DNA from: Dokdonia sp. 4H-3-7-5
GTDB taxonomy: Bacteria > Bacteroidota > Bacteroidia > Flavobacteriales > Flavobacteriaceae
Reading direction: 5' to 3'
DNA: 64,000 nt
NCBI RefSeq assembly: GCF_000212355.1
Contig: NC_015496.1
Span: 3,008,001 to 3,072,000, forward strand
The notes beneath the pieces were generated by a model that saw only the letters and a program-made list of their open reading frames with translations, was not told the DNA's origin and did not search any database. The position numbers were made by a program, and so were the translations under genes. Positions 1-64,000 of the stretch are shown piece after piece; the stretch's first letter is position 1; each line of letters begins with the position of its first letter.

Positions 1-1369
1 CAAGGATTCTCGCATCAAAAACATCTTCACTATTTTCAATCACCATTTCTGCATGTTGCTCGATGGCATTTTCTAATGCTGTTTTTGCTTTAAGTCCTTC
101 TTTAATTACACGTTTGTATTCCTTCTTGATATCAAAATAAACATTCTTAGTATTTGCAAATTCCTTGCGTAAATCTGGAGGCATCACGTAGGTGAAGTTG
201 CGCTCTATCTCCTCATCTGCAATTAGGTTTTCAAGATAGAAATCTGGGTATGCAAAAATCTCTTTCCAGTCTATTGGTGCTTCCCAAAGTCCAAAACGTG
301 CAGCGTTATTTCCTAAATCAAGTACCTTAAATGTAGTTTTACCTGGAGCAATACGTGATCCACGACCTATCATCTGGAAGTATAAGGTAAGTGACTTTGT
401 TGCTCTGTTTAAGATAATAGTATCTACTGTAGGTTCATCAAAACCAGTAGTAAGAATACTTACAGAAGTAAGTATTGCATCTGGAGTATTTTTAAACCAG
501 TCCAAGATTTCTGTTCGCTCCTTAGCACTGTGGGTATTATCAAGGTGGCGTATGTCATACCCTGCCATTTTAAACGTCTCATAGACGTAGCGAGAGGTAT
601 TTATACCATTATTAAAGATAAGCGTCTTCTTCCCTTTAGATTGATCCTCATAAGCGCTTAACAGCTTTTGCTGCATGATGGTATCTGTGTACAGAATGTC
701 TGAAGACTTCACTGTATAATCACCATTAATACCAAGCTTAAGCGAACTCAACCCAACATTGTAGCTTATTGTTTTTGCTTTAGATAAGAATCCTCTCTTT
801 ATCAAAGCCGGTATGCTCTCCCCTATTAAAAGTTCGCTATAGTTGTCCTTCATGGGCAACTTAATGTTAGAACTTAAGGGAGTCGCTGTTACCCCAAGTA
901 TAAAAGCCTTTTCAAAGTAGCTGAAGAGTTTTCTAAAAGAGTTATAATGCGCCTCATCAATAATAACAAGACCCACATCATCCATATTCATCTGCTCCTC
1001 TTGTAATCTGTTAGTAAGCGTTTCTACCATTGCCACATAACACATGTAATCTTCACTATCATCTAGTGTCTTAACATCACTGCTTATGATCATATTAGGA
1101 ACCATAAATTCAGTAAGCATTCTCGAGGTTTGATTAGAAAGTTCAATACGGTGCGTGAGGATTACAACTTTCTTATTAGCCCTTTTTATATAGTTACGAA
1201 CTATCTCAGAGAAAATAACCGTTTTTCCACCACCAGTAGGCAGTTGATACAACAAGTTATAATCTTCCGATGTACGATCCATTACGCTAAAAACAGCCTC
1301 AAGATCCTTGAGTTGGTAATCGTATAATTCTTTTTCTGGAGTTTCTTTTTCTTGAATAGCGTCGCTCAA
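1..1369 (-). CDS. DEAD/DEAH-box superfamily II helicase (C-terminus cut by window edge)
   Basis: ATP-dependent helicase or translocase of the type III restriction/RecQ-like COG1061 class. Reading the minus strand I see an N-terminal Q-like element (YDYQLKDLEAV), Walker A (LPTGGGKT), the DEAH box (VIIDEAH), motif III (VTATP) and motif VI (QMIGRGSRIAPGK), so both RecA-like lobes are present. The protein continues past position 1. No ATG precedes the Q motif: after an in-frame TAA the first usable start is the TTG at 1369; the next ATG would remove the Q motif. A one-mismatch copy of the window's repeated palindrome lies about 55 bases upstream. The substrate is unknown, and no methylase or specificity gene is visible beside it, so a restriction role is not supported. 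Confidence 0.88.
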   Translation of the reverse strand, partial: MSDAIQEKETPEKELYDYQLKDLEAVFSVMDRTSEDYNLLYQLPTGGGKTVIFSEIVRNYIKRANKKVVILTHRIELSNQTSRMLTEFMVPNMIISSDVKTLDDSEDYMCYVAMVETLTNRLQEEQMNMDDVGLVIIDEAHYNSFRKLFSYFEKAFILGVTATPLSSNIKLPMKDNYSELLIGESIPALIKRGFLSKAKTISYNVGLSSLKLGINGDYTVKSSDILYTDTIMQQKLLSAYEDQSKGKKTLIFNNGINTSRYVYETFKMAGYDIRHLDNTHSAKERTEILDWFKNTPDAILTSVSILTTGFDEPTVDTIILNRATKSLTLYFQMIGRGSRIAPGKTTFKVLDLGNNAARFGLWEAPIDWKEIFAYPDFYLENLIADEEIERNFTYVMPPDLRKEFANTKNVYFDIKKEYKRVIKEGLKAKTALENAIEQHAEMVIENSEDVFDARIL

Positions 1370-1422
1370 AAGTGTAGGTTTCTTCGGTTAAAAGTCAATC
1401 TTGCAAAACTAAGGGATTTTTA

Positions 1423-1438
1423 TGCTTTTGCGAAAGCG
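1423..1438. repeat. Iterated palindrome, one-mismatch copy
   Basis: TGCTTTTGCGAAAGCG followed by TA. It differs from the consensus CGCTTTCGCGAAAGCG by a C-to-T change in the left arm and lies upstream of the helicase start. Confidence 0.6.
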
Positions 1439-1510
1439 TACCGCAAGAATTCTTGACACAATTTTAAAAATTATGTCGAATTTCAGATAAATGAATGAAA
1501 GTGAATGTCT

Positions 1511-2020
1511 TTATGATGGATCTGCTGCTTCATCAAACAAAGCTGCATTAGGCCACTTTCCATCCTCGGCTAGTGAAACTATGCCTTCTATTCGTTCGCC
1601 AAGATCCTCTAATAAATGATGATATGTAACATACTGCACGAGTTCTTTAAAGGAATTGAGCATACTTTTATAAAACGCATCTGGAAGTCCTGGACTAGAT
1701 TGTTCAAAAGTCTGTGCTATTTCAATATTAAAAATCATCACATCAGAAAGCAACAGCGGGTTCATACCTAAAGTTTTAAAGTGCTTGATATACTTCTGTG
1801 CAATAGAACGTCTTTTTCTAGGGCGTTTACGTCTTGTGGGAAAATACTCGTTACTTATTTTAATTTTTGCCTCGTCTACGAGTTTGTCTTCTTTAGGATT
1901 AAATACAAAGTCATAATAGGTCTTAACCTCAGGTATACGCTCATAAAGCTCTATAATTTGCTCTTGCAATTCTGCATTGCTTAGTGTGGAAATTTGCTTT
2001 TTTAACGCCCGTTTGCTCAT
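1511..2020 (-). CDS. Conserved hypothetical protein, DUF6155-like
   Basis: 169 residues, cytosolic, no signal peptide or membrane segment. The start MSKRALKKQISTLSNAELQ, the segment YYDFVFNPKED and a basic stretch (TRRKRPRKRR, about residues 62-71) recall a small uncharacterised family (DUF6155, from memory). The basic patch could contact nucleic acid, but that is inference. It runs in the same direction as the helicase downstream, separated by about 140 bases that hold a repeat copy, so co-transcription is possible. It is divergent from the next gene. Function unknown. Confidence 0.8.
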   Translation of the reverse strand: MSKRALKKQISTLSNAELQEQIIELYERIPEVKTYYDFVFNPKEDKLVDEAKIKISNEYFPTRRKRPRKRRSIAQKYIKHFKTLGMNPLLLSDVMIFNIEIAQTFEQSSPGLPDAFYKSMLNSFKELVQYVTYHHLLEDLGERIEGIVSLAEDGKWPNAALFDEAADPS

Positions 2021-2130
2021 TGCTAATTGATTACTTATTGCGAATTTATAATAAAAAATAGTCGTAAAAAGCGAATCAAAAACCTATTTTTGCAACAATA
2101 CCAACTTCATATATAAATCATCATTTTACA

Positions 2131-2514
2131 ATGAATACACTTCAAGATAGTAAAGCCGTAAACTTGATCAAAAAACTCATAGGAGATGTAGCTCAAAACG
2201 GAATTATAACAAATACAGTGGTTGAAGACCTTAAAGCACTTCGCCCACATACTATTACAGAGCAACTACCTTTATTAGCCAAAGCGACACGCCTTGCCGC
2301 TGAACACATAGAGGAAACAGGAACTTTTGCAATTCCTATCCCTGCAGATGATGATATTGAAGATGAAAATGAAGAAATTATTGCAGCTGCAGATCCTGCC
2401 GAAAGCACTCCGGAAGAAAGCTTACACTACTTCTTTTGCTTAATAAGAGATGTAGATAAAAAAACAAATGAAGACGAATTACGTGAATACGTAAAGGCGT
2501 TAAGAGAGTACTAG
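2131..2514 (+). CDS. Conserved hypothetical acidic protein
   Basis: 127 residues, not recognised as a named family. It is soluble and predicted helical, with a strongly acidic middle (DDDIEDENEE, about residues 73-82) and a C-terminal helix rich in charged residues. No catalytic motif is visible. A -7-like box TATTTTTG lies at 2085-2092 and a clear terminator follows the stop, so it looks like a single-gene transcript. The reading frame is uninterrupted and divergent from the neighbouring DUF6155-like gene. Confidence 0.75.
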   Translation: MNTLQDSKAVNLIKKLIGDVAQNGIITNTVVEDLKALRPHTITEQLPLLAKATRLAAEHIEETGTFAIPIPADDDIEDENEEIIAAADPAESTPEESLHYFFCLIRDVDKKTNEDELREYVKALREY

Positions 2515-2543
2515 TATACAATTACTCTTTATCAATATCATAA

Positions 2544-2573
2544 AAAAGCCACTCGATTGAGTGGCTTTTTTTT
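2544..2573 (+). terminator. Rho-independent terminator
   Basis: Stem AAGCCACTC / GAGTGGCTT with loop GATT, followed by a run of T. It ends the acidic-protein transcript; the A-run on the left could also let it work on the minus strand. Confidence 0.85.
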
Positions 2574-2611
2574 ATAACAAAATATTGTAGTTCAAATTGT
2601 AATTGAGAAGA

Positions 2612-2923
2612 CTATTCAAATTTCTTCTCAATACTTTGCCCTATTGCAGTACTTTTCAAAACGTACGTATATAGCCACATTAAGGTAAAAGAAGGAATGA
2701 TGTCTAATCCAGGTACAACCTCTTCTACAAAGGTGATTACACCCCCTACTTTTCCCGCAGTGCCTTTATACATTCTTGTCATAAGCCATGCAGATAATGG
2801 CGCCCAGACCACGTCTGACATATCTCCTATTACCGGGAATACCCAACTTGAGGTAAGTATCCCTAAGACGTCTATAAGAAGTCCAATTAATAAAAGCTTG
2901 TATTTATTTGTTTGATTATCCAT
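2612..2923 (-). CDS. Small conserved integral membrane protein
   Basis: 103 residues with two or three hydrophobic segments (about residues 9-27, 38-50 and 75-90). The motif DIIPSFTLMWLYTY near the C-terminus looks like that of small uncharacterised membrane proteins in Bacteroidota. No signal peptidase site and no catalytic motif. It is followed by the gap that holds the terminator of the convergent upstream gene and lies downstream of folE on the same strand (51 bases apart), so the two may share a transcript. Function unknown. Confidence 0.75.
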   Translation of the reverse strand: MDNQTNKYKLLLIGLLIDVLGILTSSWVFPVIGDMSDVVWAPLSAWLMTRMYKGTAGKVGGVITFVEEVVPGLDIIPSFTLMWLYTYVLKSTAIGQSIEKKFE

Positions 2924-2974
2924 AAGTATATTAAATATAATACTTTAAGCTAATCAAATAACATTCCAAAATTA

Positions 2975-3571
2975 TTAATCTAAATTAGAGGAAATCAATT
3001 TGAGAAACTCATTACGAGTTTCTTGCTTTTCAAATTGTCCTCTAAAACCAGAAGTCGTCGTTGTGGAGTTTTGTTTTTGCACACCTCTCATCATCATACA
3101 CATATGAGACGCTTCAATCACAACAGCAACACCTTTAGGGTTTAATGTGGAGTTAATGCACTCTAAGATATCATGTGTAAGTCTTTCCTGTACTTGTAGT
3201 CTTCTTGAAAAAACGTCAACTATACGTGGTAATTTACTTAATCCTACAATATGTCCATTAGGTATGTATGCAATATGAGCTTTACCAAAGAATGGTAGCA
3301 TGTGATGTTCACATAATGAATAGAGCTCTATATTCTTTACGATAACCATATCATCATAATCCTCTTTAAACATAGCGCCTTTAAGTATAGCACTTGGATC
3401 CATCTCATATCCTGAGGTAAGGAATTGCATTGCTTTTGCGGCTCTTTCAGGTGTCTTTAGAATACCTTCTCTGTCGGTGTCTTCTCCTAATTTTTTTATA
3501 ATTGACGTAAAATTATCTTTTATTTCGTCTGTAACTTCAATGTTGTATTCTTCAAAGCTTCTGTATGGCAT
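2975..3571 (-). CDS. folE: GTP cyclohydrolase I
   Basis: Converts GTP to 7,8-dihydroneopterin triphosphate, the first step of tetrahydrofolate (and pterin) synthesis, as a cytosolic homodecamer. The 198-residue length fits the family. Zinc ligands are visible: Cys87 and His90 in [10 protein letters not shown] and Cys158 in [11 protein letters not shown]. The family signatures [13 protein letters not shown] and [10 protein letters not shown], and the C-terminal TTTTSGFRG, are intact, so this should be an active type IA enzyme. On the minus strand a -7-like TATATTTG lies at 3606-3599, about 30 bases before the ATG. Confidence 0.97.
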
Positions 3572-3673
3572 GAGTGCAATTTATTTTTTTTGTTTAATCA
3601 AATATACTATTTATTAAACATTTTTATTTCTCTATTTAACTTTTTATTTGGAGTTTTCTTAGAATCTCACGGT

Positions 3674-3681
3674 TAGATTTG
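3674..3681 (+). promoter_or_regulatory. Putative -7 element of the DUF5916 gene
   Basis: TAGATTTG matches the Bacteroidota TAnnTTTG box. A TTTG at 3647-3650 sits 23 bases upstream, slightly longer than usual spacing. It is 22 bases before the ATG. Confidence 0.4.
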
Positions 3682-3703
3682 TCGAGCAAACCAAACACAT
3701 GTC

Positions 3704-6169
3704 ATGCGCATTTTTCTATTGGGAATTTTCTCCCTTGTTTTATTACCCTCATTATCAGTATACGGTCAGCAAACGAAAACGCTCAATGCAGAGCGTATAA
3801 GCACGCCGCCTAAAATAGATGGGGTACTTGATGATGCCGTATGGAAATCGCTGGCAACTTATGATGATTTTAACATGTTTGAGCCTGGAAATGTAGGAAC
3901 AATAGATGAAGATCAGCGTACAGAGATTAAAATGGCTTACGATGATAATGCAGTTTACATAGCAGCTTATTTATTTGACCCGGACCCAGAAAGTATTCCT
4001 AGTCAGTTCAGTCAGCGAGATCAGGTATTTGCCCAAGCGGATCACTTTGTAGTTGCATTAAACACCTATAATGACGGGATTAATGAAACTCGATTTTATG
4101 TGACCAGTGCAGGAACCATAGGTGATCAACGTATAACACAAAATAACAGAGATTTTGGATTTAATGTAGTGTTCGAGTGTAAAGTTTCAAGAGATGATAA
4201 AGGGTGGTATGCAGAGTATCGTATTCCTTATAATGCACTGCGGTTTCCAGAGGTTACTGTTCAAGACTGGAGTGTAAATTTCTATAGAAGATTAGTAAAA
4301 AAGAATGAAACGCATACATGGAATTTTATAGAACGTGGTGTTGGTAGAGACACACAATACAATGGAACCGTAACAGGTGTGCGCGATATTGATCCCCCTG
4401 TACGACTTACTTTATTTCCATTTGCTCAAACATCTACTAATTTCTTTGATGGGAATAATGAGACCAACTTTGCCGGAGGTCTTGATATAAAATACGGTCT
4501 TACAGACAGTTTTACACTTGATGCACAATTAATTCCAGATTTCGGTCAGGTAGCTTTTGATAATGTAGAGCTTAACCTAGGTCCTTTTGAGCAAACCTTT
4601 GGGGAGAATAGAGCATTCTTTACAGAAGGAATAGATTTATTTAATAAGGGGAGAATCTTCTTTTCAAGACGTATAGGTGGTGCACCCTCTAATAGCCCAG
4701 AGCTCTTAAGTACAGAAGAAGTGATAACTTCACCTTCTACCGTAAAGCTTGCAAATTCTGTCAAGATTTCTGGACGTACAAAAGGAGGTTTGGGTATTGG
4801 TTTTTTGAATTCTATAGGTCAAGAGACATTTGCAACCATAGAAAACACAATTACCACAGAAGTGAATGGAACCACAGTTATTGAAAAAACTAGACGTGAC
4901 GAAGTGATAGAACCTCTTACTAATTACAATGTTTTTGTTTTAGATCAACAGTTTAATCAAAACTCTTCCGTTTCTCTTATTAATACTAATGTAACTAGAA
5001 GTGGCAGTAAATTTAGAAATGCAAATGTAACAGGAGGTGTGTTTGACCTAGCAGATAAGGGAAATAACTTTAGAGCCTCTGGGCGCGCAATCTTTAGCAA
5101 TGTAAGAGAAGCAGGAGAAACTACTAGCGGTTTTTTATCAGAATTTGATTTTAGGAAAATAAAAGGCAACTGGCGATACCGTTTTGGACATGACTTTGCA
5201 GATACCAAACTCAATATAAATGATCTTGGTTTAAATTTTAGAAACAATTTTAACAATTTTGCAGTGGGTGGTTCATATGAGTTAATACAGCCTAGAGGTA
5301 AATTCAACAGATATCGCTTTGATCTTACCGTAAGACATAGAAGGCTATACGAGCCAAGCATAAAAACTAGAAACAGTATACGCTTTGATTCTTTCTTCTC
5401 AACTACAGAACGCTTAGCTTTTGGAATCGACATGAGTCTTAATGGAAAAGAGCAAGATTATTTTGAACCCAGAGTAGACGGAAGATTTGTAACCTTTGAG
5501 TCTAACCTAGGGAGCAGTGGCTTTATCTCAACCGACTTTAGAAAGAAATTTGCATTTGATTTAAGAGGTTCTATACGTTCTTGGTTTGGCAATCAAGACC
5601 AATTTAATCACAGTATTAATTTCTCGCCTCGTTATAGGTTTTCAGATAAACTACTCGTTATTTTATCATCAAATTACTCAAGCAGAAAAGACAACTTTGG
5701 ATGGGTAGATAATACAGATACAGAGGTATTCTTAGGTCTTAGAGATGTTAAATCCTTGGAAAATAGAATTAATGTAAATTATAATTTTGACCCATACAAG
5801 GCGCTTAATTTGAGTTTACGTAATTTTTGGGCGGTTTCAGACCACAGTAGTAATATATATTACTTACTTAACAATGATGGATCGAGATCTCAAATAGATA
5901 ACTACGATACCACCGTACAGCGTGATCCTAATGCAAATTTCAATATCTGGAACCTAGACGTGAGCTATCGCTGGCGTTTTGCTCCAGGAAGCGAAGCATC
6001 ATTACTATACCGCCATCAAATTTCGAATTTTGATGAGCAATCTACTTTAGATTATGGCCAGAGTCTTGGTAACTTGTTTGATGAACCTCTTAACCATACA
6101 TTATCACTTAGAGTCACTTACTTTATAGATTATAATAATGTAAAAGGCATCTTTAAAAAGACCGCCTAG
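3704..6169 (+). CDS. Outer-membrane protein with CBM9-like domain and DUF5916 barrel
   Basis: 821 residues with a Sec signal peptide (MRIFLLGIFSLVLLPSLSVYG, mature end near QQT). Residues about 30-220 form a carbohydrate-binding module 9-like domain, starting with the typical PPKIDGVLDDAVWK. The remainder has alternating, aromatic-rich strands of the DUF5916 family and ends in aromatic strands typical of an outer-membrane beta-barrel (SLRVTYFIDYNN). In Bacteroidota these proteins are placed at the cell surface and are often found near peptidase or glycan genes; the ligand is unknown. Divergent from folE and upstream of lolD on the same strand. Confidence 0.85.
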   Translation: MRIFLLGIFSLVLLPSLSVYGQQTKTLNAERISTPPKIDGVLDDAVWKSLATYDDFNMFEPGNVGTIDEDQRTEIKMAYDDNAVYIAAYLFDPDPESIPSQFSQRDQVFAQADHFVVALNTYNDGINETRFYVTSAGTIGDQRITQNNRDFGFNVVFECKVSRDDKGWYAEYRIPYNALRFPEVTVQDWSVNFYRRLVKKNETHTWNFIERGVGRDTQYNGTVTGVRDIDPPVRLTLFPFAQTSTNFFDGNNETNFAGGLDIKYGLTDSFTLDAQLIPDFGQVAFDNVELNLGPFEQTFGENRAFFTEGIDLFNKGRIFFSRRIGGAPSNSPELLSTEEVITSPSTVKLANSVKISGRTKGGLGIGFLNSIGQETFATIENTITTEVNGTTVIEKTRRDEVIEPLTNYNVFVLDQQFNQNSSVSLINTNVTRSGSKFRNANVTGGVFDLADKGNNFRASGRAIFSNVREAGETTSGFLSEFDFRKIKGNWRYRFGHDFADTKLNINDLGLNFRNNFNNFAVGGSYELIQPRGKFNRYRFDLTVRHRRLYEPSIKTRNSIRFDSFFSTTERLAFGIDMSLNGKEQDYFEPRVDGRFVTFESNLGSSGFISTDFRKKFAFDLRGSIRSWFGNQDQFNHSINFSPRYRFSDKLLVILSSNYSSRKDNFGWVDNTDTEVFLGLRDVKSLENRINVNYNFDPYKALNLSLRNFWAVSDHSSNIYYLLNNDGSRSQIDNYDTTVQRDPNANFNIWNLDVSYRWRFAPGSEASLLYRHQISNFDEQSTLDYGQSLGNLFDEPLNHTLSLRVTYFIDYNNVKGIFKKTA

Positions 6170-6220
6170 TCCGTTGGTAAAAAGCAGGTATTATAGTACT
6201 TTCACAGTCAATATTGTATT

Positions 6221-6886
6221 ATGGTAAAGGCAGAACATATATCAAAAACTTTTGGAAACCTACAAGTTCTTAAAGACGTTGCTTTAAATGTAAAAAAGGG
6301 TGAAGTGGTTTCTATTGTTGGTCAAAGTGGCGCAGGTAAAACTACGCTACTACAGATTCTAGGCACTCTAGATATGCCTGATAATAATGCTCAGGCACAA
6401 CTTACCATTAACGGAAAATCTCTCACAGGACTTAAATCTAAGTTACTAAGTGCTTTCCGTAATGAGCACATAGGGTTTATTTTTCAGTTTCACCAGCTAC
6501 TTCCAGAGTTTACAGCGATGGAAAATGTGTGTATTCCTGCATTTATTGCCAAAAAAGATAAGGCACCCACAGAGGCTCGTGCTAAAGAGCTTCTTGACTT
6601 TTTAGGGCTGTCCCATCGCTATGATCACAAACCTAATGAGCTATCTGGAGGAGAGCAACAGCGTGTGGCAGTAGCTAGAGCACTTATAAACAATCCAGCA
6701 CTCATTCTGGCAGATGAGCCTTCCGGTAACCTCGATACAGAAAGTGCAGATCATCTACATAAACTATTTTTTAGATTACGAGATGAGTTTAATCAAACGC
6801 TTATTATTGTTACTCATAATGAAGAGCTAGCAGATATGGCAGACCGTAAGCTTGTAATGAAAGATGGTGAGTTTGTGAATAATTAA
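6221..6886 (+). CDS. lolD: LolD-type ABC transporter ATP-binding protein
   Basis: ATPase of the LolCDE/MacB class, which in the lipoprotein pathway powers release of outer-membrane lipoproteins from the inner membrane. 221 residues: Walker A GQSGAGKT at about 34-41, Q-loop region [17 protein letters not shown] (typical of LolD), signature [15 protein letters not shown], Walker [13 protein letters not shown] and the switch His in [10 protein letters not shown]. No LolC/E permease gene is adjacent, as is usual in Flavobacteriia. MacB- or FtsE-like ATPases are close relatives, so the symbol is probable rather than certain. Confidence 0.85.
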
Positions 6887-6894
6887 TATGAATA

Positions 6895-6910
6895 CGCTTT
6901 CGCTAAAGCG
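6895..6910. repeat. Iterated palindrome, one-mismatch copy
   Basis: CGCTTTCGCTAAAGCG between lolD and the TIGR02757 gene; one G-to-T change breaks perfect symmetry. 34 bases upstream of the next ATG. Confidence 0.7.
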
Positions 6911-6943
6911 CACCACACCCTACTATATACAGCAGAGTAACAC

Positions 6944-7708
6944 ATGAATAAAACGGATCTTAAAATTTTCTTGGATGAAAAAGCAATTCAATATGAGAAT
7001 GGCGATTTTATTCCACACGATCCTATACAAATCCCTCACCAATTTGAACTAAAAGAAGATATCGAGATTGCCGCTTTCTTAACAGCTACTATTGCCTGGG
7101 GCAATCGCAAGAGTATCATAACGAATGCTACAAAAATGATGGATATCATGGGGAATGCACCTTATGATTTTATCTTAAACTACGATCCAGAACAAGCGCA
7201 CCTTTTTGATGGGTTTGTACATCGCACTTTTAATAGCGGAGATTTAGAGACATTTATAAGGGCATTACAGCACATTTACCTCAATCATGGCGGTCTAGAA
7301 AATGCTTTTAAGAAGGGAATCACAAGTGAAGGCCTACAACCCGCTATTTCAAATTTTAAGAAATTATTTTTTGAGGTCGAACATTTACCAAGAACACAAA
7401 AGCATGTGAGTGACCCACTCAAGAACTCTGCTGCAAAACGTATCAACATGTTTTTGAGATGGATGGTACGTGATGCAAATGCGGGAGTAGATTTTGGAAT
7501 ATGGAACACTATTTCCCCTAGTTTACTTTCATGCCCATTAGATGTCCATACAAGTAATGTAGCTAGAAAACTTAAACTGCTTAAGAGAAAGCAAAACGAC
7601 GGAAAAACATTGCAGGAGCTAGATAAAGCGCTAAGAAAAATGGATCCTAATGATCCTGTAAAATATGATTTTGCATTGTTTGGATTAGGAGCCTTCGAGA
7701 AGTTTTAA
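6944..7708 (+). CDS. TIGR02757 family protein (DUF2400)
   Basis: 254 residues, cytosolic, matching the TIGR02757/DUF2400 family from its start (LKIFLDEKAIQYENGDFI), the central AAFLTATIAWGNRKSI and the C-terminal LDVHTSNVARKLKLLKRKQ plus FALFGLGAFEKF. The helical layout and the LDVHT segment are reminiscent of helix-hairpin-helix DNA glycosylases (compare VDTHIHR of Nth in this window), but a catalytic lysine cannot be assigned and no activity is established. It follows lolD on the same strand with a 57-base gap that includes a degenerate repeat. Confidence 0.85.
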   Translation: MNKTDLKIFLDEKAIQYENGDFIPHDPIQIPHQFELKEDIEIAAFLTATIAWGNRKSIITNATKMMDIMGNAPYDFILNYDPEQAHLFDGFVHRTFNSGDLETFIRALQHIYLNHGGLENAFKKGITSEGLQPAISNFKKLFFEVEHLPRTQKHVSDPLKNSAAKRINMFLRWMVRDANAGVDFGIWNTISPSLLSCPLDVHTSNVARKLKLLKRKQNDGKTLQELDKALRKMDPNDPVKYDFALFGLGAFEKF

Positions 7709-7793
7709 TTATTCTCGATGCACTATAGGTATTATTTATATAGAATATGATTAGCTATATTTTAGAAAGACTATTTTTGATTAAAATTACACT

Positions 7794-8987
7794 GTGATAG
7801 CACCTCAAAAGCCAATTAACGAAAGCAAACGACTAGAAGTATTAAAGTCATATAAACTTCTTGACACGCTTCCAGAAGATGCTTATGACACGATAACAAA
7901 GCTTGCTTCTCACATCTGTAATACACCAATATCACTAGTTACATTGCTAGATGCAGATCGTAATTTTTTGAAATCAAGACGTGGTATTGATATGTCTGAA
8001 TCTCCTAGAGATATCTCATTTTGTGGTCACGCTATTCTCACAGAAGAGCCCATTTTTCTAGTAGAAGATGCTCGTTTAGATAAACGTTTTCAAGATAATC
8101 CATTAGTTAAAGATTTTAAAGCAATTTTTTATGCAGGTGTTCCTTTACGCACAAGTGACGGTTATGCTTTAGGCACTTTATGTGTTTATGATCACAAACC
8201 AAGAACGTTATCCTTAGAAGAACAAGATGCTTTGCGTGGTCTTGCAAAGCAAACAGTTTTATTATTTGAGGCTCGCAAACGCAATATGGACCTCGCAGCC
8301 TCAGAAAATGAAACTGCACAACGTAATGATCGTTTAGAAGATTTTGCTCGATTAGTAGCTCATGATCTTAAGTCTCCACTTGCAAGTATAGAAGGTTTAC
8401 TCAACCTCTTGAAAGAAGATTACCTGGATAGCAATGATGAAGATTTTGCACTGTATTTAAAGCATCTAGATACTTCGGCAAAGTCTATGAGAGGTTATAT
8501 AGATGGGCTTCTGGACTATTATAGAGCAGATACATTACTGGCAACAAAAGAGAATACTACACTTTTTAAACTAGTTAAAAACGTAGCAGATTTACATAAG
8601 TCTAGTGATGTCGCTATTAACGTTACAGATGATATCAAGTTAGCATCTGTTTCTACAATCGCCATTGACCAGATAATATCAAATCTTGTTGATAATGCTA
8701 CAAAATACAATGACAAGGATACTCCCACCATCCAAATAAGTGCAACGGAATCTAAAGACTTCTACACTATATCTGTAAAAGATAATGGTACCGGAATTCC
8801 AGAAGACAAACAAGACATTATTTTTGACCTATTTAAAACTACAGGAACTAAAGATCGTAATGGCAAACAAGGTTCTGGAATGGGATTGGCAACCGTGCGT
8901 AAACTGGTAGAAGGATTGGGTGGTACTATTAGTGTTTCTTCTGTGGTTGGTGAAGGGAGTATTTTCACTTTTACCATTAGGCGATAA
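7794..8987 (+). CDS. GAF-domain sensor histidine kinase
   Basis: 397 residues starting with GTG. No transmembrane segment, so a cytosolic sensor. An N-terminal GAF domain (about 25-165, with ISFCGHAIL typical of this subfamily), then a dimerisation/phosphoacceptor helix with His190 in RLVAHDLKSPLAS, then a HATPase domain with N-box NLVDNATKYND, G1 DNGTGIP and G2 GSGMGLATVRKLVEGLGG. It autophosphorylates on His190 and would pass phosphate to an unlinked response regulator; none is encoded nearby. The ligand of the GAF domain is unknown. All catalytic boxes are intact. Confidence 0.93.
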   Translation: MIAPQKPINESKRLEVLKSYKLLDTLPEDAYDTITKLASHICNTPISLVTLLDADRNFLKSRRGIDMSESPRDISFCGHAILTEEPIFLVEDARLDKRFQDNPLVKDFKAIFYAGVPLRTSDGYALGTLCVYDHKPRTLSLEEQDALRGLAKQTVLLFEARKRNMDLAASENETAQRNDRLEDFARLVAHDLKSPLASIEGLLNLLKEDYLDSNDEDFALYLKHLDTSAKSMRGYIDGLLDYYRADTLLATKENTTLFKLVKNVADLHKSSDVAINVTDDIKLASVSTIAIDQIISNLVDNATKYNDKDTPTIQISATESKDFYTISVKDNGTGIPEDKQDIIFDLFKTTGTKDRNGKQGSGMGLATVRKLVEGLGGTISVSSVVGEGSIFTFTIRR

Positions 8988-9027
8988 AGTCCGTTTTAAG
9001 TATTTTTGAACAAACCTAAAATCGCAC

Positions 9028-10959
9028 ATGCAGTTTAGACATCCAGAACTCCTTTATGCACTGTTCTTACTGCTTATCCCTATCCTCGTTCACTTATTTC
9101 AACTTCGTAAGTTTAAGACAGAAGCGTTTACAAATGTTGCCTTTCTTCAAAAGCTCAACATTCAAACTCGTAAGAGTAATTCCATAAAGAAATGGCTCGT
9201 GTTATTGTCTCGTATGGCTGCAATTGCTGCAATTGTGCTAGCATTTGCTCAACCATTTATCACACAATCAGATAGCGCAACCCGAGAAAAGGAAACTATC
9301 ATTTATTTGGATAACTCATTCAGTATGCAAGCAAAGGGTTCTTCTGGACAATTGCTACGCACGGCCACCCAAGATATTATTACTAATATTCCCGAGGATC
9401 AAACCTTCACTTTAATTACAAATACAGATACGTATAGAAATACCACTGTCAAAAACATGCGTAACGAGTTGCTACAACTACCATATGCAGCATCACAGTT
9501 ATCTGAAACTGCCATAACACTCAGAGCTCAGAAAGAATTTTCTAGAGACCAATCAAAAGATAAGAGGCTCATTATGATTTCTGACTTTCAGGATAATGGT
9601 GAGGCGTATCAACTACAAACAGATGGTGTAGAAAAACATTACGTGCAGCTCCAGCCTGTCATAAAAAACAATGTAAGTATAGATTCCGTTTTTATATCAC
9701 AAAGAAAATCAGGAAGCATAGCCCTTACTGTAGCGCTTTCAGCAGGTGAAAAGAAAGATATAAATACTGCCGTTTCTCTATACAACGGTGATCAATTACT
9801 GGCTAAGGGAACAGCATCTTTTGATAGCGAACTAACGACTACCGTAGTTTTTGATATAGACACAAAAGAAGAAATCGCAGGGCGTATCGTCATTGAAGAT
9901 CCCCTACTCGCTTTTGATAACACCATGTTTTTTAACATTAATAAAAGTCAGCCCATAAAAGTACTCGCAATAAATGGTGCAAACTCAGATTATTTGTCAC
10001 GTATTTTTACGGCTCCAGAGTTTGAGTATAAAAGCACAAACATTAAGAATCTGGATTATAGCAGCATACCAGATTTTAATTATATCGTTATAAATCAAGT
10101 TTCAGAAATAGGCGTATCTCTTAGTGGTGCTTTGAACGCTTTCGCGAAAGCGGGAGGAATTACCACCATTATTTTAGATTCAAATGCAGATGCGACTAGT
10201 TACAACAATGCGTTAAGCAGTTTAGGAAACTTTGATATCTCAAAAAGTGAAACTACCAAGCGATTAGTAACCACCATCAATTATGACCATCCTGTTTATA
10301 AAGATGTGTTTGATGCAAGAATAAAAAACTTTCAATATCCGTCCGTTTCAAAGTCTTTTGCCATACAAGGTGGAGATGCGTTACTTCGTTTTGAAGATGG
10401 AAGTCCTTTCTTGTCTTATTCTTCAAATTTCTTTGTAATCTCTGGAGGTATAGATGTAGCAAATTCAAACCTCCAAAGTTCGCCGCTCATAGTCCCTACA
10501 TTTTACAATATGTCGCGACAGAGCTTGCAGTTGCCACGATTATATATGCCTGTAGGTAAAAACACAACATACGACATACCTGTCGCGCTTCAAGAAGATG
10601 ATATTTTAAGTCTGGAAGACATGTTAGACCGCTCAAATACACTTATTCCTCTGCAACAATCCAAAGGAAATAAAGTACAAATTACAACGAGTGACTCGCC
10701 ATCTAAAGCAGGTATTTACAATATTAAGCTATCAGATAATACGGTACAGCAAGTCAGTTATAATTACAGTCGCAGTGAAAGCACATTACGATATGCAGCA
10801 TTAAACACGGGTGCTACAGATCATTATAACACCTCTGTAGAAGATCTTTTTGACGAATTCAAAACAGCAGATAGTGTCCAATCGCTTTGGAAATGGTTTG
10901 TTATTTTTGCCTTGTTATTCCTAGTACTAGAAATCTTGATTTTAAAATTCTATAAATGA
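9028..10959 (+). CDS. BatA/VWA-domain membrane protein
   Basis: 643 residues. The N-terminus is the double-transmembrane BatA-type module (FRHPELLYALFLLLIPILVH, then a second helix at about 55-75), followed by a von Willebrand A-like domain whose MIDAS motif D-x-S-x-S is present as Asp95, Ser97 and Ser99 (DNSFSM). A long beta-rich region follows and a final helix anchors the C-terminus (WFVIFALLFLVLEILIL). Similar proteins occur in aerotolerance (Bat) settings, but no other bat gene is here. The gene carries a palindrome copy at 10137 read as AFAKA and overlaps the next start by four bases (ATGA). Confidence 0.85.
   Translation: MQFRHPELLYALFLLLIPILVHLFQLRKFKTEAFTNVAFLQKLNIQTRKSNSIKKWLVLLSRMAAIAAIVLAFAQPFITQSDSATREKETIIYLDNSFSMQAKGSSGQLLRTATQDIITNIPEDQTFTLITNTDTYRNTTVKNMRNELLQLPYAASQLSETAITLRAQKEFSRDQSKDKRLIMISDFQDNGEAYQLQTDGVEKHYVQLQPVIKNNVSIDSVFISQRKSGSIALTVALSAGEKKDINTAVSLYNGDQLLAKGTASFDSELTTTVVFDIDTKEEIAGRIVIEDPLLAFDNTMFFNINKSQPIKVLAINGANSDYLSRIFTAPEFEYKSTNIKNLDYSSIPDFNYIVINQVSEIGVSLSGALNAFAKAGGITTIILDSNADATSYNNALSSLGNFDISKSETTKRLVTTINYDHPVYKDVFDARIKNFQYPSVSKSFAIQGGDALLRFEDGSPFLSYSSNFFVISGGIDVANSNLQSSPLIVPTFYNMSRQSLQLPRLYMPVGKNTTYDIPVALQEDDILSLEDMLDRSNTLIPLQQSKGNKVQITTSDSPSKAGIYNIKLSDNTVQQVSYNYSRSESTLRYAALNTGATDHYNTSVEDLFDEFKTADSVQSLWKWFVIFALLFLVLEILILKFYK
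10137..10152. repeat. Iterated palindrome, perfect 16-mer (coding)
   Basis: CGCTTTCGCGAAAGCG inside the BatA/VWA gene, read as NAFAKAGG. Confidence 0.95.
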
Positions 10960-12209
10960 AAGCACTCATAAAGAACGCCATAATTGTAGACAGTGATAGC
11001 CCACATCACAGTAGTACAAAAGATGTTAGAATTAAGGATGGCCTCATTATAGAAATAGGAGAACATCTAGAAAATACAAAAGGAGAGACGCTTATAGAGC
11101 GCGATAATCTCCATATATCACAAGGTTGGTTTGATAGTAGCGTGAGTATGGGGCAACCAGGATTTGAGGAGCGAGAAACTATAGATCACGGCTTACAAGT
11201 TGCGGCATTAAGTGGCTTTACAGCAGTAGCACTCAATCCAAACACCTACCCTATTATTGACACAAGCTCTGATGTCACTTTTGTAAAAAAAATGGCCGAA
11301 GGACATGCAACTTCTCTTTTTCCTATAGGTGCGCTTACGCGAAATAGTGAAAGCGTAGATCTAGCAGAATTATACGATATGCAGCAATCCGGAGCTGTGG
11401 CTTTTGGTGATTATCAACAACCTATCGCAAATCCAAATTTGCTTAAAATTGCACTGCAATACACGCAAGGATTCAACGGACTTGTTTTATCATTTCCTCA
11501 AGAGCAGAAAATTGCTGGAAAAGGAATGGTAAATGAAGGAGAAATAAGCACCCGAGTAGGTCTTAAAGGAATTCCCGCTATAGCCGAAAGTCTTCAAGTA
11601 GCAAGAGACTTACATATACTAGAATATGCTGGCGGAAGCCTTCATATCCCTACAATTTCCACAAAGGCAAGTGTTGAACTTATAAAACAAGCTAAAACGA
11701 AAGGATTAGACGTTACTTGTAGTGTTGCAATACATAATTTGTACTTATTAGATACAGTTATAGATGATTTTGATACTCGTTATAAAGTATTACCACCACT
11801 AAGAAATCAAGAGCATGTAGATGCATTGATAGAAGGTGTAAAAGATGGCACTATCGATATGGTGACTAGTGATCATAATCCCCTAGATGTTGAGCGCAAG
11901 CACGTAGAGTTTGATAATGCTATGTATGGCGCTATATCCCAAGAAGCTACATTTAAAGCGCTACTTACCATTGTGAGCGAGAAGCGCGCCGTAACACTAC
12001 TTACTGCCGGTAGACGTAGATTTATAGGCCAAAGTAATCCAATACAAGAAAATAGCCCAGCAGATATCACCTTATTTACAACAAAAGGCACGGCTACATT
12101 TACTAAAGAACACATCAAATCAACTTCAAATAATGCCATATTCCTTAATCAAAAAATGAAAGGAGATGTGTATGGAATTATTGCAAATAACCAACTAGTA
12201 CTTAACTAA
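10956..12209 (+). CDS. Dihydroorotase-like amidohydrolase, probably non-catalytic
   Basis: 417 residues with the fold signature of class I (multifunctional-complex type) dihydroorotases: FERETIDHGLQVAALSGFTAV, an IPAIAESLQVARDL segment, and VTSDHNPLDVERK for the TSDHAPH motif. However, the metal-binding HxH of the canonical DLHVHLREPG is replaced: Asp60-Ser-Ser62-Val-Ser64-Met-Gly66, so both histidines and the substrate arginine are gone, and the PHH motif is reduced to AIHNL. Activity in pyrimidine synthesis is therefore unlikely; it may be a structural partner or a diverged paralogue. Translationally coupled to the upstream gene (ATGA) and to the downstream one (TAATG). Confidence 0.85.
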   Translation: MKALIKNAIIVDSDSPHHSSTKDVRIKDGLIIEIGEHLENTKGETLIERDNLHISQGWFDSSVSMGQPGFEERETIDHGLQVAALSGFTAVALNPNTYPIIDTSSDVTFVKKMAEGHATSLFPIGALTRNSESVDLAELYDMQQSGAVAFGDYQQPIANPNLLKIALQYTQGFNGLVLSFPQEQKIAGKGMVNEGEISTRVGLKGIPAIAESLQVARDLHILEYAGGSLHIPTISTKASVELIKQAKTKGLDVTCSVAIHNLYLLDTVIDDFDTRYKVLPPLRNQEHVDALIEGVKDGTIDMVTSDHNPLDVERKHVEFDNAMYGAISQEATFKALLTIVSEKRAVTLLTAGRRRFIGQSNPIQENSPADITLFTTKGTATFTKEHIKSTSNNAIFLNQKMKGDVYGIIANNQLVLN

Positions 12210-12538
12210 TGGATGAAAACACCGTTTTTGAAGGAAAAACAGCTGCAGTTTTAAGCTACATTACCTTCGTAGGATTAATTATAGCCTATTTTATGAATAG
12301 CGAGTCAAAAAATGAGTTTGCTGCTTTTCATCTTAGACAGTCATTAGGTTTAACCTTGAGCTACTTCTTAGTAATGATGCCGCTCAGTTACCTAGACATA
12401 CCTATGGCATCTATAGGATTTCTAGTGCTGTTTTTTGCACTGTGGCTTTTTGGAATTATTTCTGCTTTTCAAGGTAAACGCCAACTTGTACCTTTAGTAG
12501 GTGCCTTTTACCAAAATGTTTTCGGCGGAAACAACTAG
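12209..12538 (+). CDS. Small DUF4870-like membrane protein
   Basis: 109 residues with three predicted helices (about 13-30, 46-60 and 67-86) and a soluble start. The segment SKNEFAAFHLRQSLGL, with a charged loop between helices one and two, resembles DUF4870/TIC20-like small membrane proteins. The start overlaps the stop of the dihydroorotase-like gene by one base (TAATG), so it is the end of a three-gene cluster beginning at the BatA/VWA gene. Function unknown. Confidence 0.75.
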   Translation: MDENTVFEGKTAAVLSYITFVGLIIAYFMNSESKNEFAAFHLRQSLGLTLSYFLVMMPLSYLDIPMASIGFLVLFFALWLFGIISAFQGKRQLVPLVGAFYQNVFGGNN

Positions 12539-12609
12539 TCTCCCTACGAGCAAGCAACAATTATACATCAGGACATTACTTGCTTTGTAATGTCTACTAT
12601 TTCAATTAT

Positions 12610-13251
12610 ATGTTATTAGAATATATCACACGTAAACCATCAAAACCTTCTACGGGTAAAGCTCCATTAATTATTCTCCTTCATGGTTATGGAAGTAATG
12701 AAGAAGACCTCTTTAGCTTTGCAGAAGAAATTCCTGAGGAGTATTTCATAGTGTCTGCAAAGGCTCCTATTGCGATGCAACCTTATGGAAATGCGTGGTA
12801 TCATATTACTATAGATGGTGATGGCGTAAAAACCTCAGATAATGATGGTGCTCGTGAGTCTAGAGATATCATCGCACGATTTATAGATGAGATTGTAGCG
12901 GAGTACGATGTAGACAAGCACAACGTAACCTTGCTAGGTTTTAGCCAAGGAACGATATTAAGCTATGCAGTAGCACTCACCTACCCAGAAAAAATTAAGA
13001 ATGTTATAGGCTTGAGTGGTTACATCAATGAAGAGATTATAGATTTAAAGAGTAGTCCATCATATGCACATCTTAATATTTATAACTCACACGGAACTGT
13101 AGACCAAGTAATACCAATAGATGCTGCTCGCAAGACACCTGGCTATCTCAAAAATATAGGGATTGAATCTACCTTAAGTGAGTTTCCTGTAGGTCACGGA
13201 GTTCATCCTACTAACTTCTATGAGTTTAAGGAATGGTTACAAAGTAAATAG
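12610..13251 (+). CDS. Alpha/beta hydrolase, phospholipase/carboxylesterase family
   Basis: About 213 residues, cytosolic serine esterase. Oxyanion region IILLHGYGSNEEDLF, nucleophile elbow GFSQG, aspartate in SHGTVDQVIP and final histidine in PVGHGVHP form a complete catalytic triad; the order fits the YpfH/carboxylesterase 2 family. The open frame extends 10 codons upstream to a TTG at 12580, but I chose the ATG at 12610 because LLEYITRKPSK begins where family members do. The natural substrate is not predictable. It ends 7 bases before a strong shared terminator. Confidence 0.88.
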   Translation: MLLEYITRKPSKPSTGKAPLIILLHGYGSNEEDLFSFAEEIPEEYFIVSAKAPIAMQPYGNAWYHITIDGDGVKTSDNDGARESRDIIARFIDEIVAEYDVDKHNVTLLGFSQGTILSYAVALTYPEKIKNVIGLSGYINEEIIDLKSSPSYAHLNIYNSHGTVDQVIPIDAARKTPGYLKNIGIESTLSEFPVGHGVHPTNFYEFKEWLQSK

Positions 13252-13255
13252 AGAC

Positions 13256-13288
13256 ATAAAAAAACAGGCGTAAAGCCTGTTTTTTTAT
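13256..13288. terminator. Bidirectional rho-independent terminator
   Basis: Stem AAAAACAGGC / GCCTGTTTTT with a GTAA loop, flanked by A-run and T-run symmetrically. It lies between two convergent genes and can serve both. Confidence 0.88.
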
Positions 13289-13325
13289 GTCTGATCGTGA
13301 TGTAAAATCACCTAAATATAATTTC

Positions 13326-13817
13326 TTAATTAGGATACACTAAACTCTCCACGGTTTTATAATCTACCGTTCCGTCTTCATTTACAAAATACTCCACCAG
13401 CATTTCTCCCCATTTCTTACCATCAGAAAAGTCGGCGATGATCCAGCGATGGTTTAAGATCTGTACTTTATTGATTTGGAAAGGTCTTCCGTCACCTACA
13501 AATGTGATAAGCTCGTTACCTTGAGCTGTATTTTTTGCATATAATCCATCTTCTATAGCTGGTTTAATTATAGCTAAGTCTAGATCATCATTATCAAAAT
13601 ACTCCTTTGCATTATCATTACCTAATAACGTGAAGTACTCCACATGTGCAAGACGTTCTTGGTACATTCCTGCAATAGAATCTTTGTCTGCTAGTTTTCT
13701 TTCTATCTTTTCAATCTGCTTCCCTTGGTATTCTAATCCCTTGCTACTGTTGATATATTGAAAAATAATATACAATGCTGCAAAAAGGAATAAGTATAAA
13801 AAAATATTACGTCTCAT
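13326..13817 (-). CDS. Hypothetical membrane-anchored protein
   Basis: 163 residues with one N-terminal membrane helix (NIFLYLFLFAALYIIFQYI, about 4-22), a short coiled region (about 30-55) and a soluble C-terminal domain likely outside the inner membrane. There is no lipobox and no catalytic motif; I do not recognise the family. It starts three bases from the end of the upstream metallo-hydrolase gene, so the two are very likely co-transcribed. Confidence 0.75.
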   Translation of the reverse strand: MRRNIFLYLFLFAALYIIFQYINSSKGLEYQGKQIEKIERKLADKDSIAGMYQERLAHVEYFTLLGNDNAKEYFDNDDLDLAIIKPAIEDGLYAKNTAQGNELITFVGDGRPFQINKVQILNHRWIIADFSDGKKWGEMLVEYFVNEDGTVDYKTVESLVYPN

Positions 13818-13820
13818 AAA

Positions 13821-14612
13821 TTATGTAGTTAAGGTAAGTCCGTCGTAAGCTAGAAAGACATTTTTGGGTAATTTTTGTTCGGCTTCTGCGTGAAAACCTA
13901 GATGATGACTTATGTGCGTAAGATAAGTGCGTTTAGGTTTGATTTTTGCCACGAGATCAAGCGCTTCCTCTACATTAAGATGTGTATAATGCGCTTCTTC
14001 CCTCAAGCAATTTAACACGAGAATATCTAATCCTTGTAATTTTTCAATCTCGTCATCTGCAATAGTCTTAACATCTGTGAGGTAAGCAATATCTTGAAAA
14101 CGATATCCAAAGACTTGCAATGATCCATGATATGCTTCAATAGGCTGCACTTCGATATTACCTAATGTAATAGATACACCATTTACAACTTCTTTTGAAG
14201 CTACACTAGGTGCTCCTGGGTATCTATTTTCTGTCGTAAAAATGTAATCAAAACGTTCGGCAAGAGTTTTCAAAACTCGTTTATGAGCATAAATAGGCAT
14301 ATCACCTTGTCTAAAAACAAAAGGTCTTATGTCATCCAGCCCAGCAACGTGATCGGCATGTTCATGCGTTAATAATATACCATGCAAGGGCGCTGGATCT
14401 CCTTCGGTTGTGCGCTTTCGCGAAAGCGTACTCAACATTTGTTGTCTAAAATCTGGACCACAATCTATTACATAATTATAATCTTCCCATTCTATTAGAA
14501 CAGAAACACGTAATCTTTTATCCCTAGCATCTGTGCTTAAACACACGGGATGTGTGCTTCCTATTACAGGAATTCCTTGTGATGTGCCAGTACCGAGAAA
14601 GGTGATTTTCAC
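13821..14612 (-). CDS. MBL-fold metallo-hydrolase (PhnP-like)
   Basis: About 263 residues from the GTG at 14612. The core motif THEHADHVAGLDD binds two metals; ITFLGTGTSQGIPVIG at the start and LTDVKTI and LTHISHH further on match the PhnP/phosphodiesterase branch of the metallo-beta-lactamase superfamily. PhnP itself cleaves cyclic ribose phosphates, but no phn genes are here, so the substrate is open. The frame also extends to a GTG at 14642; I prefer 14612 because the family begins with MKITFLGTG. A palindrome copy within the gene adds the residues TLSRKR next to the metal-binding loop. Confidence 0.88.
   Translation of the reverse strand: MKITFLGTGTSQGIPVIGSTHPVCLSTDARDKRLRVSVLIEWEDYNYVIDCGPDFRQQMLSTLSRKRTTEGDPAPLHGILLTHEHADHVAGLDDIRPFVFRQGDMPIYAHKRVLKTLAERFDYIFTTENRYPGAPSVASKEVVNGVSITLGNIEVQPIEAYHGSLQVFGYRFQDIAYLTDVKTIADDEIEKLQGLDILVLNCLREEAHYTHLNVEEALDLVAKIKPKRTYLTHISHHLGFHAEAEQKLPKNVFLAYDGLTLTT
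14413..14428. repeat. Iterated palindrome, perfect 16-mer (coding)
   Basis: CGCTTTCGCGAAAGCG plus TA, in the metallo-hydrolase gene, read on the minus strand as TLSRKR. Confidence 0.95.
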
Positions 14613-14676
14613 TAATGTTTGAGAAAATAATGCGCTTATCACGCCGTTAATTGTGTAACAAAAATACAGTTATTTT

Positions 14677-14706
14677 TTTGGCTACTACAACCTTTTAGTA
14701 TCTTTG
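14677..14706 (+). promoter_or_regulatory. Housekeeping-type promoter
   Basis: TTTG at 14677-14680, an 18-base spacer and TATCTTTG at 14699-14706: a textbook Bacteroidota promoter. Expected transcription start is near 14713, giving a leader of roughly 25 bases. Confidence 0.75.
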
Positions 14707-14738
14707 AGTGACCATTAATTAATGGATAAAAACACACT

Positions 14739-16196
14739 ATGGCTGTTAAAATTTTAGGAGACAAAGACTTTGAAAAAGTACCTCCTCTCAAGAATAAGGT
14801 ACTTCGCGTAAATCTAAACGCAAACATATATGGAACTTTTGCCGAAATAGGTGCCGGACAAGAAACGGTTCGTCATTTTTTTAGAGCAGGTGGTGCAAGT
14901 GGTACCATAGCAAAGGCAATGAGTGCATATGATAAAGACTTCTCTGATGCTATTTATGGTGTAGAAGATGATGGTCGTTATGTAACAGAAAAGCGTCTTA
15001 AGAAAATGCTTTCGCATGAGATGAAACTCATTGAGGACCGTATCTCACGCTACAAGCAGCCAGATAAAATCTTCTTTACATACGCAAACACGGTGGCTAC
15101 CATAGATTTTGCAAAAAAATATAAAGGTCACGGATGGGTAGGAATTAGATTCCAGATCACTCCAGAAGGGGAATTTAATGAGATTATACTACACGTTCGT
15201 TTTCATGAAAACGACGCTCGTTTACAACAGCTTACCCTAGGAACATTAGGTGTAAACCTAATTTATGGTGCTTTTTATAAGCATGATAACCCTAAAAACT
15301 TACTTCGCTATCTATACGATCATATTGATCAAGATCAGATAGAGATTGATACTATAAACTTCTCTGGACCTCAGTTTGAACATGTAGATAACCGTTTAAT
15401 GAGTTTACAACTTGTTAAAAATGGAATGACAGAGGCAGTAATGTTTGATGCAAAAGGTAATAATATCCTTCCAGCGGCATTACTATACAAGAAAAACGTA
15501 CTTGCGCTGCGCGGTAGTTTCCGCCCTGTAACTAAGGTAAACATGGATATGTTTGAAAAAGCATATAAAATGTTTGTAGAGGCAAATCGTGTAAACGAGA
15601 AAAAGACAGAAGCTATTTTTGAAATCACACTGTCTAACCTACGCGCCGAAGGTGATATTGATGAGGAAGATTTCATGGCAAGAGCTCGATTATTAGGTTC
15701 TCTTGGACAGACCGTAATGATTTCAAACTTTAAAGAGTATTATCGCGTTGTTGAGTATTTCTCAAACTATACTAAGGAGCGTATGGGTCTGGTTATGGGT
15801 GTGAATAACCTAATTGACATCTTTGACACTAGCTACTACCGTCACTTAAGTGGAGGTATTCTAGAAGCATTCGGTAAATTATTCTTTAAAGATCTTAAGG
15901 TGTTCTTATACCCTATGAAAGATCCAAAAACAGGAGAATATACTAATAGCGATAATCTAAAAGTACATCCACGTATGAAAGAACTGTATAAGTTCTTTAA
16001 ACTCAATGGAAAAGTACTTGATATTGAAAATTACGACCCAGAAATTACAGATATCTTCTCTAGAGAAGTGTTAAGAATGATTTCTGACGGTGAAAAAGGT
16101 TGGGAAGGTATGCTTCCAGAGGGAGTTGCAGAGCTTATTAAGTCTCGTAACCTTTTTGGGTATCAATCTCAAGCACTTTTAGAAGCTGATAAATAA
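14739..16196 (+). CDS. Conserved uncharacterised cytosolic protein (often mislabelled in Bacteroidota)
   Basis: 485 residues, highly conserved in Flavobacteriia as far as I recall, including NIYGTFAEIGAGQETVRHF and AMSAYDKDFSDAIYG near the start. There is no signal peptide, no lipobox, no membrane segment and no TonB box or barrel strands, so a TonB-dependent receptor label, which such proteins sometimes carry, does not fit. No known catalytic motif stands out. Good promoter directly upstream; the stop overlaps the start of a small lipoprotein gene by one base, so these two form an operon. Function unknown. Confidence 0.8.
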   Translation: MAVKILGDKDFEKVPPLKNKVLRVNLNANIYGTFAEIGAGQETVRHFFRAGGASGTIAKAMSAYDKDFSDAIYGVEDDGRYVTEKRLKKMLSHEMKLIEDRISRYKQPDKIFFTYANTVATIDFAKKYKGHGWVGIRFQITPEGEFNEIILHVRFHENDARLQQLTLGTLGVNLIYGAFYKHDNPKNLLRYLYDHIDQDQIEIDTINFSGPQFEHVDNRLMSLQLVKNGMTEAVMFDAKGNNILPAALLYKKNVLALRGSFRPVTKVNMDMFEKAYKMFVEANRVNEKKTEAIFEITLSNLRAEGDIDEEDFMARARLLGSLGQTVMISNFKEYYRVVEYFSNYTKERMGLVMGVNNLIDIFDTSYYRHLSGGILEAFGKLFFKDLKVFLYPMKDPKTGEYTNSDNLKVHPRMKELYKFFKLNGKVLDIENYDPEITDIFSREVLRMISDGEKGWEGMLPEGVAELIKSRNLFGYQSQALLEADK

Positions 16197-16621
16197 TGAA
16201 TGTGCTTAATTACATAGTTGGTATCTCTTTAATATTTCTTGTATCTGCTTGCGGAGATAAGAATACTACAAGCGACATAAAAGGGGAAACCTGGCAACTT
16301 GTTGAGATGACCGCCGGCATGGTACCACCATCAGATCAAGAAGGTGAGCTTTCCATGAGTCAGACCTATGTATTTACTCCAGAAATGACTTTCACAAAGC
16401 AGCAAACTAAAGATGGACCCACTATAGAAGCATCTGGAAATTATACTACAAAGGAAACTAGTGAGGGTATTTTTTATTCATTAAAGTACACAGATGGTTT
16501 ACAGATAGTAGGTAGTTGCACCGGAAATGATAGTGAGGAATTACTATTACGTAAGGACGGTAAATTACAGAATAGTTGGATGATGTGCGACGGACCATTA
16601 CTGGTTTATGAAAAACAATAA
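16196..16621 (+). CDS. Small lipoprotein, lipocalin-like
   Basis: 141 residues with a type II signal peptide: hydrophobic stretch followed by lipobox LVSAC, lipidated Cys near residue 19. The mature part begins with GETWQLVEM and has beta-rich repeats (YVFTPEMTFTKQ, ASGNYTTKE, FYSLKYTDG) as in the small lipocalin-like family of Bacteroidota. Probably at the outer membrane or periplasm. Ligand and role unknown. Overlaps the upstream stop codon by one base and is followed by a terminator. Confidence 0.78.
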   Translation: MNVLNYIVGISLIFLVSACGDKNTTSDIKGETWQLVEMTAGMVPPSDQEGELSMSQTYVFTPEMTFTKQQTKDGPTIEASGNYTTKETSEGIFYSLKYTDGLQIVGSCTGNDSEELLLRKDGKLQNSWMMCDGPLLVYEKQ

Positions 16622-16642
16622 TTACATAAATTCTTATATAAC

Positions 16643-16674
16643 AAAGGGCGATACATTAAATGTATCGCCCTTTA
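16643..16674. terminator. Bidirectional rho-independent terminator
   Basis: Long stem AAAGGGCGATACAT / ATGTATCGCCCTTT with a short loop, between the convergent lipoprotein and thiol peroxidase genes. Confidence 0.88.
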
Positions 16675-16696
16675 TACTTTGACTAAGTTCACAACA

Positions 16697-17152
16697 CTAT
16701 GCGTCAAGCAATTGTGCAGCGTGGTCTTTAGTTTTTACTTTTTGTATCACATCGCTCACCACACCTTCTTCATCTACTTTAAAAGTCATACGGTGAATAC
16801 CGTCATATTCCTTACCCATGAATTTCTTAAGTCCCCAAACACCAAAGGCGTTGATTACTGTTTTGTCCTCATCTGCTAGTAGCTGGAAAGGAAACTCATA
16901 TTTAGTTGCAAAATTCTTCTGGCGTTTTTGAGAATCTGCGCTCACTCCTAGTAAGTGATATCCTTGCGCCTGTAATTCCTTGTAGTTATCTCTTAAATTA
17001 CAAGCCTCTGCGGTACAACCTGGTGTACTTGCTTTCGGGTAAAAGAAAACGATAAGTTTCTTGCCTTTGAAACTCGCTAGTGTTACTTCGTTTCCATCTT
17101 GATCTGTTGTTGTAAAATCTGGGACTTTATCGCCCACTTTTAATGTATTCAT
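16697..17152 (-). CDS. bcp: Thioredoxin-dependent thiol peroxidase (BCP/PrxQ)
   Basis: Reduces hydrogen peroxide and organic hydroperoxides using thioredoxin. 151 residues, the usual length. The peroxidatic Cys46 lies in YPKASTPGCTAEAC and the resolving Cys51 is five residues later, exactly as in the atypical two-cysteine BCP subfamily. The active-site Thr43 and the downstream Arg in RMTFKVDEEG are present. Divergent from nth, so the pair of redox and DNA-repair genes share a promoter region. Confidence 0.95.
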   Translation of the reverse strand: MNTLKVGDKVPDFTTTDQDGNEVTLASFKGKKLIVFFYPKASTPGCTAEACNLRDNYKELQAQGYHLLGVSADSQKRQKNFATKYEFPFQLLADEDKTVINAFGVWGLKKFMGKEYDGIHRMTFKVDEEGVVSDVIQKVKTKDHAAQLLDA

Positions 17153-17207
17153 CTGTGTTTGGTTTTGGCTAATTAGGAATTCTCATCCATCATTGGCACT
17201 AGTTAAT

Positions 17208-17215
17208 TATCTTTA
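17208..17215 (+). promoter_or_regulatory. Putative -7 element for nth
   Basis: TATCTTTA; no convincing -33 TTTG at proper distance. If used, the transcript would begin near 17222, just before a palindrome copy, and would have a leader of about 140 bases to the preferred start. Confidence 0.35.
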
Positions 17216-17229
17216 CATAGCAATGTTAT

Positions 17230-17244
17230 GCTTTCGCGAAAGCG
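17230..17244. repeat. Iterated palindrome, perfect 15-base copy
   Basis: GCTTTCGCGAAAGCG, flanked by T and TA, in the divergent gap between bcp and nth. Confidence 0.95.
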
Positions 17245-17362
17245 TAAACTATCACATCTAGTGAAAGCATTGAATTATAAAGTTACGAGTTCTCGCAATT
17301 ACAATAAAGGAATACGTTTAAGCTTTATGGATTACACCATAAAGAATAATTATGCACACCAT

Positions 17363-18034
17363 ATGACTAAACAAGAAAAGGTAGACTTCACGATAAAAAC
17401 GTTACAAGAATTATATCCTCAGATACCTATTCCATTAGATCACAAAGATCCGTATACACTTCTTATTGCTGTGTTAATGAGTGCTCAGAGCACAGATGTT
17501 AGAGTTAATCAAATCACTCCCCTTCTATTTGAAGTGGCAGATAATCCGTATGATATGATCAAGCTCACAGTAGAAGATATACGAGATATCATAAAGCCTG
17601 TAGGACTATCACCTATGAAAGCAAAAGGCATTCATGGCTTGTCACATATGCTCATAGATAAGTATGATGGCGTGGTACCTGCCAGCATAGAGAAGCTTAC
17701 AGAGTTCCCAGCAGTGGGCCATAAAACAGCTAGTGTTGTGGTGTCTCAAGCTTTTGGCATTCCTGCATTTCCTGTAGATACGCACATACATAGATTAATG
17801 TATCGCTGGGGCTTCACAAATGGTAAGAATGTGGTACAAACAGAAAAAGATGCAAAGCGTTTATTTCCAGAGCATGTATGGAATGATCTTCACTTGCAAA
17901 TTATATGGTATGGTCGCCAGTACTCACCAGCAAGAGGCTGGGATCTAGAAAAAGACATTATTACAAAAACCATAGGTCGCAAGACAGTAATAGCCGACTA
18001 TGAGAAAATGATGGCAAAAAGGAAGAAAAAATAA
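17363..18034 (+). CDS. nth: Endonuclease III lacking the Fe-S cluster
   Basis: Base-excision glycosylase/AP lyase acting on oxidised pyrimidines. About 223 residues from the ATG at 17363. The helix-hairpin-helix with catalytic Lys121 (FPAVGHKTASVV) and Asp139 (FPVDTHIHR) correspond to Lys120 and Asp138 of E. coli Nth. After GRQYSPAR the four cysteines that normally bind a [4Fe-4S] cluster are absent: the C-terminus has no cysteine at all. An open frame reaches upstream to 17228, starting inside the palindrome, but its 45 extra residues do not resemble Nth. Divergent from bcp. Confidence 0.92.
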   Translation: MTKQEKVDFTIKTLQELYPQIPIPLDHKDPYTLLIAVLMSAQSTDVRVNQITPLLFEVADNPYDMIKLTVEDIRDIIKPVGLSPMKAKGIHGLSHMLIDKYDGVVPASIEKLTEFPAVGHKTASVVVSQAFGIPAFPVDTHIHRLMYRWGFTNGKNVVQTEKDAKRLFPEHVWNDLHLQIIWYGRQYSPARGWDLEKDIITKTIGRKTVIADYEKMMAKRKKK

Positions 18035-18062
18035 AACCTCGATGACTGGTCGAGGTTTTATC
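18033..18062. terminator. Bidirectional terminator between nth and the 50-residue gene
   Basis: Stem AAAACCTCGA / TCGAGGTTTT with loop TGACTGG, overlapping the nth stop and ending a few bases before the stop of the convergent small gene. Confidence 0.8.
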
Positions 18063-18067
18063 AAAGT

Positions 18068-18220
18068 TTAGTTGATGAATGCTTCAAACTTCATCGATTT
18101 ATAATGCATAACACTTAAAGCCTTAGAAAAATTCAAGAGAAAATCTACAGTCTCTTGTTTCGGTTCAAATTGGTTCGTCTTATTATGACCTGACGAGGGT
18201 GTAGTGTAAGTTTTTGCCAT
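18068..18220 (-). CDS. Conserved 50-residue protein downstream of an ECF sigma gene
   Basis: Read directly from the minus strand: ATG at 18220, TAA at 18068-18070, 50 codons with no interruption. It begins MAKTYTTPSSGHNK and ends MHYKSMKFEAFIN; hydrophilic start, a short amphipathic helix in the middle, no signal peptide. I believe related small proteins occur next to the same sigma gene in other Flavobacteriia. It lies 52 bases after the sigma gene on the same strand and ends at a terminator, so it is probably in that transcript and may act with the sigma factor. That role is inference. Confidence 0.7.
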   Translation of the reverse strand: MAKTYTTPSSGHNKTNQFEPKQETVDFLLNFSKALSVMHYKSMKFEAFIN

Positions 18221-18272
18221 GCGGTTTTTGTTTGATTCTTATTAAGAACGCAAATATGTACCGCATATTATA

Positions 18273-18857
18273 TTAATCTGTTAGAATTATATTATTGGTA
18301 TCAATTATTTTTCTCATATTGATAAGTGCATAACGCATTCTACCTAAGGCAGTATTGATGCTCACACCTGTACGATCAGAGATTTCTTTAAAGCTCATCT
18401 CTTGATAAATACGCATTTTGAGTACTTCTTTCTGATCTTCTGGAAGCTCTTCAATAATACGCTTAACATCTCTGTTTACTTGATCTCGCACCATTTGCTT
18501 TTCGGCATTGAGGCTATTATCACTCAAAACAGAAAATATAGAAAACTCACCTGCATTATCAAACTTAGGCATCCTATTATTACGACGGAAGTGGTCTATC
18601 ACCAGGTTGTGCGCAATACGCATCGTCCATGGTAAAAATTTACCTTCCTCATTATACTTGCCCTTCTTGAGCGTCTTGATAACTTTAATAAAAGTGTCTT
18701 GAAAAATATCTTCAGAGATATCGCGATCATACACCTTCGAGTATATAAAACTGTATATACGTTGCTTATGTCTCGCTATGAGCATAGCTAGTGATTGTTC
18801 GTCTCCTTTGATGTAATTGCTAACGAGCGTAGCATCGTCTATTAATACACTTTTCAT
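18273..18857 (-). CDS. ECF-type RNA polymerase sigma factor
   Basis: 194 residues with region 2 (about 25-95: DISEDIFQDTFIKVIKTL, then FLPWTMRIAHNLVIDHFRRN) and region 4 (about 125-180: ELPEDQKEVLKMRIYQEMSFKEISDRTGVSINTALGRMRYAL). It directs core polymerase to an unknown set of promoters. No membrane anti-sigma gene follows; instead the 50-residue gene does. This sigma subgroup is widespread in Bacteroidota, which suggests a general rather than a transport-specific role. The 250-base gap to uvrA holds both divergent promoter regions. Confidence 0.93.
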   Translation of the reverse strand: MKSVLIDDATLVSNYIKGDEQSLAMLIARHKQRIYSFIYSKVYDRDISEDIFQDTFIKVIKTLKKGKYNEEGKFLPWTMRIAHNLVIDHFRRNNRMPKFDNAGEFSIFSVLSDNSLNAEKQMVRDQVNRDVKRIIEELPEDQKEVLKMRIYQEMSFKEISDRTGVSINTALGRMRYALINMRKIIDTNNIILTD

Positions 18858-19077
18858 AAGTACTACTTTGTAGGTTAAAATTGCAAGGGGAATTCCCTTA
18901 GCCCAAAATTTTATAAAGTAGTTCTATACTATACGCAGTGTATTTGTTCGTGAATATTTCGGTAAATATATAATAAATCTGTTAACATTTGCAAAAAAAC
19001 ATTCATTTTGCACAATAAATTAAAAATAACGTTCAAAATGCTGCCAGCACTTGGTTTCAATAGCAAAGCACTTTCGG

Positions 19078-19085
19078 TATCTTTG
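19078..19085 (+). promoter_or_regulatory. Putative -7 element for uvrA
   Basis: TATCTTTG, 21 bases before the uvrA ATG; upstream match to TTTG is weak (TTTC at 19055, spacing about 19-20). Confidence 0.5.
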
Positions 19086-19106
19086 TAATAGAACTAAAGA
19101 ATTGCG

Positions 19107-21902
19107 ATGCTTATAGACGTTAAGGATGTTAATCCTAAGAAGAATATTATCATTAAGGGTGCCAAACTGCACAATCTTAAAAATATTAATGCAGTAATTC
19201 CTCGTAACAAGCTCGTTGTAATCACGGGACTTTCTGGGTCTGGTAAATCTTCTCTAGCTTTTGATACCCTTTACGCAGAGGGACAGCGCAGGTACGTGGA
19301 GAGCCTCTCCTCCTATGCTCGCCAGTTCTTGGGCAGACTTGATAAACCTAAGGTAGATTATATAAAAGGAATTGCTCCAGCCATTGCCATCGAGCAAAAG
19401 GTAAATAGTACAAACCCTAGATCTACAGTAGGTACAACGACGGAGATTTATGATTATTTGAAGTTACTTTTTGCCCGTATAGGTAAGACATATTCTCCTG
19501 TTTCCGGAAATGAAGTTAAAAAGGATACAGTATCAGATGTGGTTGCTCATGTTTCCGCTTTCGCGAAAAGAGAAAAACTACTCCTACTCGCTCCTATTCA
19601 TTTAGAAAAAGGAAGAAAAATAGAATCTAAATTACAAGCCTTATTACAACAAGGATATTCACGTATACAAGTAAAGGGCGAAGTAAAACGTCTAGATGAA
19701 GTTGCTGAAATAGGAAGCAAACTGAAAGCAAAAGATGTACTACTCGTTGTAGATAGAATTATTAATAATCCAGAAGATGAAGACTTTATAAACCGACTTT
19801 CAGATGCGGTACAAACGGCATTTTTTGAAGGAAAGGGCGAACTATTTATAGAAAAGCTAGCAGATAATTCTCGTCGCCAATTTTCAAATAAGTTTGAGCT
19901 TGATGGAATTACTTTTTTAGAACCTAATGTTCACTTATTCTCCTTTAACAATCCTTACGGTGCATGCCCTACTTGCGAAGGTTATGGTGATGTAATAGGA
20001 ATAGATGAAGATCTTGTAGTACCTAATACTGGACTATCAATCTACGAGAATGCTGTATTCCCTTGGCGTGGTGATAGCATGAGCCATTATCGTGACCAGC
20101 TAGTAAATCGTGCTTATAAATTTGATTTTCCTATCCATAAGCCTTGGTTTGAGTTAACTCCAGAGCAACAACAGCTTGTTTGGGACGGAAATAAAGAATT
20201 TGATGGGCTCAATAAGTTCTTTAAATTCTTAGAATCTAAGGCATATAAAATTCAGAACAGAGTAATGCTATCGCGCTATCGCGGTAAGACAAAATGTAAC
20301 ACTTGTAAAGGAAAGCGTCTACGCCCTGAAGCGACTTATGTAAAAATAGGTGGTAAAAATATCGTTGACTTAGTAGAGCTACCACTAGACGAAGTAGCAG
20401 CTTTCTTCAAAAGCCTAACGCTTAATGAGTATGATACTACGGTCGCAAAAAGATTACTTACAGAGATTACAAGTAGACTGAGTTTTCTTGAAAAAGTAGG
20501 GCTCAACTACCTTACGCTCAACAGAAAGTCAAATACACTCTCTGGTGGTGAGTCGCAACGTATCAATCTTGCAACTTCTTTAGGGAGCAGTCTTGTAGGT
20601 TCTATGTATATTCTTGATGAGCCAAGTATAGGTTTACACCCTAAAGACACAGAAAAGCTCATTGAGGTGCTACAATCGCTACGCGATCTAGGTAATACGG
20701 TCATCGTTGTAGAACATGACGAGGATATCATGAAAAAAGCAGATTTTATCATTGATATTGGGCCAGAAGCAGGAACCTTTGGAGGAGATGTGGTTGCTGT
20801 AGGTGATTATGATGAGATTTTAAAAAGCGATTCTTTAACAGCAGGATACCTTAACGGAACATTAGAAATTGAAGTTCCTAAGAAGCGTAGAACTACAAAA
20901 TATTATGCCGAAGTTATTGGCGCTCGTGAAAACAACTTACAAAACGTAAACGTACGTTTTCCACTTGGTGTATTTACCGCTGTAACCGGTGTTTCTGGAA
21001 GTGGAAAATCTACCTTAGTTAGAAAAATATTATACCCTGCCATGCTTAAAGCAATAGGCGGCTATGGTGAAAAGGCAGGCCAATTTACAGAACTCAAAGG
21101 AAACTATGACAATATAAAAACCATAGAATTTGTAGATCAAAATCCGATTGGGAGATCTTCTAGATCAAATCCTGTGACTTACATTAAAGCTTACGATGAT
21201 ATTCGTAAATTATTTGAAAGTCAGAAGCTTAGCAAAATAAGAAACTATAAAGCAAAACACTTTTCTTTTAACGTAGATGGCGGAAGATGTGAGACTTGTA
21301 AAGGTGAAGGTGAAGTAACCATTGAGATGCAATTCATGGCAGATGTGCACTTAGAATGTGAAACTTGTAAGGGCAAGCGTTTTAAGAAAGAGGTACTCGA
21401 AGTACAATTCAATGATAAGAATATTGATGATATTCTCACGATGACTATTGATGATGCCGTGGCATTTTTTACAGCACATAATGAGACAAAAATAACTCGC
21501 AAACTTAAACCTCTACAAGATGTAGGTTTAGGGTATGTAACACTAGGACAAAGTTCCTCTACCCTATCTGGAGGTGAAGCGCAGCGTATAAAACTTGCAA
21601 GTTTCTTAGTAAAAGGAACCACTAAGGATAAAACACTGTTCATTTTTGATGAACCTACAACAGGCTTGCACTTTCATGATATTAAAAAACTCTTAGCTTC
21701 CTTTGAGGCACTTATTGCAAAGGGTCACTCTATTATTGTTGTAGAACACAACATGGATCTTGTAAAATGCGCTGACCATGTTATTGATATGGGGCCAGAA
21801 GGTGGAAAAAACGGAGGTATTCTAGTCGCTTCTGGAACTCCGGAAGAGGTCGCAAAAAACAAGAAGTCCTTTACTGGAAAATACTTGAAAGAAAAACTCT
21901 AG
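19107..21902 (+). CDS. uvrA: Excinuclease ABC subunit A
   Basis: Damage-recognition ATPase of nucleotide excision repair, working with UvrB and UvrC (not in this window). 931 residues. Two ABC modules: Walker [10 protein letters not shown] near residue 41 and GVSGSGKST near 630; signatures [15 protein letters not shown] and [15 protein letters not shown]; Walker [12 protein letters not shown]. Zinc-finger cysteines are seen in [20 protein letters not shown] and the pair CETCKGEG / [10 protein letters not shown] truncated palindrome copy at 19556 is translated as SAFAKREK in the variable signature-domain insert of the first module, where extra residues should be tolerated. Confidence 0.98.
19556..19570. 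repeat. Iterated palindrome, copy with altered right arm (coding)
   Basis: CGCTTTCGCGAAAAG in uvrA, read as SAFAKRE; it keeps the ten-base core. Confidence 0.85.
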
Positions 21903-21927
21903 CCATTCTCAAACATATTATTCTATC

Positions 21928-21958
21928 GAAAGTCCTATTTTAGTACAATGGGACTTTC
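21928..21958 (+). promoter_or_regulatory. Inverted repeat around a start codon
   Basis: GAAAGTCC (21928-21935) and GGACTTTC (21951-21958) form an 8-bp stem with the ATG of the next gene in the loop next to the right arm. In RNA this could affect ribosome access; no experimental basis. Confidence 0.4.
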
Positions 21959-22787
21959 TTCATTTTTAAAAAGCCTTGTGCAATCTGCGAGTACTCCGGT
22001 GTTTGACCCTGCGGTATTTAACCATGAGCTTGCCTCAAAAACAAGCTGGTCTCCTAAGGCTGGTGGTGGTGCAAATTTTAAAACCAAAACACTAGAAGTC
22101 GTTTCAGATAATGAGCTTCGCTATAAAGCCTCGTCTTTCGGTAAGATTTTTGGCGGTATATTTATTTTATTTCCACTCATCTTTATTGGAATAAGTATTG
22201 CGACTATTATAAATCAAGGTTTTAACATTGAATCATTACTTTTTGCGCTGTTTCCTTTATTATTTATTGGTGTAGGGATCTTTTTTATAAAAAAATTCAA
22301 CACTACTACTAGTTTTAATAAATCAACTGGTTATTTCTATAAAGGTAAAAAACAACAGGTTAAAAGTCTTACTGTCACAGAAGATGCTCATACCTTTAAA
22401 CTAGAAACTATAAAGGCACTCCAAATTTTGCCAGAACGCGTTAGTGGTGATAAAAGCTCGTACACAAGCTACGAGATTAATCTTATTTTTGAAGATGGCT
22501 CGCGTTATAAAGTGGTAGATCATGGGCACCGTAAGAGTATAGAACAAGATGCTGTTGTGCTCAGTGATTTCTTAGGTATTCCTGCTTGGAATAAAATGAC
22601 TGCTACTACTTATTTTTCAAAAAATACTGATACTACTGATGGCTATAATAGTCTCGAACCAGATATTGCTCATCGAGATAATACAGAAAGTAGTTATGAC
22701 AGCACTTCAACAACCTATTCGAACAAAGAAGTTATAGTTGACGAACTTGATCAAGACTACGACTCATCAAAACCAAGGAAAATGTAA
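21948..22787 (+). CDS. Hypothetical protein with two membrane helices
   Basis: 279 residues. A soluble start (about 1-60), two adjacent hydrophobic helices (about 66-86 and 92-111, separated by NQGFNIES), then a cytosolic domain of mixed strands and an acidic, serine- and threonine-rich tail that looks disordered. The layout resembles bacterial membrane proteins with a PH-like or DUF3592-like domain, but I cannot assign a family. It is the gene whose start codon is enclosed by the inverted repeat. A palindrome copy follows the stop. Confidence 0.75.
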   Translation: MGLSSFLKSLVQSASTPVFDPAVFNHELASKTSWSPKAGGGANFKTKTLEVVSDNELRYKASSFGKIFGGIFILFPLIFIGISIATIINQGFNIESLLFALFPLLFIGVGIFFIKKFNTTTSFNKSTGYFYKGKKQQVKSLTVTEDAHTFKLETIKALQILPERVSGDKSSYTSYEINLIFEDGSRYKVVDHGHRKSIEQDAVVLSDFLGIPAWNKMTATTYFSKNTDTTDGYNSLEPDIAHRDNTESSYDSTSTTYSNKEVIVDELDQDYDSSKPRKM

Positions 22788-22795
22788 ATAAGTAT

Positions 22796-22810
22796 GCTTT
22801 CGCGAAAGCG
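22796..22810. repeat. Iterated palindrome, perfect 15-base copy
   Basis: GCTTTCGCGAAAGCG then TA, 9 bases after one stop codon and 28 bases before the next ATG. Confidence 0.95.
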
Positions 22811-22837
22811 TACTAAACGACAATACATCTATAATTT

Positions 22838-23698
22838 ATGAAAAACGTACTTCTAATACTATTAATTCTTACAACACAGTTTGCAGCATCTCAAGCAGAA
22901 ACAGAAATTTTTCTACTTGACATTAATAAAGCCGATAACGGAGATACGCTCACAAACAAGCGAAACATAAGTAATAATCCCGGATATGATAGTCAGCCGC
23001 AATTTTTAGCTAATGACATTATTATTTATGCAGGAGCACGTGATGGTCAAACAGAAATTATTCAATACACACGTGGCACTACAAGACAGTTTAACAAAGC
23101 TACATCTGGTGGTGAGTATTCACCACAGTTTATGAAAGGAAAACGAGGAATATCGGCCGTACGACTAGATCCTGATGGACTACAACGTCTTTACTCCTAC
23201 TTACCTAGACAAGACAAAGCACCCGTGTTAATTAAAGATGCTGTGGTTGCATACTATACATGGGCAAATGAAGACTATATCGTGGGAGCCGATATTGTTG
23301 AGAGTAACTTACACCTTGTAATTCATAATGTAAAGAATCAAACATCTGATGACTTAGAAATCCCTGTTGGTAGATCATTTCACAACATACCAGATACAAA
23401 TCTCATTAGTTTTATTGACAAATCTACAGATCAATGGGTCGTAAAATCTATCAACCCAGACACTAAAAAAATAAAGAGTATTACAGAACTTCCAGAAGGT
23501 ATTGAAGATATTAACTGGTTACCAGATGGTACGCTACTAGCTGCAAAAGGAAATACACTGCTCAGTAAAACTAATAAATCAGCATGGAAAGTCTACCAAA
23601 CATTTGAAGACGAAGAACTCCAAGATATTTCAAGATTTGCTATCTCCCCTAACGGTTCACAAATCGCCATAGTCGCTGCTAAAAAGGATAAAAAATAA
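22838..23698 (+). CDS. Periplasmic TolB-like beta-propeller protein
   Basis: 286 residues with a Sec signal peptide (MKNVLLILLILTTQFAASQA). The mature part has repeats of the WD40-like/PD40 type: GYDSQPQFLANDIIIYAGARDGQTEI, GGEYSPQFMKG and ISRFAISPNGSQIAIVA, as in TolB-type propellers, though with fewer blades than TolB. Likely exported; binding partner unknown. The PD40 match is pattern-based rather than certain. It precedes a CBM9 lipoprotein on the same strand with a 43-base gap, and the two may be co-transcribed. Confidence 0.78.
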   Translation: MKNVLLILLILTTQFAASQAETEIFLLDINKADNGDTLTNKRNISNNPGYDSQPQFLANDIIIYAGARDGQTEIIQYTRGTTRQFNKATSGGEYSPQFMKGKRGISAVRLDPDGLQRLYSYLPRQDKAPVLIKDAVVAYYTWANEDYIVGADIVESNLHLVIHNVKNQTSDDLEIPVGRSFHNIPDTNLISFIDKSTDQWVVKSINPDTKKIKSITELPEGIEDINWLPDGTLLAAKGNTLLSKTNKSAWKVYQTFEDEELQDISRFAISPNGSQIAIVAAKKDKK

Positions 23699-23741
23699 AC
23701 AAAGCAACAATCTCAATATTCAACTAAACCAACACACATCA

Positions 23742-24539
23742 ATGAAGCATTTCTGGTCATTAAGCTTATTCTTAATCGTTTTCACTAGCTGCAATAACAA
23801 TCCAAATCAACAAGAAAAAACATCAGATCTCATTGAGGACACCTCAGAAATACCCAACTCAAAAACAGATCACCAGTTACGCCAAGTAATAAAGGCGACC
23901 ATAACACCAGAGATTGATGGGCTTGCAACAGACGCAGCTTGGAAAGACGTGCAATGGCAATCACTTGATCAAAAATGGTTAGGTGAAGACTATACAGCAG
24001 AGGACTTCTCAGGTAAATACAAGCTCACATGGACTCCAGAAGCTTTATACATCATAGCTGAGATTACAGACGATATTATTTATGATAAAGAAGATGACCC
24101 GCTTACATTGTGGTGGGATGATGATTGCCTTGAGATCTTTATAGATGCAGATAATTCTGGTGGTGGGCACCAGTTTACACATAATGCTTTTGCCTATCAC
24201 GTTGCCCTAGATGGAAACGTGGTAGATGTCGCTCCTGGTCAAGTCCCTACGCTTTATAATAATCACGTGGTGTCTAAGACAATGAAAACAGGAGAAAATA
24301 CAATGATTTGGGAATGTAAGATGACCGTTTATAATGATACCTACAAAGATGGTGGTGTCAATGAACCAAAAATTCTGGATGTACATCAGAAACTTGGTTT
24401 TGCGCTTGCTTATTGTGATAACGACACAAGTGCAGAACGAGAGAACTTTATAGGTTCTGTAGCTGTGCCTGGTGAAGATAAAAATAGAGGCTGGATAGAC
24501 GCTGGAATCTTTGGCACCATAGAGCTAGTAGAGCAATAA
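23742..24539 (+). CDS. CBM9-domain lipoprotein
   Basis: 265 residues with a lipoprotein signal peptide ending FTSC (Cys about 16). The rest is a single carbohydrate-binding module 9-like domain: ITPEIDGLATDAAWKDVQW, then LYIIAEITDD and DDDCLEIFIDADNSGG, which match the CBM9 domain of the 3704 gene in this window. It has no catalytic domain, so it probably binds a sugar or glycan at the outer membrane surface or in the periplasm. It is followed by a strong terminator and a palindrome copy. Confidence 0.87.
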   Translation: MKHFWSLSLFLIVFTSCNNNPNQQEKTSDLIEDTSEIPNSKTDHQLRQVIKATITPEIDGLATDAAWKDVQWQSLDQKWLGEDYTAEDFSGKYKLTWTPEALYIIAEITDDIIYDKEDDPLTLWWDDDCLEIFIDADNSGGGHQFTHNAFAYHVALDGNVVDVAPGQVPTLYNNHVVSKTMKTGENTMIWECKMTVYNDTYKDGGVNEPKILDVHQKLGFALAYCDNDTSAERENFIGSVAVPGEDKNRGWIDAGIFGTIELVEQ

Positions 24540-24549
24540 AATAAGACAG

Positions 24550-24584
24550 TAAAAATCCCAAACATAGGTTTGGGATTTTTTTTT
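24550..24584 (+). terminator. Rho-independent terminator
   Basis: Stem ATCCCAAAC / GTTTGGGAT followed by nine T; ends the CBM9 lipoprotein transcript and abuts a palindrome copy. Confidence 0.9.
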
Positions 24585-24599
24585 GCTTTCGCGAAAGCG
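24585..24599. repeat. Iterated palindrome, perfect 15-base copy
   Basis: GCTTTCGCGAAAGCG then TA, directly after the terminator T-run and 26 bases upstream of the TATCTTTA box of the M28 gene. Confidence 0.95.
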
Positions 24600-24625
24600 T
24601 ACTTCTAGCACATACATTGTTTTAG

Positions 24626-24633
24626 TATCTTTA
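24626..24633 (+). promoter_or_regulatory. Putative -7 element of the peptidase operon
   Basis: TATCTTTA; no clear TTTG at -33. The terminator before it makes a promoter here necessary. Confidence 0.45.
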
Positions 24634-24662
24634 AAACATAACAATTTATTAAACACTTTATA

Positions 24663-26048
24663 ATGTTAAACACGCATACTTCTACCCTATTTAGAGCTAC
24701 TAAAAGACTACCCATAACCTTAGGTTTTATGGTGTTTACACTACTTTTTTCTGTAGTAACAGCAAATGCACAAACCGATAAGAGAATCTACGAAATCATA
24801 GATGCAGTATCTGAAGATCGCTTGAGAGCAGATGTAAAGAAACTAGCAGATTTTGGAACGAGACACACCTTAAGCGATACCGTATCAAACACAAGAGGAA
24901 TAGGAGCTGCGAGAAGATGGATAAAAAACGAATTTGAAAAGACTTCGCAAAACTGTAATAACTGTCTAGATGTATTTTATCAAAGTAACCTTATAAAAAA
25001 AGGTGATAATGACCGTATCACAAAAGATGTGATGGTTGTAAATGTACTGGCAGTTCAAAAAGGAACTAAATATCCTAATCGCTATGTAATTATGAGTGGG
25101 GATATAGACAGCCGTATATCTGATCCTAATAATTATACAGATGACGCGCCGGGAGCAAATGATAATGCGAGCGGAATGGCTGGAACGATGGAAGCTGCAA
25201 GAGTACTTTCTAAATATTCTTTTGAGAACAGTATTATCTACGTAGGTCTTTCTGGTGAAGAACAAGGACTTTATGGTGGAAAAGGACTTGCTGCCCATGC
25301 TAAAGAAAAAGGATGGGAAATCATCGGGATTATGAATAATGACATGATAGGTAACATTGAAGGTGTAGATGGTGTTATTGATAACCGTACGTTTAGAATT
25401 TTCTCTGAGCCTGTACCGCCTACAGAGACAGAGCAGCAACGCAGAGCTCGCCGTTTTTATGGTGGTGAGGTAGATGGAATCTCTCGCCAACTAGCAAGAT
25501 TTATTTACAAAACTACACAAGACTACATGCCAGAAATGAACCCTATGATGGTGTACCGTTTAGATCGTTTTGGTCGTGGTGGTCACCACAGACCTTTTAA
25601 TGACGCTGGTTTTGCAGGTATCCGTATCATGGAAGCTCATGAAAACTACACACAACAACATCAAGATATACGTACAGAAAATGGCATTAATTACGGAGAT
25701 ACATTTGAGCATGTAAATTTCCCATATAACGCAAAGCTTACCGCTGTAAATGCGATTAATCTTGCAAGTATTGCTTGGGCTCCTCCTACACCTAAAAATG
25801 TAGGCATTGGTGGTATTGTAGAGGCAAACGCAAGATTACAATGGGATGAAGTTGAAGGTGCAGTTGCTTATAAAATATACTGGAGAGATACTACCTCTCC
25901 TACTTGGGACAATGCACGATTGATTACAGATGGAACATCGGCGACATTAAAAGGTATTGTTATAGACAATTTCTTCTTTGGCGTTGCCGCTGTAGGTAAG
26001 GATGGTCATGAAAGTCCTGTTGCTTTTCCTAGCCAGATTATTAGATAA
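24663..26048 (+). CDS. Secreted M28-family metallopeptidase
   Basis: 461 residues: signal peptide (about 1-36, ending TANA before QTD), M28 zinc aminopeptidase-like domain and a C-terminal fibronectin III-like domain (about 375-461). Metal region: GDIDSR, APGANDNASG, GLSGEEQGLYGG and NNDMIGN are seen, and a late His in EAHENYTQQHQ. The first zinc ligand, normally His in GHxDS, is Asp147 (GAT) here, so catalysis by the usual two-zinc centre is uncertain; I believe related Bacteroidota proteins share this. It opens a cluster of four exported peptidases. Confidence 0.88.
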   Translation: MLNTHTSTLFRATKRLPITLGFMVFTLLFSVVTANAQTDKRIYEIIDAVSEDRLRADVKKLADFGTRHTLSDTVSNTRGIGAARRWIKNEFEKTSQNCNNCLDVFYQSNLIKKGDNDRITKDVMVVNVLAVQKGTKYPNRYVIMSGDIDSRISDPNNYTDDAPGANDNASGMAGTMEAARVLSKYSFENSIIYVGLSGEEQGLYGGKGLAAHAKEKGWEIIGIMNNDMIGNIEGVDGVIDNRTFRIFSEPVPPTETEQQRRARRFYGGEVDGISRQLARFIYKTTQDYMPEMNPMMVYRLDRFGRGGHHRPFNDAGFAGIRIMEAHENYTQQHQDIRTENGINYGDTFEHVNFPYNAKLTAVNAINLASIAWAPPTPKNVGIGGIVEANARLQWDEVEGAVAYKIYWRDTTSPTWDNARLITDGTSATLKGIVIDNFFFGVAAVGKDGHESPVAFPSQIIR

Positions 26049-26087
26049 TACTACATATTGATTTTAAATCATCACAACATATACCTT

Positions 26088-27365
26088 ATGAAAAAAGTAT
26101 TAATACTAAGTGCCCTTATTGCTGGTACCGCTTTCGCGAAAGCGCAAACCTCTTTTGACAAAGACATTGCCGCTGTAGAAAAAAAGGTCATAGAATGGCG
26201 CAGAGACTTTCATCAAAATCCAGAATTAGGAAATCGCGAATTCAAAACTGCCGAGAAAATAGCAAAACATCTTGAATCTTTAGGAATTGAAGTACAAACA
26301 GGAGTTGCCAAAACTGGTGTCGTAGGTTTACTTAAAGGAGATATGCCAGGTAAAGTGGTTGCGTTGAGAGCAGATATAGATGCGCTTCCCGTTACAGAAC
26401 GAAATGACCTTCCTTTTAAATCTGAGGTAGTTACTTCTTTCTTAGGAACAGAAACTGGTGTGATGCATGCTTGTGGTCATGACACGCACACTGCTATTCT
26501 TATGGGTGTGGCAGAAGTGCTATCTAAAAATAAAGACAAAATCAAAGGTTCTGTAAAATTCATCTTTCAACCATCAGAAGAAGGACCACCTCCAGGTGAA
26601 GAAGGCGGTGCAAAACTTATGGTAAAAGAAGGTGTACTTGATAATCCTAAAGTGGATGCTATTTTTGGTTTACATATTAATAGTGCTACTCCTGTAAATA
26701 CTATAAAATATAAACCAGGTGGAACGATGGCAGCTACAGAGCGTTTTGTAGTAAATGTAAAAGGAAAGCAATCTCATGGTAGTCAGCCTTGGTCTGGAGT
26801 TGACCCTATTTTAATTTCGGCACAGATTATCAATGGTTTCCAGAGTATAATATCTCGTGAGAGTGAATTAACAGAGGAAGCTGCAGTAATTACTGTCGGT
26901 AAAATTACATCTGGAACACGCTTTAACATCATCCCAGAAAGTGCCGAAATGATAGGTACAGTACGTACACTTGATCCAGACATGCGTGAGAAAATCATAC
27001 GCCGTATGGATGAAATGGCTGCTGGTATTGCAAAGGCTTATGGCGGTGAGGCTACGATAGACTGGCAAAACATGACTGTCGTAACTTATAACGATCTTGA
27101 TCTTACTGCACAAATGCTCCCTACCTTACAAAAAGTAGGTGGTACAGAAAATGTGTCGCTACAGAAAGCGGTCACTGGTGGAGAAGACTTTTCTTTCTTT
27201 CAAGAAAAAGTACCTGGATTCTATTTCTTCTTAGGAGGTATGACTGCAGGAAGCACTGAAGCTTTTCCTCATCACACACCTGATTTTGTGATTGATGAAG
27301 CTGGATTCCAGCTCGGTGTTAAGGCTTTGAGTCAGATGAGTATTGACTACTTAAACGGTAAATAA
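26088..27365 (+). CDS. Secreted M20-family amidohydrolase (copy 1)
   Basis: About 425 residues from the ATG at 26088; an in-frame upstream extension to 26058 would not add a sensible signal peptide. Zinc aminoacylase/carboxypeptidase of the hippurate-hydrolase type: HACGHDTHTAILMG and QPSEEGPPPGEEGG carry metal ligands and the general base, plus GLHINSATP, GKQSHGSQPW and FPHHTPDF. The exported N-terminus ends with AGTAFAKAQ, where the palindrome encodes AFAKA and supplies the A-x-A signal-peptidase motif. Probably removes amino acids from N-acylated or peptide substrates in the periplasm. Over half identical to copy 2 by eye. Confidence 0.92.
   Translation: MKKVLILSALIAGTAFAKAQTSFDKDIAAVEKKVIEWRRDFHQNPELGNREFKTAEKIAKHLESLGIEVQTGVAKTGVVGLLKGDMPGKVVALRADIDALPVTERNDLPFKSEVVTSFLGTETGVMHACGHDTHTAILMGVAEVLSKNKDKIKGSVKFIFQPSEEGPPPGEEGGAKLMVKEGVLDNPKVDAIFGLHINSATPVNTIKYKPGGTMAATERFVVNVKGKQSHGSQPWSGVDPILISAQIINGFQSIISRESELTEEAAVITVGKITSGTRFNIIPESAEMIGTVRTLDPDMREKIIRRMDEMAAGIAKAYGGEATIDWQNMTVVTYNDLDLTAQMLPTLQKVGGTENVSLQKAVTGGEDFSFFQEKVPGFYFFLGGMTAGSTEAFPHHTPDFVIDEAGFQLGVKALSQMSIDYLNGK
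26129..26144. repeat. Iterated palindrome, perfect 16-mer (signal peptide)
   Basis: CGCTTTCGCGAAAGCG read as AFAKA just before the predicted cleavage site of M20 copy 1. Confidence 0.97.
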
Positions 27366-27378
27366 AAATTAAATCCCT

Positions 27379-29208
27379 ATGAAGACATTTTTCAAAACAT
27401 TAATACCGTTTGCAGTTGCTGCAATGGCGGCTACCAACTTACATTCACAACAGAATGATCAACCAATTTTTAAGGACGGAGAAGCGCAGATAGTTCCAGC
27501 ATTTGATACGCCTTCTACTTGGATTCGCGAGGATTTATGGGTTGAAACAGAGTTTGACACTGATGGCGATGGCGAGCTAGATCGCATGCACGTAGATGTA
27601 ACAAGGCCAGCACAAACCGAAAGCGGACTAAAACTGCCTGTTATTTATGAGACAAGCCCTTATTATGCTGGTGTTGCAGCAAATGATCCAAACTTGTTTT
27701 ATGATGTAAAGCATGAAATAGGAGCTCAAGAAAAACCAATAGCAAACGGAGTTGTCGTACGAAGAGGAAAACGTCCTGTAATTTCAAATTCGCTCATTAA
27801 GACTTGGATTCCTAGGGGTTATATTGTGGTGCATTCTTCCTCTCCAGGAACTGGACTATCAGAAGGATCTCCTACAGTAGGTGGTGATAATGAGTCACTA
27901 GCGCCTAAGGCCGTTGTAGATTGGCTTAATGGTAGAGCAAAAGGTTATAAAGAAATTGACAGTAATGAAGAGGTAAAAGCATTCTGGTCTACGGGGAAAG
28001 TTGGAATGACAGGTACTTCTTATAATGGTACCTTACCGTTAGCCGCTGCAACTACTGGAGTTGATGGTCTTGAAGCTATCATTCCTGTAGCTCCTAATAC
28101 TTCATATTATCACTACTATAGATCAAATGGTTTAGTGCGCTCCCCAGGAGGGTATCTTGGTGAGGATATCGATGTACTGTACAATTTTATTCATAGTGGA
28201 GACGAATCAAAAAGAGCATATGCCGATAGTCTTGTGAGGGATATCGAGCTTAAAAATGGTATGGATCGTGCCACAGGAGATTACAACGATTTCTGGGCAG
28301 AAAGAGATTATCTCAATGATATGAAACCAATGAAAGCCGCACTACTCATGTCACATGGTTTTAACGATTGGAACGTGATGCCTGAGCATAGCTACCGCAT
28401 TTATAAGAGAGCTCAAGAAATGGGAATCCCTAGTCAGATTTTTTATCATCAGAATGGTCATGGAGGTCCACCACCTATGAAAATGATGAACAGATGGTTT
28501 ACAAAATATTTACACGGAATAGATAATGGCGTTGAAAATGATCCTAAAGCGCAAATTGTAAGAGAAAACGATGCCAGAGATCAACCTACACCTTATGAAA
28601 ACTATCCAAATCCACAAGCAGAGGATATAACATTATACTTAGGACAAAGTATAGATGGAGCTGGAACATTATCTATTCAAAAAGCAAAGAAATCACCTAA
28701 GGAAACACTTGTAGATGATGCTACTGTGAGCGCTAAAGATATGATGAAAGGTTCTGCATCTCAAAACAGATTATTGTACCTCACTTCTACTCTTAAGGAA
28801 GAATTACATATTTCCGGAACACCTAAAGTGACTATTAGTGTTTCTAGCAGTAAGGAAGCAGCAAACTTAAGCGTGTACTTGGTTTCATTACCTTATGAAG
28901 AAGGAAAAGGGATTAAGATTACAGATAATCTTATCACTCGTGGATGGGCAGATCCTCAAAATCATGCCTCCATCCGTAAGAGCGAGCCTCTTAAGAAAGG
29001 TGAGTTTTATGAAGTGACATTTGACTTAATGCCAGATGATCAGATTATAAGAAAAGGACAGCAAATAGGCTTGATGATTTTTTCTAGTGATAGCGAGTTT
29101 ACAGTACTTCCTAATCCTGGAACAGAGCTAACTGTAGATCTATCAAAAACCAAACTTACACTACCAGTTGTAGGTGGAGAAACGGCCTTTAGCACAACGA
29201 TTAATTAA
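27379..29208 (+). CDS. Secreted Xaa-Pro dipeptidyl-peptidase, S15 family
   Basis: 609 residues with a signal peptide (MKTFFKTLIPFAVAAMAA, cleavage near LHS). Serine peptidase of the alpha/beta-hydrolase fold: nucleophile Ser214 in GMTGTSYNGTLPLAA, oxyanion-hole YETSPYYAG region, His in FYHQNGHGGPP, Asp in SHGFNDWNVMPEHSY, and a C-terminal jelly-roll (about 430-609) typical of X-Pro dipeptidyl-peptidase and cocaine-esterase-like enzymes. It would release X-Pro dipeptides from peptides in the periplasm. Only 13 bases from the upstream gene and 17 from the downstream one, so clearly one operon with the two M20 enzymes. Confidence 0.93.
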   Translation: MKTFFKTLIPFAVAAMAATNLHSQQNDQPIFKDGEAQIVPAFDTPSTWIREDLWVETEFDTDGDGELDRMHVDVTRPAQTESGLKLPVIYETSPYYAGVAANDPNLFYDVKHEIGAQEKPIANGVVVRRGKRPVISNSLIKTWIPRGYIVVHSSSPGTGLSEGSPTVGGDNESLAPKAVVDWLNGRAKGYKEIDSNEEVKAFWSTGKVGMTGTSYNGTLPLAAATTGVDGLEAIIPVAPNTSYYHYYRSNGLVRSPGGYLGEDIDVLYNFIHSGDESKRAYADSLVRDIELKNGMDRATGDYNDFWAERDYLNDMKPMKAALLMSHGFNDWNVMPEHSYRIYKRAQEMGIPSQIFYHQNGHGGPPPMKMMNRWFTKYLHGIDNGVENDPKAQIVRENDARDQPTPYENYPNPQAEDITLYLGQSIDGAGTLSIQKAKKSPKETLVDDATVSAKDMMKGSASQNRLLYLTSTLKEELHISGTPKVTISVSSSKEAANLSVYLVSLPYEEGKGIKITDNLITRGWADPQNHASIRKSEPLKKGEFYEVTFDLMPDDQIIRKGQQIGLMIFSSDSEFTVLPNPGTELTVDLSKTKLTLPVVGGETAFSTTIN

Positions 29209-29225
29209 AAATATCATTACCATAA

Positions 29226-30503
29226 ATGAAGTATACAACAACCTTACTATTTTCTAGTGTGTTACTTTTTACCGCTTTCGCGAAAGCGCAATCAAATCTA
29301 GATAAAGAAATAGCAGCTGTAGAATCAAAAGTAATTGAGTGGCGTAGAGATTTTCACCAAAACCCAGAATTGGGAAACAGAGAGTTTAATACTGCCGATA
29401 AAATTGCAAAACACCTTAAATCCTTGGGCATTAAAGTGCAGACAGGAGTTGCAAAAACAGGTGTAGTAGGAATTCTTGAAGGAAAACGCAAAGGAAAAGT
29501 AGTTGCTTTACGTGCGGATATTGATGCCCTCCCAGTTAAAGAACGTGCAGATTTACCGTTTAAATCTACAGCGATGGGTGAATACCAAGGTAATCCTGTA
29601 CCTGTAATGCATGCTTGTGGGCATGATACGCATATTGCCATACTTATGGGTGTTGCAGAAGTACTTGCAAAAAATAACGACTTTGCAGGAACGGTTAAAT
29701 TCATTTTTCAACCAGCTGAGGAAGGCGCACCTCCGGGAGAAGAAGGTGGTGCCGAGTTGATGGTTAAAGAAAATGTTCTTAAAAGCCCTGATGTGGATGC
29801 CATCTTCGGACTTCATATAGGTTCTGGTCAAGATGTAAATACCATCGCATATAAACCAGGCGGGATTATGGCAGCTTCCCAGAGTTTTGAAATCCACGTA
29901 AAAGGAAAACAAAGTCATGGTTCTACACCGTGGACAAGTCGTGATCCTATCATGGCTGCTGTAAAAATTATAGATGGACTGCAAACCATTATTTCTAGAG
30001 AAATACCACTTACAGAAGAAGCGGCTGTATTATCGATAGGACAAATTAACGCAGGTGTGCGAAGTAATATTATCCCAGAAGAAGTACACATAGTAGGTAC
30101 ATTACGCACGTTAGATTATGATATGCAAGCTTTTATAAATCAGCGTATGAAGGAAATGATTCCTGCTATTGCTGCGGCGTATCGTACAGAGGCTACGCTT
30201 ACTATTCCTGAGGGCTACCCTATCACCTATAATGATGTAGTACTTACGGCACAAATGCTTCCTTCACTCGAGAAAGCTGCTGGTAAGGAAAATGTCTCTG
30301 TGATAAAAGCCATTACAGGCGCCGAAGATTTTTCATTCTTTCAAAAAGAAGTTCCTGGGCTTTATTTCTTTTTAGGAGGTAAAACACCAGGAAGCAGAGA
30401 AGCTTTTCCTCACCACACTCCAGATTTTTACATTGATGAAAGCGGGATGCTGCTAGGAGTAAAAACATTTATACAACTTACGCATGACTATTTAGGGCAA
30501 TAA
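29226..30503 (+). CDS. Secreted M20-family amidohydrolase (copy 2)
   Basis: 425 residues, paralogue of the gene at 26088. Same layout: exported N-terminus ending FTAFAKAQ, metal motifs HACGHDTHIAILMG and QPAEEGAPPGEEGG, then GLHIGSGQD, GKQSHGSTPW and FPHHTPDF. The perfect palindrome sits at the identical protein position in both copies, so it was either present before duplication or is kept as the signal-peptidase motif. The pair flanks the S15 gene, so a tandem duplication followed by insertion of the S15 gene, or the reverse, is plausible. A terminator follows. Confidence 0.92.
   Translation: MKYTTTLLFSSVLLFTAFAKAQSNLDKEIAAVESKVIEWRRDFHQNPELGNREFNTADKIAKHLKSLGIKVQTGVAKTGVVGILEGKRKGKVVALRADIDALPVKERADLPFKSTAMGEYQGNPVPVMHACGHDTHIAILMGVAEVLAKNNDFAGTVKFIFQPAEEGAPPGEEGGAELMVKENVLKSPDVDAIFGLHIGSGQDVNTIAYKPGGIMAASQSFEIHVKGKQSHGSTPWTSRDPIMAAVKIIDGLQTIISREIPLTEEAAVLSIGQINAGVRSNIIPEEVHIVGTLRTLDYDMQAFINQRMKEMIPAIAAAYRTEATLTIPEGYPITYNDVVLTAQMLPSLEKAAGKENVSVIKAITGAEDFSFFQKEVPGLYFFLGGKTPGSREAFPHHTPDFYIDESGMLLGVKTFIQLTHDYLGQ
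29273..29288. repeat. Iterated palindrome, perfect 16-mer (signal peptide)
   Basis: CGCTTTCGCGAAAGCG read as AFAKA just before the predicted cleavage site of M20 copy 2. Confidence 0.97.
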
Positions 30504-30537
30504 CCCCTACTCCATCATTACACTAAAGATTATATTA

Positions 30538-30573
30538 ACGACAGTTAACCAATGTGTTAACTGTCGTTTTTTT
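30538..30573 (+). terminator. Rho-independent terminator of the peptidase operon
   Basis: 12-bp perfect stem ACGACAGTTAAC / GTTAACTGTCGT followed by seven T. Confidence 0.92.
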
Positions 30574-30591
30574 ATGTAAAAAATCAATGAA

Positions 30592-30647
30592 AACTATAAA
30601 TTTCGTTCAATAACTATAAAAATAGTTGTGTAACTATACTTTTCGTT
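30592..30647 (+). promoter_or_regulatory. Three operator-like sites with a 20-base pitch
   Basis: Three 16-base sites of the form AACTATNNNNWTNGTT begin at 30592, 30612 and 30632, exactly 20 bases apart, each an imperfect palindrome AAC-N10-GTT; the middle one, AACTATAAAAATAGTT, is perfect. They cover the promoter of the downstream BlaI-type gene. Binding by that repressor is inference. Confidence 0.7.
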
Positions 30648-30656
30648 GTAAGTTTG
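30626..30656 (+). promoter_or_regulatory. Promoter of the BlaI/M56 operon
   Basis: TTG at 30626-30628 (inside operator site 2) and TAAGTTTG at 30649-30656 with a 20-base spacer that contains operator site 3; transcript would start near 30663, before the ATG at 30689. Confidence 0.6.
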
Positions 30657-30688
30657 AATTATCAATCATTAGATAATCAATTGTATAC

Positions 30689-31042
30689 ATGGAAAAACTA
30701 ACAAATAAAGAAGAAGAAGTGATGCACGCACTATGGAAGTTAGAGCGCGCTTTTGTTAAAGAAGTGGTTGCTAGCTTTCCAGAAGGCAATCATTACAATA
30801 CCATATCTACCATTGTGCGTAACCTCGCAGATAAAGGGTATGTGGGTTACCAAGCGTTTGGGAAGACGCATCAATATTTTCCTGTGGTATCTCTTCAGGC
30901 TTATAGAAAAGAGTTTATGGAAACTACGAGTCAAAAGTTTTTTGGGAACTCCTATAAAAATATGGTGTCATTTTTTGCCAAAGAAGAAAAGATTTCTGCA
31001 GATGAGCTTAGGGAAATTTTAGCAATCATAGAAAAAAAGTAA
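30689..31042 (+). CDS. BlaI/MecI/CopY-family transcriptional repressor
   Basis: 117 residues. A winged-helix domain at the N-terminus (MEKLTNKEEEVMHALWKLE, then NTISTIVRNLADKGYV as recognition helix, then the wing YQAFGKTHQYFPV) and a C-terminal dimerisation helix. In the classical system such a repressor keeps the operon off until the M56 sensor protease, encoded four bases downstream, triggers its inactivation. The three evenly spaced palindromes upstream are the natural candidates for its binding sites (autoregulation). The cleavage site seen in classical BlaI is not identifiable here. Confidence 0.92.
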   Translation: MEKLTNKEEEVMHALWKLERAFVKEVVASFPEGNHYNTISTIVRNLADKGYVGYQAFGKTHQYFPVVSLQAYRKEFMETTSQKFFGNSYKNMVSFFAKEEKISADELREILAIIEKK

Positions 31043-31045
31043 CTT

Positions 31046-33526
31046 ATGGAAATCCTTATTTTAATAGCAAAAAGTATTGGAATTCTATCCTTGTTTTATG
31101 TGATATACATTTCCATCTTGCACAAAAACACGCTCTTTACAGCAAACAGGCATTTTCTCATTGCTGGTATCATTGCAGCGCTCACGCTACCCTTTTTAGA
31201 ATTTACTCAAGTTACAGAAATCGTATTGCCTTCACAGCAAGTGTTTGATACTGCAAATGTAGTTCCATTATCGCAAGTTGAATATCTTCCCACGGCAACC
31301 ACAACAGAGGTGCCAACAATTGATTGGTGGCAAATTGCATTGCTTATATACATTGCAGGCGTTATTGTCATGTGTATTAGATTAGGTATGCAACTATTCT
31401 CACTTAGAAATCTCATTTCTTCCGGAACTGTGGTACAAAGGAATGCATACACGTATGTTATTGTCACAAATAATATAGCACCCTTCTCCTTCTTCTCGTG
31501 TATCGTCTATAATCCCGAGCTACATACGCTAGAAGAGCTCGAAATGATTTTAGCTCACGAGCAAATTCATGCAGGACAACGCCATTCCATAGACATCCTG
31601 ATTACACAAATTATATTAGCGCTTCACTGGTGCAATCCGCTGGCGTGGTTGTATAAGCAGAGTTTAGAACAGAACTTAGAATACATTGCAGATGCTCATG
31701 CTATCCAGCACATCAACAATCCGCAGCAATATCAACGCACACTGGTTAAGGTTTCATCTCCCTCATTTAAACCAGCGCTTACTAATCAATTTTATCAATC
31801 ATTCATCAAAAAACGAATCGTTATGCTCAACACACCACAATCAGGTAAACACCATCTTTGGAAACTGGGATTAATCATCCCGCTCGTATCTTTCTTTCTA
31901 TATTCTTTTAATGTAAAAGAAGTTGTCACTTATGTTGAAGAGGACAATACCGCTTTCGCGAAAGCGGAAACAACTAAAAATCCGACTAATAAAGGAAGAG
32001 ATGTCTTTTTTATAGATCGTGAGACTACAAATGACAAGCTAGACAGAATCGAAAAGTATGTCACAGACCATTGGAAAGAAGTCGCAATCAAATTTTCAAA
32101 AAGAAGCTATACTTCTGAAAATGACTTGTCAGCTTTTACGTTGCAGGTACAATTTGACGAGGAGGAAGGTTTTGTAAATAAGCTTTCTTTTAATTCTAAA
32201 GAAATTAACCAGTGGGAAGGCTATAGCCTAATGGTTAATACTGAACAGGAGATTGTTGTAATGGAGCAAAACGATGGCACATTTATAAACATCACTCCAG
32301 ATAAAACAATCATCACAGATGAGAAGGTTGCTGTAAATACAGAAAAAACAGTAGCTAAAGAAAATAATATTACAAAGGATGCACTAGGACCTAATCCCGT
32401 AATAGTTGTGAATAATAACGTTGTATTGGGACAAGAAAAAGAGAAAAGAGTCACAGGTGATAGTATCACAAGCTTACCTACTGCCCAAGCTATCAAAGCC
32501 TACGGAACTATTGCACAAGACGGTGCGCTCATTGTACACAGTAGTCCCAAGGCAGACACCACACGAGTAGTATCGCGTATAGTACAAGAAACTTATAGCT
32601 ATATAATTACCAAAAATACAACGGATAATGAGATTGATGCGCTCATTAAGGTAATGAGAGAAAAGCACAAGGCTACTCTGAAGGTAAGTGGTATTAAGAG
32701 AAATAGAAATCTAGAAATAGAAAAAATTTCGGTCAATCTTAAAGATGAGAATGGGAATAATAAGAATTACACTTTAAAGAGCTCTAATCCTATCAGCGAC
32801 ATATATATATACCGCAATGCTGACGGTAGTACAGGCATGGGAAATGTCAATATGGAGAACAATACTGGAGATACATATGACAACAGGAGAGTTAGCTTAG
32901 AAGAACGACGCAACTCAATGATAACTAGCAGAGACAGTATGCGTAAAAATATGGAAGCTCGTAAACAAGAACTACGCGCTCGTATGGATGAACGTAGAAA
33001 CCTGCAAGGCCGTGCACAAAGTGACTCTATGCGCCAGTCTATGATGGCTAGACGTGATAGCATGAAAACGCAAATGAAGGAGCGACGTGAGAATTTAAAA
33101 AGCGATAGAGAAAACTATAAAAATAGCAGACAGCAAAGAGACGTGGGCTACTTAACACTTGATGATAAAACTTACTACTTTGTGGTTAGCCCAGAAGGGT
33201 CAAAGAGTTTCTATGATCGTTGGGGAAAACAAATAAAAGAAGACACTCCACTCTATAAAAGGCTTTTAAAAAAAGGTTACTTTACAGTAGATGACAAGAG
33301 CAAAGATGAAGTAATGAATATGGTACCTAAGGATGGGATTATTAAAAGTGGCTCCTCCGATAAACCTATTATCTATATTAATGGAAAATTACTTACTTCA
33401 GGAAATTTTGATAATTTAGATCCAAATGATATTGAAAGCTTATCAGTTGTCAATGGTGAAAAAGCAATTGAACTTTATGGACAGGCAGGAAAAAACGGAG
33501 TAATACTCGTAAAAACCAAAGATTAA
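31046..33526 (+). CDS. BlaR1-type M56 membrane metalloprotease with TonB-plug-like tail
   Basis: 826 residues. Four N-terminal helices with the zinc motif HEQIH at 171-175 (AHEQIHAGQRHSID), as in BlaR1/MecR1. After helix four (LIIPLVSFFLYSFNV, about 273-290) there is a palindrome-encoded AFAKA, then a long periplasmic region without a penicillin-binding domain. Two segments (about 475-500 and 770-826, ending AIELYGQAGKNGVILVKTK) resemble the plug start of TonB-dependent receptors. Between them lies an Arg/Met/Glu-rich coiled region with repeated RDSM units (about 615-690). Likely senses an envelope signal other than a beta-lactam; signal unknown. Confidence 0.9.
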   Translation: MEILILIAKSIGILSLFYVIYISILHKNTLFTANRHFLIAGIIAALTLPFLEFTQVTEIVLPSQQVFDTANVVPLSQVEYLPTATTTEVPTIDWWQIALLIYIAGVIVMCIRLGMQLFSLRNLISSGTVVQRNAYTYVIVTNNIAPFSFFSCIVYNPELHTLEELEMILAHEQIHAGQRHSIDILITQIILALHWCNPLAWLYKQSLEQNLEYIADAHAIQHINNPQQYQRTLVKVSSPSFKPALTNQFYQSFIKKRIVMLNTPQSGKHHLWKLGLIIPLVSFFLYSFNVKEVVTYVEEDNTAFAKAETTKNPTNKGRDVFFIDRETTNDKLDRIEKYVTDHWKEVAIKFSKRSYTSENDLSAFTLQVQFDEEEGFVNKLSFNSKEINQWEGYSLMVNTEQEIVVMEQNDGTFINITPDKTIITDEKVAVNTEKTVAKENNITKDALGPNPVIVVNNNVVLGQEKEKRVTGDSITSLPTAQAIKAYGTIAQDGALIVHSSPKADTTRVVSRIVQETYSYIITKNTTDNEIDALIKVMREKHKATLKVSGIKRNRNLEIEKISVNLKDENGNNKNYTLKSSNPISDIYIYRNADGSTGMGNVNMENNTGDTYDNRRVSLEERRNSMITSRDSMRKNMEARKQELRARMDERRNLQGRAQSDSMRQSMMARRDSMKTQMKERRENLKSDRENYKNSRQQRDVGYLTLDDKTYYFVVSPEGSKSFYDRWGKQIKEDTPLYKRLLKKGYFTVDDKSKDEVMNMVPKDGIIKSGSSDKPIIYINGKLLTSGNFDNLDPNDIESLSVVNGEKAIELYGQAGKNGVILVKTKD
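31951..31966. repeat. Iterated palindrome, perfect 16-mer (coding)
   Basis: CGCTTTCGCGAAAGCG in the M56 gene, read as TAFAKAE just after the last N-terminal membrane helix. Confidence 0.95.
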
Positions 33527-33544
33527 CTACACTCACATTATTTT

Positions 33545-33580
33545 AAAAGTCCGCTTTCAATCAGAAAGCGGACTTTTTTT
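33545..33580 (+). terminator. Rho-independent terminator after the M56 gene
   Basis: Stem AAGTCCGCTTTC / GAAAGCGGACTT with loop AATCA and a T-run. The inner stem repeats the arms of the iterated palindrome (CGCTTTC...GAAAGCG). Confidence 0.9.
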
Positions 33581-33717
33581 ATATGGTGTTCTTTACAACT
33601 ACCACTCATGAAAATTCAATTAAAATGATGGAATGAGATGAATACGCCTAAAATGAGCGATAATTTTCCTATAAAAATTCTAATCTACATGAAGATTTTT
33701 TTGTTTGAAAAGTTCGG

Positions 33718-34650
33718 TTATACCCTACCTCTTCTAAAACGCATCTTCTTTGTTTGCGTCTTATCATTTTTGCGTACGCTATTTATAAAATAAACACCGC
33801 TCAGCAATACACATGCTGCAATAATAGACTGAGTAGTGATATTTTCATCTAGAAAATACCAACCTAAGAATAAAGCAACAACAGGATTTATATATGCAGA
33901 GGTTGCCACTTTTTCTGTTGATACATTTTTGAGTAAGTAATTGAACGAAGTAAATGCTGCGATACCTCCAAAAATAATAAGGCATACCATGGATATCTGT
34001 GCACGCGAACTCCAATCTACCGGAGAACTCCATGTTTCTCCTATAATAAAACTCCACGTCCATAATAAAATACCAGCGCTTACCATTTGATAACCAGTTG
34101 TAATAAAGAAATTTTTAGGTAAATCTGCTTGTGCTACAAACAAGCTTCCTATACTCCAACTTAAGATACAAGTAAATATCATTATAATCCCTAAGGTTGC
34201 TCCTTGTTGCATCGCTATCTCTCTTTGAGAAACCAGTAAGTACATTCCTATTAAACCTAAGGTAACCCCTATAATCGATTTGAGTTTTAAACCCTTTTTT
34301 TGAACAATGCGCATTAGTAAAAGAATTGATAATGGCTGTAAGGCCGCAAGGAGCGCTGCAAATCCACTATCTACATACTTGAGTGACCATACAAAAACAC
34401 CATTCCCATACACTAAAAAGAAAAACCCTGCTAGAATAGAATTACGCAGCTGCTTTCTTGATATTTTAAGTGATTTACCGCTTAATCCCGCTATTAGAAA
34501 TATGATTAGACCTGCAGTGGTAAAACGTAAACCGGCCAACATAAATGCAGGTACTTCGCTTACTACAATTTTATTCCATAGATAAGTTGATCCCCAAAAA
34601 ACATAAATAGAAAAAAAAGCGAGAATAGCTAGATAGGTTTCCTTCTTCAT
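33718..34650 (-). CDS. EamA-family (DMT) transporter
   Basis: 310 residues with ten predicted membrane helices in two homologous EamA halves: ILAFFSIYVFWGSTYLWNK at the start and SWSIGSLFVAQADLP, FGGIAAFTSFNYLLKN, YINPVVALFLGWYFLDE in the second. Inner-membrane transporter of the drug/metabolite superfamily; substrate (amino acid, metabolite or drug) cannot be told. C-terminus is basic and cytosolic (KKMRFRRGR). Convergent with the M56 gene and divergent from the CRP-type regulator next door, which might control it. Confidence 0.9.
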   Translation of the reverse strand: MKKETYLAILAFFSIYVFWGSTYLWNKIVVSEVPAFMLAGLRFTTAGLIIFLIAGLSGKSLKISRKQLRNSILAGFFFLVYGNGVFVWSLKYVDSGFAALLAALQPLSILLLMRIVQKKGLKLKSIIGVTLGLIGMYLLVSQREIAMQQGATLGIIMIFTCILSWSIGSLFVAQADLPKNFFITTGYQMVSAGILLWTWSFIIGETWSSPVDWSSRAQISMVCLIIFGGIAAFTSFNYLLKNVSTEKVATSAYINPVVALFLGWYFLDENITTQSIIAACVLLSGVYFINSVRKNDKTQTKKMRFRRGRV

Positions 34651-34812
34651 TGTAAGGCCGTAAATAGGTTAAAATTTATAAGTTACGAACTTAGCTATTT
34701 TATGCATGCGGAGTGTATCTTTATTTTAAAATAACAACAGCAATAGAATTTATAATTTATTCAAGTAAACTGCGCTCTTGAGTAGTATCTTTACTCTTAT
34801 TTATAAACCATC

Positions 34813-35385
34813 TTGGACGAAATACGCACCTATATAAACCAGTTTGCTCCCGTATCTGATATAGATTGGAAACTTTTTACATCAAAGCTTGTAGAACGCA
34901 CGTTCAAAAAGAAAGAAACCATTCTTGAAGCTGGTGTAACAGAAAACTATATTTCCTTTATTAAGGAAGGTTCTGTACGTTTATTTATACCAAAGGAATC
35001 ATCAGATAAAGAAATCACCTTTGGCTTTTGTTTTGAAAACCAATTTGTGAGTGCATATGATTCGTTTTTAGTTCAAGAACCATCAGATCATTCTGTTCAG
35101 GCGCTTGTCGATACCGTGATTTTGAGTGTTTCTTATAAGGATTTACAAGAAATTTACGAGAAAACGGCCATTGGTAATCTTATAGGCAGACTTACTGCCG
35201 AAAGTCTTTTTATTACCAAATCAAAAAGACTACAATCACTCCTAGATCAAACTGCCGAAGAGCGTTATTTGAGCATCTTTAAAGAACGCCCTCAGTTACT
35301 TAAGGAAATTCCTCTTAAATATATCAGCTCATACATAGGCGTGACGCCACAGGCTTTAAGCCGCATTCGCAAACGTATTAGTTAA
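34813..35385 (+). CDS. CRP/FNR-family transcriptional regulator
   Basis: 190 residues from a TTG start (no ATG precedes the conserved N-terminus). A cyclic-nucleotide-binding-like beta-roll (about 25-115: ETILEAGVTENYISFIKEGSVRLF), a dimer helix (about 115-145) and a C-terminal helix-turn-helix (about 163-185, ISSYIGVTPQALSRIRKR). The residues that bind cAMP in CRP are not clear, and no Fe-S cysteine cluster is present, so the effector is unknown. Divergent from the EamA transporter and upstream of a fatty-acid desaturase that starts 50 bases later with its own promoter. Confidence 0.9.
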   Translation: MDEIRTYINQFAPVSDIDWKLFTSKLVERTFKKKETILEAGVTENYISFIKEGSVRLFIPKESSDKEITFGFCFENQFVSAYDSFLVQEPSDHSVQALVDTVILSVSYKDLQEIYEKTAIGNLIGRLTAESLFITKSKRLQSLLDQTAEERYLSIFKERPQLLKEIPLKYISSYIGVTPQALSRIRKRIS

Positions 35386-35395
35386 TACAGGTTCA

Positions 35396-35426
35396 TTGTC
35401 TGGCATTATTTGTGAAAGTACCTTTG
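35396..35426 (+). promoter_or_regulatory. Promoter of the desaturase gene
   Basis: TTG at 35396-35398, 20-base spacer, TACCTTTG at 35419-35426. The ATG follows 10 bases later, so the transcript would be nearly leaderless. Confidence 0.6.
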
Positions 35427-35435
35427 TAAAAAAAA

Positions 35436-36191
35436 ATGCTTATAATATTCTTTATAGTAATCCTCTGGTATAGCGGGTTATTTTTTCAGTCATTCTTTCT
35501 CCATAGATATGCAGCTCACCAGACATTTACAATGTCTAAAACCACAGAAAAAATCACATTTATATTAACCTGGCTTTTTCAAGGACCAAGTTACCTAAGT
35601 GCTTATGGTTATGGGATTATGCACCGCATGCATCATGCTTATACAGACACAGAAAAGGATCCTCACTCCCCTTCTTATGATGCAAACCTTTTTGCAATGA
35701 TGTGGAAGACTAAGACTATTTATCAAGATATAAATAACGATCGTATTGAGGTAGACCCTAAGTTTAAGAAAAACGTACCACAGTGGAAGAGTTTTGACAC
35801 TTTCGCTAGCTCGCGTCTATCACGCTTACTTTGGGTAGGTTTATATATCGCTTTCTTTGCCGTATTTGCAACAGCATGGTGGCAGTGGTTATTGTTACCT
35901 GTTGCCTTTGCGATGGCTCCTATACACGGAGTGATTATCAACTGGTTTGGTCACATTCTAGGGTATACAAATTTCAAAACTAAAGACACTTCTAAGAATT
36001 TATTCCGCTTTGACTTCTTAATGATGGGAGAAGCATATCATAACAACCACCACAAATTTGCGGCTAGGCCTAACTTTGGAGGGATACACTGGTATGAGAT
36101 TGATGTTACTTATGTAATCATGAAAGTGCTTCACCGCACAGGAGTGATAAAAATGAAACCCATCACGATAGACGTGCACTCACACCATTAA
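35436..36191 (+). CDS. Membrane fatty acyl desaturase (acyl-CoA desaturase-like)
   Basis: 251 residues with four membrane helices and the three histidine boxes of integral-membrane desaturases: His23 and His28 (HRYAAH), His63, His66 and His67 (HRMHHAY), and His202, His205 and His206 (YHNNHHKF), which bind the di-iron centre. It would introduce a double bond into a fatty acyl chain in the inner membrane, plausibly for membrane-fluidity control. Electron donor unknown. The stop overlaps the stop of the convergent msrA gene by a few bases. Confidence 0.92.
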   Translation: MLIIFFIVILWYSGLFFQSFFLHRYAAHQTFTMSKTTEKITFILTWLFQGPSYLSAYGYGIMHRMHHAYTDTEKDPHSPSYDANLFAMMWKTKTIYQDINNDRIEVDPKFKKNVPQWKSFDTFASSRLSRLLWVGLYIAFFAVFATAWWQWLLLPVAFAMAPIHGVIINWFGHILGYTNFKTKDTSKNLFRFDFLMMGEAYHNNHHKFAARPNFGGIHWYEIDVTYVIMKVLHRTGVIKMKPITIDVHSHH

Positions 36192-36688
36192 AAATCGACC
36201 ATTCTGTGAGCAAACGTATTCTTAAGTTCCCCCAGCTTAGGTGATATGTAACGCTCACAGAAGGGTTTATTTGGATTTTTCTTGTAATAATTTGTAATCT
36301 CTTCTCTTGAAGGATTAAAGTCTTTAAAAGGCAATACAGTAGTAATTATCTTTTCTTCGTTACTTTTTTGTAAACTATTTAATACCGCTTTCGCGAAAGC
36401 GTTATCCCGAACATTATAAACATACACTGCAGATCGATATGTATCTCGCATGCTGTGCATCTTTGTACTCTTATGCGTAAGAAGATGAATTTCGATTAAA
36501 ACCTCCAACGGTATGACGTTCCTATCATAATGCACAATAACAGCCTCAGAAAAGGAAGCGTTTATACCCTCTGAAGCAATGTACCCTTGCTCTACATTTA
36601 CAACACCCAGTAAGGACTGGAAGACCGCCTCTGTGCACCAGTGACAGCCGCCACCAAATCCTATTTTATGTATTTCCTTGTCTTGCAA
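36188..36688 (-). CDS. msrA: Peptide-methionine (S)-S-oxide reductase, divergent
   Basis: Repairs oxidised methionine in proteins. 166 residues from a TTG at 36688, placed exactly after the TAA of mqo. The catalytic Cys is in GGGCHWCTEAVFQ; the usual GCFWC has His for Phe. Glu (E of TEAVF), and the THKSTKMHSMRDTYRS segment, which aligns with HDPTxxNxQGxDxGxQYRS, are recognisable but diverged. Because mqo and msrA abut, they should be one transcript with translational coupling. A palindrome copy inside the gene is read as NAFAKAV. Confidence 0.88.
   Translation of the reverse strand: MQDKEIHKIGFGGGCHWCTEAVFQSLLGVVNVEQGYIASEGINASFSEAVIVHYDRNVIPLEVLIEIHLLTHKSTKMHSMRDTYRSAVYVYNVRDNAFAKAVLNSLQKSNEEKIITTVLPFKDFNPSREEITNYYKKNPNKPFCERYISPKLGELKNTFAHRMVDF
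36386..36401. repeat. Iterated palindrome, perfect 16-mer (coding)
   Basis: CGCTTTCGCGAAAGCG in msrA, read on the minus strand as NAFAKAV. Confidence 0.95.
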
Positions 36689-38176
36689 TTAATCTAGGTT
36701 CAATAATGTAGAGGTTCGTTTTAACTCACGGTTAAAATGCTCTTTTGTTATTTCCTGCTTATAGCTAGGTACAATCTCACTCAAACGTTGTTTACCCTCA
36801 GCTGTTTCCATAATCTCCGGAAATGCCTTCTCTAGTACGTCTAGCATAATTCTAGGCGCTGTAGATGCTCCTGGTGAAGCCCCGAGTAAACAAGTAATCT
36901 TCCCATCAGAACCACTTACGATTTGAGTACCAAATTCAAGTTTACCACCTTCAAACTCATCTCGTTTTATGGTTTGTACGCGCTGTCCAGCCACTTCTAT
37001 ACGCCAGTCTTCATTTTTTGCATCTTTTATAAAAGTGCGTAGGTCTTTCATGCGATCGTCAAAGTTCATGGTGATCTGACCTATCAAATATTTGGTGAGA
37101 TCTAGATTATGCCAGAAAGCACCAAGCATAGAAGGTATATTTTTAAACGTCACACTGTCGAGCAAGTCAAAATTAGATCCTTCCTTTAAAAACTTAGGGC
37201 TAAAACCAGCAAAGGGACCAAACATTAATTGTCGCTCTCCATCTACATATCTAGTATCTAGATGCGGCATGCTCATAGGTGGTGCGCCCTCGCCTGCCTT
37301 GCTGTACACCTTTGCATAATGCTGATCTATAATTTCCTTGTTCTTACAAACAAGCCATTCTCCACTTACGGGAAAACCACCAAAACCATCTTTCTCTTCT
37401 ATTTCAACGGTTTCTAGCAGCAGTAAAGCACCACCACCAGCACCTATAAAGATATGATCTGCTTCTATAGATTGCTTAGTTCCTGTTTTTAAATCTTTTG
37501 TAATTGCTGTCCAATTCCCATTTTCAAGCGGATCGAGATCTTTTACTTCTTTATGGAAATGAACAGGAGTATCAAATTCTGTTTCTAGAATCTCATATAA
37601 TCGCTTTGTAAGAACGCCAAAGTTAACTTCTGTCCCTCGATCTATACGCGACCCTGCCATCACCTCATCCTCTGTGCGCCCCCTCATGATAAGCGGGAAC
37701 CACTCCTTCATTTTTGATACGTTACGAGTAAACTCAATAGTATCAAACATAAAGTGATCTTTAAACGCCTCATAACGCTTCTCTAGATAATCTGCGTTCT
37801 TTTCTCCAGTCACCCAACTATGATGTGGGATAGACTTTAAAAATGCTTGAGGATCCTCTATAAGACCTTCTTCTACAAGATGCGCCCAGAACTGCTTTGT
37901 GATTTCAAACTGTTCGCATATTTTAATTGCCTTATCAATAGAAACAGAACCATCACTTTCTTCAGGGCAGTAATTGAGTTCGCAAAGAGCAGAATGACCC
38001 GTTCCTGCATTATTCCATGCCGCCGAACTCTCTTGAGCTACATCTCCTAATCGTTCTAAAATTAAGATGCTCAATTCTGGTTTTATCATTTTGGCTAGCA
38101 ATGCCAGATTTGCACTCATAATTCCTCCGCCTACACAAATGAGGTCGTAATGTTGTTTTGGGATGGCTCCAGTCAT
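36689..38176 (-). CDS. mqo: Malate:quinone oxidoreductase
   Basis: FAD-dependent, membrane-associated enzyme that oxidises malate to oxaloacetate and passes electrons to menaquinone, linking the TCA cycle to respiration. 495 residues, the usual length. FAD-binding ICVGGGIMSANLALLA at the N-terminus and family motifs ESSAAWNNAGTGHSALCELNY and FGPFAGFSPKFLKEGSN are intact; CLLGASPGASTAPRIMLDVL near the end is also typical. A -7-like TATCTTTA lies on the minus strand at 38201-38194. Its stop abuts the msrA start. Confidence 0.97.
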   Translation of the reverse strand: MTGAIPKQHYDLICVGGGIMSANLALLAKMIKPELSILILERLGDVAQESSAAWNNAGTGHSALCELNYCPEESDGSVSIDKAIKICEQFEITKQFWAHLVEEGLIEDPQAFLKSIPHHSWVTGEKNADYLEKRYEAFKDHFMFDTIEFTRNVSKMKEWFPLIMRGRTEDEVMAGSRIDRGTEVNFGVLTKRLYEILETEFDTPVHFHKEVKDLDPLENGNWTAITKDLKTGTKQSIEADHIFIGAGGGALLLLETVEIEEKDGFGGFPVSGEWLVCKNKEIIDQHYAKVYSKAGEGAPPMSMPHLDTRYVDGERQLMFGPFAGFSPKFLKEGSNFDLLDSVTFKNIPSMLGAFWHNLDLTKYLIGQITMNFDDRMKDLRTFIKDAKNEDWRIEVAGQRVQTIKRDEFEGGKLEFGTQIVSGSDGKITCLLGASPGASTAPRIMLDVLEKAFPEIMETAEGKQRLSEIVPSYKQEITKEHFNRELKRTSTLLNLD

Positions 38177-38275
38177 AGTAATTTTTTACACTCTAAAGAT
38201 ATTAATAAGCTTGTTGAGTTTGAGTAAAACATCAAAAAAGAATGAGTCGGTAAAGATTGTAAATAATAACAATTA

Positions 38276-38290
38276 CGCTTTCGCGAAAGC
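38276..38290. repeat. Iterated palindrome, 15-base copy
   Basis: CGCTTTCGCGAAAGC then C; right arm one base short. Upstream of mqo. Confidence 0.93.
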
Positions 38291-38721
38291 CTAAAAAGGC
38301 AACACAACAATCTCACAAATATCATAAATTTACACTTTTAGTCTTGTCTAAAAATTAACCTAATACAGCAATCAAAAACCTCAAAATGACTACTCTTTTC
38401 ACTTTGCACTTATCATCACAAATTATCTTAAAATCTCTGATGCCAATCTTAAATAGCTATTCTTTATGATTAAACAATAACTTTAAAAATACTATACAAC
38501 TAATTGATTTTAATAATTTTACTATCATTTTAAACTCTAAATAGATAACGTCTATAGTTAGCAATTACTGATGATTCATTTGCCATTGATTTGCTAAACA
38601 AAAGTCTTAAACAAGCATTATTTATTGAGTCTGAGGATTCAAAAATTAAGTGCAATTTGCTATCTATTCTGCTTTAGAATATTCCGAAACTTACTAGCTT
38701 TACATCCAGAATGTATTGTAC

Positions 38722-38758
38722 AAAAAAGAGGCGATGATTATAAAATCATCGCCTCTTT
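38722..38758 (-). terminator. Rho-independent terminator (minus strand)
   Basis: 15-bp stem AAAGAGGCGATGATT / AATCATCGCCTCTTT with a 4-base loop; the T-run is on the minus strand, ending the FAD oxidoreductase gene. Confidence 0.92.
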
Positions 38759-38783
38759 CAAGTATTAATTTATGTTTCTGAAG

Positions 38784-40037
38784 TTACTTTAGAAGTCCTT
38801 CTATTTTTTCGATTACACCTTCTGCTGCTCTCTCCCCAGAAACCATTGCTGCATTTAATGATCCATTTAATAAATGATCACCAGCAAGAAAAATGTTGTT
38901 AGTAAGCTGCGTTTCTGATGGCGCGCAATTGTTACGGAGATTGCTAAGCTCAGGTAATGCTTTTCTTATTTCATATGATTTGAGAAAAGTAGTCCCTTTT
39001 ATACCACAATACGTACTGAGCTCTGATGACACCATTGCGCTAAGCGCTTCCACGCTCAAATCATTATGATCTACCACGGTAACAGATAATAAACTTTTTG
39101 CACCTGTTGTAACAGTTTCTAGCGTGTCGTGATAGAATATATTGTTAATTCTAGTATTCTCATCTGCCACAAGACCAATGAGCGGCTTACGATCTTTAGG
39201 AGCATCTGCTTCAAAATACAAGTTTACACATGATTTCCATGGAGTTTCTTGACCTCTGAGGTTAGGAACTATGTGACTCGCCTCTGTTGCAATGATGATG
39301 TAGTCACTCTCTAGAACCTCGCCATTTTCTAATGTGATTGTTTGCCCGGACACTTCCTTAACAGCAGTGTCTAGTCTAACCTGAGTAGTTGCTAGCTGCT
39401 CTTGTAATTGTTTTGGTATTGCTCCTATACCTGCTTTTGGCAATGTTGCCATACCAGTACCAAACATTTTATAAACGAACTCAAACATCCTGCTAGATGT
39501 TTCTAGTGAAGATTCTAAAAATATCCCACTAAAGAACGGCTTAAAGAAATCTGTAATCATCGATTTACTAAAGCCTTTATCTTGTAAATACTTTAAGGTA
39601 GTCTTTTCTTCCTCTTTAAAAATATCCTCGAGCGATTTCTTCTTAAGACTTTTATTAAGTTTCAAAATTTTGACCTTATCCCCCAGTGTACCTATAGATG
39701 AGCTCATAGTCGGGATGAGCATTTTAAAACTACGTGTAGGATCTCCTATAGATTGCGAGTTTCTATTTTTGTAAATAGTAGCTCCAGGCAAAAAAGATTG
39801 TAACTCTAGCTTTTTGTAATCGAGATACTCTTTGGCTTTCGGGTAACTCTCAAGTAACACTTGAAAACCGTGGTCTAACTGATATCCTTTTACAATATCT
39901 GTTTTTACACGTCCCCCTATGCGATCTGTCGCTTCAAGAATTATAGGTGCGTAGCCTTTTTTCTCTAAGTTAATAGCTGCAACAAGGCCGCTTATTCCAG
40001 CGCCTATGATGTAAATCTTCTGGTCGGTTTGATTCAT
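38784..40037 (-). CDS. FAD-dependent amine-oxidase-like oxidoreductase
   Basis: 417 residues. Rossmann dinucleotide motif IYIIGAGISGLVAAINLEK, followed by the RIGGRVKTD arginine motif of the flavin-containing amine oxidase/phytoene desaturase superfamily, LDHGFQVLL, and a C-terminal FAD segment (NIFLAGDHLLNGSLNAAMVSG). Members act on carotenoids, protoporphyrinogen or amines; sequence alone does not choose between these and no carotenoid genes are adjacent. Soluble, possibly membrane-associated. Single-gene unit with its own terminator. Confidence 0.88.
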   Translation of the reverse strand: MNQTDQKIYIIGAGISGLVAAINLEKKGYAPIILEATDRIGGRVKTDIVKGYQLDHGFQVLLESYPKAKEYLDYKKLELQSFLPGATIYKNRNSQSIGDPTRSFKMLIPTMSSSIGTLGDKVKILKLNKSLKKKSLEDIFKEEEKTTLKYLQDKGFSKSMITDFFKPFFSGIFLESSLETSSRMFEFVYKMFGTGMATLPKAGIGAIPKQLQEQLATTQVRLDTAVKEVSGQTITLENGEVLESDYIIIATEASHIVPNLRGQETPWKSCVNLYFEADAPKDRKPLIGLVADENTRINNIFYHDTLETVTTGAKSLLSVTVVDHNDLSVEALSAMVSSELSTYCGIKGTTFLKSYEIRKALPELSNLRNNCAPSETQLTNNIFLAGDHLLNGSLNAAMVSGERAAEGVIEKIEGLLK

Positions 40038-40152
40038 AACTCAAAAATAAGGTATGTATGTATTGTTTGGTCTGTTGGTTTGATAATTCTTGTACTATAA
40101 AAATCCCCTGGCTGTGACGTGATTTCTTTCTAATAATAGTTTGTTTCACATT

Positions 40153-40165
40153 TTCGCGAAAGCGA
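40153..40165. repeat. Iterated palindrome, partial copy
   Basis: TTTCGCGAAAGCG; full core and right arm, left arm lost. Between tamL and the FAD oxidoreductase. Confidence 0.88.
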
Positions 40166-40172
40166 GATTGTT

Positions 40173-42443
40173 TTAGAATGGATATCCAATAGCAAAGTTG
40201 AAAATAGGTTCGTCAAATTTGAAATCCCATCGCTCGCCCTCCGGTAATGATGGATCGTGAAAAGGAGCTGCGAGATCAAAACGAATCACAAAGCCCTGAA
40301 CATCTACTCTAAGTCCAAAACCACCGCCTATTCCTAATTCATTAATGAAATCTGAGGTGAACTTATCTTTACCTTCAAGATCTTCATTTTCTGTGCTATT
40401 CCATATGTTTCCAGCATCTACAAAAAAGGCACCTTTGAGATAACTGAAAATTGGGAAACGATACTCTGCATTTGCCTCTAGCCTGATGTTTCCTATTTGA
40501 TCAAAGAAGTTTCCGCTAGATTGGTTTCCAGAAGATGTTCCAGGCCCCAAAGAGCGTATTCTAAAGGCGCGCACACTATATGGCCCACCAGAATAGTATT
40601 GCTTTACAAATGGTAATATCTCTGAGTTGCCGTACGCATACCCATATCCTGCAAAGAGTCTCGTTGCGATTTTTTGCTCATTTGTAATATTAAAATGATA
40701 CCTAAAATCTACATCTAACTTAGCAAACTGTGCATATTCCAATCCTATAAATGTTTTATTTTGAGTGTCTGCATCATCTTTACCTAGCAAACTAATGGCG
40801 TTACCTGCAAGTTCAAAGTTAGAATTGAAAAATATTTGATGTGTTTTCTGGGTCTCTACCATCCCATTATACGTGAAGCTATAATTAAGTCCAGCAATAA
40901 ACTGCTGATCAAAACTCTGTCTTAACAAAGGATTTGCAGTGAGTATATCTTCAAACTCTGTCGTAGTATTAGAGAGTCTCGTATAGCTCACAGAAAGAGG
41001 ATTAATACGGTGTGTGACATATTTATTTGCATCCCACACATAACCAAATCCAGCATTACCAGACAATAAGGTGTATAATCTAGAACGGCTCAAATAATCT
41101 ACACCTAGTGCTGCAACCGTTTTTGGAATATTATACTCAAAAAAATCTGTTGAAATATCAATAGGAAATATCACTCTTGGGAATACGAGTTCGCTGGCCA
41201 GACCTAGCTCTATACTACTTAATGACTCTCCTCCTCCTAGTTGTACTTCGTATCCTGCAGATCCTGTAATATTAAGAATCTCCCCACCATTAAAGAGATT
41301 TCTATTGCTATAGGTTAGTGCTAGTCCAGGTCCAGCAAAATTATTAGACTTAGTTACTGCTTGCACTTCGGCTCTTAAGGCTCGTTTATTTAAAGGTGAT
41401 AAGTAAATATTTGCCTCAAGAATACCTAAACTATCTGTGCGCAAGCTATCAATCTCGTCATACTGGATATTTACAAATTTATAGGCTCCTATAGTAGACA
41501 GGCGTCGCGCAGTGTTACGGGAGACATCTGGATGATACAATTGTCCTTCTTCAAGTTGTACAAATGGCGCAAGGTATTTAGGTTTAAAATAAAGCTCTTC
41601 TTGAATAAAATTTAAACTATCAAAGCGAACCACATCAGATTGTAACGAGTCTTTGAGCGCATAATTAGGATACACATTTACCTTGCTTATTTTGTAAGGA
41701 ACAATGACCTTATTAGGCACATCCTTCTTAATCTTCAAGAACATATCAAAACGCTTATTGCTGTATTGATTGGTATCTATCTCAAATATTAAAAACGAAG
41801 GATTGAAGTTGTAATATCCTTTTCTTTTAAGGAGATAATCAATACGATCGCGCTCAAGTTTAAGATTAGACAAGTCATATCTCATGCCTTTTTCAAGCGG
41901 TGAGGAAGCCACCGTGCTTATCATCTCTCTATAAATAGGCGGTGATAACGTATCAAGTTGATACGTCTCCATGCGGTATGGCGTAGGTACTTTGAGGTTG
42001 TAAGTAATAGATGCTCTTTTTTTTGTCTCGCTTTCGCGAAAGCGTGAACTCACCGTACTATAGAAAAATCCGCGATTTTCTAGTCTGTTACGTAGTAATG
42101 ATTCTACTTCAAATTCTTCTACATCAGATTGATAAACAGGCTCCTCTCCTATCTTTTTATTAAGCCATTTATTGATTACTCCTGGTTTTTCACGCTGTGC
42201 TTTGTAATAAACACTTAAATAAGGATAACCTCCTAAGATTTTAGAATTAGGTGTAGGTCGCAGCACACCTTCAAGCTCTGTTTGTAGCGAACTTTGATTT
42301 GTGATGGTGCTATCTGGGGATATGACAATTTCGGCGCCAGTATATAAACGTTCTCCCTCTGGAATGTACTTTTCAACACTACACGACGCGCAAAAAGCGA
42401 TCAAAACTAGAGCTGAAAAATATGTAGATAATCGGTATTGCAC
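40173..42443 (-). CDS. tamL: Translocation and assembly module lipoprotein TamL
   Basis: 756 residues. Omp85-family outer-membrane protein with a lipoprotein signal (FCASC, lipidated Cys near 21), POTRA-like repeats (about 30-330) and a C-terminal beta-barrel (about 360-756) with the Omp85 motif VRAFRIRSLGPG and final strand FNFAIGYPF. In Bacteroidota TamL replaces TamA as the partner of TamB. It lies three bases after tamB, as expected for an operon. A palindrome copy is translated as SRFRESET inside the POTRA region. Confidence 0.92.
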   Translation of the reverse strand: MQYRLSTYFSALVLIAFCASCSVEKYIPEGERLYTGAEIVISPDSTITNQSSLQTELEGVLRPTPNSKILGGYPYLSVYYKAQREKPGVINKWLNKKIGEEPVYQSDVEEFEVESLLRNRLENRGFFYSTVSSRFRESETKKRASITYNLKVPTPYRMETYQLDTLSPPIYREMISTVASSPLEKGMRYDLSNLKLERDRIDYLLKRKGYYNFNPSFLIFEIDTNQYSNKRFDMFLKIKKDVPNKVIVPYKISKVNVYPNYALKDSLQSDVVRFDSLNFIQEELYFKPKYLAPFVQLEEGQLYHPDVSRNTARRLSTIGAYKFVNIQYDEIDSLRTDSLGILEANIYLSPLNKRALRAEVQAVTKSNNFAGPGLALTYSNRNLFNGGEILNITGSAGYEVQLGGGESLSSIELGLASELVFPRVIFPIDISTDFFEYNIPKTVAALGVDYLSRSRLYTLLSGNAGFGYVWDANKYVTHRINPLSVSYTRLSNTTTEFEDILTANPLLRQSFDQQFIAGLNYSFTYNGMVETQKTHQIFFNSNFELAGNAISLLGKDDADTQNKTFIGLEYAQFAKLDVDFRYHFNITNEQKIATRLFAGYGYAYGNSEILPFVKQYYSGGPYSVRAFRIRSLGPGTSSGNQSSGNFFDQIGNIRLEANAEYRFPIFSYLKGAFFVDAGNIWNSTENEDLEGKDKFTSDFINELGIGGGFGLRVDVQGFVIRFDLAAPFHDPSLPEGERWDFKFDEPIFNFAIGYPF
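42029..42044. repeat. Iterated palindrome, perfect 16-mer (coding)
   Basis: CGCTTTCGCGAAAGCG in tamL, minus-strand reading SRFRESE. Confidence 0.95.
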
Positions 42444-42446
42444 GTG

Positions 42447-45400
42447 CTAGTTGTTTTTATTGTTTTCAATAGTTTCCTGAGGTGGAGTTGCTTCTTTCTT
42501 GGCTTTTTCCTCCTCTACAAGCTGCTGCTGTTTCTTTCTTAAAATAGCATCCCACAGCTGACTAAATTTATTGAACTCTTGCTGAAATATTAGAGATATA
42601 CCACTTACGATTGTTTGCCCATCAATTACATTTTCAAACTCACTACGACGGAAGCCTTTAAGACGGTATTGGCCATCCTCGGTAAGCTCATACTCAAGAC
42701 TCACATTACCTATGAGCGGATTGCTCTCGCCAGAGGCACTTTGACCAGCTACATCAACACTACTGCCTACGCGTACTGTAAGCTTATCACCAAAAAACTT
42801 ACGTTGTGCTGCAATATCTAGCTGTGTACGCTCTTGTGGTGTGGTTCCTTGATAATCTGTAAAACTATCTAATCCGAAATCAAGTTGAAATCCTGTTTTT
42901 CCCAATAACTTATCAGAAAAAATATTAAGCTGATCCGATAGAGCGTCATTTAAGTTATCTCTTGCAATACTTGCAAAACCACCACGACTTCCATCAGAAT
43001 TGGAATCTGGGTAAAATCTATTTAATACAAGCAATGAGAATACCTGACGGTTGAGCTCTCCTTCTTGCTGGTTTACTTGCTGCACACGGCTATAAACTTG
43101 GCCACCTATGGCGCCTTGCTCATCTTCTGGCAAATCAAGAGCAAAATTAATTTTTGGACTCAGTAGTTCGCCATCTATATTTAAATATACTAAGAATGGT
43201 AGCTGCTGTCTGTATTTACTACTTTGAGCAGGATCTGCTCCCGCATTTGCGCTTGCCATTAAAGGTGATGCAGAAGCCTCCACTTCATATACAGCACGTA
43301 CATCAAGTTTTGCATCAAATGGATCACCAGACCAGCTTACTCTACTACCAGGATCTAATTTGAATGTGCGGTTCACTAAATTGTAAAGATTCATTTCATA
43401 CTGACCACTAGTTACGTCGTACACACCCGTGAGCGTCATTCTACCATTAGGTTGTAATGTAAAATTAAAATCTCCTTCTCCTTGTACTTTAAGATTATCA
43501 CCTGTTTCTTTATCTATAAGAACAGTTACTTGCGCTTCTTTGTTTACCTTAAAAAGTCCTTTGAAATCGAAACCTGTAATAGTTCCGGTCTCCTCTTCTG
43601 TTCTTGTAAGTATGGCATCTGGATTTTCACGATTTACAAAAACTACGATTCCGTCACTAGATTCTATATTTGCTGCCGCCGTAGGCATCACATAAGTAAC
43701 ATCTGTAGCACCTCCTACTGTCGCGTCCACTGTAACAATTGGAATTTGTAAATCCCCCTTGATACTTGCTTTTGCATCAAAAACAGCCGTACCATAAATG
43801 AAGTCATTATCTTTTGGCTTAGCATTTAAAGCTTGAAAATCTTTTGCGTTGATTGTTAAATCAAAAGATGGGTTAATAAAACTCTCCGTACCAATGAGCC
43901 CAGAGACTACAAGTGTGTTTTGTTTTTCATCTAATACTGTAAAATTAGACATTGAGATTTCATCGTTATCTAAGGAGATTGTTTCGTTCTTTAAAGAAAA
44001 AGGAGCATTAAGCTTTGACACTATAAATCCAGCATTCTTAAACCTCAAAAATCCTTGATATTCTAAGCTTGCTAGTGCCCCATTTAATTTAAAATTACCC
44101 TCAAGACTTCCTGAGCCATCTTTAAGCTCTCCAAGTGAAAAGCCATCTATAGCTTCCATTTTAATCTCGTTAATATCGAGATCCATGTTAATTAATGCGC
44201 CATCTACATCTGCTACATAATCACCTGTAAGATCAAGATCAACACTTCCACCCTGAATGCCCAAATTAAAATCATAACGGTCTCCATTGAGTGACCTACC
44301 TGTAAGCTCTGCTGTACCTAAATTTTCTCCTAATAAACCAAGATTTTCTACATATAAGTCAGCCAAGAAACCTAAATCTCCAAATGGCTCCTCTAATACC
44401 AGATCGCCGTTAAGATTTCCAGTAGCTAGTTGCTCATTTGGATTGAGATAAGCTAAGAATTCGCTAATCTTAAAATTCCTAAAATCTATTGCAATATGGT
44501 CTTTCTCAATGGTAGGAAGCTTATCTGTAATCTCTACTGATTGGGTATTTCGCTTAAAGCGAAAATCATTAAAGGATAATTTTTTATCTGTGATGAGGAC
44601 TTCATTAGTAACAGGGATTCCCCATTGTTTTTTATTAAAAATCAAACTATCTCTCAATACATGAAAACGGAGATTTTCTCTACTTCCTGTAATTTCAGAT
44701 TGAACTTGTATAAGTTTATCCCCTCCAGCATAAGCAAGAAAGTCTAATGCTAGCTCATTATTCGTTTGATTACCGCTTATCTCTGTACGTTGAATAGCAA
44801 ATGGTCCAGCTTTAATTCCTTTAAAGCCTAGATTGAAATTAAAATCATCCTTATCTGTATTCATTACAAAAGCAAGACTATCAATCTCATTACCTCCATA
44901 ATTAACATGTGGTGCTTTAATAGAAGCATTTAAGACACGCTCTGCTTGCGCAAAGTCTAGATCAATTGATACCGTATCAAGATCTTTCATGTTTACTAAA
45001 AAGACTTCATTAAGTAAAGGAGACTGTCTGATTTTTCCTTTGAGAATAAGGTTTACAGGGTTTGCTAGCGTATCTGCAACAGCCACATCTCTATAAAAAT
45101 AGCTATAAATATGATCCTGAAGTGCTGTTGTTATGCGTGCTGGATCTGCATTTGATTTTAAATCAAGATTCATGATTTTATTATCAAAAGTAACTGAGGT
45201 ACTATCTGGGCGAACTCTCGCAGTACCATCTAGGTTCCCAATGAGGTATGAGCGGTCATCATAAACAACAATACCATCATCCATCGTAGCAGCTACGTCA
45301 TAACTCGTTGCATTACCCTTAAAATTTCCTTTTAGTTTAAAACCTGTGCGCACATCTCTTTGCATGAGACCAAGCGCTTGAAGATCTGCTCCTATGATGT

Positions 45401-47486
45401 CTAAATCTATAGACGCTTCAGGAGCTATAGAGTCTAACACTACTAAGCCATCTAAGGTCATATTAAGATTTTCATCTTTATAAGTAGATTTAAATGCTCC
45501 TTTACCATTTGTGACTTGACCTTTGAGGTTAAGGTCCTTAATGGCATACTTGTTATATTGGAAAGTATTTACAGTCGCATCTAGACTTGCATCGAGTGTA
45601 TTTATAGTGCTTCCTGATCCACTAGTTTTAACAGATAAGGTGAGTGCTCCTAATTGGTCATTGCCCAATAATTCTCCCATCGCATATTCCTGCACAGCTA
45701 CATCTGCTTCAAATGCAATGGTGTTACCATTTTTAAATCTACCAACTATGGTTGCTGCACCTTGGCTTGAAGTCAATGCTGCCTTTGCAGTTATATCTTC
45801 CATACTACCTTTTGCATTACCCACTAGTTTAAACTTCGCAGGTAAGTTAATTGAAAGGGAATCTGCACTTACAAACTTAGAAATATCTCGCTTGGTGGTT
45901 TGTGCTTGTATCTCTGGTAGGTTCATGTAGAGATTATCTACATCGCTTAGATTACTCAGAGCGCCACTGGCAGTAATCGATGTTTCTTTACCCCAATTCA
46001 TACGTAAAAATGGGACATCAAGTGAAGCTAATGATCCAGATGCATTTACAAATCCAGTTAAAAACTGCTTACTCAATGCTCTTATATATTCATTATTTAA
46101 CAAGTCTGGCTGAAAACGATAGGTATCTTTTACATCAAATCTAAAACTTGGTATCGATACATCAAGAGTCACCTTTTCAGGTTGTGATGTTAATGATTTA
46201 AATGAAGGGTAATTCATTGATATACAACCATCTATAGCACTATTATTTAACTGAAGCTTCAAATCATCGATAGTCAGATTCTGCTCTGACACAAGGAAAT
46301 TAGTTGCTAGAGATTTTAAGTTAATACCACTTGACTCATATCCCGAAAGATGCGCTATAGTGCTACCCGCTTTAAAATCTTTTAAAAATGTATTTGTTGC
46401 GTCAAAGGCAATATTCTCAATAGTGACTGCATTAGGATTAAACGTCCCCTTAGAGGAAGTCGCACCATCCACAGTATATGAAACACCTGTGTTTTTAATA
46501 AGTGCTTCGGTAATTTGAATATTATAGGCAGGGAATATGGAAGTACTAGTAGCGCCAATAGTCGAAGCAGATGCAACAGTAGTCATATTAATACCTAAGT
46601 TGCTATCTGAAATATTAATCGTATTTACATCAATGGTAAACGTATTAAAATCTGCTTTTGGGATTTCGGCATATAGTTCTTTTAAATCGAAGTCAAAATC
46701 AATTCCTGCTTCTGTGCCAGTATAATTACCGCTTACGTTGTTAAGTGTTAACTCTTCGAAAGCTAGAAATGGCAACGGAATTTCTTCTGCATTCGGATCT
46801 GAAGGTACAGGAACTTGGTAGATATTAAAGCGTCCATTTTGAATTAAACCGCTATTAGCAGTGAATCTCATTGCGTCGAGATCTACTACATCCATCTCTA
46901 CTTCTAGTACATCAAAAACATAGCTACTTGTAATTCCAGTTACACCATCATTGTAAGTGATGTCAAAATCTTTTAAAGAAATATCTCCTATAATTATATC
47001 AAGGGGATTTGTCGCAATGGTATCTACTTCCGCAGTTGAAGGACTAGCAAATGCTTCTGCTATAAAGTCAAAATTAAATCCAGAGATACTATCGTTTCTT
47101 ATGATGTTTGCACGAACGCCTTCCCACTGTGCATCCTCTATCCCTATTCCAGAACCTTGTAATATAGGAAGAAACGGGATATTTGCCTCTAATGATCTGC
47201 TGTAAACCAGTGTATCGCCCTTCTTATCTTCTATGTAAAGTCCTTCAACCGCAATATCACCATCGAAGGTGATAAACACCCTTTCTAGTTCAACTTTGGT
47301 ATTTGTCTTCTCAGATAAATAGGTAACTGCTTTAGAAACTATAATATTCTGTCCCCACTCACTGCGTATGAATAGAACAAGTAAGAATAATATAAGAAAT
47401 ATGATCACTAAGATTCGACCAATAATGCGAAGCCATCGATATTTTCTCTTAGGCTTTTTTGGGATAGACTGTTGTTCTTCTGACAA
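42447..47486 (-). CDS. tamB: Translocation/assembly module protein TamB
   Basis: 1679 residues. One N-terminal inner-membrane anchor (IGRILVIIFLILFLLVLFI, about 24-42), then a very long series of beta strands forming a hydrophobic groove (AsmA/TamB repeats), with the DUF490 domain at the C-terminal end (about 1200-1600; for example GEGDFNFTLQPNGRMTLTGVYDV). It spans the periplasm and supports lipid movement and outer-membrane biogenesis with TamL. The C-terminal tail is Lys/Glu/Gln-rich. Operon order tamB-tamL; a palindrome lies 129 bases upstream. Confidence 0.95.
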   Translation of the reverse strand: MSEEQQSIPKKPKRKYRWLRIIGRILVIIFLILFLLVLFIRSEWGQNIIVSKAVTYLSEKTNTKVELERVFITFDGDIAVEGLYIEDKKGDTLVYSRSLEANIPFLPILQGSGIGIEDAQWEGVRANIIRNDSISGFNFDFIAEAFASPSTAEVDTIATNPLDIIIGDISLKDFDITYNDGVTGITSSYVFDVLEVEMDVVDLDAMRFTANSGLIQNGRFNIYQVPVPSDPNAEEIPLPFLAFEELTLNNVSGNYTGTEAGIDFDFDLKELYAEIPKADFNTFTIDVNTINISDSNLGINMTTVASASTIGATSTSIFPAYNIQITEALIKNTGVSYTVDGATSSKGTFNPNAVTIENIAFDATNTFLKDFKAGSTIAHLSGYESSGINLKSLATNFLVSEQNLTIDDLKLQLNNSAIDGCISMNYPSFKSLTSQPEKVTLDVSIPSFRFDVKDTYRFQPDLLNNEYIRALSKQFLTGFVNASGSLASLDVPFLRMNWGKETSITASGALSNLSDVDNLYMNLPEIQAQTTKRDISKFVSADSLSINLPAKFKLVGNAKGSMEDITAKAALTSSQGAATIVGRFKNGNTIAFEADVAVQEYAMGELLGNDQLGALTLSVKTSGSGSTINTLDASLDATVNTFQYNKYAIKDLNLKGQVTNGKGAFKSTYKDENLNMTLDGLVVLDSIAPEASIDLDIIGADLQALGLMQRDVRTGFKLKGNFKGNATSYDVAATMDDGIVVYDDRSYLIGNLDGTARVRPDSTSVTFDNKIMNLDLKSNADPARITTALQDHIYSYFYRDVAVADTLANPVNLILKGKIRQSPLLNEVFLVNMKDLDTVSIDLDFAQAERVLNASIKAPHVNYGGNEIDSLAFVMNTDKDDFNFNLGFKGIKAGPFAIQRTEISGNQTNNELALDFLAYAGGDKLIQVQSEITGSRENLRFHVLRDSLIFNKKQWGIPVTNEVLITDKKLSFNDFRFKRNTQSVEITDKLPTIEKDHIAIDFRNFKISEFLAYLNPNEQLATGNLNGDLVLEEPFGDLGFLADLYVENLGLLGENLGTAELTGRSLNGDRYDFNLGIQGGSVDLDLTGDYVADVDGALINMDLDINEIKMEAIDGFSLGELKDGSGSLEGNFKLNGALASLEYQGFLRFKNAGFIVSKLNAPFSLKNETISLDNDEISMSNFTVLDEKQNTLVVSGLIGTESFINPSFDLTINAKDFQALNAKPKDNDFIYGTAVFDAKASIKGDLQIPIVTVDATVGGATDVTYVMPTAAANIESSDGIVVFVNRENPDAILTRTEEETGTITGFDFKGLFKVNKEAQVTVLIDKETGDNLKVQGEGDFNFTLQPNGRMTLTGVYDVTSGQYEMNLYNLVNRTFKLDPGSRVSWSGDPFDAKLDVRAVYEVEASASPLMASANAGADPAQSSKYRQQLPFLVYLNIDGELLSPKINFALDLPEDEQGAIGGQVYSRVQQVNQQEGELNRQVFSLLVLNRFYPDSNSDGSRGGFASIARDNLNDALSDQLNIFSDKLLGKTGFQLDFGLDSFTDYQGTTPQERTQLDIAAQRKFFGDKLTVRVGSSVDVAGQSASGESNPLIGNVSLEYELTEDGQYRLKGFRRSEFENVIDGQTIVSGISLIFQQEFNKFSQLWDAILRKKQQQLVEEEKAKKEATPPQETIENNKNN

Positions 47487-47614
47487 TGAAAATAGAGGGT
47501 TTGATAAGCTTTAACAAATTAACGTCGATAATCGCTTTTAACATAATTTGACGACGTAATCTTCTGTTAAATAGTATCAACCTACTATTAAAATTTTAAC
47601 ATTGTTGTGGGTTA

Positions 47615-47630
47615 CGCTTTCGCGAAAGCG
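47615..47630. repeat. Iterated palindrome, perfect 16-mer
   Basis: CGCTTTCGCGAAAGCG, flanked by TA and TG, in the 213-base gap upstream of tamB. Confidence 0.96.
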
Positions 47631-47699
47631 TGATAAAATCACTTACAAATAAATAGAGGAGATATTTGACTATTCTCACGAAAGGTGCTAATTGAAAAG

Positions 47700-48323
47700 C
47701 TAGTCAGCCATTAAAACGCTGTCTATAATATACAAAGAACCGTTTGAGGGACTCATATCTGCAGATAGTATTCTAGCAGTATGCCCGCTTTCATCATTGA
47801 GAATAATATTTGTTTTGTCTAATGTCGCGCGGATGCTACCTCCATTTTGGGTAGGCAATTCTAAAGAACCACCACTCTTTATAATTTCTGATTCTAGTTT
47901 TTCTGCTGTCCACTTATTTTTAACTACATGGTACTTGAGTGCTTTTTTTGCCTCAGACTTGTCATAATCACTAGATTTCTTATCTAAGACACCTAAGTTT
48001 TCATTATTAAACGCCTTATTATTTGGGGCGAATATGGTAAGAAATCCTTGGTTCACTAAACATTCATCCAAATCTAGTTCCTTAATTTGTAATTCAAATT
48101 CAGAAAGCTCTTCGGTATTGTTAATTTTAGAAACTATTCCATGTACCTTATTATCTTCAATTATTATCTGTTCTTTTAAGGCTTTTTCTGATAATTTCTT
48201 TTGCACAATCTCACGCTCAGCTTCTTCACGTATTTGTTGATCTCTTTGTTTATTATCACAAGATGATAGCGTAACGAATGCAGATATACACCCTACTAAC
48301 AGTATCGTTTTGTTTAAAAACAT
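47700..48323 (-). CDS. Fasciclin-domain lipoprotein
   Basis: 207 residues with a lipoprotein signal ending LSSC (Cys near 23). After a charged helical stretch (about 26-60) there is one fasciclin (FAS1) domain: LTIFAPNNKAFN, then LKYHVVKNKW and the closing SNGSLYIIDSVLM. FAS1 domains mediate adhesion or protein-protein contact; the partner is unknown. It lies between a strong minus-strand terminator and the tamB promoter region, so is transcribed separately or reads toward tamB. Confidence 0.9.
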   Translation of the reverse strand: MFLNKTILLVGCISAFVTLSSCDNKQRDQQIREEAEREIVQKKLSEKALKEQIIIEDNKVHGIVSKINNTEELSEFELQIKELDLDECLVNQGFLTIFAPNNKAFNNENLGVLDKKSSDYDKSEAKKALKYHVVKNKWTAEKLESEIIKSGGSLELPTQNGGSIRATLDKTNIILNDESGHTARILSADMSPSNGSLYIIDSVLMAD

Positions 48324-48410
48324 GCTAATTCTTTTTTTACAAATATCACAAGCACTTAATAGAAACTCCGCTAAGTTATCGTTAAAACTAAATGTAAAGA
48401 CGTTAAAAAC

Positions 48411-48441
48411 ATAAAAAACGAGCTATTACAGCTCGCTTTTT
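48411..48441 (-). terminator. Rho-independent terminator (minus strand)
   Basis: Stem CGAGCT / AGCTCG with A-run and T-run flanks; ends the alcohol dehydrogenase gene. Confidence 0.8.
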
Positions 48442-48468
48442 ACAACTTTTTAATAAATAAGACACCTA

Positions 48469-49512
48469 CTATAGGGTATCCATATCAATTACAAATCGAT
48501 ATTTTACATCATTATTTTGTACTCGCTCATAGGCTTCATTGATATTTTTCATGTCAATCATTTCAATATCACTTACAATATTGTGCTTGCCACAGAAATC
48601 TAGCATTTCCTGAGTCTCTTTAATTCCTCCTATAAGAGAACCTGCAACACTTTTACGTCCCATAATAAGATTACCACCATGAACATCTGGTAATGGTTCT
48701 ATAGCTCCTACCATACACATTGTTCCATCTACGCCTAACAATGCTAAATATGGATTAATATCGTGACTTACAGGGACTGTGTTTAATATAAAATCAAAAG
48801 TTCCGTGTTGCTCTTCCATCGCATCTTCATCCTTAGAGATCAGCACGCTATCTGCACCTAGGCGTTTTGCGTCATCTGCCTTTCCTTTTGAAGTGGTGAT
48901 CATTACTGTCTCTGCTCCCATTGCATGAGAAAACTTAATTCCCATATGACCAAGTCCACCTAGACCTACAATTCCTACTTTCATTCCTTCCTTGATTCCC
49001 CAGTGGTGCAACGGTGAGAATGTAGTAATACCTGCACATAATAAAGGTGCAACGGCTTTAATATCTAAATTACTTGGTATGTTAAGTACAAAATTTTGAT
49101 CTACAGTTACTTCTTGAGAATACCCTCCAAAGGTGTGCCCATCTGTATGCTTGTCTTTACTGTTGTAAGTCCATGTCGCTCCTTCTTTACAGAATTGCTC
49201 AAGGTCACTTTTACATGATGAGCATTCTTGACAAGAATCTACTAGACACCCTACTCCTACTACGTCTCCTTTTTTAAATCCTGTGACATCAGATCCTACT
49301 TCTATTACTTCTCCTACAATTTCATGTCCTGGAACTACTGGGTACATTGCTGGTCCCCAATCACTTCTTACCGTATGTATATCACTGTGACAAACACCAC
49401 AATATGTAATTTTTATCTTTACATCTGTAGATAGTGTATCACGACGTTTTATTGTCATTTCTTTTAAGTCGGCTTCTTTATCTTGAGCGCCATATGCTTT
49501 TACTTCTGTCAT
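48469..49512 (-). CDS. Zinc-dependent NAD(P) alcohol dehydrogenase (cinnamyl/YahK type)
   Basis: 347 residues, medium-chain dehydrogenase. Catalytic zinc ligands in YCGVCHSDIH and VPGHEIVGEV, the structural zinc site with four cysteines in CLVDSCQECSSCKSDLEQFC, and the nucleotide-binding motif VGIVGLGGLGHMGI. The order and GGYSQEVTVD match the YahK/AdhC cinnamyl-alcohol subfamily, which usually uses NADPH for broad aldehyde reduction. It is followed by a terminator; a palindrome copy lies 34 bases before its ATG. Confidence 0.93.
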   Translation of the reverse strand: MTEVKAYGAQDKEADLKEMTIKRRDTLSTDVKIKITYCGVCHSDIHTVRSDWGPAMYPVVPGHEIVGEVIEVGSDVTGFKKGDVVGVGCLVDSCQECSSCKSDLEQFCKEGATWTYNSKDKHTDGHTFGGYSQEVTVDQNFVLNIPSNLDIKAVAPLLCAGITTFSPLHHWGIKEGMKVGIVGLGGLGHMGIKFSHAMGAETVMITTSKGKADDAKRLGADSVLISKDEDAMEEQHGTFDFILNTVPVSHDINPYLALLGVDGTMCMVGAIEPLPDVHGGNLIMGRKSVAGSLIGGIKETQEMLDFCGKHNIVSDIEMIDMKNINEAYERVQNNDVKYRFVIDMDTL

Positions 49513-49545
49513 AGTTTGTTATTTTATTTATTATTAATTGGTAGT

Positions 49546-49560
49546 TTTCGCGAAAGCGTA
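49546..49560. repeat. Iterated palindrome, partial copy
   Basis: TTTCGCGAAAGCGTA; left arm degraded. Between the YihY gene and the alcohol dehydrogenase. Confidence 0.88.
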
Positions 49561-49561
49561 A

Positions 49562-50518
49562 CTATTCTTCTTTCTTTTTAAAATGTTGAAATCTTCTGAA
49601 ACCTATTCCTGTTTTTAATTGGTGCGCTTCATTATAATATGCGTCTGCATATACTCTAGTAAAATTTGCTCCAAAAAATAAAATCAAGCTGCTATAAGAA
49701 ACCCACAGCATAATGAGGATTATAGATCCTGCTGCTCCATAAGTAGAACCAGGCTCCATGGTATTGAAGTAGTATGCCATAGCAACTTCTCCTAAAATAA
49801 ATAATATGGTTGTAAGACCGGCGCCTACTCGTACTGCTTTCCAACGCACATAAACGCTAGGTAAAAACTTAAACAGTGCTGCAAATAGCATGTAAATAAC
49901 TATAAGCGAGATTGCTATATCAATTATAAATATAAATTCTATTAAAGAAGCTGGTAAAAATTCTGCTAGTCTGTTTGAAAATGCGCTAAGTAGTGAAGTG
50001 GCTATAAAACTGATGAGAAGTAAGAACCCAATAATTAAAATAAATCCAAATCCCTTCGCCCTACTTTTTATAATATTAAGAATCCCATCTTGCTCATTGA
50101 GATTAACTCCCCATATCGTGTCTAGCGCCTGCTGTAATTGAAAAAACACACCTGTCGCACCATATAATAGTACTAAGATACCCACAGTAGCTGTAAAGAA
50201 ACCTGTTTCTTCATCTCCTCGGTCTACCATCATGAGTCGTATAGATTCGGCAGTTTCCTGTCCTAATACTTTAGTAATTTCGGCAAGTAACTCACCTTGA
50301 ACGATATCTCTACCCCAGACTGCACCAACAATGTTTAAAATAATAACAACAAGTGCAGGCAGTGATAAGATGGCATAATAGGCAACGATAGCACTTAACT
50401 TAAATGGGTCTGATGCCATCCATTTTTTATAAGTGTCAACCATAAGGCGAGGCACATCCTTTATTTTAAAAGAACGCCTACCTTGGTCTGCCGTCATATA
50501 ATTATCTGTTTTTTCCAT
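49562..50518 (-). CDS. YihY/BrkB-family inner-membrane protein
   Basis: 318 residues, about six membrane helices. Typical for the YihY/virulence factor BrkB family: an amphipathic start (MVDTYKKWMASDPFKLSAIVAYYAILSLPALVVIIL), a central LYGATGVFFQLQQALDTIWGV and AAGSIILIMLWVSYSSLILFFGANFTRVYA near the end. Function of the family is not firmly known; the old RNase BN label is wrong for it. C-terminus basic and cytosolic. The upstream terminator overlaps its start region. Confidence 0.92.
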   Translation of the reverse strand: MEKTDNYMTADQGRRSFKIKDVPRLMVDTYKKWMASDPFKLSAIVAYYAILSLPALVVIILNIVGAVWGRDIVQGELLAEITKVLGQETAESIRLMMVDRGDEETGFFTATVGILVLLYGATGVFFQLQQALDTIWGVNLNEQDGILNIIKSRAKGFGFILIIGFLLLISFIATSLLSAFSNRLAEFLPASLIEFIFIIDIAISLIVIYMLFAALFKFLPSVYVRWKAVRVGAGLTTILFILGEVAMAYYFNTMEPGSTYGAAGSIILIMLWVSYSSLILFFGANFTRVYADAYYNEAHQLKTGIGFRRFQHFKKKEE

Positions 50519-50543
50519 AAAAAAAACCCTTTTTCAAGGGTTT
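50518..50543 (-). terminator. Terminator abutting the YihY start codon
   Basis: Minus-strand stem AAACCCTT / AAGGGTTT with a T-run that reaches the ATG of the next gene. Confidence 0.75.
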
Positions 50544-50548
50544 AAAAT

Positions 50549-51658
50549 TTATGCGTTATCTTTTTGCTCTTCGAGTGTTGGATAATCAATATAACCTTCT
50601 TTTCCTGGAGTGTAAAAAGTATCTGGATTAGGCTCGTTAAGAGAAGCATCGTTTTCAAAACGCTTTACTAAATCTGGATTTGCTATAAAATTACGTCCAA
50701 AGGCAACTAAATCTCCATTCTTATCAATCAAATCTTGATTTGCTGTGGCAGCATCATAACCACCACTAAGGATAAGTAAACCACTAAAACGGTCACGTAT
50801 ATTTTTCTTAATATCTGCTGGCAGGCCTGGTGCTCCCATTGATTCATGGTTAACGAGATGGATATAAACTGGTGCAATCTCCTCTAACTTTGCAGCTAGG
50901 TAATCAAATGTCTCTTTTTGACTATCAAAAGGTCCTATATCATTCATTGCTCCATTAGGAGATAAACGGACTCCTACTTTTTCTTTACCTAATGCCGCAA
51001 CAACACGTTGTGTGACTTCAAGTGTAAAGCGACATCTATTCTCTACAGAACCACCATAATTATCATCTCTCTTATTTGTTCCAGTATTTAAAAACTGATC
51101 TAATAAATAACCATTTGCACTATGAACTTCTACCCCGTCAAAACCAGCTTCAATAGCATTTTTTGCTGCCGTAACATACTCTTCAATGGTATGCTCTATA
51201 TCTTCAATGCTCATCGCGGTAGGTTCTGGAATAGGTAACTCACCTTTTCCATCTACATACATCTTAGTATCTTCTGGTCTAATTGCAGACGGAGCATATA
51301 CTACTGCATCATCAGACATGTTATCTGGATGGGATATACGACCAGAGTGCATAAGTTGCATAAATATCTTTCCACCATTTTTGTGTACAGCACTTGCTAC
51401 TGGCGTCCATGCTTTTACTTGCTCACGACTATAAATACCTGGGATACGAGGATATCCCACACCATTAAGTGACGGCGATGTTCCTTCTGTTATAATAAGT
51501 CCTGCACCGGCACGCTCACTATAATATTGAATCATTATATCTGTCGGAATATGTGCAGCTGTAGATCTTGACCTCGTAAGAGGCGCCATTACCACCTTAT
51601 TTTTTAATTTAAAATGCTCAGTGTTTAATGGGCTTAAAAGTTCTTTATAATTTTCCAT
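50549..51658 (-). CDS. Old Yellow Enzyme-family alkene reductase
   Basis: 369 residues, FMN-dependent TIM barrel that reduces activated C=C bonds with NADPH. Signatures: NKVVMAPLTRSRS near the N-terminus, active-site HSANGYLLDQFLNTGTNKR and DNYGGSVENRCRFTLEV, and AFGRNFIANPDLVKRF. His-His-like substrate site residues are in place, as in NemA/OYE. Clustered with the alcohol dehydrogenase two genes downstream, both suited to detoxify aldehydes and enones, but no direct regulator is beside them. Confidence 0.95.
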   Translation of the reverse strand: MENYKELLSPLNTEHFKLKNKVVMAPLTRSRSTAAHIPTDIMIQYYSERAGAGLIITEGTSPSLNGVGYPRIPGIYSREQVKAWTPVASAVHKNGGKIFMQLMHSGRISHPDNMSDDAVVYAPSAIRPEDTKMYVDGKGELPIPEPTAMSIEDIEHTIEEYVTAAKNAIEAGFDGVEVHSANGYLLDQFLNTGTNKRDDNYGGSVENRCRFTLEVTQRVVAALGKEKVGVRLSPNGAMNDIGPFDSQKETFDYLAAKLEEIAPVYIHLVNHESMGAPGLPADIKKNIRDRFSGLLILSGGYDAATANQDLIDKNGDLVAFGRNFIANPDLVKRFENDASLNEPNPDTFYTPGKEGYIDYPTLEEQKDNA

Positions 51659-51785
51659 GCAATTTTTTTTTTACAAAACTAGTCCATGCTATCGCTCATT
51701 GCGGTTAATGCGTTGTTAAAACAATGTTTTCATTATCATAAGGTTTTCACTTTCGTGAAAAATTGAAATCATAACCAACTATCTT

Positions 51786-51816
51786 TTTGGCGCAAGTAAG
51801 TGAAGTTGTACTTTTA
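51786..51816 (+). promoter_or_regulatory. Promoter of the EF-hand gene
   Basis: TTTG at 51786-51789, 19-base spacer, TACTTTTA at 51809-51816 (last base differs from TAnnTTTG). Confidence 0.5.
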
Positions 51817-51869
51817 TATCTCAAAACGAGTAAAAAATCGTAATCACCTCATTACAAAAGAAAAAACGT

Positions 51870-52139
51870 ATGGCTACTAAAGACATGATTCTCAAAAAAC
51901 TTCAAATCTTAATTACACAAGAATTTGATAGTCCAGAGCAGGCTTTTGCTTTTTTTGACGAAGATGGCAACGGTACTTTATCAAAAGATGAAATCAAAGA
52001 ACTTTTGAAAAAAGCAGAAATAAGTGGTTTTATAAGATCTATGGTTGCCTCTGCATTAATAGACGGATATAGTAAGGATGGTAACGATAATGTGAGCTGG
52101 GAAGAGTTTAAAAAAGCACTTGACGAGATCAAACACTAA
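51870..52139 (+). CDS. EF-hand calcium-binding protein
   Basis: 89 residues, no signal peptide, so cytosolic. A perfect 12-residue EF loop at 30-41 (DEDGNGTLSKDE) with ligands at 1, 3, 5 and 12. The second loop (68-79, SKDGNDNVSWEE) begins with Ser instead of Asp and has Asp in place of the central Gly, so it may bind calcium weakly or not at all. Probably a small calcium buffer or sensor. A good promoter is upstream. Neighbours give no hint of partner. Confidence 0.88.
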   Translation: MATKDMILKKLQILITQEFDSPEQAFAFFDEDGNGTLSKDEIKELLKKAEISGFIRSMVASALIDGYSKDGNDNVSWEEFKKALDEIKH

Positions 52140-52247
52140 TTTCTTACCAATAGGATTCACTTTTCCCAAATAGCATTCATAATATTTTCCATTTTTTAGG
52201 AATTATTCCTAATATTTCAAAATAAAGAGTAACTTTGTAACTCATTT

Positions 52248-53648
52248 ATGAATGAGACAGAGCCTACATATCATTGTGTTATAGACGTAGAAACTACGGG
52301 AAAAGGAATTAATGGCAATCGCATTACAGAAATATGTGCGGTACGCCTTAAAGATGGTGAAGTAGTAGATAAATTTACTTCACTAGTAAATCCTGAACAA
52401 TACATTCCGCCATTTATTACTAATCTTACGGGTATAGATGACGCTATGGTGGCAGATGCACCATTATTTAATGAAATCGCAGATCGAATTATTGAGATAT
52501 CGTCAGGAGCCATATTTGTAGCACATAACGTCACCTTTGATTTTAACGTGTTGCGTAGCGAGTTTAAGCGACTCGGCCATTCATTTACTAGAAAAAAACT
52601 GTGTACGGTGAGGCTTTCGCGAAAGCTTATACCTAGTCTCTTCAGCTATTCGTTAGGTAATCTTTGTGCCTCTATAGGAATTCCTCTTAACAATCGTCAC
52701 AGAGCCGAAGGTGATACAGATGCTACTGTAATTCTTTTTAAACGATTACTCACCCTCGATGAGGATGGCAAAGTAATGAGTTCCTTCCTCAACGTTCGCT
52801 CTAAAGAAGCCACGCTCCCACCTCATTTACCATCACGCATTATTCAAGAGTTACCAGAAACAGCTGGCATTTACTTGTTTAAAGATCGCGCTGGTAAAGT
52901 GATTTATGTGGGCAAGGCAATTAATATAAAAAAGAGAGTCCTCTCGCATTTTTACGATAAAAAGAATAAGGAATATTTATTAGGTCAAGAAACCTATCAA
53001 ATAGATTATGAAGTTACTGGAAATGAACTTTGCGCACTATTACTAGAATCTGAATATATCCAGCAATATTTCCCAAAGTTCAATAGAGCTCAAAAAATAC
53101 CCACAAGCAACTACTCTATTATATCGTATGAAAATAGAAAAGGTATCATACAGCTCGCGGTAGCCAAGACAAAATATAGACATACAGCAACTCAAAAAGT
53201 ATTTACTAGAGCCAAAGCTACAGAGCGACTCATGGAGCTTTGTGAGATGTATGAATTATGCCCACGTTTTTGCGGTTTGCAGGCAACCTTTAATGAGTGC
53301 TCACATTATAGTCTAAAAAATTGTAAAGGTATCTGTAGTAATAACGAATCTGTAACTGATTACAATCTACGCGTTCGTGAAGCATTACAATCCTTTGATG
53401 CAGAAAATGAGAGTTATATTATAAAAGAAGACGGTCGTACAGATAATGAAACAGCCTTCATATACATAGATAAAGGCGTTTATAAAGGTTTTGGCTTTGT
53501 ACCTGAGACAGAGCAAGTGAGTCATTTTGATGAAGTAGCCTCACATTTACTACCTAAAAAGAGCACGTATCATACAGACATTATATTGAGAAGTTATTTA
53601 CGTAGACATAAAAATCCGCATATTGTATCACTTGCTATTTCTGCTTAA
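52248..53648 (+). CDS. DnaQ-like 3'-5' exonuclease fused to a GIY-YIG (UvrC-like) domain
   Basis: 466 residues. N-terminal DEDDh exonuclease (about 6-170: CVIDVETTG for Exo I, HNVTFDFNVL for Exo II, HRAEGDTDAT for Exo III), then a GIY-YIG nuclease domain like UvrC N-terminus/Cho (about 200-285: AGIYLFKDRAGKVIYVGKA) and a C-terminal helical part with cysteines (FCGLQATFNECSHYSLKNC). Fusion of epsilon-like and Cho-like nucleases suggests DNA repair or processing. Palindrome copy encodes RLSRKLI between Exo II and III. The next gene starts three bases after the stop. Confidence 0.9.
   Translation: MNETEPTYHCVIDVETTGKGINGNRITEICAVRLKDGEVVDKFTSLVNPEQYIPPFITNLTGIDDAMVADAPLFNEIADRIIEISSGAIFVAHNVTFDFNVLRSEFKRLGHSFTRKKLCTVRLSRKLIPSLFSYSLGNLCASIGIPLNNRHRAEGDTDATVILFKRLLTLDEDGKVMSSFLNVRSKEATLPPHLPSRIIQELPETAGIYLFKDRAGKVIYVGKAINIKKRVLSHFYDKKNKEYLLGQETYQIDYEVTGNELCALLLESEYIQQYFPKFNRAQKIPTSNYSIISYENRKGIIQLAVAKTKYRHTATQKVFTRAKATERLMELCEMYELCPRFCGLQATFNECSHYSLKNCKGICSNNESVTDYNLRVREALQSFDAENESYIIKEDGRTDNETAFIYIDKGVYKGFGFVPETEQVSHFDEVASHLLPKKSTYHTDIILRSYLRRHKNPHIVSLAISA
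52613..52626. repeat. Iterated palindrome, 14-base copy (coding)
   Basis: GCTTTCGCGAAAGC in the exonuclease/GIY-YIG gene, read as LSRKL. Confidence 0.95.
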
Positions 53649-53650
53649 TT

Positions 53651-53935
53651 ATGGACACAGCCTTAGATTTTAAAACCTATTACCTTGAAATACCTGAACT
53701 ATTAGTAAGTCATTATCCTGATCTTAATTTTCAAAATCATTGCTATCTACGCATTGCGCTAGATAATGTTATAGGTACAAAGTGGGATACTCAGATTGCT
53801 AAGCCAGCATATAAGCATCTTACTACAGATCAAAGAAAACTGGTCATATCTTATCTCTCATCTTACGTGAAGGACAAGAACTTACTTTTATCACATAATA
53901 TGATCTCACTAGCATATAGAGGAAAGTTAGTGTAA
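53651..53935 (+). CDS. Conserved hypothetical protein
   Basis: 94 residues, soluble, mostly helical, not recognised. Segments NHCYLRIALDNVIGTKWD and KPAYKHLTTDQRKLVISYL give it the look of a small nucleotide- or acetyltransferase-associated protein, but no motif supports that. It starts two bases after the stop of the nuclease fusion gene, so it is co-transcribed and may be its partner. Function unknown. Confidence 0.72.
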   Translation: MDTALDFKTYYLEIPELLVSHYPDLNFQNHCYLRIALDNVIGTKWDTQIAKPAYKHLTTDQRKLVISYLSSYVKDKNLLLSHNMISLAYRGKLV

Positions 53936-54097
53936 ACAGATACTTTTTCCTACCCAAAGAAAAAGGCTTGCTTCTCTTACTAAGGAAAGTATAATTGGTA
54001 ATTTTGCAACGTTAATCACTTTTATACTAATTTGATATAAGGTGACTAATAAACTGCCGAGATAACATATTATCAGGGCGTTACTAATTATCCAGCT

Positions 54098-54943
54098 ATG
54101 CATCCAAATAATAAAAATATAGGTCCTTATCTTTTTAAACAGCTTAGAAAAGCAAATAAAGAGCTTGCTCCTTATGTTCTAGAAACAGACCGCGGAATTC
54201 AAACAATAGATTTTACAAATCCTAAAGCGGTTTTAGAACTCAATCGTGCTATTTTATTAAGCGATTATTCTTTAAACTGGTATGAAATCCCTGAAGGCTA
54301 TTTGTGCCCAGCAATTCCGGGACGCGTAGATTATCTACATTATCTCAATGATTTTATAGGAAAAGAAGATGTGCACGGCCTTGATATAGGTACTGGGGCA
54401 AACTTTGTCTACCCACTTCTAGCAGGATCTGTTTTTAATTGGAAAATGAAAGGAGTTGATATCGATGCAAAGGCTATTAGAAATGCAAATACAATTCTTG
54501 AAAAAAATACGCATCTCAAAGGATTCTTAACAGCTACCTATCAACAAGATCGTGCTAATATTTTTACAGGCGCTATTTTACCTGGAGAGCATTACGATTT
54601 TACAATGTGTAACCCTCCTTTTTACAGCTCTGAAAAAGATGCTTTTAAAGCAACTAAGGAGAAATCAAAAGGGCTTAAACTCAAAGAAGTTGAACGTAAC
54701 TTTGCAGGACAATCTAATGAGCTTTGGTGTAATGGTGGAGAAGCACTATTTATTAAGCGCATGGTAAAGGAAAGTGTAAACTTTAAATCACAAGTGGGCT
54801 GGTTTACAACGTTAGTTTCAAAAAGCGAACACCTTGCTAAAATCAAAAAGCAACTTGAAAAGCTTAATGCTGAGCATAGAACGGTAGATATGTCTCAGGG
54901 TAATAAGAAATCAAGATTTCTAGCTTGGAGATTTAAAGAGTAG
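54098..54943 (+). CDS. rlmF: 23S rRNA (adenine-1618-N6)-methyltransferase
   Basis: SAM-dependent enzyme that methylates A1618 of 23S rRNA. 281 residues. Family start MHPNNKNIGPYLFKQLRKAN, SAM site GLDIGTGANFVYPLLA and the catalytic MCNPPFY motif of N6-adenine methylases; YEIPEGYLCPAIPGRVDYLHYL and NKKSRFLAWRF at the end match RlmF. Its gene is preceded by a 162-base gap without an open frame and followed by another RNA modification gene, the RluE-type synthase. Confidence 0.95.
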   Translation: MHPNNKNIGPYLFKQLRKANKELAPYVLETDRGIQTIDFTNPKAVLELNRAILLSDYSLNWYEIPEGYLCPAIPGRVDYLHYLNDFIGKEDVHGLDIGTGANFVYPLLAGSVFNWKMKGVDIDAKAIRNANTILEKNTHLKGFLTATYQQDRANIFTGAILPGEHYDFTMCNPPFYSSEKDAFKATKEKSKGLKLKEVERNFAGQSNELWCNGGEALFIKRMVKESVNFKSQVGWFTTLVSKSEHLAKIKKQLEKLNAEHRTVDMSQGNKKSRFLAWRFKE

Positions 54944-55004
54944 TACAAAACATCACTCTTTTTAATAATCAACTTTATTTATTTTACTCTTCCTTTAATT
55001 AGAT

Positions 55005-55580
55005 ATGAGCCATACTCACTTCAAATTATTCAAACCTTATGGTTTTATTAGTCAGCTGCTTAGTAATGATGAGCGACAGGCCAGAAAGAAGAAGTTTTTG
55101 AGCGAGCTACATGATTTTCCTGAGGGTACAATGGCTATAGGCCGTCTTGACGAGAAATCTGAGGGGTTACTACTCATGACAACAGATGGTAAACTGTCTG
55201 ATACTATTAATCGATCAGGTATTGAAAAAGAATACTATGTGCAAGTGGATGGTATGATTACTGACGACGCTATTGACCAAATGGCGGCTGGAGTTGAGAT
55301 TGGTTTTGACGGTAAAAAATATCAAACAAAACCATGTAAAGTAAGACGATTAATTGAGAATCCTACGCTGCCAGAACGTTCTAAAAAAATAAGAGATGCT
55401 CGTCATGGTCCTACACCATGGATAGCTGTTACTATTACAGAAGGAAAATTTAGACAAGTACGTAAGATGACGAGTGCTGTAGGTTTCCCTACACTGAGAC
55501 TTGTAAGAATAAGAATAGGCTCACAAACCCTAATGGGTCTGGAGCCTAGACAAGTTATTGAGGTAAAGGAGTTACTTTAA
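55005..55580 (+). CDS. rluE: RluE/RsuA-family rRNA pseudouridine synthase
   Basis: 191 residues, without an S4 domain, as in RluE, which modifies U2457 of 23S rRNA. Catalytic Asp49 in MAIGRLDEKSEGLLLMTTDG; the other motifs EKEYYVQVDG and VTITEGKFRQVRKMTSAVGFPTLRLVR are complete. RsuA-type enzymes are alternatives, but those carry the S4 domain. Follows rlmF on the same strand with 61 bases between. Its stop overlaps that of the convergent cold-shock gene by four bases. Confidence 0.92.
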   Translation: MSHTHFKLFKPYGFISQLLSNDERQARKKKFLSELHDFPEGTMAIGRLDEKSEGLLLMTTDGKLSDTINRSGIEKEYYVQVDGMITDDAIDQMAAGVEIGFDGKKYQTKPCKVRRLIENPTLPERSKKIRDARHGPTPWIAVTITEGKFRQVRKMTSAVGFPTLRLVRIRIGSQTLMGLEPRQVIEVKELL

Positions 55581-56023
55581 GCAACTTTACTCACGCGTAC
55601 TGCGTTCATTCCTTTTTGTCCTCTTTCTATTTCGTAAGACACTTTATTGCCTTCTTTAAGTTCACCATCGCGCACTTCAGAAATGTGTACAAAGTACTTT
55701 TCTGGAGTATCGGCATCTTTGATAAATCCAAAACCTTTTGAAGAGTCAAAAAATTCTACAAAACCAGTTCTGATAGGATCTGGCTCATCGCCTTCAACTT
55801 TCTTAGGAATCCCTAAAACAATATCCTCTACATCTACCTCTTCCTTCAAAGCTGGATCTGGTGGAGTATCTACTAATTGTCCTAAGTGGTTTACGTACAC
55901 AAACTCGTTTGCTTTCTCTCCGCTTTCTTTTCGCGCTGCTTTTTTCTTGCGCTTGTCTTCGGCTTTCTTAAGCCTTTTCTTTTCTCGTTCTTTTTTACCA
56001 AAGGTTTCTTGTGGTCTAGCCAT
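55577..56023 (-). CDS. Cold-shock-domain protein with basic N-terminal extension
   Basis: 148 residues. The C-terminal half (about 85-148) is a cold-shock domain with both RNA-binding motifs (SKGFGFIK and KYFVHISEV, the second a variant of VFVHF). The N-terminus (1-40) is very basic and probably coiled (KKEREKKRLKKAEDKRKKKA), followed by a linker with YVNHLGQLVDTPP. This extended form is common in Flavobacteriia and likely binds RNA or ribosomes more strongly than a lone CspA. A leader of about 135 bases is possible if the minus-strand TATCTTTA at 56173-56166 is used. Confidence 0.92.
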   Translation of the reverse strand: MARPQETFGKKEREKKRLKKAEDKRKKKAARKESGEKANEFVYVNHLGQLVDTPPDPALKEEVDVEDIVLGIPKKVEGDEPDPIRTGFVEFFDSSKGFGFIKDADTPEKYFVHISEVRDGELKEGNKVSYEIERGQKGMNAVRVSKVA

Positions 56024-56332
56024 TAACTCTTTTCTCGTATTAAATGAAGTCGTTATAAGAATATCTCGTAACGCTCACGTTTACGCAGTTTAAAATACTA
56101 TTAAGTCTGTAAAAGATTTTTGAACTGTGTAACCTACCTTTTGATAAGGTATTCGTGAATATTTGTAAAGATACAAAAAATAATGTGATTTTTTAACTTT
56201 CGCGAAAGCGTAATTATGTACACACCCCACTATGACTTGTATTTAACACCATTTGTTATCCTTTTCTTATCAATGGGTTAAAGCCCATTTTATAACTATA
56301 ATATCTTCTTAACTTTATAAAAAACAAGAGAT
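56024..56332. other. Divergent intergenic region of about 300 bases
   Basis: Holds a minus-strand -7-like box (56166-56173), a palindrome copy at 56197 and presumably the promoter for the plus-strand gene. No further gene is seen. Confidence 0.6.
56197..56210. repeat. Iterated palindrome, 14-base copy
   Basis: CTTTCGCGAAAGCG then TA, lying in the -33 region of the putative cold-shock promoter. Confidence 0.92.
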
Positions 56333-56656
56333 ATGAAAACACAAGCAAATACCAATAACAAATTAAAAGAAGACCAAAAGGATACATCATACAACTCTGA
56401 CATTACGAGTGAAGACCTTAAAGTATTAGGGCAAGACATTGAAAATAACATTCGTCAAGATGGTGGAGATGATGTAGCATTAACCAATAGGGAAGAAAAT
56501 GTTGATTTTTCTGGAAAAGACTTAGATGTTCCGGGACGTAGTGCGGCTAGTAAGAAGACTACAAACCGAATTAAAGACGAGGAAAACATGTTATATAGTC
56601 AAGGTGGAGAAACAAAAGAGAATCTTGAAGAGCAAAGTGATCAGTATATAAAGTAA
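56333..56656 (+). CDS. Hydrophilic hypothetical protein
   Basis: 107 residues, nearly free of hydrophobic residues and predicted disordered; rich in Asp, Glu, Lys, Asn and Gln. The segment DLDVPGRSAASKKTTNRIKDEENMLYSQGG resembles a short conserved pattern in Bacteroidota proteins of unknown function. Such composition is common in stress-protective proteins, but that is inference. Single-gene unit ending at a good terminator. Confidence 0.75.
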   Translation: MKTQANTNNKLKEDQKDTSYNSDITSEDLKVLGQDIENNIRQDGGDDVALTNREENVDFSGKDLDVPGRSAASKKTTNRIKDEENMLYSQGGETKENLEEQSDQYIK

Positions 56657-56674
56657 CCATTTACAATAAACGAT

Positions 56675-56704
56675 AAAAAGCGACCAAACGGTCGCTTTTT
56701 GTTT
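56675..56704 (+). terminator. Rho-independent terminator
   Basis: Stem AAAAAGCGACC / GGTCGCTTTTT with loop AAAC. Confidence 0.88.
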
Positions 56705-56743
56705 ATCTGGAAGTTAACTTTACAATTAGTATATCTTTATTAA

Positions 56744-57094
56744 ATGACAATAGCACATACAGTACTTATAGGGTTAATAGGCTTTTCATTCCTTTATTAC
56801 GGTGTGAGTTGTTTGTCTTCCAATTTTATGACTGCCGAATTTGAGCGTTTTGGGTTATCTAAGCTACAACGAAAAATTACTGGTGTCGCGCAAATTATAG
56901 GTGGACTAGGAGTCTTAATAGGATACTTCTACAAACCCTTACAAATTGCAGCTCTGATGGGGATTTCACTACTAATGTTATTAGGATGGGGTGTTCGCCT
57001 TAAGATAAAAGATTCCTTTATAGCCGCTTTGCCATCCTTTGTATTCTTTGTGCTCAATGCTTATCTAGCTTATTATCTGATTTTCCTTAGATGA
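56744..57094 (+). CDS. DoxX-like small membrane protein
   Basis: 116 residues with four predicted helices (about 5-22, 45-62, 68-82 and 95-113). The motif FERFGLSKLQRKITGVAQIIGGLGVLIGYF is that of the DoxX-like family. Inner membrane; function in the family is unsettled (quinone- or sulfur-related roles are known for some members). Convergent with a second DoxX-like gene; the ends overlap by eight bases. Confidence 0.82.
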   Translation: MTIAHTVLIGLIGFSFLYYGVSCLSSNFMTAEFERFGLSKLQRKITGVAQIIGGLGVLIGYFYKPLQIAALMGISLLMLLGWGVRLKIKDSFIAALPSFVFFVLNAYLAYYLIFLR

Positions 57095-57449
57095 GAATAA
57101 TCAATACTGAAAGTGCTAAAAACAGAAATGCAGGAAAAGACTTTTTTAAGGCATCCCCTACTTTCAAGTGCATTGCAATTGCTCCTACCATCATCACCGC
57201 AATACCTAAAGCACTATAAAATTCTAAAACTGGTACAAAAATAGAAACTAGAAGCCCCACAGCAAGTAAACACTTAATTGTACCTACCGCTTTCATCGCT
57301 GTTTCTGATAATCCATAATGAGCAAATTCTTCTTTTAAGGAATTTGCATTTCCTCCTCTCCAAGGTGAAGATTGTCCTTTACGCAACAGCCAAACATTAA
57401 GAATGCTTAAACCAACAATACATTTTAAAACAATCGATAAATATTCCAT
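57087..57449 (-). CDS. DoxX-like small membrane protein (second copy)
   Basis: 120 residues with four helices; FAHYGLSETAMKAVGTIKCLLAVGLLVSIFVP matches the corresponding motif of the neighbouring gene on the other strand. The two are related at family level but not recent duplicates, judging from low identity by eye. N-terminal helix could be read as an uncleaved signal. Function unknown. Confidence 0.82.
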   Translation of the reverse strand: MEYLSIVLKCIVGLSILNVWLLRKGQSSPWRGGNANSLKEEFAHYGLSETAMKAVGTIKCLLAVGLLVSIFVPVLEFYSALGIAVMMVGAIAMHLKVGDALKKSFPAFLFLALSVLIILI

Positions 57450-57583
57450 TTCTAATTTTTATTTAAAATTAAGATTTTAAGACATGTAATAAACGAATTT
57501 TACTTAAAAAATTAATTTCTGATTTAAAATTTATCATTAGATTAAGATTTACAACTTTTACTTAACAAAATATAAGCATAATT

Positions 57584-57961
57584 ATGAGCAATGACATTTC
57601 AAAAGTATTTAATGTGCTAGGATCGCCGTTAATAGGATGTTGTAATGATCCTATTACAGGATATTTTAGAGATGGATCCTGCAGAACTGCAAGCATAGAC
57701 CGTGGAACCCATGTAGTATGCGCTATTATGACAGAAGAGTTTCTTACTTACACCAAGTCTAAAGGCAATGACCTCTCTACTCCTATTCCTCAATGGAATT
57801 TTCCTGGGCTTAAACCTGGTGATGGGTGGTGTTTGTGCATTTTAAGATGGCTAGAAGCAGAAAAAGCTGGGGTTGCACCACTGGTAAAGTTGGCTGCCAC
57901 AGATCAAAAAGCACTGGAGTATACTACTATTGATATGCTTAAAAAATATGCTTGCGATTAA
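57584..57961 (+). CDS. DUF2237 family protein
   Basis: 125 residues, soluble. Family pattern: FNVLGSPLIGCCNDPITGYFRDGSC at the start with a Cys pair, then GTHVVCAIMTEEFLTYTKSKGNDLSTP and PGDGWCLCILRWLEA. The conserved cysteines suggest metal binding or redox sensitivity but no activity is established. The gene has no close partner: divergent from a DoxX-like gene and convergent with the ABC exporter. Confidence 0.9.
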   Translation: MSNDISKVFNVLGSPLIGCCNDPITGYFRDGSCRTASIDRGTHVVCAIMTEEFLTYTKSKGNDLSTPIPQWNFPGLKPGDGWCLCILRWLEAEKAGVAPLVKLAATDQKALEYTTIDMLKKYACD

Positions 57962-58039
57962 GAACAAATAGTTTTTAATAGCATTTAGACTGTAAACATA
58001 GTATAGGGAATCGTTTAATTACTAACTATTTAATAATCA

Positions 58040-59791
58040 TTAAATCTTAGCTTGATACGTGTATAGGTCAAAATACCTTCCTTCTTTACCTATAAGTTCA
58101 TCGTGAGTTCCTTGTTCTGCAATGCGGCCATCTTCTATCACTAAAATCTGATCTGCTTTTTTTATAGTACTTAGCCTGTGAGCAATGACAATAGTCGTCC
58201 TATCCTTTACTAGTTGTGATAAGGACTTTTGAATAAGCGCTTCGCTTTCGGTGTCTAGGTTTGAGGTAGCCTCATCTAGTATAATCACTTTAGGAGCAGC
58301 AAGTATTGCTCTAGCAATCGCAATACGCTGGCGCTGTCCACCAGATAGCTTTACACCTCGCTCACCTATAAGTGTATCAAGTCCATCTTCAAAACGATCT
58401 GTAAATTCATTTACATAACCAGCTCTTACTGCTTCTTGTAATCGCTCTTCTGAGGCATTTGGTCTAGGAAACATTATATTGTCCCTTATGGTTCCCTCAA
58501 ATAGAAATTCATCTTGTAATACAACCCCTAAATGCTTTCTAAAACTAGGTAGTTTTACTCTTGATAAATCTTGACCATCTACAGACACCACTCCCTGTTG
58601 AGGATTTAAGAATGTTGCAGATAATCCGGCAATAGTTGATTTTCCAGAACCAGAACTTCCTACAAGTGCTACCGTAGTTCCTGCTTTTGCTTCAAAGGAA
58701 ATGTTATGTATCACTTCTTTTCCTTTTTCATAAGAGAAGGATACATTTTCAAATTTTATATCTCCTTTAAAATTTTCTAGTTCTATATCACGATTCCCTA
58801 ATTCATCCTCAGGTGTCATATTCATTAATTCTTCCGTACGGTCTAATCCTGCTAGCGCCTCTGTAAGTTGGCTCCCTATATTACTCATTTGTACGATAGG
58901 CGCAATCATAAAGCCTAGCAAGAGTGTAAAAAACAGAAACTCTCCCGTAGTCATCTCCCCTTGTATCATGAAATAGCCACCTATACCCATAATTCCCACA
59001 GATGCTAAACCAAGTAAAAATGTAGAACTACTAGACATCACTGCGGTAGCAGTAAGACTTTTTTTGACGTTTTGAAATAATCTATCAACACCTTCTTCAA
59101 AGGATTTATTTTCTTGTTCTTCTGCCCCAAAGCCCTTGATTACTCGTACACCAGATAGTGTCTCAGTGAGTCTTCCTTTTACTTCGGCATTGATTTTACC
59201 TCTATTTCTAAAAATAGGACGGATATACTTGAAAGCACGTAAGGCAACATACCCAAAAATGGCTACCGGTAAGAACACAAACAACGTCATTAACGCATTA
59301 ATACGTATCAATAGCACTAATGATATAACGGCGGTAATGCTCCCTCCCACCAGCTGTACTAATCCTGTACCTATAAGATTACGCACACCTTCTACATCAC
59401 TCATGATGCGTGATACAAGCGCTCCGGATTTTGTGTTATCAAAAAAGCTAATAGGTAATGACAATACTTTTTTCTGTACCTGAGCTCTAAGTTCTGAGAT
59501 GAGATACTGTGCTTGCACACTCAATATACGTGTAAGTAAAAATGATGTGATGGCTTGTATAAGAAGCGCAACCCCCACGAGCCACAATAAATCGTATAGT
59601 GCAGCCATGTCCTTATTAGGGATAATGTCATCTAGTAAAGCTTTTGATTTCCATGGCAACACGAGACTCGCTAGACGACCTATGACAATAAGAATGAGTC
59701 CAATAAATACTAGCTTTCGACGTGGCCAGATAATGGTTTTAAATGCAGATGTTATAGTTACTTTACCTTTCGTATTTTTTTCTTTTGACAT
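58040..59791 (-). CDS. ABC exporter (fused permease and ATPase, MsbA-like)
   Basis: 583 residues: six membrane helices (about 15-310) and a C-terminal ATPase with Walker A GSSGSGKST, signature LSGGQRQRIAIARAI, Walker B VIILDEATSNLD and switch His in AHRLSTI. Forms a homodimer in the inner membrane and exports a lipid or drug. The architecture fits MsbA/LmrA-type exporters, but no lipid A genes are adjacent, so the substrate is open. A palindrome copy lies 23 bases upstream of the ATG. Confidence 0.93.
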   Translation of the reverse strand: MSKEKNTKGKVTITSAFKTIIWPRRKLVFIGLILIVIGRLASLVLPWKSKALLDDIIPNKDMAALYDLLWLVGVALLIQAITSFLLTRILSVQAQYLISELRAQVQKKVLSLPISFFDNTKSGALVSRIMSDVEGVRNLIGTGLVQLVGGSITAVISLVLLIRINALMTLFVFLPVAIFGYVALRAFKYIRPIFRNRGKINAEVKGRLTETLSGVRVIKGFGAEEQENKSFEEGVDRLFQNVKKSLTATAVMSSSSTFLLGLASVGIMGIGGYFMIQGEMTTGEFLFFTLLLGFMIAPIVQMSNIGSQLTEALAGLDRTEELMNMTPEDELGNRDIELENFKGDIKFENVSFSYEKGKEVIHNISFEAKAGTTVALVGSSGSGKSTIAGLSATFLNPQQGVVSVDGQDLSRVKLPSFRKHLGVVLQDEFLFEGTIRDNIMFPRPNASEERLQEAVRAGYVNEFTDRFEDGLDTLIGERGVKLSGGQRQRIAIARAILAAPKVIILDEATSNLDTESEALIQKSLSQLVKDRTTIVIAHRLSTIKKADQILVIEDGRIAEQGTHDELIGKEGRYFDLYTYQAKI

Positions 59792-59813
59792 AGCACAAAA
59801 CTAGCTATAATTG

Positions 59814-59829
59814 CGCTTTCGCGAAAGCG
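59814..59829. repeat. Iterated palindrome, perfect 16-mer
   Basis: CGCTTTCGCGAAAGCG then TA, upstream of the ABC exporter and downstream of the Dabb lipoprotein gene. Confidence 0.96.
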
Positions 59830-59875
59830 TAACTCACCCCCGTCGTTTTATTTGAAAGTTGTAACTAAGGGGTAA

Positions 59876-60328
59876 TTATCTTATGCTCATGGCATCATAC
59901 ACTATTACCTTTTCCCAAAGATGAGCGCATTTTTCTATAAATGTCTTGTGTGCATCCTCATCTTGATACGCCTGCTGATCCTCTGCTGATGCAAAACTCA
60001 ACACTAGATTATAAGTAAAGCCGTCATCTACAACTTCCCTTATTGCCTTGGGCGGTGTGCCTATAAAATGTGTTTTGGCATATAGCGAACTATCCAAGAA
60101 AGTGCGCAGGGACTTTTCAAAAAGTTTCTTATCCTCTTCGTTAGTAGGGTCTTTGAACCAAAAGTAAACGACATGTGCATAGTTTTCATTAAAAACAGTC
60201 TCGCTATCTGTTGAGATAATGACATCACTCTTGATCGCAGTATTACTCGCAGCAAATTCTCCTTGATCACAAGAAGTAATGAAAATGCTGGAAATGAAAA
60301 GAATAATGAGTTGTAATTGTATTTTCAT
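59876..60328 (-). CDS. Dabb-domain lipoprotein
   Basis: 150 residues with a lipoprotein signal ending ITSC (Cys about 20). The rest is a stress-responsive A/B barrel (Dabb) domain: HVVYFWFKDPTNEEDKKLFEKSL, then TYNLVLSFASAEDQQAYQ and DAHKTFIEKCAHLWEKVIVYD. Dabb proteins form dimeric alpha-beta barrels; most are cytosolic, so export with a lipid anchor is a small twist. Ligand unknown. Same strand as the ABC exporter downstream, separated by 84 bases with a palindrome. Confidence 0.88.
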   Translation of the reverse strand: MKIQLQLIILFISSIFITSCDQGEFAASNTAIKSDVIISTDSETVFNENYAHVVYFWFKDPTNEEDKKLFEKSLRTFLDSSLYAKTHFIGTPPKAIREVVDDGFTYNLVLSFASAEDQQAYQDEDAHKTFIEKCAHLWEKVIVYDAMSIR

Positions 60329-60567
60329 GCCCTATAATTATGAGTTAAATGTAACAAATCTTACCTTTGTGCGTTATACATACTTAATAATAGAATACAT
60401 CCATTATTATAACGCTATCATATCTTAAAATTATCATAACGTAATTTTTATAAATTTCAGTTTTACTGGGCTTATCGCATGTTTTTTAACTGTTTTAGTT
60501 AAATACTTGCTTTTATGAATCATTTAGGTTATAATGGGGTAATACTCACTTAATATATAGACAATAC

Positions 60568-61434
60568 ATGAGACAACTCAAAATCACCAAGCAGGTTACT
60601 AATAGAGAGACGAAATCCCTGAATAACTATCTTCAGGATGTGAGCAAGATTGATTTAATTACTGCCGAAGAAGAGGTTGAGTTAGCACAACGTATTCAAA
60701 AAGGAGACGAGAGAGCACTAGATGCTCTTACAAGAGCAAATCTTCGTTTTGTAATATCTGTAGCAAAACAATATCAAAATCAAGGTTTATCCCTTTCTGA
60801 TTTAATTAATGAAGGAAACGTTGGGCTTGTAAAAGCAGCAAAACGTTTTGATGAAACCAGAGGTTTCAAGTTTATCTCATATGCAGTATGGTGGATTAGA
60901 CAATCTATCTTACAAGCTATTGCAGAGCATGCACGTACGGTACGTCTTCCTCTCAATAAAATTGGTGAGATAAGTAAGATTAACAAAGCAATGGTTTACT
61001 TACAGCAGGTACACGAGCGTAAGCCTACCTCTGGAGAAATTGCAAAGTATCTTGACATCTCTGAGGAAAAAGTAAAAATCTCACTTAAAAACGTTAGTCG
61101 TAGTTTAAGTATGGATGCTCCTTTCGCCGAAGGTGAAAATGATAACAACTTATATGACGTTTTAAGTTCTAGCGAGTCACCTCGTCCAGATAGAGAGCTT
61201 ATGCAAGAGTCTTTAAGTATTGAGATCAACAGAGCGCTTGATACACTTACAGAGAAAGAAGCAGAGGTTGTACGTTTGAACTATGGTCTTGGTAATCAGC
61301 CAGCAATGACACTTCAAGAGATAGGCGATATTTTTGACCTAAGTCGTGAGCGTGTACGCCAGATTAGAGAGAAAGCTATCAAGAGATTGCGTCACACTTC
61401 TAAAAGTAAAATCTTAATGAAGTATTTAGGATAA
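60568..61434 (+). CDS. rpoD: Primary RNA polymerase sigma factor (RpoD/SigA)
   Basis: Housekeeping sigma. 288 residues, without the long region 1.1, which is the usual short form in Bacteroidota. Region 1.2 (about 18-50), region 2 (about 60-130: ALTRANLRFVISVAKQYQNQG, FKFISYAVWWIRQSI), region 3 and region 4 (about 225-280: TLQEIGDIFDLSRERVRQIREKAIKRLR). It recognises promoters of the TTTG / TAnnTTTG type seen in this window. The 239-base upstream gap suggests a long leader or several promoters. A terminator follows. Confidence 0.97.
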   Translation: MRQLKITKQVTNRETKSLNNYLQDVSKIDLITAEEEVELAQRIQKGDERALDALTRANLRFVISVAKQYQNQGLSLSDLINEGNVGLVKAAKRFDETRGFKFISYAVWWIRQSILQAIAEHARTVRLPLNKIGEISKINKAMVYLQQVHERKPTSGEIAKYLDISEEKVKISLKNVSRSLSMDAPFAEGENDNNLYDVLSSSESPRPDRELMQESLSIEINRALDTLTEKEAEVVRLNYGLGNQPAMTLQEIGDIFDLSRERVRQIREKAIKRLRHTSKSKILMKYLG

Positions 61435-61452
61435 TATCCTATTTTACAATAA

Positions 61453-61486
61453 AACATAAAAAAAGCCCGTTTTTACGGGCTTTTTT
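61453..61486 (+). terminator. Rho-independent terminator after rpoD
   Basis: Stem AAAAGCCCGT / ACGGGCTTTT with a T-run of six. Confidence 0.92.
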
Positions 61487-61763
61487 AGGTTAAGTAGGTT
61501 AGACATTAATGCTAGCTTCGGGGCCTAGACACTAAAAACTATTGTAAAATCAACTTATGAATTTGGGGATTCTAATTGACCATCTTTTAATGATGATTCA
61601 AATATAAAACCCTAAATTCAATCCCACAAGCTATTTGTGTATTTTATCGTGATTAAATGCATTTTATCGATATTAATATTAGATACATGTTAATGTCTGC
61701 TAATTAAGACTACAGATTGATATCTGGATTAAACCTTTAAGTACATTAGAAGTCTTATAATTT
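61487..61763. other. Gap between the rpoD terminator and the ECF sigma gene
   Basis: Strongly AT-rich, no open frame or clear RNA. The promoter of the ECF sigma module must lie here, but no TTTG/TAnnTTTG pair stands out. Confidence 0.5.
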
Positions 61764-62315
61764 ATAAAAACGCATCTCATAGAAGAGCAAGACCTTATAC
61801 ACGCATTACAGCAAGATCCCAATAATGGATCATTTGCTATATTACTTGATAAATATCAAAAGCCGCTGTATTGGCATATACGAGGGATTGTAAAAAATCA
61901 TGAAGATGCAGATGATGTGTTACAAAACGTTTTTATTAAAGTTTATAAGAGTATTAAAAACTTCAAAGAAGATAGCAAACTTTATACTTGGTTATATAGA
62001 ATTGCGACTAATGAATCGCTAACGTTTTTAAAGAAACGTGCTAGGCATTTACAAATTTCAAATGAAGAGCTTCAAACGCGCATTGTTGAGAACCTAGAAA
62101 GTGATGTCTATTTTAATGGAGACGACATACAACTAGCATTAGAAAAAGCAATAGCGCAATTACCAGAAAAACAACAGCTAGTCTTCCAGATGAAGTATCA
62201 TCAAGATATGAAATATGATGATATGAGTGAAGTACTAGGCACTTCTGTAGGAGCTCTCAAAAGTTCTTACCATATCGCTACAAAAAAAGTAACCGCCATA
62301 TTACAAGCAGATTAA
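61764..62315 (+). CDS. ECF-type sigma factor with no standard start codon
   Basis: About 183 residues if translation begins at ATA 61764, directly after an in-frame TAA. Regions 2 (LYWHIRGIVKNHEDADDVLQNVFIKVYKSI) and 4 (LPEKQQLVFQMKYHQDMKYDDMSEVLGTS) are complete. In the frame there is no ATG, GTG or TTG before GTG 61917, which would delete half of region 2. So either a rare ATA (or other non-standard) start is used, or there is a sequence error or a leader. The two genes after it look like its membrane partner and a periplasmic protein. Confidence 0.75.
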   Translation: MKTHLIEEQDLIHALQQDPNNGSFAILLDKYQKPLYWHIRGIVKNHEDADDVLQNVFIKVYKSIKNFKEDSKLYTWLYRIATNESLTFLKKRARHLQISNEELQTRIVENLESDVYFNGDDIQLALEKAIAQLPEKQQLVFQMKYHQDMKYDDMSEVLGTSVGALKSSYHIATKKVTAILQAD

Positions 62316-62351
62316 ACCTTTTGACTTTTTAAGAGTCTTATTTATAGAACC

Positions 62352-62879
62352 GTGAAAACAACAAACAACATACCGTCTAAAAGAGGTTTTAAAGTTCCTC
62401 AAGATTATTTCGACACTAGTCGAGAAGTAATTCTTGATAATATCACTTTAGAAGCATCATTATCTAGCTCAAGTAATGAGCGCTATGATATCCCTGATGG
62501 ATATTTTGAGAACTCTAAAAATGAAATACTTGCTACGCTTTCGCGAAAGCTAGAAGAAGAAAGCACACCAGTTCAAAAAACTGCTACTAAAGTAATATCT
62601 CTTAAAAGTTATTATTATTCAATTGCGGGAGTTGCGGCTGCCCTCCTACTCTTAGTAAGTATTGTTTGGTCACAACTAGACACAACGGCGGGAATCGAGA
62701 GTATTGCTATAGCAGAATATCTTGATGGCGAAGCAGGTGATCTTGAACAAATAGAATTTGCAGATTGGTTATCTGATGATGACATTGATGCGCTTCACAA
62801 CGATATTGCCTTAGACCAATCAGTTATTATCGACTATCTAGATGATCGCACAGATAGCTACCACTTTTACTTAGATTAA
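62352..62879 (+). CDS. Probable membrane anti-sigma-like partner of the ECF sigma factor
   Basis: 175 residues starting with GTG. Two short repeats at the cytosolic start, FKVPQDYFDTSREVIL (about 12-27) and YDIPDGYFENSKNEIL (about 46-61), then a single membrane helix (about 86-105) and a short acidic periplasmic part. Position directly after an ECF sigma gene and one-helix topology suggest an anti-sigma role; it has no zinc anti-sigma motif, so this is inference. A palindrome copy is read as TLSRKLEEE between repeats and helix. Next gene starts three bases later. Confidence 0.72.
   Translation: MKTTNNIPSKRGFKVPQDYFDTSREVILDNITLEASLSSSSNERYDIPDGYFENSKNEILATLSRKLEEESTPVQKTATKVISLKSYYYSIAGVAAALLLLVSIVWSQLDTTAGIESIAIAEYLDGEAGDLEQIEFADWLSDDDIDALHNDIALDQSVIIDYLDDRTDSYHFYLD
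62536..62550. repeat. Iterated palindrome, 15-base copy (coding)
   Basis: CGCTTTCGCGAAAGC in the putative anti-sigma gene, read as TLSRKLE. Confidence 0.95.
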
Positions 62880-62882
62880 ATT

Positions 62883-63350
62883 ATGAGACTACTTATAACA
62901 TTTATAGTTACCATCATGATCACTGCGACTGCAGTAGGTCAAGAGGAAGATAGAAATTCAAAAAAAGAAAGAATACAAGCACTTAAGGTTGCTTATATAA
63001 CAGAAAAGCTATCGCTTACTCCAGACCAAGCACAAGTGTTTTGGCCTATCTACAATACCTACGGTGAGCGCATGTCTGAGATCTATAGCAGAGAACGTAA
63101 AGTACTTAAGGAAACCAGAAATCAGTTTGATACTATGGATGAAAGCAGTGCAAAAAACACGCTAGATAACATTCAGTCTTTTGAGCAACAAAAACTTGAT
63201 GCTAGAAAAGAACTGTTTGTGAGTTTAAAAAATAAGCTCTCTTATAAAAAGACACTTATACTTCTCAAAGCCGAAGGAGATTTTAGACGTGATTTATTAC
63301 ACAAACTTCGTGGTGATAAAGATGGAAAGCGCGATCACAGAGAGCCATAA
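62883..63350 (+). CDS. Exported Spy/CpxP-like sensor of the ECF module
   Basis: 155 residues with a signal peptide (MRLLITFIVTIMITATAVG) and a long helical mature part: YITEKLSLTPDQAQVFWPIYN, then ERKVLKETRNQF and QQKLDARKELFVSLKN. The LTPDQAQ-type motif and helical pattern recall Spy/CpxP-type periplasmic chaperone-like proteins, often found in such sigma modules (a role in stress sensing is inference). Ends nine bases before the convergent sialidase-like gene. Confidence 0.8.
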   Translation: MRLLITFIVTIMITATAVGQEEDRNSKKERIQALKVAYITEKLSLTPDQAQVFWPIYNTYGERMSEIYSRERKVLKETRNQFDTMDESSAKNTLDNIQSFEQQKLDARKELFVSLKNKLSYKKTLILLKAEGDFRRDLLHKLRGDKDGKRDHREP

Positions 63351-63358
63351 TAACTCTC

Positions 63359-64000
63359 TTATCTTTTAAAATTAAGGCTTGCTAGTGCGTTTTTTCCTCC
63401 CGCATAAGCTGTAGAATCATTTGCAAATCTTACCGTCAAAAAAGGCGCATCAGATAATTGTTTCCATGAAGCACCTGAGTCGCTTGAATATGAGATACCT
63501 GTAAATCCAGCTGCAATGATTTCTTTTCCATTTGAGTTAGGAACATACTGAACACAACTTTTATAGCCATCATTTTTACCAGAAGCAGTAACTATCCATG
63601 ACTTACCACCGTCGTTTGTCATGGCTATATTGTCAATATTATCTTCTGGGGTAGTATAATCACCTCCGTATATAATACCTGTTTTATTGTCATAAAAATC
63701 CATGGTATAAGCACCTTGAGTATCTTTTCCTTGAGCTACTGGAACGTTATAAATACTCCAAGAAAACCCTTTGTTTGCAGAGTAGTATAATCTAGACGTA
63801 CCACCACCGGTAATAATCCACGTCTCGTCGCCTATGGTTTTAATATTAGTATTACTAGCAGCGAAAGCTCCTTCTTTTTCTAGTTGATTAGGCAATGATC
63901 CACAATCTAGCTTTCCCCAAGTAGCACCACCATCCCTTGTAACAATAATAGATAAACAACCGTTTACAGAATCCCCTATCGCGATTCCCTCTTCCTCATT
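63359..64000 (-). CDS. Sialidase/YCF48-like repeat protein (N-terminus cut by window edge)
   Basis: At least 213 residues, open to the window end. Repeated beta-propeller units contain NDGGKSW, NKGFSW, DSGASWKQL and RDGGATWGK with their Asp-box or YCF48-like (S-x-D-x-G-x-x-W) pattern. The first half lies outside the window, so a signal peptide cannot be checked. Such proteins are usually exported and bind or cleave carbohydrates, or act as assembly factors; no catalytic residues are visible in this part. Confidence 0.82.
   Translation of the reverse strand, partial: NEEEGIAIGDSVNGCLSIIVTRDGGATWGKLDCGSLPNQLEKEGAFAASNTNIKTIGDETWIITGGGTSRLYYSANKGFSWSIYNVPVAQGKDTQGAYTMDFYDNKTGIIYGGDYTTPEDNIDNIAMTNDGGKSWIVTASGKNDGYKSCVQYVPNSNGKEIIAAGFTGISYSSDSGASWKQLSDAPFLTVRFANDSTAYAGGKNALASLNFKR

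Follow-up and report, generated by a model that had tools for sequence, protein, structure and literature searches.

The iterated palindrome GCTTTCGCGAAAGC, a 14-mer, is real and genome-wide in Dokdonia sp. 4H-3-7-5, whose whole genome (3.39 Mb) holds 757 copies of it against none of the reversed word. It looks like a self-recognition tag or a chromosome-organising site in marine flavobacteria. The reading that we prefer, with a probability of about 0.45, is a tag of self DNA kept by molecular drive, similar to an uptake sequence and working without the known uptake machinery. Its main rival is a nucleoid-organising site.

The window, the whole 64-kb stretch of DNA analysed, contains 15 exact copies of the 14-mer and 19 of its ten-base core TTTCGCGAAA, exact 14-mers included (Table 1). 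The recount agrees with the first-pass annotation on 15 exact and four core-only copies, all inside the span it had given; its two one-mismatch copies without the core also exist, but their positions (1423 and 6895) were one base too low and are corrected here to 1424 and 6896. In 464 kb of this one genome (20 stretches of 20 kb plus the window), we counted 106 14-mers and 136 cores. The corresponding Markov expectations are about 0.001 and 0.4 at orders 1–3, 0.007 and 2.3 at order 4, and 1.1 and 27.8 at order 5, where the model itself already holds much of the palindrome word. The two outcomes set beforehand as speaking against the palindrome, a count at the Markov level and an excess confined to the window, were not what the genome-wide count revealed. 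Over 564 kb, words with zero, one, two, three and four mismatches number 132, 20, 26, 24 and 144; a control palindrome built from identical letters gives 0, 0, 3, 29 and 196. In Haemophilus, one-off copies are commoner than the 20 per 132 exact copies found here, which argues against an uptake tag.

Table 1. Palindrome copies and related sites in the window (ORF, open reading frame)
Position	Strand	Feature	Context
1424..1437		copy with one mismatch (GCTTTTGCGAAAGC)	exact in G007, G008
6896..6909		copy with one mismatch (GCTTTCGCTAAAGC)	exact in G007, G008, G004
10138..10151		exact 14-mer	within ORF 9028-10959 (+)
14414..14427		exact 14-mer	within minus-strand ORF
17230..17243		exact 14-mer	predicted start of ORF 17228-18034; true start may be downstream
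19557..19570		core TTTCGCGAAA, right arm decayed (GCTTTCGCGAAAAG)	inside uvrA
22796..22809		exact 14-mer	between genes, stop codon 9 bp before
24585..24598		exact 14-mer	between genes
25275..25316	+	motif-free coding stretch (GGKGLAAHAKEKGW)	exact motif, as LAAFAKA, in G010, G014, G017
26130..26143		exact 14-mer	close to ORF start, AFAKA frame
29274..29287		exact 14-mer	close to ORF start, AFAKA frame
31952..31965		exact 14-mer	within ORF 31046-33526
36387..36400		exact 14-mer	within minus-strand ORF
38277..38290		exact 14-mer	between genes
40150..40163		core, left arm decayed (ATTTTCGCGAAAGC)	between genes
42030..42043		exact 14-mer	outside genes under ATG-only ORFs; within ORF 40173-42443 once GTG starts are allowed
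47616..47629		exact 14-mer	between genes
49544..49557		core with one arm mismatch	between genes
52613..52626		exact 14-mer	within ORF 52248-53648 (exonuclease/UvrC-like)
56196..56209		core with one arm mismatch	between genes
59815..59828		exact 14-mer	between genes
62537..62550		exact 14-mer	outside genes under ATG-only ORFs; otherwise within GTG-start ORF

Comparison with the two nearest relatives revealed no core substitution in 180 base comparisons; in the same two, divergence of the flanks at a distance of 61–200 bp is 5.9% and 11.2%. Of 14 genomes compared, eight (G008, G007, G016, G003, G004, G013, G014 and G010) have an exact counterpart of the copy at 14414..14427 in the orthologous position; G281 lacks the copy, and the other five gave no alignment. 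Both one-mismatch copies have probably decayed in Dokdonia sp. 4H-3-7-5, since each is exact in relatives. At the uvrA site, G013, G010, G014 and G230 carry the exact 14-mer, and in the encoded UvrA segment AFAK or TFAK appears in 14 of the 21 rows that come from motif genomes, with Nonlabens MAG_11 counted among these, against none of 76 others. In the cases seen, coding DNA gained the motif by ungapped substitution in place, as in the change from LAAHAKE to LAAFAKA in three congeners (G010, G014 and G017), which rules out mobile insertion as the origin of these coding copies. The strictness of the palindrome has thereby changed parts of proteins, among them the conserved repair protein UvrA, which gained a palindrome-encoded AFAKA. 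One intergenic difference between Dokdonia sp. 4H-3-7-5 and G016/G003 is a gap, reflecting either an insertion or a deletion.

The invariant part of the site spans 10–14 bp and is surrounded by a weaker symmetric consensus out to 22 bp; among 169 cores, exact matches to the extended word number 77 for the 16-mer, 31 for the 18-mer, 21 for the 20-mer and 6 for the 22-mer. This consensus runs TTACGC...GCGTAA, so the frequent GCGTA continuation noted earlier holds as a tendency. To about 25 bp, the left flank is T/G-rich and the right flank C/A-rich, and past the 22-bp consensus the copies have composition bias alone in common, with no longer shared repeat. The two half-sites vary nearly independently, with almost no covariation, and pairing between mirrored flank positions exceeds that of shuffles at only two of 25 positions, 4 (P 0.008) and 24 (P 0.02). 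Such independence suggests a double-stranded site recognised by a symmetric protein rather than a hairpin.

Core density outside ORFs is about five times that inside: non-ORF sequence makes up 18% of the total and contains 92 of the 169 sites. That half of the copies are intergenic would fit a family of terminators or RNA hairpins, or a mobile palindrome (REP or MITE) inserted many times, as would the denser placement in convergent than in divergent gaps under ATG-only ORFs (1.97 against 0.91 per kb, 13 sites each). We consider this origin extremely improbable. The convergent excess disappears under the alternative ORF rule (0.79 against 0.75 per kb, based on 9 and 7 sites), nearly half of the copies lie within ORFs, and the coding gains are ungapped. 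Furthermore, a hairpin or terminator is ruled out by the near absence of covariation together with a T-rich upstream and A-rich downstream side, the reverse of terminator polarity.

The copies are evenly spaced. In Dokdonia sp. 4H-3-7-5, the coefficient of variation (CV) of the gaps is 0.56, against 0.995 ± 0.065 under class-matched random placement, and only 6 of 143 gaps are shorter than 800 bp where 37.6 ± 4.6 are expected (0 of 2000 simulations as low). Against uniform placement, the CV is 0.52 versus 0.86 ± 0.12 in Nonlabens (34 sites), 0.49 versus 0.84 ± 0.15 in the genus g210 (18 sites), and 0.46 versus 0.88 ± 0.06 in 154 sites pooled from all 27 congener stretches, many of which are orthologous to one another. 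Class-matched and one-per-gap controls rule out this evenness as a by-product of intergenic preference. Two motif-poor stretches of the Dokdonia sp. 4H-3-7-5 genome were considered as acquired or mobile DNA, for which ten of their proteins give no clear support: one is a group II intron maturase, and the rest are ordinary or without matches. This outcome counts against the self-tag reading.

Even spacing in three genera, together with a symmetric duplex-type site whose flank bias reaches about 25 bp on each side, is also what would be expected if an abundant dimeric nucleoid protein bound the palindrome every few kilobases and selection on chromosome structure kept the spacing even. Sites for Noc, SlmA and MatP are regionally excluded. 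No exclusion of that type appears here, as cores occur in all 25 of the 20-kb stretches sampled round the chromosome; their low variance (3.25, below the mean of 6.0) agrees with the nucleoid explanation. This explanation, which we regard as unlikely, would also require each of more than 750 sites to have a measurable fitness effect despite the amino-acid cost in UvrA, and no ParB/Noc paralogue tracks the palindrome. According to the accessible text of PMC1939737, Karlin et al. took even spacing in Haemophilus as a sign that the sites serve replication, repair or compaction, so that evenness is not specific to uptake.

The word is abundant in three genera only, among the genomes searched: all 17 congeners (369–905 copies), Nonlabens (457–664) and g210, represented by one genome (408). 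All remaining genomes contain 0–19 copies, and trees place the two motif-carrying lineages apart. Two Nonlabens phages (70 kb read) contain no copy. Four copies occur in a prophage-like contig, which counts against the self-tag reading. A scan of viral contigs gave at least 120 stretches with matches, of which, among the matches listed, 109 have one copy and 11 have two or three; one stretch was inspected for its genes. The lack of copies in the two phages and a density near one per few kilobases recall Chi, and a recombination nuclease of the host could read the word as a signal that shields host DNA. A Chi site is short and is recognised in a single orientation, unlike the symmetric, near-independent halves and flanks of the palindrome, and we therefore hold such a signal to be very improbable.

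We also looked for comparable dense words in UvrA-anchored loci, counting palindromic ten-mers in all 80 and every 9-mer and 10-mer in the 75 that reach 12 kb. Among the words listed (the best 25 and three more), the strongest that lack the motif resemble tandem or simple repeats. Weaker dense words exist, such as CATTAAAAGA in Aquimarina loci. The literature searched yielded no report of the palindrome.

The first-pass annotation had suggested a DNA-binding or methyltransferase gene that tracks the palindrome. Sought in four families, three of methyltransferases and ParB, no such gene was found. Among the families searched, no gene confined to the three motif genera emerged, which counts against the self-tag reading. 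The C5, N6/N4 and D12 methyltransferases (PF00145, PF01555 and PF02086) are patchy across ten motif genomes, with none in G281 and none over the cut-off in G000, which rules them out as universal partners. For the three families covered, this patchiness argues against a HIP1-like modification of the core (TCGCGA or CGCG) by a solitary methyltransferase of repair or replication, which we judge improbable. Methyltransferases usually read sites shorter than the invariant 10–14 bp and the flank preference of about 25 bp seen here. In favour of such modification, the word is a perfect palindrome, genome-wide and lineage-restricted, and Elhai, in the accessible part of the article, links HIP1 to methyltransferases (PMC4390886).

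ParB is single in nine of the ten motif genomes and doubled in G010, and two genomes that are not rich in the motif likewise have additional copies; copy number thus rules out a ParB/Noc paralogue as partner. No change in the DNA-binding stretch of ParB is common to all motif genomes. Nonlabens and some congeners differ there at a few residues. The Noc and ParB sites, NBS and parS, are palindromes of TTTC and GAAA halves with four bases between. The Dokdonia word shares these halves but has two bases between them and hundreds of copies.

The annotation had likened the abundance to HIP1 or an uptake signal while noting a different sequence and no known family, and this stands. The cyanobacterial HIP1 (GCGATCGC), whose function is still argued in the part of the literature consulted, is likewise a perfect palindrome iterated genome-wide in a lineage; the Dokdonia word is different, longer and has a flank preference. 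The resemblance to uptake signals lies in spacing, intergenic enrichment and accumulation in place. Like the USS of Pasteurellaceae and the DUS of Neisseriaceae, the palindrome has hundreds of fairly even copies, is depleted in coding DNA, arises by in-place mutation and is confined to a few related lineages; in the accessible text of PMC7811141, uptake sequences under drive are evenly distributed and under-represented in coding DNA. The uptake words covered by the available portion of PMC1939737 are not palindromic, whereas the Dokdonia word is a perfect palindrome with symmetric flank bias. It is also sparser, at about one core per 3.3 kb against about one per kb for USS (PMC7811141, in the part available). 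In the literature searched, as far as its accessible text extends, uptake words are described only for these two families.

USS and DUS systems operate in competent cells that favour word-bearing DNA, and they use a type IV pilus/secretin route with a specific receptor. The secretin (PF00263) is found in four of the ten motif genomes, which rules it out as a universal partner; since Dokdonia sp. 4H-3-7-5 and five of the other nine have no match, the known route seems unavailable there. ComEC occurs in all 16 genomes, so DNA entry across the inner membrane is possible; as these include all six not full of the motif, it does not discriminate.

Given these properties, we hypothesize that a dimeric protein of the three genera binds the palindrome and would favour tag-bearing DNA fragments during uptake or recombination. 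Because one tag per fragment would suffice, drive would saturate at the fragment scale and produce even spacing, and recombination would overwrite decayed copies, giving invariance at orthologous places. The outer-membrane route would differ from that of USS/DUS systems, at least in Dokdonia sp. 4H-3-7-5. In its full form, which we advance a little more tentatively, the self-tag reading proposes a previously undescribed kind of tag: a symmetric duplex word with a putative dimeric reader, which would spread through biased uptake or recombination, need neither a secretin nor the methyltransferases examined, occur in two tree-separate lineages, be acquired by resident DNA and rewrite conserved proteins. 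A published parallel is Riemerella columbina, also of the Flavobacteriaceae, which prefers its own DNA according to the accessible part of PMC7965970.

One more lineage that independently carries a strict, symmetric word would allow drive, chromosome structure and methylation to be compared. Should the palindrome prove to be an uptake tag, it would reveal how secretin-less Bacteroidota choose DNA and would offer a practical handle to transform these marine bacteria. On either reading, tag or chromosome-organising site, the word marks DNA once resident in these hosts and aids in tracing gene transfer.

The word GCTTTCGCGAAAGC, a 14-mer palindrome, is strongly over-represented both in the window and far beyond it. 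A recount of the window gave exactly the 15 copies claimed in the first-pass annotation, and its ten-base core, TTTCGCGAAA, is kept at 19 places, in agreement with the additional core-keeping copies proposed there. The two reported one-mismatch copies are both present, with the mismatch within the core, and lie at 1424 and 6896 rather than at 1423 and 6895. The genome of Dokdonia sp. 4H-3-7-5, a single contig of 3,389,993 bases in which the window spans 3,008,001–3,072,000, contains 757 copies, compared with 0 for the 14-mer read backwards. The suggested comparison with Markov expectation also upheld the excess: 106 copies occur in 464 kb sampled from this genome, where about 0.001 are expected under orders 1–3, 0.007 under order 4, and 1.1 under order 5, a model that has much of the word built in already.

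The proposed count in related genera found the word in hundreds of copies in three genera of those searched. Among 59 genomes, this one included, all 18 of its own genus carry 369–905 copies; of 18 from other Flavobacteriaceae genera, one has 578, one has 6, and 16 have none, and each of the 23 from other Flavobacteriales families has 0. A count of 397 family genomes found six with a full complement (our genome, one congener, three Nonlabens with 578, 664 and 609 copies, and the single genome of another genus, g210, with 408), 74 with 1–19 copies, and 317 with none. Across the phylum (395 genomes), our genome has 757, 21 others have 1–6, and the remainder have 0. Named genomes of Nonlabens contain 578, 457 and 609 copies, while Aquimarina spongiae, Salegentibacter, Christiangramia, Aequorivita, Maribacter and Winogradskyella, the six other named genomes lacking the motif, contain 0 each. 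Cytophagaceae bacterium SAT149, with 369 copies, is probably the same genome as a congener (G005). Leeuwenhoekiella blandensis has 10 exact copies scattered over 4.2 Mb, which may be left over from a lost system or have come by transfer. In a 97-row UvrA tree, genomes with hundreds of copies (the motif genomes) occupy two places, one comprising the own genus and g210, beside Leeuwenhoekiella, and the other, separate, comprising Nonlabens. Motif presence requires two changes on this tree, and two are forced by well-supported branches. Nonlabens is likewise separated (branch support 99.6/98) in a tree built from three proteins of 16 genomes, several other branches of which are weak.

The consensus over 135 core sites reaches TTACGCTTTCGCGAAAGCGTAA, beyond which T and G prevail and C is scarce on the left, and A and C prevail and G is scarce on the right. 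Among 169 cores, 132 match the 14-mer exactly, 77 the 16-mer, 31 the 18-mer, 21 the 20-mer and 6 the 22-mer, so the complete 22-mer is rarely exact. The flank bias falls steeply within about 25 bp of the core, with a slight remainder as far as about 200 bp, and is similar for ORF and intergenic copies, both in our genome and in a pool of Nonlabens, g210 and one congener. It is strong in our genome, the congener and Nonlabens (left-flank C 0.05–0.08) and weaker in g210 (0.165; 18 sites, in a genome richer in G+C). Mirrored flank bases at 194 sites do not pair above shuffles, except at positions 4 (P 0.008) and 24 (P 0.02) of 25. A stem should covary along its length, whereas a symmetric duplex-binding protein need not impose this; reading the word as a hairpin is thus one of the weaker explanations.

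Copies are depleted in coding sequence. ORFs called from ATG only, with a 90-codon minimum, cover 82% of the sequence, and 92 of the 169 cores fall outside them; with three start codons, coverage is 84.5% and 68 of 136 cores fall outside. Intergenic densities depend on the rule (convergent 1.97/kb, divergent 0.91/kb and same-strand 1.0–1.5/kb under the former; convergent 0.79/kb and divergent 0.75/kb under the latter), so no gap-type preference is secure. The 77 cores within ORFs are read as A-F-A-K-A (42), L-S-R-K (24) or F-R-E-S (11).

Spacing is markedly even. Cores in our genome are on average 2.9 kb apart with a coefficient of variation (CV) of 0.56, compared with 0.995 ± 0.065 under random same-class placement and 0.865 ± 0.057 with one per gap; only 6 of 143 spacings are below 800 bp, against 37.6 and 23.9, respectively. 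Relative to uniform placement, the CV is 0.52 versus 0.86 ± 0.12 in Nonlabens (34 sites, nine stretches) and 0.49 versus 0.84 ± 0.15 in g210 (18 sites, five stretches). Congener stretches, many of which are orthologous and hence not independent of one another, give 0.46 versus 0.88 ± 0.06 over all 27 and 0.45 versus 0.88 over a subset of 19, with 4 of 127 spacings below 800 bp across the 27 where 27.5 are expected. A nucleoid-organising site is a serious rival to the uptake reading: Karlin et al., as cited in PMC1939737, took even spacing to indicate a function in replication, repair or compaction. PMC1939737 also reports significant even spacing of uptake sequences; its own position is that compaction would need greater evenness.

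Nine of the 19 window sites are alignable in each of five congeners, the remaining 10 lying outside fetched or alignable DNA. The core is retained at 9/9, 9/9, 7/9, 7/9 and 7/9; in G016 and G003, a single place aligned to two of our sites (26130 and 29274), so a paralogue probably accounts for one of the seven in each. Conversely, our genome keeps 10/12, 9/11, 7/9, 8/10 and 5/7 of the alignable sites of five relatives. In the two nearest congeners, 0 of 180 core bases differ, at sites selected for core presence in our genome, while divergence in the flanks 61–200 bp away is 5.9% and 11.2%. Both of these congeners have the exact word where our genome has its one-off versions at 1424 and 6896, so our own copies have probably decayed. 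At one window locus (table), our protein has LAAHAKE, against LAAFAKA in three congeners, which carry the exact word there, ungapped. In UvrA, palindrome-encoded AFAK or TFAK occurs in 14 of 21 motif-genome rows and in 0 of 76 others, a minority of which were searched as whole genomes; the motif rows include Nonlabens MAG_11, placed there given its 457 copies. The seven exceptions are six Nonlabens rows and one congener (G017), with two pairs of rows coming from the same genomes, and many non-motif rows read like SFEEGEKLL. Judged from these alignments, copies arise in place.

Sporadic copies in other genera are in some cases clustered, with recurrent pairs exactly 933 bp apart. Eight copy-bearing stretches, taken from one genome in each of six genera (table), align with one another at 72–95% identity; the 933-bp pair is found in four of these genomes and also in G200. 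Nine proteins from the region, annotated for G127, are all of kinds that export metals or confer resistance to them (RND pumps, membrane-fusion proteins, P-type ATPases, an outer-membrane efflux protein, a multicopper oxidase and an ArsP-like permease). We read these stretches as DNA that would once have resided in a motif host and later moved. Two Nonlabens phages, read over 35,000 bases each, contain 0 copies of the word and 0 of TCGCGA; because chance alone would leave a sequence this long without the 14-mer, the result shows only that host-type enrichment is missing. Both encode an annotated DNA methyltransferase, differently placed. A prophage-like viral contig, IMGVR_UViG_2617271332_000001 (L247), has the exact word four times in 39.8 kb, and the 8 of its proteins that were tested include matches to head protease and endolysin, so some phage-like DNA bears the word. 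Separately, a palindrome-free 10-kb stretch of our genome holds a group II intron-type reverse transcriptase/maturase ORF of 260 aa, and a g210 stretch (L139) has ACAACGGTCT 8 times in 20 kb where about 0.03 are expected.

Coordinates and locations of individual features
Feature	Stretch	Genome	Position
Shared motif-carrying region	L131–L138	G127, G118, G141, G254, G376, G029	
LAAHAKE/LAAFAKA locus	window	own	25275–25316
Annotated DNA methyltransferase	L316	Nonlabens phage	32699–33376
Annotated DNA methyltransferase	L317	Nonlabens phage	18039–18674
Reverse transcriptase/maturase ORF	L045	own	17832–18614 (genome 2537832–2538614)
Secretin-domain protein	L402–L406	G004, G437, G010, G017, G281	

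The first-pass annotation had proposed looking for a methyltransferase or DNA-binding gene that tracks the motif. None did among the methyltransferase families PF01555, PF00145 and PF02086 or ParB when 10 motif genomes were compared with a further 6 or 7, these last including Leeuwenhoekiella with its 10 copies. PF01555 exceeds its cut-off in 2/10 motif genomes and 2/7 others, PF00145 is found in 5/10 and 5/7, and PF02086 in 6/10 and 4/6; a methylation site is among the weaker readings, as is a Chi-like signal. ParB is in all genomes tested, with no paralogue found to track the motif, and ComEC is likewise in all genomes tested and so does not track it. The secretin family PF00263, matched in 4/10 motif genomes and 1/6 others, does not track the motif either. 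A secretin-domain protein of about 650–740 aa is patchy among motif genomes and occurs also in Aquimarina spongiae (G437).

Full-text search for GCTTTCGCGAAAGC, in literature mostly without subscription journals and without bioRxiv preprints, returned no paper; within the same limits, and among the matches listed, work on iterated or over-represented palindromes, on uptake words in Flavobacteria and Bacteroidota, and on Dokdonia and Nonlabens yielded no report of it. The full-text search for TTTCGCGAAA matched, beside papers judged by title and opening of the abstract, a study of absent words in animal genomes; it names words on this core among those missing from the human genome to a significant degree (PMC8034619), probably through mere CpG scarcity. 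Riemerella columbina is described as naturally transformable with a preference for its own DNA, and word counting to a length of 10 bp in that species lists only A-rich or T/A words (PMC7965970).

In our view, even spacing, depletion in coding sequence, strict conservation and origin in place despite protein change agree better with molecular drive than with selection at each site. Uptake sequences are, according to PMC7811141, fairly evenly distributed and scarcer both in coding sequence and in DNA of recent acquisition, a pattern for which that paper regards drive as sufficient. The symmetry of the word and the lack of a secretin match in our genome speak against an uptake function. Even so, we consider an uptake-type self tag, kept by drive, the likeliest single reading of the word, at somewhat less than even odds.
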